Both the position numbers and the translations under genes were made by a program. The notes under the pieces were generated by a model. That model made no database searches. It saw nothing but the letters and a program-made list of their open reading frames with translations, and had not been told where the DNA came from. DNA of 38,719 nt from Burkholderiales bacterium (GTDB lineage: Bacteria; Pseudomonadota; Gammaproteobacteria; Burkholderiales; SG8-39): contig JALHLN010000003.1 in NCBI GenBank assembly GCA_022844545.1, forward strand, positions 1 through 38,719, in the 5' to 3' direction. Position 1 is the stretch's first letter, and every line of letters starts with the position of its first letter. Below are positions 1 to 38,719 of this stretch, one piece after another.

Positions 1-84
1 AGCGACACCACCACGCTGGTGGATCCGGGCTGGACCGCCCGCGTCGCGGACAATGGGGTGCTGCTGATGACGAGGGACGCATGA
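1..84 (+). CDS. Hydantoinase/oxoprolinase A subunit, C-terminal end (partial)
   Basis: The first 84 bases read through in one frame as 27 residues and a TGA stop. The peptide contains TTLVDPGWTARV and ends LLMTRDA, which resembles the extreme C-terminus of HyuA-type (hydantoinase A/oxoprolinase) ATP-dependent subunits. The stop overlaps the ATG of the next gene in an ATGA junction, and that gene is the matching B subunit, which strongly supports the call. The rest of the gene lies outside the window. HyuA and HyuB normally form one complex that hydrolyses or carboxylates a cyclic amide or ketone at the expense of ATP; the substrate cannot be told from this fragment. It is too short for the ORF track. 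Confidence 0.8.
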   Translation, partial: SDTTTLVDPGWTARVADNGVLLMTRDA

Positions 85-1772
85 ACAAGCCGCGCGACGC
101 CGCCCTGCAGACGGTCGACCCGATCACGCTCGAAGTGGTGCGCAACAAGCTCGAGGGCATCGCCAACGAGATGCAGATGACGTTGCTGCAAAGCGCGTTC
201 TCGCCCATCGTCAAGGAAGGCATGGACTGCTCCGCGGCGCTGTTCACCGCCGACGGCCAGACCATCGCGCAGGCCACCGCGATCCCGATCCACCTCGCGA
301 CCATGATTCCGGCGCTGCACGCGGTGATCGCGAAGTACCCGGTCGCCGGCATGGCCGAGGGCGACGTCTACATCCTGAACGACCCCTACTGCGGCGGCAC
401 CCACCTGCCCGACATCACCCTGTTCATCCCTGTGTTCGATGGCGAAAAGACGGCACGGCATGTGGTCGCCTTCAGCGTCGCCACGGTGCACCACCAGGAC
501 GTCGGCGGCATGGCGCCGGGCTCCATTCCGACCAACGCCACCGAGATCTACCAGGAAGGCCTGCGCATCCCGCCGCTGAAATACATCGAGGCGGGCAAGG
601 TCAATGAAACCCTGGAGCAGATGCTGCGCTACAACATCCGGCTCTCGGACACCTTCATGGGCGACCTGAACGCGCAGCTCTCGGCCTGCAAGGTCGGCGC
701 GCGCCGCCTGGGCGAGTTGTGCGCGGCGCACGGCGCGGCGCTGATCACGCGCATCTTCGAGCTGCTGCTGGACCGCTCCGAGGCGATGACGCGCGCCGCC
801 CTGCGCCGGCTGCCGGAGGGCACCTACCGCTACGTGGATTTCCTCGACAACGACGGCGTCGACCTCGATCGCCGCGTGCGCATCGAGGTCGCCGCGACGG
901 TGAAGGACGGCACCATCCATTTCGACTTCACCGGCACCGACGGCCAGCTGCGCGGGCCGCTCAATTGCGTGCCCTCGGGCGCCTACGCCGCGGCCTACTA
1001 CGCGGTGCGCGCACTCACCGATGCGCAGATTCCGACCAACGGCGGCTGTTTCCGCCCGGTCACCCTGCACCTGCCGGAAGGGTCCCTTGTCAATCCGAAG
1101 GCGCCTGCGGCGGTCAATGCGCGCACCGCGACCATCAAGCGCATCTGCGGCGCCATGGTGAGCGCCTTCGCCGAAGCGGTACCCGACCGGGTGCCCGCCG
1201 CCTCCGCCGGCCTGTCGGTGATGCTGGCCTTCGGCGGACGTCGCGCGGACGGCAAGCCGTTCATCCTGAGCGAACTGGTCTGCGGCGGCACCGGGGCGAG
1301 CAGCGTTGCCGACGGCGTCGACTGCCTGCAGACCGACGGCTCCAACAGCATGAACCAGCCCGTCGAGGCGCTGTGCCTGGACGCGCCGATCCGGATCCGG
1401 CGCTTTGCGCTGCGGCCCGATTCCGGCGGCGCCGGCCGCCAGCGCGGCGGCCTGGGCGTGGTGCGTGAGTACGAGTTCCTCGCCGACGACATCCGCTTCA
1501 CCTTCCGCGGCGAGCGCCATTTCACCGCCGCGCGCGGCTCCGCCGGCGGCGGCGACGGCGCCATGTCAACGGCGACCATCCACCGCGCCGACGGCCGCGT
1601 CGAGCACATTTCGAAGTGCGTCACCACGGTGTCGCGCGGCGACCGCGTGGTACTCGAGACCGCGGGCGGCGCCGGCTACGGTGACCCGAAACAGCGCTCC
1701 CGCGACACGCTTGCCGCCGATGTCGCCAACCGGAAAGTCAGCCCCGACTCAGCCAGAAAGGTCTACTCATGA
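81..1772 (+). CDS. Hydantoinase B/oxoprolinase family subunit
   Basis: This 563-aa protein is full length for the HyuB family. It starts with the family opening (DPITLEVVRNKLEGIANEM) and carries the usual blocks: DGQTIAQ near residue 60, the GDVYILNDPYCGGTHLPD segment near 95-115, and a glycine-rich C-terminus with SRGDRVVLETAGGAGYGDP. HyuB subunits pair with HyuA in ATP-dependent N-methylhydantoinases, 5-oxoprolinases, caprolactamases, and acetone or acetophenone carboxylases. Sequence alone does not separate these reactions. The start is the ATG that overlaps the upstream stop by four bases, and the stop overlaps the next gene in the same way, so translation is probably coupled. It is predicted cytoplasmic. 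Confidence 0.92.
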   Translation: MNKPRDAALQTVDPITLEVVRNKLEGIANEMQMTLLQSAFSPIVKEGMDCSAALFTADGQTIAQATAIPIHLATMIPALHAVIAKYPVAGMAEGDVYILNDPYCGGTHLPDITLFIPVFDGEKTARHVVAFSVATVHHQDVGGMAPGSIPTNATEIYQEGLRIPPLKYIEAGKVNETLEQMLRYNIRLSDTFMGDLNAQLSACKVGARRLGELCAAHGAALITRIFELLLDRSEAMTRAALRRLPEGTYRYVDFLDNDGVDLDRRVRIEVAATVKDGTIHFDFTGTDGQLRGPLNCVPSGAYAAAYYAVRALTDAQIPTNGGCFRPVTLHLPEGSLVNPKAPAAVNARTATIKRICGAMVSAFAEAVPDRVPAASAGLSVMLAFGGRRADGKPFILSELVCGGTGASSVADGVDCLQTDGSNSMNQPVEALCLDAPIRIRRFALRPDSGGAGRQRGGLGVVREYEFLADDIRFTFRGERHFTAARGSAGGGDGAMSTATIHRADGRVEHISKCVTTVSRGDRVVLETAGGAGYGDPKQRSRDTLAADVANRKVSPDSARKVYS

Positions 1773-2731
1773 AAAACCTGCGAAAGCCCATCTTTGCCTT
1801 GGTTGCCACCCTGTTCTCCGGCGCCGTCCTGGCCCAGGCCTATCCCTCGAAGCCGATCCGGATCATCATTCCATTCGGCGCCGGCTCCGCGACCGACGCG
1901 GTCATGCGAGTGCTCGCGCCGGCGGTGTCCGCCACGCTGGGCCAGCAGGTGGTGATCGATCCCAAGCCCGGGGCCGACGGCGCCATCTCGGCCTCCGAAG
2001 TGGCGCGCTCAGCCCCCGACGGCTACACGCTGGGCGTGGGCAGCGGCGGCCCGCTCGCCGCGGTGCCCGCGTTGCGCAAGAACCCGCCCTATGACGTCGT
2101 GAAGGACTTCACCCCGATCACCGACATCGGCCGCTACACGGTGTTCCTCTTCATCAATGCGAGCCTGCCGGCGACGAACTTCCAGGAGTTCGTCGCCCAT
2201 GTGAAGGCGAACCCCGGCAAGATCGCCTATGGCACCGGGAATCCCAGCGGCATCGTGGCCTGGGCGCAGTTGAACTCCCTGCTGGGCCTGGACATGCTGC
2301 ACGTGCCATACAAGACCGCGCCGCTGGTGATGCCGGACCTGCTCGCCAACCGCGTCCAGGCGCTGATGGATCCGCCGGCAGTCGCGATTTCGCACGTGAG
2401 GGATGGCAAGCTGCGCGCGCTGGCGACCACGCTCAACCGCCGCTCGCCGCTGCTGCCCGACGTGCCCACCATCCACGAGGCCGGCGTGCCGCAGTACACC
2501 ATCTCCAACTGGATGGGCCTGATCGGTCCGGCGAAGCTGCCGCGCGAGATCGTGGACCGCGTCAACCGCGAGTTCGGCGCCGCGCTGCGCAGGCCCGAGG
2601 TGATCGAGGGATTGCAGAAGCAGGCCTTCATGCCCAACCCCTCGACGCCGGAGCAGTTCGCCGCCTTCATCCAGGAGCAGGTGCAGTCCTACGGCAGCCT
2701 GCTGCGGGCGGCGGGCGTCAAGCCGGATTAG
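1769..2731 (+). CDS. Bug/TctC-type periplasmic solute-binding protein
   Basis: This 320-aa protein has an N-terminal signal peptide (basic MKNLRK, hydrophobic stretch, cleavage expected after LAQA near residue 23), followed by the typical mature start YPSKPIRIIIPFGAGSATD. Length and motif fit the tripartite tricarboxylate transporter receptor family (Bug/TctC), which binds small carboxylates or amides in the periplasm. No TctA or TctB membrane partner is visible, so it is an orphan receptor that either shares a distant permease or senses its ligand. Such orphans are greatly expanded in Burkholderiales. It sits between the hydantoinase subunits and the acyl-CoA synthetase, which suggests that it captures the pathway substrate. 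ATG overlaps the upstream stop. Confidence 0.93.
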   Translation: MKNLRKPIFALVATLFSGAVLAQAYPSKPIRIIIPFGAGSATDAVMRVLAPAVSATLGQQVVIDPKPGADGAISASEVARSAPDGYTLGVGSGGPLAAVPALRKNPPYDVVKDFTPITDIGRYTVFLFINASLPATNFQEFVAHVKANPGKIAYGTGNPSGIVAWAQLNSLLGLDMLHVPYKTAPLVMPDLLANRVQALMDPPAVAISHVRDGKLRALATTLNRRSPLLPDVPTIHEAGVPQYTISNWMGLIGPAKLPREIVDRVNREFGAALRRPEVIEGLQKQAFMPNPSTPEQFAAFIQEQVQSYGSLLRAAGVKPD

Positions 2732-2746
2732 GAAACCGGAGCGCGC

Positions 2747-3607
2747 GTGTTCATCGACTACGGCAGCAAGCCGCCCACGGCGGCTTTCAACCCGCCGCAG
2801 ACGCAGCACCTGCAGAACTACCGGCGCGTCTACGCCAAGAGCGAGTCGCGCGTCGAGAAGCCGCAGGACGAGAAGACGGCGCTGGCGAAGTACCTGAAGA
2901 CCTACGAGAAGCTCGGCGCGAAGCACGTGGTGGTGAAGGCGCGCGACAACGAGACCACGTTCGGCCTGAAGGTCCGCAACGAAGACGCGGCGGCTTTCTG
3001 CAGGAAGCACGGCCCGCGTTTCATCGGCTTCGCCGGCGTAGACCCGCACAAGGGCATGGCCGCGGTGCGGGAACTGGAGACCGCCGTGCGCGAGCTGGGC
3101 CTGCGCGGCCTCAATCTGCAGTGCTTCGAGTTGAAGCTCGCCATCAACGACAAGCGCATGTACCCGCTCTACGCCAAGTGCGTGGAACTGGACATCCCGG
3201 TCAACATCCACTGCGGCATCAACTTCTCCACCGCCTCGCAGATGGACTACGGTCGCCCGGCCTACCTGGACGAAGTGATGCTCCATTTTCCCGAGCTGCG
3301 GGTCTGCGCCTCGCCCCCGGGCTGGCCCTGGATCGAGGAGCTGATCGGCGTCGCCTGGCGCCATGCCAACGTGCATATCGGAATCGTCGCGGTCCGGCCC
3401 AAGCTGCTCACGCTGGAGGATGCCGGCTACCGGCCGCTGCTCGCCTACGGCTCGAAGATCCTGCAGGACCGCATCCTCACCGGCACCGCGTTCCCGATGC
3501 AGCCGGTCGAGCAGGCCTACGCCGAATTCGAAGCCCTGCCGCTGCCCGACGCGGTGAAGCGGAAGTGGCTTTACGACAATTCGGCGCGTTTCCTCGGCTT
3601 GAAGTGA
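2747..3607 (+). CDS. Amidohydrolase-2 fold protein, metal site largely lost
   Basis: This 286-aa protein starts at a GTG 15 bases after the receptor gene. Its overall layout is that of the ACMSD-like amidohydrolase family (TIM barrel, PF04909 type): an opening FIDYG strand, NIHCG near residue 150, a GWPWIEEL block near 190, and a C-terminal KWLYDNSARFLGL helix. Several expected catalytic positions differ. The N-terminal HxH is absent, the histidine normally before GGWPW is replaced (PPGWPW), and the aspartate of the usual GTDxP motif is alanine (GTAFP). Only the NIHCG histidine remains. It may be a non-hydrolytic or metal-free relative, or act on an unusual substrate. It lies between the receptor and the acyl-CoA synthetase, overlapping the latter by one base (TGATG). 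Confidence 0.8.
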   Translation: MFIDYGSKPPTAAFNPPQTQHLQNYRRVYAKSESRVEKPQDEKTALAKYLKTYEKLGAKHVVVKARDNETTFGLKVRNEDAAAFCRKHGPRFIGFAGVDPHKGMAAVRELETAVRELGLRGLNLQCFELKLAINDKRMYPLYAKCVELDIPVNIHCGINFSTASQMDYGRPAYLDEVMLHFPELRVCASPPGWPWIEELIGVAWRHANVHIGIVAVRPKLLTLEDAGYRPLLAYGSKILQDRILTGTAFPMQPVEQAYAEFEALPLPDAVKRKWLYDNSARFLGLK

Positions 3608-5259
3608 TGCAGAAGCCGATCCAGCCTCACTGGCGCCTGCCGCGCTACAGCGCCGACCCGGCCGTGCGCCGAGGGCAACTGGAAGCCGAGCCCCTGCCCG
3701 CCTCGAATGCCGCGCTGCTGGATGAGGCCGCGGCGGAAGTGCCCGATCGCCTCGCCTGGCGCTTCATCGACAGCGGCGAGACCGCGACCTATCGCGAGGT
3801 GCAGGCAAGCGTGAACCGCATCGCCTCTGCGCTGCACGGCATGGGCGTGCGCAAGGGCGCCCACGTGGCGATGATGGTGCCCAACCTGCCGCAGTTTCCC
3901 CTCACCTGGCTCGCCTTAGGACGGCTGGGCGCGGTGATGGTGCCGGTGAACGTGTCCTACACCGGCCGGGAACTGGACTACATCGTCAACGACGGCCAGG
4001 CGGAATACCTCGTCATCTACGAGGAGTTCCTGCCGACCCTGGACGCGATGCTGAAGCGCCCAGCGGCGCTCGCCGATGCGCGCGTGATCGTGGTCGGCCG
4101 ACCGCGCCCCGGGCAGCAGGACTGGCAGGCGCTGCACGACAGTGGCGACCCCGCGTTCAAGGCGCCCGAACCGGTCGACCTGGATGACCTGCTCAACATC
4201 CAGTACACCTCCGGCACCACCGGATTCCCGAAAGGCGTGCTGCAGGCACAGCGCTACTGGATCACCCAGAGCAGGATCAACGCCTTTCGCGACGGCCTCG
4301 CCTACGAGCGCATCCTGATCTCGACGCCGTTCTACTACATGGACCCGCAGTGGTTGCTGCTCATGACCTTCCACCAGCGGGCCACCGCCTTCATCGCGGC
4401 AAAGCAGAGCACTACCCGCTACACCGAGTGGCTGCGGACCTGGAAGATCCAGTTCTCGCTCATGCCGGCCGAGGTGATGTTCAAGAACCCGCCCTCGCCC
4501 GATGACGGCGACAACGAAATCCGGCGCGTGAACGTCTACGGCCTGAGGAAGGAAATCCACGCTGCAGTCGAGCAACGCTTCAACGTCAATGCCCGCGAGG
4601 CTTTCGGCATGACCGAACTGGGCTCGGCCACCTACATGCCCCTTGAGGTCGAGGACATGACCGGCTCGGGCTCCTGCGGCATGGCCGGACCATTCCGCGA
4701 ATGCAAGGTGGTGGATCCCGAAGGCAGGGAAGTGCCGCGCGGAGAGATCGGCGAACTGGTGGTGCGCGGCAGCGGGATCCTGCGCGGCTACTTCAACAAG
4801 CCGGAAGCCACGAAAGAGGCCTTCCACGGCGACTGGTTCCGCACCGGCGACCTGTTCCGCCAGGACGAGCGCGGCTACTTCTACATCGTCGGCCGCGTCA
4901 AGGAGATGATCCGGCGCAGCTCGGAGAACATCCCGGCGCGGGAGGTGGAAGCGGTGCTCAAGGACATGCCGCAGATCGTCGAGGCAGCGGTGATCGGCGT
5001 GCCGGACGACCTGCGAAAGGAGGAGGTCAAGGCATGCGTCATCCTCCAGCCGGGCCTGACCAAGTCGGACGTACCGCCCGAAGCCATCATCGCCCACGCG
5101 CGCAGGTTCCTCGCGCCCTTCAAGGTGCCGCGCTATATCGAGTACCGCAGCGAATTCCCGCGCACGCCCTCCAACAAGATCCGAAAGCCAGCACTGATCC
5201 AGGAGAAGCCGGACCAGCGCACCGATAGCTGGGACCGGGTGGATGGCGTCTGGCGCTGA
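3607..5259 (+). CDS. AMP-dependent acyl-CoA synthetase/ligase
   Basis: This 550-aa member of the adenylate-forming superfamily is predicted to activate a carboxylic acid to its CoA thioester through an acyl-AMP. Visible core motifs are YTSGTTGFPKG (about residues 200-210, phosphate loop), GMTELG (about 334), WFRTGD (about 410), the hinge GRVKEMI, and the catalytic lysine in PSNKIRKP near residue 524. The SENIPAREVE block resembles carnitine/crotonobetaine-CoA ligase relatives, but substrate cannot be assigned. The ORF track begins far upstream at 3121; the real start is the ATG at 3607, which overlaps the preceding stop as TGATG and gives a normal family length. Its end overlaps the Rieske oxygenase gene by 17 bases. 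Confidence 0.93.
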   Translation: MQKPIQPHWRLPRYSADPAVRRGQLEAEPLPASNAALLDEAAAEVPDRLAWRFIDSGETATYREVQASVNRIASALHGMGVRKGAHVAMMVPNLPQFPLTWLALGRLGAVMVPVNVSYTGRELDYIVNDGQAEYLVIYEEFLPTLDAMLKRPAALADARVIVVGRPRPGQQDWQALHDSGDPAFKAPEPVDLDDLLNIQYTSGTTGFPKGVLQAQRYWITQSRINAFRDGLAYERILISTPFYYMDPQWLLLMTFHQRATAFIAAKQSTTRYTEWLRTWKIQFSLMPAEVMFKNPPSPDDGDNEIRRVNVYGLRKEIHAAVEQRFNVNAREAFGMTELGSATYMPLEVEDMTGSGSCGMAGPFRECKVVDPEGREVPRGEIGELVVRGSGILRGYFNKPEATKEAFHGDWFRTGDLFRQDERGYFYIVGRVKEMIRRSSENIPAREVEAVLKDMPQIVEAAVIGVPDDLRKEEVKACVILQPGLTKSDVPPEAIIAHARRFLAPFKVPRYIEYRSEFPRTPSNKIRKPALIQEKPDQRTDSWDRVDGVWR

Positions 5260-6361
5260 GCGCAAGGCGCTTCGCAAGCTTCAGCCAGGCCTGCCCGCCG
5301 CCTGGTACCGCGACCCGGCGCACCACGACCGGGAACTGGAGGCCTTCTGGTACAGCGGCTGGATCGCCGCCATACGGGAAGAGGAAATCGCCGCGGCCGG
5401 CGACTGGCGCGTCGTCCGCGTCGGCACCCAGTCCATCGTCCTCGCCCGCGGCGAGGATGGCGCGCTGCGCGCCTTCCACAACACCTGCCGCCACCGCGGC
5501 TCGATCCTGTGCACGAAGGAAAGCGGCCGCTTCGAACGCAACCGCATCGTCTGCCCCTACCACTCGTGGACCTACGACCTGGAGGGCACCCTCATCGCCA
5601 CGCCGCGGCGCATGGAGACGCCGGATTTCGACAAGGCGGACTTTCCCCTGCACACGGTCGCCGTCGATTCCTGGGGCGGGTTCGTGTTTGTCCGGCTCGA
5701 AGGCAAGCGCAAGCTCGAGCTGGGCGGCATGCCGGACCGGTTCCGCAACCACCGCTTCCACAACCTGCGCATCGGCAAGCGCATCGTCGCCGACGTCAAG
5801 GCCAACTGGAAACTGCTGGCGGAGAACTTCTCCGAGTGCTTCCACTGCCCGCCGGTGCACCCGGAACTGTGCCGGGTGGTCACCGCCTACCGCGAGGCCG
5901 GCGCCTGGGGCCTGCGCGGCGCGGAAACCATCCCGGAGTACAAGGCGGGCGCCAGGACGCTGACGCCGGACGGCAGCGCGCGCATCCCGCCGTTCAAGGG
6001 ACTGGGCGCGAAGGACCGCGAGACGCTTTACGTGCCCTGGATGCTGCCGCCGAACCTGTTCCTCAACGTGCAGCCGGACTACGTCAACTCGCACATGATG
6101 TTCCCCACCGGCCCCGAGAGCGTGCGCATCGTGTACGACTGGCTGTTCGAGCCGGCGCACATGCCGCGGGGCAAGGACCTGAACCACTACACCGCGCTGT
6201 GGGAGCGCACCAATGCGCAGGACGCGCGCAACTGCGAATGGCAGCAGCAGGGTCTGCAGTCGCGCGCGTTTCTCCATGGCGTGTACGTGCCGCAGGAGTT
6301 CGACTGCCATCGCTTTGCGCGGTGGATCCGGAAAGGGCTGCGACGCGCGCCGGCAGATTGA
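5243..6361 (+). CDS. Rieske non-heme iron oxygenase, alpha subunit
   Basis: This 372-aa protein carries a complete N-terminal Rieske [2Fe-2S] site: C82-x-H84 in TCRHRGS and C104-x2-H107 in CPYHSW. The mononuclear-iron segment follows near residues 190-207 (AENFSECFHCPPVHPEL) with both histidines, so it should be catalytically competent. Size and the ECFHCPPVHP block resemble the choline/glycine-betaine/carnitine monooxygenase-like branch of ring-hydroxylating oxygenases rather than heteromeric aromatic dioxygenases. No beta subunit, ferredoxin or reductase is encoded nearby, so electrons must come from elsewhere. The start ATG lies inside the end of the acyl-CoA synthetase gene, and it is the last gene of the + strand operon. 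The reaction is probably hydroxylation or oxidative demethylation of the pathway intermediate; this is inference. Confidence 0.92.
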   Translation: MASGAERKALRKLQPGLPAAWYRDPAHHDRELEAFWYSGWIAAIREEEIAAAGDWRVVRVGTQSIVLARGEDGALRAFHNTCRHRGSILCTKESGRFERNRIVCPYHSWTYDLEGTLIATPRRMETPDFDKADFPLHTVAVDSWGGFVFVRLEGKRKLELGGMPDRFRNHRFHNLRIGKRIVADVKANWKLLAENFSECFHCPPVHPELCRVVTAYREAGAWGLRGAETIPEYKAGARTLTPDGSARIPPFKGLGAKDRETLYVPWMLPPNLFLNVQPDYVNSHMMFPTGPESVRIVYDWLFEPAHMPRGKDLNHYTALWERTNAQDARNCEWQQQGLQSRAFLHGVYVPQEFDCHRFARWIRKGLRRAPAD

Positions 6362-6397
6362 CCGAACCGGGGCGCGGCAGCCCTCCTGCGGCGGCGC

Positions 6398-7498
6398 TCA
6401 GATGCGGAACAAGCGCGCCGCGTTCTCCCCGAACAGCTTTTTCTTGAAGCCCTCGCCCAGGTCCGGCTGCGCGTTGAGCAGCTTCACCGAGTCCGGGCAC
6501 TGGCAGTCCCAGTGCGAGTAGTCGGACGCGTACAGCAGCCGCTCCTCGCCGATGGTCTTGGCGACGTAGGCGATGGTGGATTCGTCCGGCTCGACGCTGA
6601 AGTGAACGTTCTCGCTGCGGATCCAGTCCCCCGGGTCGCGCGTCTGCCACGGCATCATGTGCGGCAGCAGTTCGTGATGCTCGTGCAGGCGATCGACGAT
6701 CCAGGGCACCCAGCCCACGCCGGCTTCCATGAACGACACCTTCAATTTCGGAAAGCGTTCCAGCACGCCGCCGGCCGCAAACGAAGCAACTGAAATCATG
6801 GCGTCGAGCGGGTAGAAGGCATGCTTGAACACGTAGCGGTCGAAGCGGTCCACCCCGGCCGAGTTGTTGGAAACGATATGCACGCAGACCGGGATGCCCA
6901 GCCCCTCGGCCTCCTGCCAGATCGGATCGAACTGCGGCTCGTGCAGCAGATGGCCGCCGAAGTTGGTCAGGGCGACGACGCCGACCATGCCCTTGCGCTC
7001 CACCGCGCGGCGCATCTCCTTGCGCGCGGCCTGCGGATCCTGCCAGGGCACGATGGCGATGCCCTTGAGGCGCTCGGGATACGGCGCGCAGTACTCGGCG
7101 AGCCAGTCGTTGTAGGCCGTGCAGACGGCAGCGGCGAGTTCCGGGTTCTCCATCGATGCCAGCGCACCCAGGCCGATGAAGGTGCCGAACAGCACTGCGG
7201 TGTCGATGCCTTCGAGGTCCATGTCCGGGATGCGCTTGTGCGGGTCCTGCATGCCTTCGCGGTCCCAGCCCCAGATATGCGGCGCCTTCTTCGGCACCGG
7301 CCACATGCCCAGGGCGCCGTAGAAGTCCCGGCGCGTGGGCCAGAGCTTGCCCTCGACCACCATGTGCTTGCGGCCGTCAGGGTAGTCCACCCAGCAAGGC
7401 GCGTCCGCGCGAAAGCGCTCCGGCACGCGCTCGGCCCAGTTGACGTGCTTTTCGTCGATATGGCCATCGGCGTCGATGACCCGGTAGGGAAGTCGCAT
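6398..7498 (-). CDS. Amidohydrolase family protein (ACMSD-like)
   Basis: This 366-aa protein is a member of the amidohydrolase-2 family. Visible elements are the N-terminal DADGHI metal motif, VCVHIV near mid-protein, the [12 protein letters not shown] block near residue 240 where glutamate takes the place of the usual histidine, and YASDYSHWD near residue 320 with the conserved aspartate. These fit a metal-dependent decarboxylase or hydrolase. I chose the ATG at 7498 rather than the track start at 7537, because a strong AAGGAG sits six bases upstream of 7498 and the protein then starts right at the domain ([13 protein letters not shown]). It follows the nitroreductase gene on the same strand and probably forms a two-gene operon with it. 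Substrate unknown. Confidence 0.88.
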
Positions 7499-7504
7499 GG
7501 CTGT

Positions 7505-7510
7505 CTCCTT
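7505..7510 (-). promoter_or_regulatory. Shine-Dalgarno site fixing the amidohydrolase start
   Basis: AAGGAG on the minus strand, six bases before the ATG at 7498. The upstream in-frame ATG at 7537 overlaps the nitroreductase stop, but the residues between the two ATGs look like a non-conserved tail, so this site decides for 7498. Confidence 0.75.
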
Positions 7511-7533
7511 GTCGCTGTCCGGTTTGCCTGCCG

Positions 7534-8259
7534 TCATTCGTAGCCGAGAAACTGCGCGAAATCACGCACCGGTTCGCGCGTCGTGACCAGGTGATTGACG
7601 ACATCGTCGCTCGCATAGCCGAGCGCCATGCCGCAGACGATCTGCTCGGAGTCGGGAATTGCCAGTTCGCGGCGCAGTACCCGATGCGCGTTCGCGATCG
7701 CCGCCTGGGCGCAGGTGTCCAGCCCCTTTGCGCGGGCGGCGATCATGATGCCCTGCAGGAACATGCCGTAGTCGAGCCAGCTGCCGATCTCCATGTCGGC
7801 ATCCAGCGTGAACACCAGGGCGACCGGCGCATCGAAGAACCGGTAGTTGCGCCGGTACTGCGCGTCCATGCCGGCCTTGTCGTCGCGGGTGATGCCGAGC
7901 AGGCCGTACAGTTCCCAGCCGAGCTTGCGGCGCCGCGCCAGGTAGGGGTCGCGCCATTTCACGGGATAGTAGTTGTACGGCCGCTTGAAGCTCTCCGGTC
8001 CCTCGCGCGCGTACGCGTCCAGCATCGCCGCGCTGATGCGGTCGCGCACCGCGCCGGCGAGCACGCGCACTTTCCAGGGCTGGATGTTGGTGCCCGAGGG
8101 CGCCCGGCTGGCGAGCGCGAGGATCTCCTCGACCAGCGCGCGCGGCACGGCGTCGGCCTTGAACGCGCGCACGCTGCGCCTGGACAGGAGCGCCTCCTCC
8201 ACGGTCGCGGCGGGCACCCCGGGGGCGAACGGCAGTGCTCCGGCAGCGGGATCGATCAA
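7534..8259 (-). CDS. Nitroreductase family flavoprotein
   Basis: The 241-aa protein has the nitroreductase opening RRSVRAF followed by [14 protein letters not shown], the FMN-binding signature, and a C-terminal block with CGMALGYA. Family members are FMN-dependent NAD(P)H oxidoreductases acting on nitroaromatics, quinones or enones; the natural substrate is unknown here. The track ORF runs to 8745, but its first 162 codons are an antisense shadow of the YbhB gene. I place the start at a TTG (8259), which has GGAG seven bases upstream and lies just before the conserved domain. The gene is divergent from ybhB with about 100 bases between them, which must hold both promoters; I saw no convincing consensus there. 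Confidence 0.88.
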
Positions 8260-8266
8260 GGCTCTG

Positions 8267-8270
8267 CTCC
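8267..8270 (-). promoter_or_regulatory. Shine-Dalgarno site for the TTG start of the nitroreductase
   Basis: GGAG on the minus strand, seven bases before TTG 8259. It supports a non-ATG start in an ORF that otherwise has no credible ATG near the domain boundary. Confidence 0.55.
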
Positions 8271-8361
8271 GAATTATCCTGATCCGGCGCCGAGCCGAAG
8301 GCTGTCGCAACCGGACCGCTTTTACTCTACAGTATCGTCCGTATCGGGAGGAACCTCGGAC

Positions 8362-8748
8362 ATGAAACTGACCAGCGAGAACTTCAGCAATGGCGACTAT
8401 CTTGGCGCCGATCACGTACTGTCCGAAGCCTACGGCTTCGGCTGCAAGGGGGGCAACCGGTCGCCGCAGCTGTCCTGGAGCGATGCGCCCGCGGGCACCA
8501 AGAGCTTCGCGCTCACCTGCTTCGACCCCGATGCCCCGACCGGCAGCGGATTCTGGCATTGGGTGGTGGTCAACGTTCCCCCGACGGTGACCTCGCTGCC
8601 GCTGGGAGCAGGAGACCCGGCGGCGGGCAAGCTGCCTGCCGGCGCGCTCGAGGTACGCACCGATTTCGGCAAGCCGGGCTACGGCGGCCCGTGCGCGCCC
8701 GAGGGCAGGGTTCACCGCTATGTCTTCACCGTTCCTGATTACCAATGA
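8362..8748 (+). pseudogene. YbhB/YbcL (PEBP, Raf kinase inhibitor-like) gene, 5' part interrupted by IS
   Basis: The ATG at 8362 is preceded by GGGAGGAA. The 5' part encodes 124 residues of a bacterial phosphatidylethanolamine-binding-like protein, with the family's [19 protein letters not shown] block and [14 protein letters not shown]. The reading frame meets the IS left end at 8734 and stops four codons later (PDYQ), so about 39 C-terminal residues are lost. The remainder is intact at 9775-9894. Joining 8362-8733 to 9775-9894 gives 163 aa, a normal length, with no frameshift, so the insertion is the only visible lesion. The C-terminal strand is part of the PEBP fold, so the product is probably non-functional. 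The function of YbhB proteins is poorly known. Confidence 0.92.
8726..8733. repeat. Target-site duplication, left copy
   Basis: TCACCGTT immediately precedes the IS left terminal repeat. The identical 8-mer lies at 9767-9774 just outside the right end. Eight bases is the length known for the IS1595 family. Confidence 0.93.
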
Positions 8749-8758
8749 GCCTCAGCCA
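8734..8758. repeat. IS left terminal inverted repeat
   Basis: The sequence begins CCTGATTACC and ends CTCAGCCA. It matches the reverse complement of 9742-9766 at 22 of 25 positions. The transposase stop codon lies inside it. Confidence 0.9.
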
Positions 8759-9686
8759 ATTTTACGAGCCTGTACGGCATCGGCGGTGTGACGGCGGCGG
8801 CAGCGCCCAGCCGGGCGAGCATGCCGGCCAGATCGAAGCGCCGGTTGAAGCGGTAGGCGAACTCGGCCAGATACCGTGGAAGATGCTTGGCCCCGATCGC
8901 ATGGTAGGTTCCATGCATCGCGTTCTTGACGTTGCCGAGCATCGTATCGACCCAGGTCAGGCGCTTGCGGTTGCGACGCCCGGTGACACCGCTGGTGTTC
9001 AGGGGCGCATGACTGCAACCGGCTTGCTCGACGGAGCGGAAACATGCCAGGGCATCGGAGCGCACATGGCTGCCGCGCACGAGGTGACGCCGACTCCAGC
9101 GGCCGATCTCTCGACTGCGAAACCCCTTGACCCGATCCATGCGCATCGTCAGCGGCTTGTTGCTTGTCGAATCGGTGGCCACCGCCGCCACAAACGGCGT
9201 TTTGCCCCGCGCGCCGCGTCCGCGCTTGTAGCCGCGGCGTCGGCCGCCCCAGTAGGCGTCGTCGATCTGGATGACGCCCTGCAAGACGCGCGCGCTTTCG
9301 CGCTCGAGCATCGCCTGCATGAGCTTGTGTTTCAGCAGCCAGGCGCTGTTGTAGCAGATGCCCAACTGCCGGGCCAACTCCAGGGCGGAGACGCCGTTCT
9401 TCGACTGGGTCAGCAGATAGATCGCCAGCAACCACGTCGTCAGCGCCAGCTTGGTGCCGCCAAACAGGGTGCCCGCGGTGAGCGAGGTCTGCCGCCGACA
9501 ACGGTTGCACTGAAACAATCCGCGCCCGAGCACGCAATGCCCGCCGTGCCCGCAGTCAGGGCAGACGAACCCATCGGGCCAGCGCCAAGCGAACAGGGCC
9601 TGCTCGCACTGTTCTTCGGTTCCGTACCGCGTCATGAATTCGCGCAAACTCATGCCTCGCTGAAATTGAACTTCGTTCTTCGGCAT
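8739..9686 (-). CDS. IS1595-family transposase
   Basis: This 315-aa transposase has the IS1595 layout: an N-terminal zinc ribbon (C42, C45, C60, C63; CPDCGHGG and CNRC), a helix-turn-helix-like region around residues 95-120 ([19 protein letters not shown]), then an ISXO2-type catalytic domain. The acidic residues are D142 in IDDAYWGG and D211 in VRSDAL. The third position reads [12 protein letters not shown], so asparagine plus lysine (N252, K254) stands where a classical glutamate would be, as described for the DDNK members of this family. A good AAGGAGAT precedes the ATG at 9686. The ORF ends inside the left terminal repeat. No frameshift is seen, so it is probably functional. Confidence 0.95.
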
Positions 9687-9741
9687 CGCCTATCTCCTTG
9701 TGAAATCAAGCGATGCCAGTTTGCTACCCCTACTGGCTCAC

Positions 9742-9766
9742 TGGCTGAGCCTCATGGGTAATCAAG
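9742..9766. repeat. IS right terminal inverted repeat
   Basis: The sequence ends GGTAATCAAG. Its reverse complement matches the left end at 22 of 25 positions. The transposase promoter should lie between here and 9687. Confidence 0.9.
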
Positions 9767-9774
9767 TCACCGTT
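9767..9774. repeat. Target-site duplication, right copy
   Basis: TCACCGTT directly follows the IS right end and is identical to 8726-8733. The interrupted YbhB codons resume at 9775. Confidence 0.93.
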
Positions 9775-9894
9775 TGCGCCGTGGGCATCGACAAGCTGCC
9801 GGTGACCGCGGACACTTCGGCCGCGATCGTCGGCTTCTACCTGAACTTCAATACCCTGGCCAAAGCGAGCCTGACCGGGCTGTTCCGCCGCTGA
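9775..9894 (+). pseudogene. YbhB/PEBP gene, 3' fragment after the IS
   Basis: Forty codons including TGA continue the YbhB frame after the IS: the fragment contains GIDKLPVTAD and ends TLAKASLTGLFRR, the typical C-terminus of YbhB/YbcL proteins (the LAKAxLTGL motif). The fragment has no translation start of its own worth naming. The track ORF 9700-9894 includes IS sequence and is not a real gene. Confidence 0.92.
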
Positions 9895-9938
9895 TTGCGA
9901 AAGGCGCCTTGACACGCGGGGCCGGCGCGGTCCACCAT

Positions 9939-9950
9939 TTGTCCGGACAA
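9939..9950. promoter_or_regulatory. Perfect 12-bp palindrome, candidate GntR operator
   Basis: TTGTCCGGACAA is a perfect inverted repeat 66 bases before the ATG of the GntR/UTRA gene. The form TTGT-N4-ACAA resembles, from memory, sites bound by HutC-type GntR regulators. A TTGACA hexamer lies 24 bases upstream (9909-9914), but no good -10 box stands at the usual spacing. An autoregulatory site controlling the whole downstream cluster is the likely reading. Confidence 0.5.
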
Positions 9951-10016
9951 TAGTACGACTTGGTGCCCGGGGGCGCTTTGCCACCGGCGCCGTTCCAGGG
10001 CGGGGGCACCGAGCGC

Positions 10017-10808
10017 ATGCGTACCGGAGCGGGGCAGATCGATTCGATTCGGACATCCCCGCTGCGATCCGGCGCCCCGCGCTACGCGCTGCTGGCCGAG
10101 TCCATCGTCGACGACATCCGCTCCGGCCGCTATGCGATCGGCTCGATGCTTCCCACCGAAGCGGACCTGTGCCGGGCGTTCGGCGTGTCGCGGCACACCG
10201 TGCGCGAGGCCCTGAGGAGGCTGGGCGACCTGGGCCTGGTGTCGCGGCACCAGGGCATCGGCACCCGCGTAAAGGCGCGCCAGGACAGCACGCGCTTCGT
10301 GCAGTCCATAGGCAAGCTCTCGGACCTGTTCGGCTTCATCGACAACACGCGCCTCGCGGTCGTCTCGCGGCACGATGTCCACGCAACGCCGGCAAAGCGG
10401 CGCCTGCTGCGTTGCGCCCCCGGCCAGCGCTGGCGGATGCTGGAAGTGCTCCGCTACCAGTCCGGGTCGAAACAGCCGATGGTGGTGAGCGAGATCTACA
10501 TCCCGCAGGCGCATGCCGCGGTGGAGAAGGAGATGCGCGACCTGCGGGTGCCGATCTACACCCTGATCGAGCAGCGTTACGGGGAGCGCATTTCCGAGGT
10601 GCAGCAGGAGATCGATGCCTGCGCGCTGGCGCCGGACAAGGCGCGCCTGCTCGGTGTGCGCGCCGGCTCCCCGGGCCTCGCGATCACGCGCCACTACTTC
10701 GGCGGGAACGACAAGCTGCTCCTGGTGTCCGCGAGCCTGTACCCGGCAGGGCGCTTCACCTCGAAGATGCGCCTGCGCGCCTCGGCGCACGACCCTGCAA
10801 CCACATGA
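10017..10808 (+). CDS. GntR-family transcriptional regulator (HutC/UTRA subfamily)
   Basis: This 263-aa regulator has an N-terminal winged helix-turn-helix (about residues 22-88; LPTEADLCRAFGVSRHTVREAL, with LVSRHQGIGTRV as the wing) and a C-terminal UTRA ligand-binding domain (about 110-255; contains VVSEIYIP and LAITRHYF). UTRA regulators usually repress a neighbouring catabolic operon until a small metabolite binds. I chose the ATG at 10017 over the track start at 9960, because the first 19 residues of the longer form look non-conserved; neither has a strong ribosome site. It heads a long co-directional cluster (MmgE/PrpD to TRAP), so it is the probable local controller, likely through the palindrome at 9939. 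Confidence 0.9.
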   Translation: MRTGAGQIDSIRTSPLRSGAPRYALLAESIVDDIRSGRYAIGSMLPTEADLCRAFGVSRHTVREALRRLGDLGLVSRHQGIGTRVKARQDSTRFVQSIGKLSDLFGFIDNTRLAVVSRHDVHATPAKRRLLRCAPGQRWRMLEVLRYQSGSKQPMVVSEIYIPQAHAAVEKEMRDLRVPIYTLIEQRYGERISEVQQEIDACALAPDKARLLGVRAGSPGLAITRHYFGGNDKLLLVSASLYPAGRFTSKMRLRASAHDPATT

Positions 10809-10809
10809 T

Positions 10810-10827
10810 CAGGGCGGTAGCGCCCTG
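10810..10827 (+). other. Stem-loop between the regulator and mmgE/prpD
   Basis: CAGGGCG-GTAG-CGCCCTG is a perfect 7-bp stem with a 4-base loop, two bases after the regulator stop and just before the GGAG of the next gene. No T-run follows, so it is not an ordinary terminator. It could stabilise or separate the transcript, or hide the ribosome site. Confidence 0.45.
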
Positions 10828-10839
10828 CCTGGAGACCTC

Positions 10840-12264
10840 ATGAACGCCCCTGCCCATCCGCAAGCGCTGGCCGCCACAGCCAACGACACGACCATTTCCA
10901 GCGCGCTGGCGCAGTTCGCCAGCGGGTTGCGCTGCGACGACATCCCGGCAGCCGTGGTCGAGCGCGCCAAGCTGCACGTGCTCGATTGCATCGGCATCGG
11001 CTTCGCGTCGACCGGATTCGAGTTCGGCCAGCGCACCATCAATGCGCTCGCGGGACTGGCTGGCGATGGGCCCTACCCTGTGCTCGGCACGTCACTCGGT
11101 CTGCCCTTGCGCGACGCGATGCTCGCCAACGGCACGCTGATCCACGGCCTGGATTTCGACGATACGCATTCCGGGGCGGTCGTTCACGCTTCCGCGAGCG
11201 CGGTGCCGGTCATGCTGGGCGTCGGCCAGCGCGAGCGGGCGAGCGGCCGCGAGGCGCTTGCCGCCTACCTGGTCGGGGTCGAGGCCTCGAGCCGCATCGG
11301 CCAGGCGGCGAAGAACGGGTTCCACCTGCGCGGCTTTCATCCCACCGGCGTGGTCGGCGCGTTCGGCGCGACGCTCGCCGCCGGGCGGCTCTCCGGGATG
11401 AGCCCGGCGCAAATCACACACGCACAGGGCATCGTCCTCTCGATGGCATCCGGCAGCCTCGAGTTCCTCGAGGACGGCGCGTGGACCAAGCGCATGCACC
11501 CCGGCTGGGCCGCCTCGTCGGCGGCGACCGCCTGTGCGCTCGCGCGATCCGGTTTCGCCGGCCCGAAACGCGCCTACGAGGGGCGGTTCGGACTGTTCAA
11601 CGCCTACGTGGGCGCGCAGCATCCGGCCGAGCCGGCGATGAGCGTCGCGGCGCTCGGCGAGACCTGGGAGATGCTGAACGTGGCGATGAAGCCCTATCCA
11701 GCCTGCCACTTCAACCATGCGTTCGCCGACGCGGCGCTCGAACTGCGCCGCCAGCATGCCTTCGCGCTCGAGGACATCGAATCGATCACGGCGCGCATCG
11801 GCGCTGGGCAGACCCAGGTGGTGTGCGAGCCGGAAGCGAGCAAGCGCCGGCCGAAGAGCGCGTACGAGGCGCAGTTCTCGGTCCATTACACCATCGCCAC
11901 GTCGCTGGTGCGCGGATGCTTCACGCTTTCTGAGCTCGAGGAAGAGGCACTGGCCGATCCGCGCACGCTCGCACTGACGCAGAAGACCCGCTACGAGATC
12001 GATCCGGATTCGGCGTTTCCCCGCTACTACTCCGGCGAGGTGGTGCTGCGGCTGAAGGATGGCCGCGAACTGCGCCATCGCGAGCCGAACAACCGCGGCT
12101 CCGACGCGCGCCCGCTGACCGCCGACGAGATCGTGGCGAAGTTCCACGGCAATGCGGGCCGGGTGATGAGCCGGTCGCGCGCGGAACGGGTGGTCGAAGC
12201 CGTGCTGGCGCTCGAGCGGGCCTCCTCGCTCGACGCGCTCCTGGCCTCAGTACGCCTGAATTGA
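10840..12264 (+). CDS. MmgE/PrpD family protein
   Basis: This 474-aa protein is full length for the family, which includes 2-methylcitrate dehydratase (PrpD), cis-aconitate decarboxylase (IRG1/CadA) and iminodisuccinate epimerase. Visible family blocks are HGLDFDDTH (about residue 105), FHPTGVVGAFGAT (about 168), the SLEFLEDGAWTKRMHPGWAA segment around residues 205-230, and KPYPACHFNHA (about 285). The members are metal-free lyases or epimerases acting on small polycarboxylates. The precise reaction is unknown here, but the neighbouring CoA-transferases and CitE-like lyase make a C5-C7 dicarboxylic or tricarboxylic acid plausible. The start is ATG 10840 with GGAG six bases upstream; the track ORF extends wrongly into the regulator gene. 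Confidence 0.9.
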   Translation: MNAPAHPQALAATANDTTISSALAQFASGLRCDDIPAAVVERAKLHVLDCIGIGFASTGFEFGQRTINALAGLAGDGPYPVLGTSLGLPLRDAMLANGTLIHGLDFDDTHSGAVVHASASAVPVMLGVGQRERASGREALAAYLVGVEASSRIGQAAKNGFHLRGFHPTGVVGAFGATLAAGRLSGMSPAQITHAQGIVLSMASGSLEFLEDGAWTKRMHPGWAASSAATACALARSGFAGPKRAYEGRFGLFNAYVGAQHPAEPAMSVAALGETWEMLNVAMKPYPACHFNHAFADAALELRRQHAFALEDIESITARIGAGQTQVVCEPEASKRRPKSAYEAQFSVHYTIATSLVRGCFTLSELEEEALADPRTLALTQKTRYEIDPDSAFPRYYSGEVVLRLKDGRELRHREPNNRGSDARPLTADEIVAKFHGNAGRVMSRSRAERVVEAVLALERASSLDALLASVRLN

Positions 12265-12293
12265 AATCCCTGAACGCCATCCAAGGAAAACCC

Positions 12294-13142
12294 ATGACCC
12301 TCTCGACCCGGCCGCTCACGGCCACTTTCGGCGCCGAAGTCAGCGGCGTGGACCTGGCCGCGCCGCTGGACGCGCAGACCGCGGCGGACTTGCGCGCGCT
12401 GTGGCTGAAGCACGAGCTGCTCCTCTTTCGCGGGCAGACGCTGGACGAGAAGCAGCTGGTCGCGTTCTCGCGCCATTTCGGGGAGCTCGAGATCCACCTG
12501 CGGCGCGAGTACCTGTCGCCGGAGAACCCGGAGGTGCTCTACGTCTCCAACGTCAAGAAAGATGGCAAGCCGGTCGGCATCCTCTCCGATACCGAGGTGG
12601 GCTGGCACTACGACCAGATCTACCTGCCGCGGCCCGCGGTGGGTTCCTGCCTGTACGCCGTGATCATTCCCGCCGACCGTGGCGCCACCTCGTTTGCCGA
12701 CATGTCGGCGGCCTACGAGGCGCTGCCGGAGCGCACCAGGCAACGGATCGAAGGGCGCAAGGCGGTGCAATCCTACGAGGCCTTCAACCGCAGCTACAGC
12801 GTGCCCACCAGCGAGGAGCAGCGCAGGAAGTCTCCCGACATCGAGCAGCCGCTGGTGCGAACCCATCCGTACACCGGCCGCAAGGCGCTCTACATCTGCC
12901 CCGGCATGACGACGCGGATCGTCGGCCTTCCCGAGCAGGAGAGCGCCGAGCTGCTGGCCGAGCTGTTCGCGTGGACGGTGCAGCCGCGCTTCGTCTACAC
13001 CCATGCCTGGCGGCTGGGCGACGCGCTGCTATGGGACAACGCGTGCACGATGCATCGCCGCGAACCGTTCGATGGCACCCAGCAGCGCCTGATGAAGCGC
13101 ACCACCATCCTTCCCGACGCGGCCGTCGCGGTGCCGTTCTGA
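12294..13142 (+). CDS. TauD/TfdA family Fe(II)/2-oxoglutarate dioxygenase
   Basis: The 282-aa protein has the family length and the iron-binding facial triad: H105-x-D107 in GWHYDQIY and the distal H254 in DNACTMHRREPF. R265 is the expected 2-oxoglutarate anchor. The opening LTATFGAEVSGVDL is typical. Family members hydroxylate sulfonates, phenoxyacetates or other acids and release succinate and carbon dioxide. The ATG at 12294 has AAGGA six to seven bases upstream and is preferred over the TTG at 12261. It lies 29 bases after the MmgE/PrpD gene and overlaps the next gene by one base (TGATG). The metal ligands are complete, so it is probably active, substrate unknown. Confidence 0.9.
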   Translation: MTLSTRPLTATFGAEVSGVDLAAPLDAQTAADLRALWLKHELLLFRGQTLDEKQLVAFSRHFGELEIHLRREYLSPENPEVLYVSNVKKDGKPVGILSDTEVGWHYDQIYLPRPAVGSCLYAVIIPADRGATSFADMSAAYEALPERTRQRIEGRKAVQSYEAFNRSYSVPTSEEQRRKSPDIEQPLVRTHPYTGRKALYICPGMTTRIVGLPEQESAELLAELFAWTVQPRFVYTHAWRLGDALLWDNACTMHRREPFDGTQQRLMKRTTILPDAAVAVPF

Positions 13143-14338
13143 TGGCCGCGCTGCCATTGGAGGGCATCCGGGTCCTTGACCTGTCGAACTTCCTCGCCGC
13201 GCCGATGGCGGCGATGTTCCTTGCCGATTTCGGCGCCGAGGTGGTGAAGATCGAGCGGCCCGGCGGCGGCGACGAGATGCGCCTGTGGGGGAACAACAAG
13301 AACGGCGTCGGCCTGTATTACAAGGTCATCAACCGCAACAAGAAATCCGTCACCCTCGACCTGCGCACGCCGTTCGGCCGCGACGCGGCGCTGCGTCTGG
13401 CGCGCGATGCCGACGTGGTGCTGGAGAACTACCGTCCCGGAACGCTGGAGAAATGGGGGCTTGGATACGACGCGCTTTCGGCGGCCAATCCCGGGCTGGT
13501 GCTGGTGCGCGTCTCCGGATTCGGGCAGACCGGGCCGAAATCGCATCGTCCCGGTTTCGGCACCCTCGCCGAGGCGTACTCGGGGTTCGCGCACATCAAT
13601 GGCGAGGCCAATGGACCGCCGCTCCTGCCGGGGTTCGGCCTGGCCGACTCCACCACGGGGCTGATGGCGGCATTCCTCTCGATGGTGGCGCTGAAAGGCC
13701 GCGAGGCCAACGGCGGCCGGGGGCAGGTGGTGGACCTCGCCATCTACGAGCCGCTCTTCATGCTGCTGGGGCCGCAGGTCATCAACTTCGACCAGCTCGG
13801 CCTGGTCCAGCAGCGCAACGGCAGCAGACTGCCGTTCACCGCGCCGCGCAACACCTACCGCACGCGCGACGGCCGCTGGGTATCCATGGCCGGCAGCGCA
13901 CAATCGATTTTCGTGCGCGTGCTGGCGGCGCTGGAGGTTCCGCGCCTGGTCGATGATCCGCGCTTTGCGGACAACCGCGCCCGCCTGGTCAACGCCGTGG
14001 CCCTCGACGTCGAACTGCAGAAAGCCTTCGAGCGTTTCGATCTCGACGAGATCCTGCAGCGCTTCGATGCCGCCGGCGGGGCGGTCGCCCCGGTGAACGA
14101 CGTCGAGCAGTTCATTTCCGACCCGCACATTCAGGCGCGTGGCAATATCACCACGGTCGAGGACGCCGAGCTCGGCGGACCGGTACGCATGCAGAACGTC
14201 GTCGGCAATCTATCGGCGACGCCGGGAGCGGTGCGCTGGGCCGGTCCCCGCCTGGGCGAGCATAACCGCGAGATCCTCATCGAGCGCCTCGGCCTCGACG
14301 CCGATGCGGTGCGCGCCGCCGGAATCGAGCTGACGTGA
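13142..14338 (+). CDS. Class III CoA-transferase (CaiB/BaiF family), copy 1
   Basis: This 398-aa protein starts with the family signature GIRVLDLSNFLAAP and continues with FGAEVVKIE, NRNKKSVTLDL, VLENYRPGTLEKWGL and a catalytic-type aspartate in GFGLADSTTG (about residue 169, where formyl-CoA transferase has D169). The enzymes move CoA between carboxylic acids through an aspartyl-CoA intermediate. The ATG at 13142 overlaps the dioxygenase stop. The track ORF starting at 12401 is a shadow extension. It probably activates the pathway acid using succinyl-CoA or acetyl-CoA; this is inferred from the position next to lyase genes. Confidence 0.92.
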   Translation: MAALPLEGIRVLDLSNFLAAPMAAMFLADFGAEVVKIERPGGGDEMRLWGNNKNGVGLYYKVINRNKKSVTLDLRTPFGRDAALRLARDADVVLENYRPGTLEKWGLGYDALSAANPGLVLVRVSGFGQTGPKSHRPGFGTLAEAYSGFAHINGEANGPPLLPGFGLADSTTGLMAAFLSMVALKGREANGGRGQVVDLAIYEPLFMLLGPQVINFDQLGLVQQRNGSRLPFTAPRNTYRTRDGRWVSMAGSAQSIFVRVLAALEVPRLVDDPRFADNRARLVNAVALDVELQKAFERFDLDEILQRFDAAGGAVAPVNDVEQFISDPHIQARGNITTVEDAELGGPVRMQNVVGNLSATPGAVRWAGPRLGEHNREILIERLGLDADAVRAAGIELT

Positions 14339-14360
14339 AGCGATCGTCATTGGAGGGCAA

Positions 14361-15323
14361 GTGCTGAAGCTGCCGCAGAAGGTCAAGGTCGTCGAGGTCG
14401 GGCCGCGCGACGGCCTGCAGAGCTTTCATCGCTGGGTGGATACCGACACCAAGGTGGCGATGATCGATCGCCTCTCGGCGGCCGGTTTCCCCATGATCGA
14501 GGCCACCAGCTTCGCGCGCCCGAGCGTGGTGCCGCACCTGAAGGACGCCGAGCTGGTGCTCGCGCGCATCCAGCGCCGGCCGGGGACGAAGTATCGCGCG
14601 CTGGTGCCGAATGCCAAGGGGGCCGAGCGCGCCGTCGCTAGCGGCCTGGTCGACGAATTGCTCGGCCTGATCACGGTGAGCGAGACCTACCTCGCGCACA
14701 ACCAGAACATGACGCTCGACAGGGCGATCGCTGAGGGCATCCGCGCCTTCGAGATCGCGACCGCAAAGAATATCGGCTTCACCATGGCGCTGGGCATGGC
14801 CATGTGGTGCCCCTACGAAGGCCGCGTGCCGGAGGCCAACGCGCTTAAGGTGCTCGGCCGCTTCTGGGATGCCGGCCTGCGGCGCTTCTATTTCGCCGGC
14901 AGCGTCGGCATGGAGGATCCCGTTCACGTGCATACCCTGTTTCGCATGGCGAACGAGCGCCATCCGGGCATCGAACTCGGTTATCACGTCCACAACGTAC
15001 CGGGTTTCGGCGTCGCAAACGTGCTCGCCGCGCTGGACGCCGGCGCGTCATTCCTCGAAGGCTCGATCTGCGGCGTGGGGGGCGGCATCGCCATGCCGAC
15101 CAATATGGGCATGGTCGGCAACCTGCCGACGGAAGATATCGTGCACCTGCTGAACTCTTGCGGCATCTCGACCGGCATCGATACGGCACAGGTGCTCGCC
15201 TGTGCACGCGAGATCGGTCAGATGCTCGACATGGAACCGCTGTCGCACCTGTCTCACTGCGGCACGCGCGAGGAACTGCTCGCGCGCACGCGCGGCCAGG
15301 CGTTCCAGCATCCGGGCCGATGA
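14361..15323 (+). CDS. Hydroxymethylglutaryl-CoA lyase-like protein (DRE-TIM metallolyase)
   Basis: This 320-aa protein starts at a GTG with GGAGG upstream. The DRE-TIM metal site is complete: VEVGPRDGLQ (R16, D17), HVH near residue 209 and the VGN asparagine near 253. The loop that in HMG-CoA lyases reads GLGGCP(F/Y)A reads GVGGGIAM here, so the catalytic-lid cysteine of true HMG-CoA lyase is replaced by glycine. It therefore probably cleaves a related 3-hydroxyacyl-CoA or works by a somewhat different acid/base arrangement. It lies between two CaiB genes, suggesting a CoA-thioester substrate made by one of them. Product names of the mvaB type should not be transferred without care. Confidence 0.87.
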   Translation: MLKLPQKVKVVEVGPRDGLQSFHRWVDTDTKVAMIDRLSAAGFPMIEATSFARPSVVPHLKDAELVLARIQRRPGTKYRALVPNAKGAERAVASGLVDELLGLITVSETYLAHNQNMTLDRAIAEGIRAFEIATAKNIGFTMALGMAMWCPYEGRVPEANALKVLGRFWDAGLRRFYFAGSVGMEDPVHVHTLFRMANERHPGIELGYHVHNVPGFGVANVLAALDAGASFLEGSICGVGGGIAMPTNMGMVGNLPTEDIVHLLNSCGISTGIDTAQVLACAREIGQMLDMEPLSHLSHCGTREELLARTRGQAFQHPGR

Positions 15324-15333
15324 GCGAGCACCC

Positions 15334-16569
15334 ATGAGCGATCCCCGATCGACGACCTCTCCGGCACGCGGCCCTCTGGCGGGCATCCGCGTGCTGGACT
15401 GTGCGACCTTCATTGCCGGGCCGTACTGCGCCACGTTCCTCGCCGAGTTCGGCGCGGAGGTGGTGAAGGTCGAGCAGCCGGGCCCGGGAGACCCGACGCG
15501 CAAGTTCGGCACGCCCACGCCGTGCGGCGATTCGCTGGTGTGGCTCTCGGAGGGACGCAACAAGAAGTCCCTGACCATCGACTTGAAGAATGCCGAGGGC
15601 GCCGCACTGCTCAAGCGCCTGGTCGAGAAGACAGACGTGCTGGTGGAGAACTTCCAGCCCGGCACGCTGGAGCGCTGGGGCCTGGGCTGGGAGGAGCTGA
15701 AGAAGCACAACCCGCGCCTCGTGATGGTGCGCATTTCGGCGTACGGCCAGACCGGGCCCTACAGCCCGCGCCCGGGATTTGGCCGTATCGCCAATGCCTT
15801 CGGCGGGATTTCCTTCCTTGCCGGCTACCCCGACCGGCCGCCGGTGACCCCGGGCTCGGCGACGCTGCCGGATTACCTTTCCGGGATGTACGGCGCCATG
15901 GGCGCCCTGGTCGCGCTGCGTGCGCGCGAGCACACGGGCGAAGGCCAGGTGGTGGATATCGGCCTGTATGAATCGGTCTTTCGCATCCTCGACGAACTGG
16001 CGCCCGCCTATCACTACAAGGGACTTGTGCGCCAGCGCATGGGACCGGGCACCGTGAACGTCGTGCCCCACAGCCACTACCCGACACGCGATGCCCGCTG
16101 GATCGCGATCGCCTGCACCAACGACAAGATCTTTGCCCGCCTGGCGGCGTTGATGGGCCACCCCGAATGGGCGGGAGAGGGCAAGTGGGGCAAGGTCGCG
16201 CAGCGCGAGGCCGAGCGCGAAGCCGTGGATGCCGCGGTCGGGGAGTGGACCAGCCGTCGCGATCGCGAGGAACTGCTCGCGATCTGCAGCAAGGGCGAGG
16301 TACCCTGCGGGCCGCTGTACTCGATCGACGAGATCTTCACCGACCCCCAGTACGCCGCGCGCGGCAACATCGCCCGTGTGCGGGAGCCGCGAGTGCCGGG
16401 CAACCCTGAATTCGCGGTACCGAACGTGGTGCCGCGCCTGAGCGAAACGCCGGGCGCCATCCGCTGGCTGGGACCCGCGCTCGGGGCGCATACTGACGAT
16501 GTGCTCGAGGACTGGATCGGTCTTGGCGCGGCCGAGATCGCGGCGTTGAGGCAATCCGGCGCCATCTAG
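15334..16569 (+). CDS. Class III CoA-transferase (CaiB/BaiF family), copy 2
   Basis: The 411-aa protein opens with LAGIRVLDCATFIAGPYCA and has FGAEVVKVEQPGPGDPTRKFG, GRNKKSLTIDL, LVENFQPGTLERWGLG and the aspartate in TLPDYLSGMYGA near residue 177, the position of the CoA-transferase nucleophile. The start is ATG 15334; the track ORF runs back into the lyase gene in another frame. An ATG 14 bases earlier is out of frame. It differs clearly from copy 1, so the two are not a recent duplication and may act on different acids. It is 19 bases before the HpaB-like gene. Confidence 0.92.
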   Translation: MSDPRSTTSPARGPLAGIRVLDCATFIAGPYCATFLAEFGAEVVKVEQPGPGDPTRKFGTPTPCGDSLVWLSEGRNKKSLTIDLKNAEGAALLKRLVEKTDVLVENFQPGTLERWGLGWEELKKHNPRLVMVRISAYGQTGPYSPRPGFGRIANAFGGISFLAGYPDRPPVTPGSATLPDYLSGMYGAMGALVALRAREHTGEGQVVDIGLYESVFRILDELAPAYHYKGLVRQRMGPGTVNVVPHSHYPTRDARWIAIACTNDKIFARLAALMGHPEWAGEGKWGKVAQREAEREAVDAAVGEWTSRRDREELLAICSKGEVPCGPLYSIDEIFTDPQYAARGNIARVREPRVPGNPEFAVPNVVPRLSETPGAIRWLGPALGAHTDDVLEDWIGLGAAEIAALRQSGAI

Positions 16570-16588
16570 AAGGAAAGAGGAGAGCAGC

Positions 16589-18190
16589 ATGCTGATGTCC
16601 GGCAACAACTATCGTGAATCCCTGCGCCGCTACAAGCCGCGCGTCTACGTCGACGGCCGGCAGATCGAATCCGTCGCCGACGAGCCCGCGCTTGCTCCGG
16701 GGATCAATGGCGTGGCCCTCACCTACGACTACGCGTTGCGCGAGCAGTTCAAGGCCGTGATGCGCACCGACGTCGCCGCCATCGGCGCGAACGACGTGAA
16801 TCGCATGATCGCCATTCCGGGGTCCAGCCAGGACCTCCTCAACAAGCTGGAGGCGGTGAGGCTCGTTTGCCAGGAGACCGGTTGCGCGCAGCGCTACCTT
16901 GGCGGCGATGCGCTGTCGGCGATCTGGCAAACGGCCCACCGCATCGATGCCGAGCGCAATACCGGATACGTGCCGCGGCTGCGCGCCTACATCGAGCGCG
17001 TCTACGCCGAGGACCTGACCCTGGGCGTGGCGATGACCGACGCCAAGGGCGACCGCAACCTGCGCCCCTACCGGCAGCCGAATCCGGATGCCTACCTGCA
17101 CATCTCCGAGCGGCGCGCGGACGGCATCGTGCTCTCCGGCGTGAAGGCGATCGTCACTTCCGCCCCCTACGTGCATGAATTCATCGTCATGCCCTGCCGC
17201 AACATGAGCGAGCACGACGGGGATTTCTCGGTGTGTTGCGCCGTCCCGGTCGACGCGCCGGGGTTGACCATCGTGGCCCGCCCCGCCGGGCGTCCGGGCG
17301 AGAAGGCGGCGAAGTTCAGCGCGAAGTACGGGCAGTCGACGGGCGTGCTCATCTTCGACCAGGTGTTCGTGCCCTGGGAGCGCGTGTTCCTCGCCGGCGA
17401 ATGGGAGCATGCCGGCCCGCTGGTGTACGACTACACCGCCCACCACCGCCAGACCTGCATCGCTGCGCGCGCGGGATTCGGCGACCTCCTGATCGGCGCG
17501 GGGGCGCTGATGACCGAGGCCAACGCCATCGACCTGGACCGCGCCGACAACCTGCGCGAGCAGATGGTCGAGCTGATCAAGATCGTCGAAGGCTTCTATG
17601 CCTGCGGCGTCGCCTCCTCGGTTTACAACAAGATCGACCAGGCCGCCGGCGTCGCCGTGCCCGAACCGGTGTTCGCCAACATCGGCAAGCTGCTGCTGGC
17701 GACCCAGATCTACGACATGCACCGCCTTGCGCACCACGTGTCCGGCGGGTTGATCGTCACCCTTCCCGGCCCCGACGAGGACCACAATCCGGCCACCGCC
17801 GGCCGGCTCTCGGAAGTGCTTGCCGCGCGCTCCGACATCCCCTACGAGAAGCGCATCGAAGTGGCCCGCTTCATCGAGGACCTGACGGCCAGCTACCAGG
17901 GCGGCTGGTACTCGGTCATCAGCCTGCACGGCGGCGGCTCGCCGGAGGCGATGAAAATGGAGATCTGGCGCAACTACCCGCTCGGCAACAAGGTCGACCT
18001 CGTCGAGCGGCTGCTGGAGCGCGGCATCATCACCGACGAAACCCGAAAGATCACCCGCAATCGCCAGCCCGGTCGCTGCTGCGATACCGGCTGCGTCGTC
18101 CCCGCCGCGCCGCAGATGACCGCGTTGCCCGGCCGGCAGTCGATCGAGCCTGCCGCCATTGGCGGGCGCCGCATCGGCGCGATCAAGTAG
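16589..18190 (+). CDS. HpaB / 4-hydroxybutyryl-CoA dehydratase-like flavoprotein
   Basis: This 533-aa protein belongs to the 4-hydroxyphenylacetate 3-hydroxylase (HpaB) superfamily, which has an acyl-CoA-dehydrogenase-like fold and uses FAD. Family blocks include GDRNLRPY, GVKAIVTSAPYVHEF, VFVPWERVF and HHRQT. In the [4Fe-4S] dehydratase AbfD the cluster ligands are, as I recall, C99, C103, H292 and C299. Here C99 and H286 are retained but the other two positions are Y103 and A293, so the cluster is probably absent. It may therefore be a reduced-flavin monooxygenase or a cluster-free lyase. No flavin reductase is visible beside it. A strong AGAGGAGAG precedes the ATG. Confidence 0.87.
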   Translation: MLMSGNNYRESLRRYKPRVYVDGRQIESVADEPALAPGINGVALTYDYALREQFKAVMRTDVAAIGANDVNRMIAIPGSSQDLLNKLEAVRLVCQETGCAQRYLGGDALSAIWQTAHRIDAERNTGYVPRLRAYIERVYAEDLTLGVAMTDAKGDRNLRPYRQPNPDAYLHISERRADGIVLSGVKAIVTSAPYVHEFIVMPCRNMSEHDGDFSVCCAVPVDAPGLTIVARPAGRPGEKAAKFSAKYGQSTGVLIFDQVFVPWERVFLAGEWEHAGPLVYDYTAHHRQTCIAARAGFGDLLIGAGALMTEANAIDLDRADNLREQMVELIKIVEGFYACGVASSVYNKIDQAAGVAVPEPVFANIGKLLLATQIYDMHRLAHHVSGGLIVTLPGPDEDHNPATAGRLSEVLAARSDIPYEKRIEVARFIEDLTASYQGGWYSVISLHGGGSPEAMKMEIWRNYPLGNKVDLVERLLERGIITDETRKITRNRQPGRCCDTGCVVPAAPQMTALPGRQSIEPAAIGGRRIGAIK

Positions 18191-18228
18191 CGGACCGGAC
18201 ACCGGTGACGAGCCCGCGCGCACTGGGC

Positions 18229-18771
18229 ATGGACTCGAGCCGCGTCGCGCTGCTCGTCATCGATGTCCAGGGCCGGCTGGCGCCGCGTGTCATCGGCGCC
18301 GATGGGATCGAGCAGCGCTGCATCGCGCTCATCGAAGGCGCCAAGGCCTTGCGGATTCCCGTGTTCCTCACCGAGCATTGTCCCGAGGCCCTCGGCGCCA
18401 CCCTGCCGTCCATCCGGGGGCTGGTCGCGGAATCGGCGATTTTCGCCAAGCGCCATTTCTCCGCGATGAACGAACCGGCGCTGCCCGAGGCACTCAAGCG
18501 GAGCGGGCGCGACCAGGTCCTCGTCGCCGGCATGGAAGCGCATGTCTGCGTGATGCAGACCGTGCTCGGGGTGCTGCAGGCGGACTACCGCTGCTGGCTG
18601 GCCACGGATGCGCTCGGCTCGCGCCGGCAGGAGGACCGGCAAGCCGCGATCGACCGCCTGCGCGACGCGGGGGCGACGCCCGCGAGCGCCGAGATGGCGC
18701 TGTTCGAGTGGGCGAAGCACGCCGACCATCCGGCTTTCCGGACCATCCTTTCGCTCGTCAAGGCCTATTGA
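18229..18771 (+). CDS. Isochorismatase-family cysteine hydrolase
   Basis: This protein of 180 aa contains the family triad: D12 in LLVIDVQ, K74 in IFAKRHFS and C107 in MEAHVCVMQT. These hydrolases cleave amides, carbamates or vinyl ethers (nicotinamidase, maleamate amidase, isochorismatase); the subgroup here cannot be fixed. The start is uncertain. A GTG at 18205 would add eight residues, while the ATG at 18229 begins right at the domain, and neither has a clear ribosome site. It is 38 bases after the HpaB-like gene and 10 before the CitE-like gene. An amide-bearing substrate or intermediate would explain its presence. Confidence 0.87.
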   Translation: MDSSRVALLVIDVQGRLAPRVIGADGIEQRCIALIEGAKALRIPVFLTEHCPEALGATLPSIRGLVAESAIFAKRHFSAMNEPALPEALKRSGRDQVLVAGMEAHVCVMQTVLGVLQADYRCWLATDALGSRRQEDRQAAIDRLRDAGATPASAEMALFEWAKHADHPAFRTILSLVKAY

Positions 18772-18781
18772 GGCGATATCC

Positions 18782-19699
18782 ATGGCAAACACCGAGATCT
18801 CCGTCCTGCGCAGCTTCCTGTTCGCGCCGGGCAATCACCCGCGGCGCGTCGAGAAGGCGCTCGCCCTCGGCGCCGACGCAGTGATCCTCGACCTGGAGGA
18901 CGCGGTGGCGGTCGCCGAGAAGGCCGCGACGCGCCAGACGATCGTCGCGGCCTTGTCCCGCCCCAGGCGCTGCAGGGGATACGTGCGCGTCAATGCGATC
19001 GGCACGCCCTGGTGCCTGCGCGACCTGATGGAGGTGGTCGGGCCGGGCCTGGACGGCATCGTGCTGCCCAAGGTGGAATCGGCCGCCGACCTGCGCACCA
19101 TCGACTGGCTGATCACCAACCTGGAGCGCGAGCGCGGCCTGCCGGTGGGCCGGATCGACCTCATGCCGATCATCGAGACCGCGGTCGGCTTCTCGCGCCT
19201 GGACAGGATCCTCGGCGCGCGAACGCTGCGGGACACGCCTGGCCCCTGGCGGGTCAGGCGCATCAGCTTCGGCGCCGGCGATTTCACCAACGACGTCGGC
19301 ATGACCTGGACGCCGGGCGAGGAGGAACTCTCCGAATTGCGCGTGCGGATGATCGTCTCCTCGCGCGCCGCCGGCCTCGAGCCGCCGGTCGACACGGTGT
19401 GGATTCACCTGCAGGACGCTGCGGCACTGCGGCGCTCGGTGGAGCGCAGCCTGCGCATGGGATTCCAGGGACGGCTGTGCATCCACCCCGATCAGGTCGC
19501 GGTGGTCAACGAAATCTTCACCCCGACGGCCGAGGCGGTCGGGAGGGCGCAGCGTATCGTGAAGGCCTTCGAGGAGGCCGAAGCGGCGGGCCTTGCCGCG
19601 ATACAGGTGGACGGCGTCTTCGTCGACTACCCGATCGTCTACCGGGCGCAGCGTACGCTGGCGGCAAGCGCCGCAATCGGCAAGCTGGACCCGGCCTGA
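18782..19699 (+). CDS. HpcH/HpaI aldolase / CitE-like acyl-CoA lyase
   Basis: The 305-aa protein begins with RSFLFAPGNHPRRVEKAL and has ADAVILDLEDAVA, the arginine in GYVRVNA, a glutamate in MPIIETAVG and FGAGDFTNDVGM, all typical of the CitE-like branch. The family includes citrate lyase beta, malyl-CoA lyase and (S)-citramalyl-CoA lyase. No citrate lyase alpha or gamma subunit is present, so a free-standing CoA-thioester lyase is likely. Together with the CaiB and MaoC genes this matches the make-up of citramalyl-CoA cleavage to pyruvate and acetyl-CoA. The ATG at 18782 begins the conserved domain; the longer track ORF overlaps the previous gene in a different frame. Confidence 0.9.
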   Translation: MANTEISVLRSFLFAPGNHPRRVEKALALGADAVILDLEDAVAVAEKAATRQTIVAALSRPRRCRGYVRVNAIGTPWCLRDLMEVVGPGLDGIVLPKVESAADLRTIDWLITNLERERGLPVGRIDLMPIIETAVGFSRLDRILGARTLRDTPGPWRVRRISFGAGDFTNDVGMTWTPGEEELSELRVRMIVSSRAAGLEPPVDTVWIHLQDAAALRRSVERSLRMGFQGRLCIHPDQVAVVNEIFTPTAEAVGRAQRIVKAFEEAEAAGLAAIQVDGVFVDYPIVYRAQRTLAASAAIGKLDPA

Positions 19700-19729
19700 G
19701 CGTTGGTTGCCCGTTATCCCGGGAGTTCC

Positions 19730-19758
19730 TTCACGAGCAGCCAATGGGTTAGAATTAT
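19730..19758 (+). promoter_or_regulatory. Weak candidate sigma-70 promoter for the TRAP genes
   Basis: TTCACG and AATTAT are separated by 17 bases, each matching four of six consensus positions, in the 118-base gap before dctP. This is one of the larger gaps in the cluster, so an internal promoter is reasonable. The match is weak. Confidence 0.3.
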
Positions 19759-19817
19759 CCCGGCGTTTCCAGACCGGCACGAGAGCCGGTTCGAATTACC
19801 TTCTGAGGAGGAGGCAC

Positions 19818-20957
19818 ATGATGCGACCCACGACGCGACGTCTTTCCACCAAGGCCGCTGCCGGTGCGCTGGTAGCAGCGCTTGCCGCAGGCGCCGCCCT
19901 TCCCGACCGTGATGCCGTCGCACAAGCGATCAAGCCGGTGGTGCTGCGCTTTGCGGCGGACTTCCCGCCGGCCCCGCATCCGGCCGGCCTGGCGATGAAC
20001 CACTTCAGGGACCGCCTGGCGCAGGCGATTCCCGGCAGCGAGGCGCGCCTGTACTTCGCCGGCGCCCTGTACACCATCCCGGAGGCCTTCGAGGCCATGC
20101 GCCAGGGCAACCTGGAGATGACCTGGCTGCAGATGGGCAAGGCGGCGCCGGTCGATCCGTGGATGATGACGATGGTCGGTCCCGGAATCCTGACCACGGT
20201 GGGTGCCGTGGACAACGTGGAGTCGACCAAGACCTACCAGATGCTGGTCGACCGGCTGCAGAAGAACCAGCAGATCCGGGTGTTCGGCACCGGACACATG
20301 AGCTTCGGCATGGGCGTGGGCGGCAAGAAGCGCTACCTGACCCCCGCCGATTTCAGCGGCCAAAAGATCCGCAGCATGGGCCCGGTGGAGAACGCCTCGC
20401 TCGAAGTCTGGAAGGCGAGCCCGGTGGTGATGGCCTTCGGCGAAGTGCCGACGGCGCTGCAGTCCGGCGTGATCGACGCCCTGCAGACCAGCATCGGCGG
20501 TTGGCTGGCGGTGCGTCAGCAGGCGCCCTTCTACACCACGGGCGGCGCCGGCGCGTTCACCGCCGACTACTACATCGTGAGCGCGAGCCGGCGCTGGTGG
20601 GACCGCCTGCCCAAGCCGACGCAGGAAGCGCTCGGGAAGGTCATCATGGAGACCATCCAGGTGCAGAAGGAACTGAACTGGTGCGTCGACAAGATGACCT
20701 ATGACAAGTACGGCACCAAGGACCCGTCCAAACCGGGCGTGTACTGGTTGAACCCGCAGGAGGTGTCCGCGATCACGGGCTCGATGGGCGATGCGCCGGC
20801 GCGCTACATCAAGAGCAAGACCCCTGCCGCGGTCAGTCCGTGGGTCGACACCTTCATCAAGGAAGGGCGCGAGTTGTCCCAGAAGCACCCGGTGGGGTCG
20901 TCGTGGATCGAGAAGATCGACTGCTCCAAGCACGCCTCCAAGATCATCATCCGCTAG
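19818..20957 (+). CDS. TRAP transporter substrate-binding protein (DctP family)
   Basis: This 379-aa periplasmic receptor has a twin-arginine-like basic start (RPTTRR), a hydrophobic segment and a predicted cleavage near AVAQA (residue about 35). The mature part shows the DctP layout, including GQKIRSMG with the conserved arginine that usually salt-bridges the ligand carboxylate, then VPTALQSGVIDALQT. It is slightly longer than typical family members. A GAGGAGGAG ribosome site lies just before the ATG. It is followed directly by the small and large permease genes, so this is a complete tripartite uptake system. A carboxylate ligand is expected, matching the CoA-transferase neighbours. Confidence 0.92.
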   Translation: MMRPTTRRLSTKAAAGALVAALAAGAALPDRDAVAQAIKPVVLRFAADFPPAPHPAGLAMNHFRDRLAQAIPGSEARLYFAGALYTIPEAFEAMRQGNLEMTWLQMGKAAPVDPWMMTMVGPGILTTVGAVDNVESTKTYQMLVDRLQKNQQIRVFGTGHMSFGMGVGGKKRYLTPADFSGQKIRSMGPVENASLEVWKASPVVMAFGEVPTALQSGVIDALQTSIGGWLAVRQQAPFYTTGGAGAFTADYYIVSASRRWWDRLPKPTQEALGKVIMETIQVQKELNWCVDKMTYDKYGTKDPSKPGVYWLNPQEVSAITGSMGDAPARYIKSKTPAAVSPWVDTFIKEGRELSQKHPVGSSWIEKIDCSKHASKIIIR

Positions 20958-20961
20958 GTCG

Positions 20962-21513
20962 GTGGAAAAGGCCTACACGGCCTGGCGCGCGTTCCAGGAC
21001 AAGGTCCTGGCGCGCGTCGCAGGCCTGCTGCTCGTCGGCTGCACCCTGCTCGCGCTGCTCGAGGTCGGGCGGCGCTACTTAGTCGGCCGCTCCTTCGAGT
21101 GGCAGCAGGATGCGGTCACCTTCTTCATGCTGAGCGGGGTGTACCTCTACTTCAGCGTCGCGCAGCGCAAGAACGCGCACCTCTCGGTCACGGTGGTGCC
21201 GGAGCTGTGCGCCGTCGCCGGCCCGCGCGCGAAGCTGGCCGGGGAGATCGTGAAGGCCGTCGCGCTCGCGTTCTCGATGGTGTTCCTCATGCTGGTGTTC
21301 TGGTGGGGCATCCCCGAGGTGGAGGACGCGATCAAGTACGAGAGCCGCACCGAGAGCCTCGGCTTCCCGATGTGGCCCTTCCTGCTCGCACTGCTGCTCG
21401 GCTTCGGCTTCATGGCGGTGACGCAGGTGTTCCAGCTCTGGTTCACGATCCAGCGGCTGCTCGGCCGCCCGGTGCCCGAGTTCCCGGGAGACGCCGAGGA
21501 GGGCGGGCACTGA
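20962..21513 (+). CDS. TRAP transporter small permease (DctQ family)
   Basis: The 183-aa protein shows about four hydrophobic segments (near residues 18-38, 53-70, 95-118 and 135-160), as in DctQ subunits, and contains the FFMLSGVYLYFSVAQRKNAHLSV block with polar residues between helices 2 and 3. The GTG start at 20962 lies four bases after the dctP stop; the track ORF from 20791 is a shadow extension. It forms the inner-membrane partner of the DctM subunit. Confidence 0.88.
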   Translation: MEKAYTAWRAFQDKVLARVAGLLLVGCTLLALLEVGRRYLVGRSFEWQQDAVTFFMLSGVYLYFSVAQRKNAHLSVTVVPELCAVAGPRAKLAGEIVKAVALAFSMVFLMLVFWWGIPEVEDAIKYESRTESLGFPMWPFLLALLLGFGFMAVTQVFQLWFTIQRLLGRPVPEFPGDAEEGGH

Positions 21514-21554
21514 GCCGCCCCTTGTAGCGCAGAACAAGAAAAGTAGGAGTTTCG

Positions 21555-22847
21555 ATGAATCTCGTTGGCCTCGTCCTGCTCGTCCTGCTCGTGCTGTCGG
21601 TGCCGATCGGCATCGCGCTCAGCGCCGCGGCGGCCTCCTACATCATGTTCGATCCGGTGCTGGAACCGACCGTGATCTTCCGCGCCTTCTTCAGCTTCAT
21701 CGGCCGCTATTCGCTGATGGCGATCCCGCTGTTCATCTTCGCCGGCTTCCTGATGGAACGTACCGGCCTGGTGTCCCAGTTGTTCCGCTTCGCCGACTCG
21801 CTGGTGGGCTGGCTGCCGGGCGGCTTCGGCGTCGCCACGGTGCTCGCCTGCGTGCTGTTCGGCGCCATCTCGGGCTCCAGCGTGGCGATGGCGGCGGCGA
21901 TGGCCGTGATCGCCATCCCGGAGATGCGCAAGCGGGGCTACCCGGACTGGCTGTCGGGAGGACTGGTGGCCACGGCCGGCGGCATCGCCATGCTCATTCC
22001 GCCCAGCATCATCCTGCTGGTGTACGGCATCATCACCGAGACCTCGATCGTGGAACTGTTCTTCGCCGGCATCATCCCGGGCCTGCTGCTCGCGACCGGC
22101 AACGCCCTCAGCGTCATGGGCATCGCGCTGTACCTGAAGCTGCCGGGCAGCGGGCGCTTCCAGGGCAAGCGCGTCTGGGCCGAGTTCAAGGGCGCGGCGC
22201 CGGCGCTGGGCATGCCCATCGTCATCCTGGGCGGCCTCTACGGCGGCCTGTTTACCCCCACCGAGGCCGCGGCCGCGGCCTGCGGCTACGCCATGCTCTA
22301 CGGCGTGCTCAGCGGCGGGTGGAAGTTCATCCGCGAAGTCCTGCCCACCGCCGAGCGCGCGCTCAACCTGACCGCGGTGGTGGTGTTCCTGATCGGCAGC
22401 GTGGGCGTGTTCCAGTTCCTCGCCGCCAACATGTACTGGCCGCAGAAGATCGCCGAGACCGTGACGGGCTGGGGCCTGACGCCGCTCGGCTTCATCTTCG
22501 CCTACATGTTCGTGCTCATGATCCTGGGCATGTTCGTGGACGGCGTGGCGATGGTGATCCTGACCGTGCCGGTGATCTTCCCCATCGCCATGGCGCTCAA
22601 GATCGACCCGGTGCACCTGGCAATCATGATCACGCTGAACGTGGAGATGAGCGTGGTGACCCCGCCGGTGGGCCTGAACCTGTTCGCGGTGAGCGGTTCG
22701 TCGAGTATTCCCTTGCCGCAGGTGATCAAGGGGACCATTCCGTTCTTCGTCGGCGACCTGACGGTGCTGCTGCTGGTGATCTTCATCCCAGAACTGGCGA
22801 CCTGGCTACCGAGCCAACTGGTCACCGACCACTTCAAGGACCGATAG
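21555..22847 (+). CDS. TRAP transporter large permease (DctM family)
   Basis: The 430-aa protein is almost entirely hydrophobic with roughly 11-12 membrane segments, the expected size for DctM. It shows FGAISGSSVAMAAAMAVIAIPEM and GIAMLIPPSIILLVYG, the re-entrant-loop signatures of this secondary transporter family, and VTPPVGLNLFA near the C-terminus. AGTAGGAG precedes the ATG. It is the last + strand gene of the cluster and stops 15 bases before the convergent MaoC gene. I saw no convincing terminator in that short gap. Confidence 0.93.
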   Translation: MNLVGLVLLVLLVLSVPIGIALSAAAASYIMFDPVLEPTVIFRAFFSFIGRYSLMAIPLFIFAGFLMERTGLVSQLFRFADSLVGWLPGGFGVATVLACVLFGAISGSSVAMAAAMAVIAIPEMRKRGYPDWLSGGLVATAGGIAMLIPPSIILLVYGIITETSIVELFFAGIIPGLLLATGNALSVMGIALYLKLPGSGRFQGKRVWAEFKGAAPALGMPIVILGGLYGGLFTPTEAAAAACGYAMLYGVLSGGWKFIREVLPTAERALNLTAVVVFLIGSVGVFQFLAANMYWPQKIAETVTGWGLTPLGFIFAYMFVLMILGMFVDGVAMVILTVPVIFPIAMALKIDPVHLAIMITLNVEMSVVTPPVGLNLFAVSGSSSIPLPQVIKGTIPFFVGDLTVLLLVIFIPELATWLPSQLVTDHFKDR

Positions 22848-22862
22848 CGCCGCCGCCCCGCC

Positions 22863-23339
22863 CTACCCCGCCTCGTGGCCCCGCTTGGGCACGAGGACGG
22901 TGCGCTCGAAGCTCATGAATTCGGTGCCGTCGGCCTTCAGGCCCCGGGTGCGCACCGTCACCAGGCCCTGCGTCGGGCGCGACTTCGACTCGCGCTTGGA
23001 ACGAACTTCCGACTCCGCGTAGAGCGTGTCGCCGGCGAACACCGGCGCGGTGAGCTTTATCTTGTCCCAGCCCAGGTTGCCGATCGCCCGATAACTCACA
23101 TCGTCCACGCTCATGCCGACCACGATGGACAGCGTCAGGCAGCTGTTCACCAGCGGCTTGCCGAATTCCGTCTTCGCCGCGTAGGCATGGTCGAAGTGCG
23201 CTGGGTGGTTGTTCATGGTGAGCAGCGTGAACCAGGTGTTGTCGGCCTCGCTCACCGTGCGCCCCGGGCGGTGCTCGTAGATGTCACCGACCACGAAGTC
23301 CTCGTAGCTGCGGCCGTGGCTCGCGCGTATCCGTGTCAT
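22863..23339 (-). CDS. MaoC family hydratase/dehydratase
   Basis: The 158-aa single hot-dog protein contains SYEDFVVGDIYEHRPGRT and NNHPAHFDHAYA. In R-specific enoyl-CoA hydratases the equivalent motif is GDxNPxHxD, so the catalytic aspartate position is asparagine while the histidine is kept. The RESKSRP segment and overall pattern recall the MaoC proteins found with CaiB, CitE-like and acyl-CoA dehydrogenase genes in itaconyl/mesaconyl-CoA pathways, from memory. The start is ATG 23339; the 29 extra residues of the track ORF lie over the upstream CaiB gene. GGAG before it lies in the end of that gene, seven bases away, so translation is probably coupled. Confidence 0.88.
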   Translation of the reverse strand: MTRIRASHGRSYEDFVVGDIYEHRPGRTVSEADNTWFTLLTMNNHPAHFDHAYAAKTEFGKPLVNSCLTLSIVVGMSVDDVSYRAIGNLGWDKIKLTAPVFAGDTLYAESEVRSKRESKSRPTQGLVTVRTRGLKADGTEFMSFERTVLVPKRGHEAG

Positions 23340-23346
23340 GCGGGGG

Positions 23347-24456
23347 TCAACTCCTTCCGAGGATGGCCGCGCCGTGCTCGCCCATGGCGGGCTCGCGCAG
23401 GTCCGGTTGCGCCGGCTCGCGCGCAAAGCGCAGCGGCGTGTTGATGTGGCGGCGCCCCAGGCCGTCCGTGAGCACCATGCCGCGCGCGAGCAGCTGCGGG
23501 TCCCGCAGCGCCTCCGGGAAGGTCTTGAGTTCCCCGAAACACACGTCCAGCGTCGACAGGTACGCCACCCAGTCGGCGAGGGACTTCTTCCTGAATTCGT
23601 CGCGCAGGAACTGTTCCACAGGCTGTTGGTGCGGGCCCGGCTTCTCGCACAGCGGAGCCAGCTCCGGCCGGCCGAGCGCGCCCAGCAGGTTGCGCACGAA
23701 CTTCATCTCCTGGCCGGCGAGCGCGAGGTGGCGCCCGTCGGCGGTGTCGTAGATCTGGTAGAAGGCCGCGCCGCCGGTGGTGCGCTCGTGCCGCGCCACC
23801 TGCTGCCGATCCTCGGCGAGCGCCGGCCCCAGCAGGTTGGCCGAGGCCGAGACCATGCAGTCGTGCATCGAGATGTCGAGGTAATCGCCCTGCCCGGTCT
23901 GCTGCCGGCGCAGGAGCGCCATCAGGATGCCCGCCAGGCCCTGCAGCGAGGCCACCATGTCGGCCGCGGGTACGGCGGGAATGGCGGGCTGGCCGTCGCG
24001 GCCCTGGCTCACGCTGAGGACGCCGCTCACGCCTTCCACGCCCATGTCGTGCGACGGACGGTCGCGGTAGGGGCCGTCCTGGCCGAAGGCGCTGATGGAG
24101 CAGTAGACGATGCGCGGATTGCGCGCGGACACCGTGGCGTAGCCGATGCCCAGCCGGTCCATGACGCCGGGCCGGAAAGTTTCCACGAACACGTCGGCGC
24201 TGTCGCACAGGCACAGCAGCGCCTCCTTGTCGGCGGGGTCCTTGAGGTTCAGCACCACGCTCTTCTTGCCGCGGTTGAGATTGCGGAAGTAGACCGTGCT
24301 GGGCCCGTCGGACGGGCCCAGGTTCCGCACCGGATCGCCCTCCCCCGGCGCCTCCACCTTGATCACCTCGGCGCCATGGTCCGCCAGCGCCTTGGTGAGG
24401 TACGGGCCCGGCAGGAACACCGAGAGGTCGACGACGCGGATGCCCTTGAGCTTCAT
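23347..24456 (-). CDS. Class III CoA-transferase (CaiB/BaiF family), copy 3
   Basis: This 369-aa protein opens KGIRVVDLSVFLPGPYL and shows HGAEVIKVEAPGEGDP, NRGKKSVVLNLKDP, FVETFRPGVMDRLGIGY and an aspartate in PAVPAADMVASLQG. The shorter length and the AADMV segment resemble the alpha-methylacyl-CoA racemase side of the family, so racemase or isomerase chemistry is also possible. The ATG at 24456 overlaps the stop of copy 4 as ATGA. The track ORF continues upstream only as a shadow. It is the third gene of the four-gene minus-strand operon. Confidence 0.9.
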   Translation of the reverse strand: MKLKGIRVVDLSVFLPGPYLTKALADHGAEVIKVEAPGEGDPVRNLGPSDGPSTVYFRNLNRGKKSVVLNLKDPADKEALLCLCDSADVFVETFRPGVMDRLGIGYATVSARNPRIVYCSISAFGQDGPYRDRPSHDMGVEGVSGVLSVSQGRDGQPAIPAVPAADMVASLQGLAGILMALLRRQQTGQGDYLDISMHDCMVSASANLLGPALAEDRQQVARHERTTGGAAFYQIYDTADGRHLALAGQEMKFVRNLLGALGRPELAPLCEKPGPHQQPVEQFLRDEFRKKSLADWVAYLSTLDVCFGELKTFPEALRDPQLLARGMVLTDGLGRRHINTPLRFAREPAQPDLREPAMGEHGAAILGRS

Positions 24457-25613
24457 GCCTTGCCGAGCAGCGCCTCGTTGTCGGCGCCGGCCGCGGACCC
24501 GGCGCGCTGCTCCAGGCGGCGGCCGTCGATGCGGATCGGGTTCGCGAGCACCCGCAGCGAGCCGCGCACCGGATGCGGCACCGTGCCGATCATGCCCGTC
24601 TGCTTCGGGAATGGGCTCTCCAGCGCCTGCGCGATGTCGTTCACCGGGCCGATGGGCAGCATGCCCGATAGCTTCGCCAGCCAATGCGCCGTCGGCTGGC
24701 GCCGGAATTCGGCGTCCACGGCTTCAGTGAGCGCAGCCCGGTTTTCCAGCCGCGCGGCCATGGTGGCGAAGCGGGCGTCCCGGGCGAGTTCCGGCCGGCC
24801 CAGGCCGGCCGCCAGCGCTTCCCAGAATGGCTGCGTCATGCAGGCCACGAACACCCAGCCGTCCGCGGTCGGAAAGGTCTGCACCGGGGTAAGCGACAGA
24901 TGCGCCCCGCGCGGCTGGCGCGTGGACTCGTAGCCTTCGTTGAGGTACCAGGTGGCCGAGTAGCCCAGCTGGTGCAGCGCCACGTCGTAGAGGCTCACGT
25001 CCACGTCGCAGCCCTTGCCGGTCTTCTGTGCGCGCAGCAGGCAGGCGAGCAGGCCGACGGCGCCGGTGGTGCCGGTCATGTAGTCGATGAACGCGACGCC
25101 CGCGCGGGCGGGCGCGCCATCCGGCTCCCCGGTGAGGCTCATCACACCGGCTTCGGCCTGCATCAGGTAGTCGAACCCCGGCCGCGCGGTGCGCTCATTG
25201 TCGCGGCCGAATGCCGAGATATGCAGGCAGACGATCTTCGGGTTGTGGCGCGACAGCGCGGCATAGTCCAGGCCCAGCTTGGCCGGCTGGTCGCCGCGCA
25301 GGTTGTTCATGACGGCGTCGGCCGAACGCACCAGGCGCTCGAAGTCCGCCCGCCCGCCGGCGCTCTTCAGGTCGAGCAGGACGCTCTTCTTGTTGGCATG
25401 CCAGGTCTGGTAGTACAGGCTGTCGCCTGGCGCGGCGAAGTAGGGCCCGACGCGGCGCGACGGCTCGCCGTCGGGTCCGGGCTCGACCTTGATCACCTCC
25501 GCGCCCAGCTCGGCGAGCATCGCCGAGCCGTAGGGACCGGCGCCGAAATGCTCCAGGGTCAGCACCCGGATCCCCTGCAGTGGTTTTGGCGCGGCGGCCG
25601 CGCCGCCGCTCAT
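24453..25613 (-). CDS. Class III CoA-transferase (CaiB/BaiF family), copy 4
   Basis: The 386-aa protein begins LQGIRVLTLEHFGAGPYGSAML and has LGAEVIKVEPGPDGEPSR, ANKKSVLLDLKS, MNNLRGDQPAKLGLDY and the expected nucleophile region AFIDYMTGTTGA. Asn-Leu-Arg replaces the more common ENYRPG/ENFRPG element. I chose ATG 25613, which makes an ATGA overlap with the acyl-CoA dehydrogenase stop; ATG 25637 would add eight residues and has no better ribosome site. It differs strongly from copies 1-3. Adjacent dehydrogenase and MaoC genes suggest it makes or exchanges the CoA thioester used by them. Confidence 0.9.
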   Translation of the reverse strand: MSGGAAAAPKPLQGIRVLTLEHFGAGPYGSAMLAELGAEVIKVEPGPDGEPSRRVGPYFAAPGDSLYYQTWHANKKSVLLDLKSAGGRADFERLVRSADAVMNNLRGDQPAKLGLDYAALSRHNPKIVCLHISAFGRDNERTARPGFDYLMQAEAGVMSLTGEPDGAPARAGVAFIDYMTGTTGAVGLLACLLRAQKTGKGCDVDVSLYDVALHQLGYSATWYLNEGYESTRQPRGAHLSLTPVQTFPTADGWVFVACMTQPFWEALAAGLGRPELARDARFATMAARLENRAALTEAVDAEFRRQPTAHWLAKLSGMLPIGPVNDIAQALESPFPKQTGMIGTVPHPVRGSLRVLANPIRIDGRRLEQRAGSAAGADNEALLGKA

Positions 25614-26710
25614 CCCACCGGATTTCGCTTCAGCCATTGCTTCGAGATGATGATGCGCTGCATCTCGTTGGTGCCCTCGCCGATGCAGGTGAGCGGCGCG
25701 TCTCGGTACAGGCGCTCGATGTCGAACTCCTTCGAGTAGCCGTAGGCGCCGTGGATGCGCATGGATTCGATGCTGTTCTCCAGCGCGGCCTCGGAGGCAA
25801 AAAACTTCGCCATCCCCGCCTCCATGTCGCAGCGCTCGCCACGGTCGAAGGACATCGCCGCGTCCAGCGTCAGCAGGCGCGCGGCGCGGGCGCGCGTGGC
25901 CATCTCGCCCAGCTTCAACTGGATCGCCTGGTGCTCGGCGATCGGCTTGCCGAAGGTCCTGCGGATCTGCGCGTAGTCCGAGGCGAGCTTCAGCGCGCCT
26001 TCGGCGATGCCCACGCCGCGGGCGGCGACGTTGATGCGGCCCAGTTCCAGCCCGCCGGTGACCTGACGGAAGCCCTGCCCTTCCTCCCCCCCGATCAGGT
26101 GGTCGGCGGGCACGCGGTAGTCGTTGAACACGATCTCGCCCGAGTCGATGCACTTGTAGCCCAGCTTCTCCAGCTTCCTGCCAACGGTGAATCCGGGGCC
26201 CTTGGGCGCGATGAACAGGCTCATGCCCTTGTGGCGCGGCTGCGCGTTGGGATCGGTCTTCACCAGCAGCGCGACGCAGGAGCCCTCGATGCTGTTGGAG
26301 ATCCAGGTCTTGGTGCCGTTGATGACGTACGTGTCGCCCTCGCGGCGCGCGGTCATGCGGATGCCCTGCAGGTCGGTGCCGGCATCGGGCTCCGTGAGCG
26401 CAAGGCCGCCGCGCACCTCGCCGCTCGCGAAGCGCGGCAGCCACTGCCGCTTCTGCGCCTCGGTGCCGAACTTCTCCACCGCAAGCGCCAATATCAGGTG
26501 CGAATTGAAGATCCCGGTGAGCGCCATCCACACCGAGGAGATGTGCATCACGATGCGGGCATAGAGCGAGGCCGGCAGCCCGAGGCCGCCGTACTCCGGC
26601 GACACCGTGGCGCCGAACAGGCCCATTTCCTTCATCTGCTCGACCAGCTCGTGCGGGTAGCGGTCGGCGTGGTCGTATTCCTTCACGCGCGGCCGCACCT
26701 CGCGCTCCAC
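25610..26710 (-). CDS. Acyl-CoA dehydrogenase
   Basis: The 366-aa (from GTG 26710) flavoenzyme has the family motifs ALTEPDAGTDLQG (FAD and substrate site), TKTWISNS, RRTFGKPIAEHQAIQ and the C-terminal IGEGTNEMQRIII. The reading frame stays open upstream of the GTG with plausible family sequence (LLEAIERW before the GTG), reaching a CTG at 26791 that overlaps the superoxide dismutase stop. That start would give 393 aa, closer to the usual 380-395, so the true start may be non-ATG and further upstream. It is the first gene of a tightly overlapping operon (dehydrogenase, CaiB, CaiB, MaoC) and would form the 2,3-double bond of an acyl-CoA. The electron acceptor is presumably ETF. Confidence 0.9.
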   Translation of the reverse strand: MEREVRPRVKEYDHADRYPHELVEQMKEMGLFGATVSPEYGGLGLPASLYARIVMHISSVWMALTGIFNSHLILALAVEKFGTEAQKRQWLPRFASGEVRGGLALTEPDAGTDLQGIRMTARREGDTYVINGTKTWISNSIEGSCVALLVKTDPNAQPRHKGMSLFIAPKGPGFTVGRKLEKLGYKCIDSGEIVFNDYRVPADHLIGGEEGQGFRQVTGGLELGRINVAARGVGIAEGALKLASDYAQIRRTFGKPIAEHQAIQLKLGEMATRARAARLLTLDAAMSFDRGERCDMEAGMAKFFASEAALENSIESMRIHGAYGYSKEFDIERLYRDAPLTCIGEGTNEMQRIIISKQWLKRNPVG

Positions 26711-26787
26711 CCAGCGCTCGATGGCCTCGAGGAGCTGCGCTTCCTGGCCCGGGTCGAACCGGGCCCTGTTCAGCTGCGCGGCGATGG

Positions 26788-27309
26788 TCAGCCGGCCTTG
26801 ATCACGCCGCAGGCGATGCGGGCGCCGGAGTTCCCGGTGGGCTGCGTCCTGAAGTCGTCCGGATCCGCGTGGACGACGACGGTCCGGCCGATGACGTTCC
26901 CCGCGCCCGTCCCGATGGACAGGCCGTCCAGCTCGACATCGATCCTGGCGCGCCCGGCCTTGTTGGCGCGGAGCGAGGGCAGGTCGCCGGCGTGGCGGTT
27001 GGCGTCCGTGTGGCGGCCGTGCGCCTTGCCGTGCGGATTGAAATGGCCGCCGGCCGCCATGCCATCGTCACCGCAGGCGCCACCCTCGTGGATGTGCAGG
27101 CCGTGCTCCTGGCCGGGCTTGAGACCCTGGACGAAGATCACGACCTTGACCTTGTCGCCCATCTGCTCGAAGGTGGCTTCGCCGAAGGTCTTGTTGCCCT
27201 TCGTGGGCTGGATGCCGGCGTTGGCCCGCAGCGGCTCGGGCGGCGTGGTCTCGCAGGCGGTGAGAACGAAGGCGGCGGTGGCCGCGGCGGCAAGGGTCGT
27301 GAGTTTCAT
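26788..27309 (-). CDS. Lipoprotein Cu/Zn superoxide dismutase
   Basis: The 173-aa protein has a lipoprotein signal with lipobox LTAC (C19), so it should be anchored in the envelope. All metal ligands of a bacterial SodC are present at the right spacings: copper H72, H74, H89, H147; zinc H89, H97, H106 and D109; and the disulfide pair C79 and C167. It disproportionates superoxide in the periplasm. AGGAGGAG precedes the ATG. The stop directly precedes or overlaps the start of the acyl-CoA dehydrogenase reading frame on the same strand. It follows pssA after about 105 bases, so it probably has its own promoter. Confidence 0.93.
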   Translation of the reverse strand: MKLTTLAAAATAAFVLTACETTPPEPLRANAGIQPTKGNKTFGEATFEQMGDKVKVVIFVQGLKPGQEHGLHIHEGGACGDDGMAAGGHFNPHGKAHGRHTDANRHAGDLPSLRANKAGRARIDVELDGLSIGTGAGNVIGRTVVVHADPDDFRTQPTGNSGARIACGVIKAG

Positions 27310-27386
27310 GGTTGGTCTCCTCCTGAGCCCGAATCTACCGGTTTACGCGGCCGCATGGAAGCGCCAATTCCACCCCGTCCCGCATT

Positions 27387-27401
27387 GCGGAACCGTTCCG
27401 C
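27387..27401. repeat. 15-bp palindrome upstream of sodC
   Basis: GCGGAACCGTTCCGC is a perfect dyad of two 7-bp arms around one base, in the gap between pssA and the superoxide dismutase. It could be a regulator site for the dismutase gene. Without a T-run and with a one-base centre it is not a terminator hairpin. Confidence 0.4.
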
Positions 27402-27414
27402 CCCGGCCGCCGGA

Positions 27415-28233
27415 TCACTCCTCGGGCAAAACGGTCTTCGGCCGGCGCCCCATCGCCCACATCACGTACCCGGACAGGGAATAGGCGAGGAACAACGCGA
27501 ACAGCACCAGCGAGGGCCGCGAGGCGACCACGGACAGCACCAGCACCGCCACCAGGATCACCCACAGCGGCACGCGCTGCTTCCAGTTCACTTCCTTGAA
27601 GCTGTAGAAGGGGATGTTCGAGACCATGGTGGCGCCGACGAACACCGCTGTAACCCAGGTAACCCCGGCGATAACGTACCACTGGTCGGGCTTGAGGCCG
27701 AAGTCGACCAGGACCCAGATCAGGCCTGCCATGACGGCGGCGCCTGCGGGACAGGGCAGACCCTGGAAGAAGCGCTTGTCGACGATACCGATGTTCGTGT
27801 TGAAGCGCGCCAGGCGGATGGCCGTGGCGGCGCAGAAGATGAAGGCGCCGATCCAGCCCGCGGTGCCCAGGTCCTTGAGCACCCAGGTGTAGGCCACCAG
27901 CGCCGGCGCGGCGCCGAAGGCCACCATGTCGGCGATGCTGTCGTACTGGGCGCCGAACTCGCTCTGGGTGTTGGTCCAGCGCGCGACGCGGCCGTCCATG
28001 CCGTCGAGCACCAGCGCGACGTAGATGGCGATGGCGGCGATCTCGAAGCGCCCGTTCATCGCCTGCACGATGGCGAAGAAGCCGCAGAACAGGACCCCGG
28101 TGGTGAACAGGTTGGGCAGCAGGTATATCCCACGGCGGCGCAAGGCGCCGAGGCCTTGCTTGCGCAGTTCCTCGGGCGAGCGCCCCGCGGTCGCCTTCGC
28201 CTGCGCGCCGTCGAATTCCTCCATGTCGCCCAT
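27415..28233 (-). CDS. pssA: CDP-diacylglycerol-serine O-phosphatidyltransferase
   Basis: This 272-aa integral membrane enzyme makes phosphatidylserine from CDP-diacylglycerol and serine. The CDP-alcohol phosphotransferase motif is complete (DGMDGRVAR, then SEFGAQYDSIAD) near residues 92-118. Around it are several hydrophobic helices from YLLPNLFTTGVLFCG to the C-terminus. It is separated from psd by a single base (TAG-C-ATG), and psd performs the next step, so the two genes together supply phosphatidylethanolamine. Its place after ilvC-psd is the usual betaproteobacterial order. Confidence 0.95.
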   Translation of the reverse strand: MGDMEEFDGAQAKATAGRSPEELRKQGLGALRRRGIYLLPNLFTTGVLFCGFFAIVQAMNGRFEIAAIAIYVALVLDGMDGRVARWTNTQSEFGAQYDSIADMVAFGAAPALVAYTWVLKDLGTAGWIGAFIFCAATAIRLARFNTNIGIVDKRFFQGLPCPAGAAVMAGLIWVLVDFGLKPDQWYVIAGVTWVTAVFVGATMVSNIPFYSFKEVNWKQRVPLWVILVAVLVLSVVASRPSLVLFALFLAYSLSGYVMWAMGRRPKTVLPEE

Positions 28234-28234
28234 G

Positions 28235-28875
28235 CTACTTCAGCCGGGCGAGGATGGTCTCGGTGGCGCTGACCTTGTCGCCCAGCGCCGCCACCGGCTC
28301 GGCGTCCGGCGGCAGGTAGACGTCCACCCGCGAACCGAAGCGGATGAAGCCATAGCGCTGGCCCCGGGAGAGTTGCGCGCCCTGGTCCACGTAGCAGAGG
28401 ATCCGCCGCGCCACCAGGCCCGCGACCTGCACGCAAATGACGTCGACCCCACCGCGGGTCTGCAGCCAGAGCGCGTTGCGCTCGTTCTCGAGGGAGGCCT
28501 TGTCCAGCGCCGCGTTGAGGAAGGAGCCGGCGTGGTACCAGCGCTGCTTCACGACGCCGTCCACCGGCGAGCGGTTGGAATGGACGTTGAACACGTTCAT
28601 GAACACTGAAATCTTGAGTGCGTCGCGATCCAGGTATGGATCGCGCGCCTTCCCTACGACAACGATGCGGCCGTCTGCGGGCGACAGGACCGCCTGCGGG
28701 TCCGTGGGAACCTCGCGCGCCGGATCGCGGAAGAACTGCAGCACGAACAGCGCGGCCAGCCAGAGCGGCACCGACCACCACCATCCGGCGAGCCAGCCGA
28801 TCGCCAACGCCGCCGCCACCGCGGCCGCCAGGAAAGGCCAGCCCTCGCGCGCGATGATCGGATGCGGGTACGGCA

Positions 28876-28876
<1 letters not shown>
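28235..28876 (-). CDS. psd: Phosphatidylserine decarboxylase proenzyme (short type)
   Basis: The 213-aa proenzyme is of the short (PSD-A-like) type. It has a hydrophobic N-terminus for membrane attachment, SPADGRIV with the conserved aspartate near residue 68, [11 protein letters not shown] with the histidine near 99, and the self-cleavage site FGSR, where serine 182 should become the pyruvoyl group (beta chain 1-181, alpha chain from 182). It starts at a GTG whose G overlaps the ilvC stop (TAGTG). Its product is the precursor-derived phosphatidylethanolamine pathway enzyme acting directly after PssA. Confidence 0.94.
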
Positions 28877-29904
<1,028 letters not shown>

Positions 29905-29906
29905 TT

Positions 29907-29928
29907 AAAAGGCGGAGACATGCTCCGC
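29907..29928 (-). terminator. Terminator-like hairpin between ilvN and ilvC
   Basis: On the minus strand GCGGAG-CATGT-CTCCGC, a 6-bp GC-rich stem with a 5-base loop, is followed by CTTTT. It lies seven bases after the ilvN stop and before ilvC. It looks like a weak intrinsic terminator or attenuator that would lower ilvC and psd-pssA transcription relative to ilvBN, or serve as an mRNA processing/stability element. Confidence 0.55.
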
Positions 29929-29934
29929 ACGTCT

Positions 29935-30426
29935 CTAAACTTTAAGAATTCGGTTGCCGCGGCCGATGCCGCTGGCGCCGGTGCGGACGGTCTCCAGGAT
30001 CGCGCTCTGGTCCAGCGCCTGGATGAAGGCGTCCAGCTTGGCGCCGTGGCCGGTGAGCTCGATGGTGTAGGTGTTGTCGGAAACGTCGACGACGCGGCCG
30101 CGGAAGATATCGGCCATGCGCTTCATGTCCTCGCGCTCCTTGGTGCCGGCGCGAACCTTGATGAGCATGAGTTCCCGCTCGATGTGCTCGGCCTCGGACA
30201 GGTCCACCACCTTCACCACCTCGACCAGCTTGTTCAGCTGCTTGGTGATCTGCTCGATGACCTCGTCCGAGCCGGAGGTGACCACGGTCATGCGCGACAT
30301 CGAGGCATCCTCGGTCGGCGCCACGGTGAGCGACTCGATGTTGTAGCCGCGCGCCGAGAACAGGCCGGAGATGCGCGACAGCGCCCCGGCCTCGTTCTCG
30401 ACCAGGATGGAGACCACGTGCCGCAT
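29935..30426 (-). CDS. ilvN: Acetolactate synthase small (regulatory) subunit
   Basis: The 163-aa regulatory subunit starts with an ACT domain (MRHVVSILVENEAGALSRISGLF, about residues 1-75) that binds valine for feedback inhibition, followed by the second conserved domain ending GIGRGNRILKV. It matches the IlvH/IlvN family in length. The ATG overlaps the stop of ilvB as TGATG, so the two subunits are probably coupled in translation. The track ORF 29935-31092 extends into ilvB in another frame. Some annotations would use the symbol ilvH. Confidence 0.95.
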   Translation of the reverse strand: MRHVVSILVENEAGALSRISGLFSARGYNIESLTVAPTEDASMSRMTVVTSGSDEVIEQITKQLNKLVEVVKVVDLSEAEHIERELMLIKVRAGTKEREDMKRMADIFRGRVVDVSDNTYTIELTGHGAKLDAFIQALDQSAILETVRTGASGIGRGNRILKV

Positions 30427-32144
30427 CAGAGTTCCTCGGACAGGATCATTTCCGTGATCCCCTTGCCGCCGGGGATCATCGGATAGACGTTCTCGGTCTG
30501 GTCGGTGAGGAAATCGAGGAACACCAGGTCCTTCTTGCGCTTGAAGGTCTCGCGCAGCGCCGGCTCGACGTCCTCCGGCTTGTCGATCAGGAGCCCGGAG
30601 TGGCCATAGCCTTCGGCCAGCTTGACGAAGTCGGGCAGCGCGTCCATGTAGGACTCTGAATACCGGTTGCCGTGGAAGAACTGCTGCCACTGGCGGACCA
30701 TGCCCATGTAGCGGTTGTTCAGGTTGATGATCTTCACCGGGATCCGGTACTGCTTGCAGGTGGACAGCTCCTGCAGGCACATCTGGATCGAGGATTCGCC
30801 GGTGACGCAGGCCACGGTGGCGCCCGGGTTGGCGAGCTGCGCGCCCATCGCCGCCGGCAGGCCGAAGCCCATGGTGCCGAGGCCCCCGGAGTTGATCCAG
30901 CGCCGCGGCTGGTCGAACTTGTAGAACTGCGCCGCCCACATCTGGTGCTGGCCGACGTCCGAGGTGATGATGGCGTCGCCGCCGGTGATCTCGTAGAGCT
31001 TCTCCAGCACGTACTGCGGCTTGATGATCTTGGACTTGCGGTCGTACTTCAGGCAATCCTTGCCGCGCCATTCGTCGATCTGCTTCCACCACGCCTTCAG
31101 CGCCGGCTGGTCCGCCTTTTGCACGTCCACCTGCTTGAGGATCTCCTTCAGCACGTCGGGGATGTTGCCGACGATGGGGACGTCCACCTTGACGCGCTTG
31201 GAGATCGAGGACGGATCAATGTCGATGTGGATGATCTTGCGCAGGTTCTGCGCGAAGTGCTTCGGGTCGCCGATGACGCGGTCATCGAAGCGCGCGCCGA
31301 TGGCGATGAGCACGTCGCAGTGCTGCATGGCCATGTTGGCCTCGTAGGTGCCGTGCATCCCCAGCATGCCCAGGAACTGCGCATCGGTGCCCGGATATCC
31401 GCCCAGGCCCATCAGCGTGTTGGTGCAGGGGAAACCCATGGCCTTCACCAGTTCCCGCAGCTGCGCCGAGGCGTTGGACAGGATCACCCCGCCGCCGGCG
31501 TAGACCATGGGCCGCTTCGCCTCCTGCAGCAGGGCAACCGCCTTCTTGATCTGTCCGGCGTGGCCCTTGGTGACCGGGTTGTAGGAGCGCATCGTGACCG
31601 AGTCCGGGTAGAGGAACTCGTGGCGCTGCGCCGTGATGTCCTTCGGAATGTCCACCAGCACCGGGCCGGGGCGGCCGGTGGTGGCGATATGGAACGCCTT
31701 CTTCATGGTTACCGCGAGGTCGCGGATGTCCTTGACCAGGAAGTTGTGCTTCACGCAGGGACGGGTGATGCCGACCGCGTCGCACTCCTGGAACGCATCC
31801 TCGCCGATGGCGTGCGTCGGCACCTGGCCGCTGATGATCACCATCGGGATCGAGTCCATGTACGCGGTGGCGATTCCGGTGACCGCGTTGGTCAGGCCGG
31901 GCCCCGAGGTGACCAGGCAGACGCCGACCTTTTCCGACGAACGCGAGTAGGCGTCCGCCGCGTGCGCCGCGCCCTGCTCGTGGCGCACCAACACGTGGCG
32001 CACCTTGTCCTGCTTGAAGAGCTCGTCGTAGATCCAGAGGACGGCGCCCCCGGGATAGCCGAACACGTACTCGACGCCTTCGGCCTGGAGGCAGCGCACG
32101 ACGATCTCGGCGCCGCTCAGTTCCTCGGTCTTGATGCGATCCAT
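30426..32144 (-). CDS. ilvB: Acetolactate synthase large (catalytic) subunit
   Basis: This 572-aa thiamine-diphosphate enzyme condenses two pyruvates, or pyruvate and 2-oxobutyrate. Visible motifs are the glutamate in EGVEYVFGYPGG near residue 25, RHEQGAAHAADAY, the FAD-binding middle domain, and the TPP motif GESSIQMC ending INLNNRYMGMV near 450. Start is the ATG at 32144 (MDRIKTEEL); the upstream track extension of 85 codons is non-conserved and overlaps the divergent sigma factor region. It is the first gene of ilvBNC-psd-pssA, preceded by a good candidate promoter. Some annotations use ilvI. Confidence 0.96.
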   Translation of the reverse strand: MDRIKTEELSGAEIVVRCLQAEGVEYVFGYPGGAVLWIYDELFKQDKVRHVLVRHEQGAAHAADAYSRSSEKVGVCLVTSGPGLTNAVTGIATAYMDSIPMVIISGQVPTHAIGEDAFQECDAVGITRPCVKHNFLVKDIRDLAVTMKKAFHIATTGRPGPVLVDIPKDITAQRHEFLYPDSVTMRSYNPVTKGHAGQIKKAVALLQEAKRPMVYAGGGVILSNASAQLRELVKAMGFPCTNTLMGLGGYPGTDAQFLGMLGMHGTYEANMAMQHCDVLIAIGARFDDRVIGDPKHFAQNLRKIIHIDIDPSSISKRVKVDVPIVGNIPDVLKEILKQVDVQKADQPALKAWWKQIDEWRGKDCLKYDRKSKIIKPQYVLEKLYEITGGDAIITSDVGQHQMWAAQFYKFDQPRRWINSGGLGTMGFGLPAAMGAQLANPGATVACVTGESSIQMCLQELSTCKQYRIPVKIINLNNRYMGMVRQWQQFFHGNRYSESYMDALPDFVKLAEGYGHSGLLIDKPEDVEPALRETFKRKKDLVFLDFLTDQTENVYPMIPGGKGITEMILSEEL

Positions 32145-32162
32145 GACGCTTTCCCGGGTTGA

Positions 32163-32178
32163 CCCGACGCGAGTCGGG
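32163..32178 (-). other. Leader hairpin upstream of ilvB
   Basis: CCCGAC-TCGC-GTCGGG (minus strand) forms a 6-bp stem with a four-base loop in the short leader of ilvB, about 18 bases before the ATG. On the plus strand the loop would be GCGA. No branched-chain-rich leader peptide is seen, so a classical ilv attenuator is not supported. Confidence 0.4.
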
Positions 32179-32190
32179 GAAAAGCATTGA

Positions 32191-32219
32191 AGATTAACGG
32201 CTTGCTGCGATGCGGTCAA
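32191..32219 (-). promoter_or_regulatory. Candidate sigma-70 promoter of the ilvBNC operon
   Basis: On the minus strand TTGACC (5 of 6 to consensus) is followed after exactly 17 bases by TAATCT (3 of 6). Transcription would start near 32184, giving a leader of about 40 bases that includes the CCCGAC/GTCGGG hairpin. It lies in the divergent gap between ilvB and the sigma factor gene. Confidence 0.5.
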
Positions 32220-32247
32220 GCCGGCGAGGGCGCCGTGGAAGGCCGGT

Positions 32248-32862
32248 TTGGTACCATTTGCGCACAAGCCGAATCGATCGGCGCGGGGAGACGATCTGGC
32301 ATCGCGCAGCGAGCTTGCGGCGTTTCTGGAGGGCGCCGAGCGGCGCGCCTTCAAGCAGGCGGTATACGCGGTGCGCGACGAGGAAGCCGCGCTGGACATC
32401 GTGCAGGACGCGATGCTGCGCCTCGCCGAACGCTACGGCGACCGGCCCGGCGCGGAGCTGCCGCCGTTGTTCCAGCGCATCCTGCAGAACGCGATCCGCG
32501 ACTGGTACCGGCGCCAGAAGGTGCGCTCGCTCTGGGTCACGCTGCTCTCGTCGCTGTCTCCGGGGCGGGAGGAGGATCGGGACGACCCGCTCGAGAGCCT
32601 TCGGTCGGCCGACGGAAGCGACGCCCCTGACCAACCGCAGGAACAGTTGGAGCGAAAGCAAGTGATTGAAATCATTAACGAAGAGGTTTCCAACCTGCCG
32701 GCCCGTCAACGCGAAGCCTTCCTGATGCGTTACTGGGATGAACTGGACGTTGCGGAGACCGCCAAGGCAATGGGATGCTCGGAGGGCAGCGTAAAAACGC
32801 ACTGCTCCCGGGCCGCGCATGCTTTGGCGGCCGCGCTGAGGGCGCGGGGCATCACGCTGTAG
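32248..32862 (+). CDS. RNA polymerase sigma factor (ECF/RpoE type)
   Basis: The product has sigma-70 region 2 (AFKQAVYAVRDEEAALDIVQDAMLRLAERYG, then ILQNAIRDWYRRQK) and region 4 (LPARQREAFLMRYWDELDVAETAKAMGCSEGSVKTHCSRA), the ECF arrangement, separated by a variable acidic linker. From the TTG at 32248 it is 204 aa. An in-frame CTG at 32296 has GGGGAGA just upstream and would begin ASRSELAAFLEGAERRAF, where I recall relatives starting, so the true start may be CTG. It is followed by the DUF3619, DUF3106 and RDD genes in the order seen in many betaproteobacteria. DUF3619 may be a membrane partner. It is divergent from ilvB. Confidence 0.9.
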   Translation: MVPFAHKPNRSARGDDLASRSELAAFLEGAERRAFKQAVYAVRDEEAALDIVQDAMLRLAERYGDRPGAELPPLFQRILQNAIRDWYRRQKVRSLWVTLLSSLSPGREEDRDDPLESLRSADGSDAPDQPQEQLERKQVIEIINEEVSNLPARQREAFLMRYWDELDVAETAKAMGCSEGSVKTHCSRAAHALAAALRARGITL

Positions 32863-32872
32863 GGGCCAAGCA

Positions 32873-33280
32873 ATGAACGAACTGAATTTCGGCATGAAGG
32901 TCAGGCAGGCTCTCAACGAGGGCCTGCGCGATGGCGCCGGGATCTCCCCGCGCGTCGTGGAGCGCCTGCGCGCGGCGCGCGAACGCGCCCTCGAGGCGCG
33001 CAGGCCGGAACTGCAGGCGCAGCCGGCGCTCGAGGTCGCGGCAGTTTCGCTCACCGACGCCCTCGGCCGGCTCGGAGGACTGGGCGGGCTGTCGCTGCGC
33101 GTGCTCCTGCCCGTGGCGGTGGTGATGGCGGGCCTGTTCGGCATCTACGCCTGGCAGAAGGAGCAGCGCGCCGCCGATGTCGAGGAAATCGACGCCAGGC
33201 TGCTCACCGACGAGTTGCCCCTCGACGCCTACCTCGACAAGGGATTCGAAGCGTGGCTCAAGAAGCGCTCCGCAGACTAG
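32873..33280 (+). CDS. DUF3619 family membrane protein
   Basis: The 135-aa protein has a soluble, arginine-rich N-terminal half (about residues 1-75), one hydrophobic segment (LSLRVLLPVAVVMAGLFGIYAW, about 73-95) and a short acidic C-terminal tail with TDELPLDAYLDKGFEAWL. This matches the DUF3619 family found directly after this sigma factor in betaproteobacteria. The single transmembrane helix and the position make it a candidate anti-sigma factor or membrane tether, but no zinc-binding anti-sigma motif is visible, so this is inference. It begins 10 bases after the sigma gene and overlaps the next gene by 28 bases. Confidence 0.88.
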   Translation: MNELNFGMKVRQALNEGLRDGAGISPRVVERLRAARERALEARRPELQAQPALEVAAVSLTDALGRLGGLGGLSLRVLLPVAVVMAGLFGIYAWQKEQRAADVEEIDARLLTDELPLDAYLDKGFEAWLKKRSAD

Positions 33281-33762
33281 CCTTCGGTCTCCTGCTGGCG
33301 GCGTTCGCCGCGGGCGCGCTCGCGGCGCCGGGACCCAAGGATCCGGCCTGGGCCTCGCTCACGGCCGACCAGCAGCAGGTCCTCGCGCCGCTGGCGGCCT
33401 ACTGGAACGAGCTCCTCCCGGAGCAGAAGCGCAAGTGGGTCGGCATCGCCAAGCGCTATCCGAAGATGAAACCCGCCGGGCAGGTGCGCGTGCAGCGGCG
33501 CATGGAGGCCTGGGCAAAGCTGACGCCGGCGCAGCGCTGGCAGGCGCGGCAGCAGTACCGCAACCTCGGCAAGATGTCGCCCGAGCGGCGCGAGGAATTG
33601 CGCCGCTACTGGGCAGAGTACCAGTCGCTCGCGCCGCACGAGAAGCGCATGTTCGACGTGCCGCCGGTGGACGCGCCGGCCACCGAGCGCAAGCGCCGAT
33701 CGGCGCCCCGCAAGCCGCAGGCCCCGGCGCTGCAGCCCTCGCCGTCCCTGATCTATCCCTGA
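33253..33762 (+). CDS. DUF3106 family secreted protein
   Basis: The 169-aa product starts at a GTG inside the end of the DUF3619 gene, with AAGGGA upstream. It has a signal peptide (LAFGLLLAAFAAGALAAPG; cleavage near residue 25), then a region rich in tryptophan and charged residues built of similar units (LTADQQQVLAPLAAYWNEL, LTPAQRWQARQQYRNL), and a proline-rich tail. The repeated (L/M)xxxQRxxxxxxxxxW-like helices are typical of DUF3106 proteins and recall periplasmic Spy/CpxP-like helical proteins. The function is unknown; an envelope stress role is suggested only by its sigma-factor neighbour. Confidence 0.87.
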   Translation: MAQEALRRLAFGLLLAAFAAGALAAPGPKDPAWASLTADQQQVLAPLAAYWNELLPEQKRKWVGIAKRYPKMKPAGQVRVQRRMEAWAKLTPAQRWQARQQYRNLGKMSPERREELRRYWAEYQSLAPHEKRMFDVPPVDAPATERKRRSAPRKPQAPALQPSPSLIYP

Positions 33763-33765
33763 GCC

Positions 33766-34293
33766 GTGGCGAGACCGACCGAGCCGGGCGCCGCGGCGCC
33801 CGTTCCAGGCTTGGGCCGGCGTCTTGCGAGCATGCTGTACGAGTGCCTGCTGCTGTTCGCCGTCGCCTTCATGGCAACCTGGCTGTTCCAGTTCGCCGCC
33901 GGCACCGTCCAGGTCGAAGGCTGGCGCCGCGCCCTGCTGCAGGCCTTCCTCCTCGCCGTATTCGCCGTGTACTTCCTCTGGTGCTGGCTGCGTGGCGGCC
34001 AGACCCTCGCCATGAAGGCGTGGCGCATCCGCCTCGCGGCGCCCGGGCATGCCCGCGTTCCCGCGCGGCTCGCGCTGCTGCGCTTCGTCTACGCCGCGCT
34101 GCTGGTGGGCGCGTTCCTGGCCGCGATCGCCGCGGCGCTCAAGCATCGCGACCCTTGGCTCGCGTTCGCCACCTTCGCGGCCTCGGGAATCGGCCTGGGC
34201 TGGGCGCTGGTGGACCGGGATCGCCAGTTCCTGCACGACCGCCTTGCCGGCACGCGACTGGAGCTGGTCGCGCCCGGCAGGCCTAGCCCCTGA
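33766..34293 (+). CDS. RDD family membrane protein
   Basis: The 175-aa protein has about four hydrophobic segments and the RDD layout: R-L-A-S-M-LYE at the start of helix 1, GGQTLAMKAWRIRL in the cytoplasmic loop (residues about 78-92), and VDRDRQFLHDRLAGTRL at the C-terminus, which contains the conserved charged HDRLAGT motif. Some RDD proteins have been linked to ion transport. GTG 33766 follows three bases after the DUF3106 stop, so the four genes from the sigma factor form one operon. Its end overlaps the convergent lptG end by 11 bases. Confidence 0.9.
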   Translation: MARPTEPGAAAPVPGLGRRLASMLYECLLLFAVAFMATWLFQFAAGTVQVEGWRRALLQAFLLAVFAVYFLWCWLRGGQTLAMKAWRIRLAAPGHARVPARLALLRFVYAALLVGAFLAAIAAALKHRDPWLAFATFAASGIGLGWALVDRDRQFLHDRLAGTRLELVAPGRPSP

Positions 34294-35419
34294 AGCGGAC
34301 CCACGCCGGCCGCAGGCGCTCGATCCAGAACATCATCAGCAGCGCGGTGGCGAAGAACAGCACGCTGGGAACCGCGGCGGCGGCCACCGGCGGCCACTGC
34401 TGCAGCAGGCCGACGTGCGAGAACAGGCTGTTGAGCATGTGGAACACGATCCCCAGCATGATGCCGAAGAACACCTTGACCCCGACCATCCCGGAGCGCG
34501 ACTGCAGGTAGGCGAAGGGCAGCGCCAGCGCCATCATCACCAGCGTGGCGAGCGGGTAGAACAGCTTCTTCCACAGCGCGATCTCGTAACGCTCGGTCTT
34601 CTGCTTGTTGCCCGCCAGGTGCCGGGTGTAGTGGTACAGCTTCCAGGCCGACATCCGCTCCGGCGCCACGATCAGCACGCTCAGCAGGTCCGGGTTCACC
34701 GCCGAGCGCCAATCGGCCTCGGCAAAGCGCGATGTGACCGGCCCGGCGTGCCCCGCCCCGGCGCCCGCCACCGGGCCCTCGAAGCGCGTCTGCGCGACCT
34801 CGCGCAGGCGCCAGAGCCCGCCCCCCGCGTACTCGGCCTCGCGCGCCTCGCTGACGATGCGCAGCCGGTAGGCGGAATCGAACTCGTAGATCCGCACCCC
34901 CTGCAGCAGGTTCGCCTCGCGCGCCTGCGCCACGTTGATGAAGGTGCGCTCGTCCTTGAACCACAGGCCCGACTGCAGGTCCTGGCCGATGAGCGAGCTC
35001 ATGGCGCGCATCCGCGTCTGCTGCGCCATCTCCTCGGTGTTCGGCGCGATCCACTCGCCGATGGCGAAGGTGAGGGCGACGAAGGCGACGCCGACCTTGG
35101 CCAGCACCAGCCCGGCGCGCGCCGGCGACAGCCCCGAGGCGCGCATCACCGTGTACTCCGAGTTGCTCGACAGGTGCGCGAGCACGTACAGCGTCCCGAT
35201 CAGCACCGCCACCGGGAACAGCTCGTAGGCGTGCGCCGGCATCCACAGCGCGACCACGGTGAAGATCTGCTGCAGCTGGTAGGCGCCCATGCCCAGGTCC
35301 TTCAGCTCGCCGATCAGGTCGAAGAAGGCGAACAGGGCGAGGAACCCGGCGAGCACGAAGCCGACCGCGCCGTAGATCTGGCGCGCGAGGTAGCGCTCGA
35401 GGGTGCCGATGCGCGTCAC
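34283..35419 (-). CDS. lptG: LPS export ABC transporter permease LptG
   Basis: The 378-aa inner-membrane protein has the YjgP/YjgQ layout: three N-terminal helices (from LERYLARQIYG), a large periplasmic beta-jellyroll domain (about residues 120-255), and three C-terminal helices. It works with LptF and the LptB ATPase to extract lipopolysaccharide from the inner membrane. It starts at GTG 35419, 17 bases after lptF, preceded by GGATCC. The track ORF 34283-35716 reads through lptF in another frame. It is the second gene of the lptFG pair, and its stop lies within the end of the convergent RDD gene. Confidence 0.94.
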   Translation of the reverse strand: MTRIGTLERYLARQIYGAVGFVLAGFLALFAFFDLIGELKDLGMGAYQLQQIFTVVALWMPAHAYELFPVAVLIGTLYVLAHLSSNSEYTVMRASGLSPARAGLVLAKVGVAFVALTFAIGEWIAPNTEEMAQQTRMRAMSSLIGQDLQSGLWFKDERTFINVAQAREANLLQGVRIYEFDSAYRLRIVSEAREAEYAGGGLWRLREVAQTRFEGPVAGAGAGHAGPVTSRFAEADWRSAVNPDLLSVLIVAPERMSAWKLYHYTRHLAGNKQKTERYEIALWKKLFYPLATLVMMALALPFAYLQSRSGMVGVKVFFGIMLGIVFHMLNSLFSHVGLLQQWPPVAAAAVPSVLFFATALLMMFWIERLRPAWVRFRG

Positions 35420-35436
35420 GAGGGATCCGCCACGGC

Positions 35437-36513
35437 TCAGCGGCGCCAGGGCAGCCGGATGAGCGACTGGCGGTGCGCGAAGAGGGCCAGCAGCACCAGC
35501 AGCATCACCGCGTGCACCAGCCACAGCCCGATGCCGAAGTCGAGCTTGCCCTGCGCCACGCGCGCCTGGCTGACCGAGATCAGGTTCGAGTAGATCATGT
35601 AGGCGAGCAGCGCGAACAGCATGTTCACCGAGCGGCCGGCACGCGGGTTGACGAAGCTCAGGGGAATCGCCAGCAGCGAGAGCACCAGCGCCGACACCGG
35701 GATGCCGATCCGCCACACCAGCTCGCCCAGGTTCTGCGCCACCGGGGACTCGATCAGCGCCAGCGTCGACAGGCTCTTGCTGGTCGCCTCCGGCTCCTCG
35801 CCCTCCTTGGTCTCGACCCGGGTGGCGTAGCGCTCGAACTCCATGACGCGGAAGTCCGCGGCCCCCGGCGTGCCCTCGTAGCGCCGCCCCTCCACCAGGA
35901 CGAGGAAGCGGTCGCCGTTGGGCGCGGTCTCGGTGTAGCCGCGCGCGCTCATCATCACCCCGCTCCTCTTGTGCTGCGTCGAGTTGATGAACACGTTCTG
36001 CACCGAGCTCTTGTCCCCCGCGATGGACTCGACGAAGAACACGCGCCGGCTGCCGCGGGATTCGCCGAAGGTGCCGGGATCGACGCGCGCGATGTCGTCG
36101 CGGGAGTCGATCCGGTTGCGGTACTGCTCGCTCTTCATCGCCGCCCAGGGCGAGATGAAGAACGACAGCGCGGCGATCACCACCACCAGCGGCACCGCGA
36201 AAGTCAGCACCGGCCGGATCCAGGCGCTCGGCGCCAGGCCGCAGTTGAACCAGATCACCATCTCCGAATCGCGGTAGGCCCGGTTCAGCGTCAGCAGCAC
36301 CGCGGCGAACAGGGTCAGCGACAGCAGGATCGGCAGCACGTGCAGCGCGAAGAAGCCGAGGAACGCCACCACCGCGTCCGACGGGATCTTGCCGCCGGCG
36401 GCCTGCCCGAGCAGCCGCACCAGGCGCGTGGTGAGGGCGATCAGGAACAGCGCGAGGAACACCGCCACGGCGAGGTTGGCGAACTCGCGCAGCAGCGCGC
36501 GCTGGAAGATCAT
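35437..36513 (-). CDS. lptF: LPS export ABC transporter permease LptF
   Basis: The 358-aa protein shows the same LptF/G arrangement: N-terminal hydrophobic helices (LALFLIALTTRL, VLPILLSLTLFAAVLL), a periplasmic beta domain starting near residue 120 (SEQYRNRIDSRDDIARVDPGTF), and C-terminal helices ending in RRQSLIRLPWRR. ISPWAAM near residue 125 is a familiar LptF element. It is divergent from pepA, with only 41 bases between the two starts, so both promoters overlap. LptF and LptG form the heterodimeric core of the Lpt exporter. Confidence 0.95.
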   Translation of the reverse strand: MIFQRALLREFANLAVAVFLALFLIALTTRLVRLLGQAAGGKIPSDAVVAFLGFFALHVLPILLSLTLFAAVLLTLNRAYRDSEMVIWFNCGLAPSAWIRPVLTFAVPLVVVIAALSFFISPWAAMKSEQYRNRIDSRDDIARVDPGTFGESRGSRRVFFVESIAGDKSSVQNVFINSTQHKRSGVMMSARGYTETAPNGDRFLVLVEGRRYEGTPGAADFRVMEFERYATRVETKEGEEPEATSKSLSTLALIESPVAQNLGELVWRIGIPVSALVLSLLAIPLSFVNPRAGRSVNMLFALLAYMIYSNLISVSQARVAQGKLDFGIGLWLVHAVMLLVLLALFAHRQSLIRLPWRR

Positions 36514-36554
36514 GCGATCATTCGCCCTGTTGAAAAATCGTCTGGAGAAGCGTC

Positions 36555-38057
36555 GTGGAATTTAGCATACGGAGCCTCGCGCCGGAGCGGGCGAAGAGCG
36601 GTTGCCTGGTGCTCGGCGTCCATGGATCCACGCTCGCCAAGGCGGGCCTTCAGGCCGACAAGGCCGCGCAGGGCGCCTTGCGCCGGGTGCTCGCGCAGGG
36701 CGACCTCGCCGCCAAGGCCGGCGCCACCCTGCTGCTGCAGCGGCTGCCCGGCCTCGCCGCCGAGCGCGTGCTGCTGGTGGGCCTGGGCGAGCGCAAGGAG
36801 TTCGGCGTCGCACAGCTGCGCGACGCGGTGCGCGGCGCCGCGCAGGCGCTCAGGGACCTCGGCGCCCGCGACGCCACCCTGTACCTTGGCGACATGGTCC
36901 CTGCCGGCCACGGCCTGCCGGCGACGGTGCGCCATGCGGTCCTCGGCGTGCGCGACGCCTTCTACCGCTTCGACCAGCTGAAGACGCAGAAGAAGGCACC
37001 CGCCCCCGCGCTCGCCGCGATGACGCTGGCACTCGCTTCCGGACCGGTGACGGTGCAGGCGCAGGCGGCGCTGAAGGAAGCCTCGGCCACCGCCGACGGC
37101 GTCGACCTCGCGCGCACGCTGGGCAACCTGCCGCCCAACATCTGCACCCCCGCCTACCTCGCCGACGAGGCGCGCAAGCTCGCCCGCCAGTTCAAGCTCG
37201 GCATCGAGGTGCTCGAGCGCAGGGACATGGAGAAGCTCGGCATGGGCTCGCTGCTCGCGGTGGCGCAGGGCTCGCGCCAGGCCCCGAAGCTGGTGGTGCT
37301 GCGCTACCGGGGTGGACGAAAGGCGGAAAAACCGCTCGTCCTCGTTGGCAAGGGCATCACCTTCGACACCGGCGGCATCTCGCTCAAGCCCGGCGCCGAG
37401 ATGGACGAGATGAAGTTCGACATGTCCGGCGCCGGCAGCGTGCTGGGCGCGGTGCGCGCCCTCGCCGGCATGAAGGCGCCGGTCAACGTGGTCGGCATCG
37501 TCGCCGCCTGCGAGAACATGCCCGACGGGCAGGCGACGCGGCCGGGCGACATCGTCACCACGATGTCGGGCCAGACCGTCGAGATCCTGAACACCGACGC
37601 CGAGGGCCGCCTGATCCTGTGCGACGCCCTCACCTACAGCGAGCGCTTCGAGCCGGCGGCGGTGGTGGACATCGCCACCCTCACCGGCGCCTGCGTGATC
37701 GCGCTGGGCCACGTCGCCTCGGGCCTGTTCTCGAACGACGAGCGGCTCTCGGCGCAGGTGCGCGCCGCGGGCGACGAGGCCTGGGACCGGGTCTGGCCGA
37801 TGCCGGTCTGGGAGGACTACCAGGAGCAGCTGCGCTCGAACTTCGCCGACATGGCGAACATCGGCGGCCGCCCCGGCGGCAGCATCACCGCGGCCTGCTT
37901 CCTCGCGCGCTTTGCGCGCAAGCTGCGCTGGGCGCACCTCGACATCGCGGGCACCGCGTGGAAGAGCGGGCGCGAAAAGGGCTCCACCGGCCGGCCAGTG
38001 CCGCTGCTGGTGCGCCTGGCACTCGGTTTCGCCAACAGGCAGGCGGGCAAGGCATAG
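36555..38057 (+). CDS. pepA: Leucyl aminopeptidase (M17)
   Basis: The 500-aa enzyme has the N-terminal macrodomain-like region and a C-terminal M17 catalytic domain. The signature NTDAEGRLIL is near residue 352, with the metal and catalytic blocks VGKGITFDTGGISLKPG (about 265-280), DMSGAGSVLGA and RPGGSITAACFL. It removes N-terminal residues from peptides, using two metal ions; in enterobacteria PepA also binds DNA at recombination sites. It starts at a GTG preceded by GGAG and is divergent from lptF, the conserved arrangement in many proteobacteria. holC follows after 11 bases. Confidence 0.96.
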   Translation: MEFSIRSLAPERAKSGCLVLGVHGSTLAKAGLQADKAAQGALRRVLAQGDLAAKAGATLLLQRLPGLAAERVLLVGLGERKEFGVAQLRDAVRGAAQALRDLGARDATLYLGDMVPAGHGLPATVRHAVLGVRDAFYRFDQLKTQKKAPAPALAAMTLALASGPVTVQAQAALKEASATADGVDLARTLGNLPPNICTPAYLADEARKLARQFKLGIEVLERRDMEKLGMGSLLAVAQGSRQAPKLVVLRYRGGRKAEKPLVLVGKGITFDTGGISLKPGAEMDEMKFDMSGAGSVLGAVRALAGMKAPVNVVGIVAACENMPDGQATRPGDIVTTMSGQTVEILNTDAEGRLILCDALTYSERFEPAAVVDIATLTGACVIALGHVASGLFSNDERLSAQVRAAGDEAWDRVWPMPVWEDYQEQLRSNFADMANIGGRPGGSITAACFLARFARKLRWAHLDIAGTAWKSGREKGSTGRPVPLLVRLALGFANRQAGKA

Positions 38058-38068
38058 GCAGGTCGCGC

Positions 38069-38497
38069 TTGACCAGCATCGACTTCTACTTCAACGCCCC
38101 GGACCGCCTGCAGGTCGCCTGCCGGCTCGCCGGCAAGGCGCTCGCGCAGGGCAAGCGCACGCTGCTGTTCGCGCCCGACCCCGAGCTGGCGCAGCGCCTG
38201 GACCGCCTGCTGTGGACCTGGCCGGCCACCGGCTTCGTGCCGCATTGCGCGGCCGACGACCCGCTCGCCGCCGAGACGCCGGTGCTCATTGCCGCCGGAC
38301 CCGAGGCGACACCCAGCTGCGAGATCCTGCTCAACCTCGGGGCCGAATGCCCGCCCCTGTTCGAGCGCTATGAGCGCCTGCTGGAAGTGGTGACCTCGGA
38401 GGAGCAGGATCGCCTCAACGCGCGCGCGCGCTTCGCCTGGTACCGCGACCGCGGCTACGAAATCCGGCACCACGACCTGGCGAAGATCGCGGCATGA
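38069..38497 (+). CDS. holC: DNA polymerase III chi subunit
   Basis: The 142-aa protein opens SIDFYFNAPDRLQVACRLAGKA and contains TLLFAPDPELAQRLDRLLW and a CxxLLNLG element, all typical of HolC. Chi links the clamp loader to single-stranded DNA-binding protein. It starts at TTG 38069 with AGG upstream; the track ORF from 36602 is a shadow of pepA. The order pepA-holC, often followed by valS, is conserved among proteobacteria. Confidence 0.93.
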   Translation: MTSIDFYFNAPDRLQVACRLAGKALAQGKRTLLFAPDPELAQRLDRLLWTWPATGFVPHCAADDPLAAETPVLIAAGPEATPSCEILLNLGAECPPLFERYERLLEVVTSEEQDRLNARARFAWYRDRGYEIRHHDLAKIAA

Positions 38498-38719
38498 GCG
38501 CGGAAGAGCCCGCCCGCAAGCCGGGGCGCGAGCCCAACGCGCTGTTCCGGCGCGTGGACGAGCTGGCGCGGCAGAACCGGGAGGCCGGGCAGGACGAAGT
38601 GCCGCTGCTCACCGAGATCGCGGATCCTTCGGCGCCGCGTCCCGGTGCCGCCTCCGCCCTCGACGAGGAGGCGCTCGCCGCGGACCTGGAGCGCGCGCTG
38701 GTGGCGCGCCTCGCGCCCG
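38494..38719 (+). CDS. Unidentified protein, N-terminal part (runs off the window)
   Basis: ATG 38494 overlaps the holC stop as ATGA and the frame is open to the window end (75 codons). The visible part is charged and rich in alanine, proline and glutamate (FRRVDELARQNREAG, VPLLTEI, LDEEALAADLERALVARLA). I do not recognise a family. A small uncharacterised gene between holC and valS would fit this place in betaproteobacteria, but the rest is not visible. Confidence 0.7.
   Translation, partial: MSAEEPARKPGREPNALFRRVDELARQNREAGQDEVPLLTEIADPSAPRPGAASALDEEALAADLERALVARLAP

Follow-up and report, generated by a model that had tools for sequence, protein, structure and literature searches.

Between positions 10017 and 26710 of the window (the whole stretch of 38,719 nucleotides analyzed here, which comes from a freshwater bacterium), Pfam detected above the curated cut-offs, and in open frames, all of the types that a previous sequence-only reading had listed there, i.e. 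CaiB, MaoC, CitE, acyl-CoA dehydrogenase (ACAD), HMGL-like, MmgE/PrpD, TRAP, GntR, dioxygenase, HpaB, and isochorismatase. The genes are arranged in two convergent operons, with intergenic gaps mostly of -4 to 67 bp. The plus-strand operon runs from a GntR/UTRA (HutC-type) regulator (10017..10808; Pfam GntR 75 bits, UTRA 68.6 bits), through an MmgE/PrpD family enzyme (10840..12264), a TauD/TfdA-type Fe(II)/2-oxoglutarate dioxygenase with an HxD...H motif (12294..13142), the CaiB-type (family III) CoA-transferase 1 (CaiB1, 13142..14338), an HMGL-like lyase (14361..15323), the CaiB-type CoA-transferase 2 (CaiB2, 15334..16569), the 'HpaB' flavoprotein (16589..18190), an isochorismatase-type (cysteine) hydrolase (18229..18771), and a CitE/HpcH-type CoA-ester lyase (18782..19699), to the TRAP substrate-binding protein DctP (19818..20957), small permease DctQ (20962..21513), and large permease DctM (21555..22847). 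The minus-strand operon runs from the ACAD gene, through the CaiB-type CoA-transferases 3 (CaiB3, 24453..25613) and 4 (CaiB4, 23347..24456), which bring the CaiB genes of the locus to four (two on each strand), to a MaoC-type hydratase that resembles RipB/mesaconyl-CoA hydratase (22863..23339). Conservation of the ACAD frame extends upstream of the listed GTG start (25610-26710) and reaches a CTG, at position 26791, in overlap with the stop codon of sodC, and this CTG is the probable start of the gene (25610..26791). A nitroreductase-family protein (7534..8217, minus strand), 59-61% identical to one near HMGL/GntR in two genomes (G152 and G250) and 92% identical to one beside MmgE in another (G211), is a probable outer member of the gene set. 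Positions 81-7537 carry genes for hydantoinase B, amidohydrolases, and a Rieske oxygenase.

Both domains of the regulator scored over their cut-offs, and a conserved palindrome lies ahead of the operon, as in a HutC-type repressor system. This palindrome, TTGTCCGGACAA (9939..9950, plus strand), is a putative GntR operator located 66 bp before the GntR ATG, and a -35-like hexamer, TTGACA, can be read at 9909..9914 of the same strand; the hexamer is placed likewise ahead of the MaoC gene in the L018 and L019 loci described below. Exact or near-exact copies of the palindrome were found upstream of related clusters (consensus TTGTMCGKACAA), and the whole assembly containing the window has two exact sites. 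Intergenic positions accounted for 29 of 30 among the matches listed, and the DNA examined contained 18 exact copies as against a mean of 0.27 and a maximum of 4 for shuffled palindromes, a comparison with some overlap between loci and with shuffles that take no account of the selection of these loci for relatedness. The window regulator, which is 37-42% identical to those of other clusters, may bind to this palindrome, and the latter offers a handle for finding more members of the cluster type.

The sequence-only reading had proposed to look for the same gene set in other genomes. A near-full set was indeed found in the L018 and L019 loci, and its core in other families and classes, a recurrence that is more than chance. 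In L018 and L019 the plus-strand set recurs together with MaoC, ACAD, and one CaiB at 54-94% identity, and the order, read with a codon-usage gene caller, is MaoC-ACAD-CaiB3-GntR-MmgE-TauD-CaiB1-HMGL-CaiB2-HpaB-isochorismatase-CitE, all in one direction. CitE, isochorismatase, CaiB, ACAD, and MaoC lie together in L158 (CitE 62% identical), and the genome G098 holds CaiB1-HMGL-GntR-CitE-CaiB2 at 55-70% identity (GntR, 42%), accompanied by a LIV-type ABC importer; there, CaiB1 is 70% identical to the partner of HMGL, CaiB2 is 67-69% identical to the partner of CitE, and CitE itself is 59% identical. A MaoC-MmgE-ACAD-CaiB-GntR-CitE core is kept in Azospirillum, Caballeronia, and Pseudosulfitobacter, and so is the TRAP system except in Caballeronia, where none was in view; MaoC, MmgE, ACAD, and (in Azospirillum) CaiB3 are 51-69% identical to those of the window, and the CaiB of the Pseudosulfitobacter cluster is 30% identical.

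In a genome of the same genus (G059), ACAD-CaiB3-CaiB4-MaoC-TRAP is present, and whole-genome searches gave no match to TauD, HMGL, or HpaB, which indicates that the two operons are separable. The locus might thus consist of two independent neighboring operons that serve different acids, one being ACAD-CaiB-CaiB-MaoC-TRAP and the other GntR...CitE. In agreement with this, a separate contig carries the TauD/MmgE part in G211, and a CitE-MaoC-ACAD-CaiB-CaiB unit with its own, different CitE exists in L150-L152. Moreover, the palindrome was found neither ahead of ACAD nor ahead of DctP in the window, so that the minus-strand operon is preceded by no recognized operator, and this counts against a single regulon. 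Nevertheless, in L018 and L019 the orthologous MaoC-ACAD-CaiB3 genes come first in the GntR operon, downstream of a single palindrome, and MmgE, GntR, and CitE accompany MaoC-ACAD-CaiB in a further three lineages; we regard two independent operons as quite unlikely. The minus-strand ACAD, CaiB, and MaoC genes probably belong with the plus-strand operon, and their grouping in the sequence-only reading agrees with the single operon of L018 and L019 and with the order in L158. The palindrome shared upstream of related clusters would also link two modules, i.e. MaoC-MmgE-ACAD-CaiB-GntR-CitE and CaiB-HMGL-GntR-CitE-CaiB.

The HMGL-like protein, previously described as an HMG-CoA-lyase-like enzyme, belongs to the DRE-TIM barrel family of HMG-CoA lyase (Pfam; 233 bits to PRK05692) and keeps the PRDG and HVHN motifs, the Asn of GN, and, in the alignment, all of the metal-site residues (D42, H233, H235, and N275). 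However, the catalytic G-loop Cys266 of HMG-CoA lyase is missing; the window loop, GVGGGIAMP, is three residues longer, and a Cys lies about five residues earlier. The loop Cys is absent from the window protein and from the 5 related proteins shown, and is present in the canonical L029, L081, and L150 proteins.

The 'HpaB' protein (Pfam HpaB_N+HpaB) had its best matches, both by sequence and by Foldseek, in the 4-hydroxybutyryl-CoA dehydratases 6VJR and 1U8V, with which it shares the fold and 32-34% identity over the whole length; among solved relatives, these dehydratases scored 279-289 bits, against 97 bits. Two ligands of the dehydratase [4Fe-4S] cluster (C99 and H292) are kept, whereas C103 is replaced by Tyr, C299 by Ala, Y296 by Cys, and E455 by Ile, and the window protein has instead an invariant C94, an invariant C290, and a C-terminal CCxxGC motif. 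Its invariant residues are C94, C99, H286, and C290. The AlphaFold model is good over approximately the first 70% of the chain and poor at 387-411, 434-455, and 494-533. Relatives of this 4-hydroxybutyryl-CoA-dehydratase-like (4HBD-like) protein were found at more than 500 places in bacterial genomes, and its pairing with the isochorismatase gene is widespread without the other cluster genes, most related loci lacking the rest.

Isochorismatase-type hydrolases are often amidases. This general knowledge, together with the HpaB fold and the genes at 81-7537, would suit an aromatic or N-heterocyclic pathway with 'HpaB' as a flavin-dependent monooxygenase of the phenol type, the isochorismatase as an amidase, and the CoA part only completing the breakdown of the ring-cleavage product. 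Such a pathway is highly improbable, since 'HpaB' fell far below the equivalog cut-offs for 4-hydroxyphenylacetate 3-monooxygenase (117/480 and 67/885 bits), its nearest solved relatives are the dehydratases, and neither a flavin reductase nor a ring-cleavage dioxygenase was recognized in the cluster. Because 'HpaB' is closer to 4-hydroxybutyryl-CoA dehydratase than to phenol monooxygenases, its substrate may be a CoA ester and not an aromatic precursor. The earlier placing of the HpaB-like protein outside the itaconate pathway stands in that it has no role there, and the funnelling of a larger precursor into the pathway is plausible. An amide group as a general feature, considered because of amidases beside two clusters, was weakened by the finding that those amidases are 31% identical.

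In the MmgE/PrpD protein, the methylsuccinate isomerase (Msi) residues H88, E91, H102, H152, K202, and K266 (P. aeruginosa numbers) are all kept, E91 as Asp, and the second catalytic base, Tyr148, is Leu (Gln, Lys, or Arg in relatives). The curated PrpD equivalog cut-offs were missed (46.8/950, 28/575, and 22.7/458 bits), and nothing indicated cis-aconitate decarboxylation, one of the reactions of relatives mentioned before. By the tests made, the protein appears to be neither Msi, which is one subgroup of MmgE/PrpD (2023 and 2025 papers; PMC9875883, PMC12290011), nor PrpD. A true Msi was not found in the genome of the window, and was found in 23 of 200 genomes of the order (orthologs, 59-67%).

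Clusters of CaiB, ACAD, MmgE/PrpD, MaoC, and CitE digest branched C5 diacids, and the pathway logic is established for the P. aeruginosa/Cupriavidus necator cluster (PMC9875883, PMC12290011). The earlier claim of a new combination therefore does not hold, as ACAD and MmgE/PrpD already accompany CaiB, MaoC, and CitE in that characterized itaconate/methylsuccinate cluster; literature searches for the gene combination of the window cluster gave no match. Compared with the P. aeruginosa copy, the window MmgE is 30%, ACAD 34%, CaiB 29-32%, and CitE (against Ccl) 36-37% identical, and no similarity was found between MaoC and Ich; the P. aeruginosa copy served as reference because a Shinella plasmid cluster (L178), tried as a stand-in, had an ACAD 76% identical to P. 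aeruginosa Mcd and an MmgE at 34%. An ordinary itaconate, methylsuccinate, or citramalate pathway, with the same chemistry carried out by unrelated or distant enzymes as in the Yersinia and Pseudomonas versions, would be consistent with the enzyme types of PA0878-PA0886, with the documented convergence (PMC12290011), with RipB/Ich being the closest NCBIfam family to MaoC (229 bits), and with the absence of a recognized Msi, a gap that the cluster could fill. Against it, identity to the characterized enzymes is 29-37%, the RipB and RipC cut-offs were missed (229/340 and 157/375 bits; RipB was reached by 0 of 300 genomes of the order), Tyr148 is missing, and that pathway offers no role for the extra TauD, HMGL-like, and 4HBD-like genes. 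We consider it rather unlikely. The window proteins are not orthologous to Ich, Mcd, Msi, Ict, or Ccl; hence, a CoA-dependent branched-dicarboxylate pathway, as proposed before, fits the gene set, but itaconate itself is not specifically indicated.

We therefore favor, with moderate confidence, a single regulon that would serve the breakdown of a substituted (branched) dicarboxylate after its import and that consists of distant paralogs of the itaconate/methylsuccinate cluster parts, and because the enzymes are distant paralogs the substrate is probably another acid than itaconate or methylsuccinate. No window enzyme has a characterized ortholog that would point to this acid, a fact that counts against the reading. 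As predicted from the protein families, the TRAP system would import the acid, MmgE/PrpD would interconvert its stereoisomers or (de)hydrate the free acid, and CaiB-type transferases would activate it with CoA taken from succinyl-CoA. ACAD would then desaturate the acyl-CoA, MaoC would hydrate the product, and cleavage of the resulting hydroxyacyl-CoA by CitE would yield acetyl-CoA and a 2-oxo acid. A further CaiB, paired with the HMGL-like protein, would handle another CoA ester, with a C-C cleavage that dispenses with the usual Cys; a larger or amidated precursor would be prepared by TauD, the 4HBD-like flavoprotein, and the isochorismatase-type hydrolase; and GntR would repress the operon at TTGTCCGGACAA. 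A bolder version, an undescribed substituted-dicarboxylate CoA-ester pathway with a 'HpaB' Fe-S cluster held by C94, C99, H286, and C290 and acting on a CoA ester, and an HMGL relative cleaving without the loop cysteine, is doubtful. Naming the substrate would help to assign roles in the large and little-understood MmgE/PrpD, CaiB, HMGL-like, and 4HBD-like families.

The locus represents a second cluster type, with a shared palindrome, built in freshwater, soil, and marine bacteria from the same parts as the branched C5 diacid clusters. The P. aeruginosa PA0878-PA0886/C. necator cluster, composed of Ich, Mcd, a VOC lactonase, Msi, Ict, Ccl, and TRAP, has in common with the window CaiB, a MaoC-fold hydratase, a CitE-type lyase, ACAD, MmgE/PrpD, and TRAP, but its regulator is of the LysR rather than the GntR family, and the TauD, HMGL-like, 4HBD-like, and isochorismatase-type genes are extra in the window. 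The clusters of Azospirillum p3, Caballeronia pSBC1_2, and Pseudosulfitobacter pSMR1-4, annotated by family only, lack HMGL, TauD, the 4HBD-like gene, and the second CaiB pair, and their CitE is more distant (37-38%). In contrast, they contain orthologous-looking MaoC (68-69%), ACAD (68%), MmgE (52-54%; 54% in Azospirillum), and, in Azospirillum, CaiB3 (51%), and they share with the window a GntR regulator and the palindrome TTGTMCGKACAA or a version one mismatch off.

The enzyme types that the sequence-only reading had listed at positions 10017-26710 were all found there above the Pfam curated cut-offs. The window corresponds to the entire contig C3 of a draft assembly (3.25 Mb, 346 contigs, 85.6% complete), and the genes are organized in two convergent operons with intergenic gaps mostly of -4 to 67 bp. 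The plus-strand operon reads GntR-MmgE/PrpD-TauD-CaiB1-HMGL-CaiB2-'HpaB'-isochorismatase-CitE-DctPQM, with DctPQM encoding a TRAP importer, and the minus-strand operon reads ACAD-CaiB3-CaiB4-MaoC, where ACAD is an acyl-CoA dehydrogenase and CaiB1 to CaiB4 are CaiB-type CoA-transferases. The ACAD gene lacks an ATG, GTG or TTG at the onset of coding similarity (26788-26791), and a CTG at 26791 overlaps the stop of sodC (CTGA). Because an identical CTG context is conserved in G211 and G059, two genomes of the window's genus, the sequence suggests a CTG start with translational coupling to sodC. This Cu/Zn superoxide dismutase gene adjoins the cluster in the window (26788-27309), G059, G211, G241 and the compared locus L018 (13248-13757), its exact position varying.

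Upstream of the cluster, an IS1595-family element (transposase at 8739-9686) splits a phosphatidylethanolamine-binding-protein gene at 8362-9893, leaving its first part at 8362-8745 and its final residues (FYLNFNTLAKASLTGLFRR) immediately before the GntR promoter. An amidohydrolase and a nitroreductase gene, with a 4-bp overlap, occupy 6398-8217; G211 has homologs of this pair flanking MmgE, with a truncated amidohydrolase and only a fragment of GntR, and a nitroreductase homolog is found near HMGL in genomes G152 and G250. At the contig start (81-6361), hydantoinase B, TctC, amidohydrolase, acyl-CoA ligase and Rieske oxygenase genes are tightly ordered, and they may be part of the same catabolic island because a homolog of the Rieske protein (78%) adjoins DctP in G211 (L154:13649-14752).

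The same gene set was sought elsewhere, as the sequence-only reading had proposed, and most of it was recovered. A scan of GTDB with 'HpaB' as the query returned 80 named loci. The nearest are in metagenome-assembled genomes mostly labelled betaproteobacteria, including one from deep Lake Baikal. The complete plus-strand set is present in L018 (Baikal) and L019, with MaoC-ACAD-CaiB3 immediately ahead of GntR-MmgE-TauD-CaiB1-HMGL-CaiB2-HpaB-isochorismatase-CitE, all in the same direction. Locus L020 carries a LIV-type ABC importer in place of TRAP, interleaved among the same cluster genes, and an isochorismatase gene was not detected there; L021 repeats GntR through 'HpaB' at 90-96% identity. 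The core was also observed in other families, as in G098, which contains CaiB1 (70%)-HMGL (55%)-GntR-CitE (59%)-CaiB2 (67%) and a LIV-type importer. Genome G055 harbors CitE (62%)-isochorismatase (46%)-CaiB-ACAD (69%)-MaoC (67%), and plasmid p3 of Azospirillum argentinense bears CitE | MaoC (68%)-MmgE (54%)-ACAD (68%)-CaiB (51%)-GntR with TRAP genes, a core shared by Pseudosulfitobacter and Caballeronia. G059 and G211 keep ACAD-CaiB3-CaiB4-MaoC next to the TRAP genes and sodC, at the ilvBNC locus. Whole-genome searches of G059 gave no match for TauD, HMGL or 'HpaB', and in G211 TauD-MmgE is on a separate contig; since the two parts are joined in other loci, the operons are separable yet repeatedly united. 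These comparisons indicate that the gene grouping is not due to chance.

A palindrome, TTGTCCGGACAA, is located at 9939-9950, downstream of TTGACA and 66 bp ahead of GntR. In L018 and L019 it likewise follows TTGACA and precedes their operon, which begins with MaoC; an intact phosphatidylethanolamine-binding-protein gene directly precedes the palindrome in both. A scan of 2.7 Mb of compared DNA found 30 matches to TTGTMCGKACAA or to either of two similar forms, some being one site in overlapping loci, and 29 of them were intergenic. They fall in the window, L018, L019, G098 (between GntR and CitE), G152, G250, loci L150-L152, Azospirillum (in the CitE/MaoC gap and near DctP), Pseudosulfitobacter and Caballeronia (ahead of MaoC), and contig C224 of the window's own genome. 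The exact palindrome occurred 18 times, whereas palindromes shuffled from its letters averaged 0.27 occurrences and never exceeded 4, a control that does not allow for the loci having been selected as related. It occurs twice in the own assembly, the second copy lying beside a second TRAP system on C224 (L225:789-5054), where it stands 3 bp past a DctP stop codon and precedes DctQ/DctM; a portion of a further DctP gene is found before these. In the window, no such site accompanies the minus-strand operon, and no regulator could be recognized in the vicinity of L150-L152. The site at 9939-9950 is a putative operator of GntR, with the caveat that binding to similar palindromes is common among HutC-type GntR proteins.

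Two proteins do not fit their names. 4-hydroxybutyryl-CoA dehydratases (1u8v, 6vjr) match 'HpaB' at 279-289 bits, and the best phenol-type monooxygenase reaches 97 bits; an AlphaFold model (mean pLDDT 77) gave the same ranking. In the alignment, the 1U8V cluster ligands C99 and H292 are retained, whereas C103 and C299 are replaced by Tyr and Ala, and Y296 and E455 by Cys and Ile. All 88 sequences nevertheless share residues C94, C99, H286 and C290 of 'HpaB', and there is also an invariant C-terminal CCxxGC; these residues may hold a relocated iron-sulfur cluster. Relatives occupy 522 candidate places in GTDB genomes; isochorismatase is encoded nearby in roughly half of the related loci inspected, and the majority of the related loci lack the remaining cluster genes, so the pair looks like a recruited module. 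In L076 and other Variovorax loci the 4-hydroxybutyryl-CoA-dehydratase-like gene is divergent from TetR, isochorismatase and propionyl/acetyl-CoA synthetase-like genes, with apparent 2-oxoglutarate dehydrogenase genes alongside. In the HMGL-like protein the metal-site residues of HMG-CoA lyase are retained but the loop Cys266 is missing; its loop is three residues longer and has a Cys about five residues earlier, features also seen in L018, L020, G098, G152 and G250. There is a real chance of new enzymology in both proteins.

From family knowledge, the substrate would be taken up by TRAP, receive CoA from succinyl-CoA through CaiB3/CaiB4, be desaturated by ACAD, hydrated by MaoC and cleaved by CitE to acetyl-CoA and a 2-oxo acid. 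The free acid would be the substrate of MmgE, a second CoA ester would be handled by CaiB1/CaiB2 together with the HMGL-like lyase, and TauD, the dehydratase-like protein and the isochorismatase-type hydrolase would work upstream of the CoA-ester enzymes. We hold this CoA-dependent diacid pathway to be somewhat favored, and its substrate is probably a 2-substituted succinate or a similar diacid outside the C5 group. In L150-L152 the same palindrome precedes oxidoreductase and hydrolase genes, which are followed by CitE-MaoC-ACAD-CaiB-CaiB; this arrangement agrees with a larger molecule being funnelled into the pathway.

The combination of CaiB, MaoC, CitE, ACAD, MmgE/PrpD and TRAP is already known from the itaconate/methylsuccinate cluster PA0878-PA0886 of P. 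aeruginosa and its C. necator counterpart (De Witt et al. 2023, PMC9875883; Gonner et al. 2025, PMC12290011), and the substrates could simply be itaconate or methylsuccinate, which we consider unlikely. Window MmgE does share His88, Glu91 (as Asp), His102, His152, Lys202 and Lys266 with Msi of that cluster; however, the second base Tyr148, named among the Msi catalytic residues in PMC12290011, is Leu in the window and Gln, Lys or Arg in MmgE relatives, and a neighboring invariant His could substitute for it. Compared with a plasmid-borne copy of the P. aeruginosa cluster (its Ccl 99.6% identical to the solved chain 8khl), identities were 30% for MmgE, 34% for ACAD, 29-32% for CaiB1-4 and 36-37% for CitE, and MaoC had no detectable similarity. 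Within the order, 23 of 200 genomes carry true Msi orthologs (59-67%), and none was found in the own genome. In a 17-row tree with several long branches elsewhere, window MmgE falls into one group (93/91) with the Azospirillum, Pseudosulfitobacter and Caballeronia proteins and is separate from Msi, and the window proteins did not reach the cut-offs of the itaconate degradation models RipB and RipC. The gene observation of the sequence-only reading was confirmed and its pathway interpretation stood in part: given the low identities (29-37%), the loss of Tyr148, the MmgE tree and the missed cut-offs, sequence comparison places the window cluster outside the characterized itaconate/methylsuccinate type, as a cluster type parallel to it.
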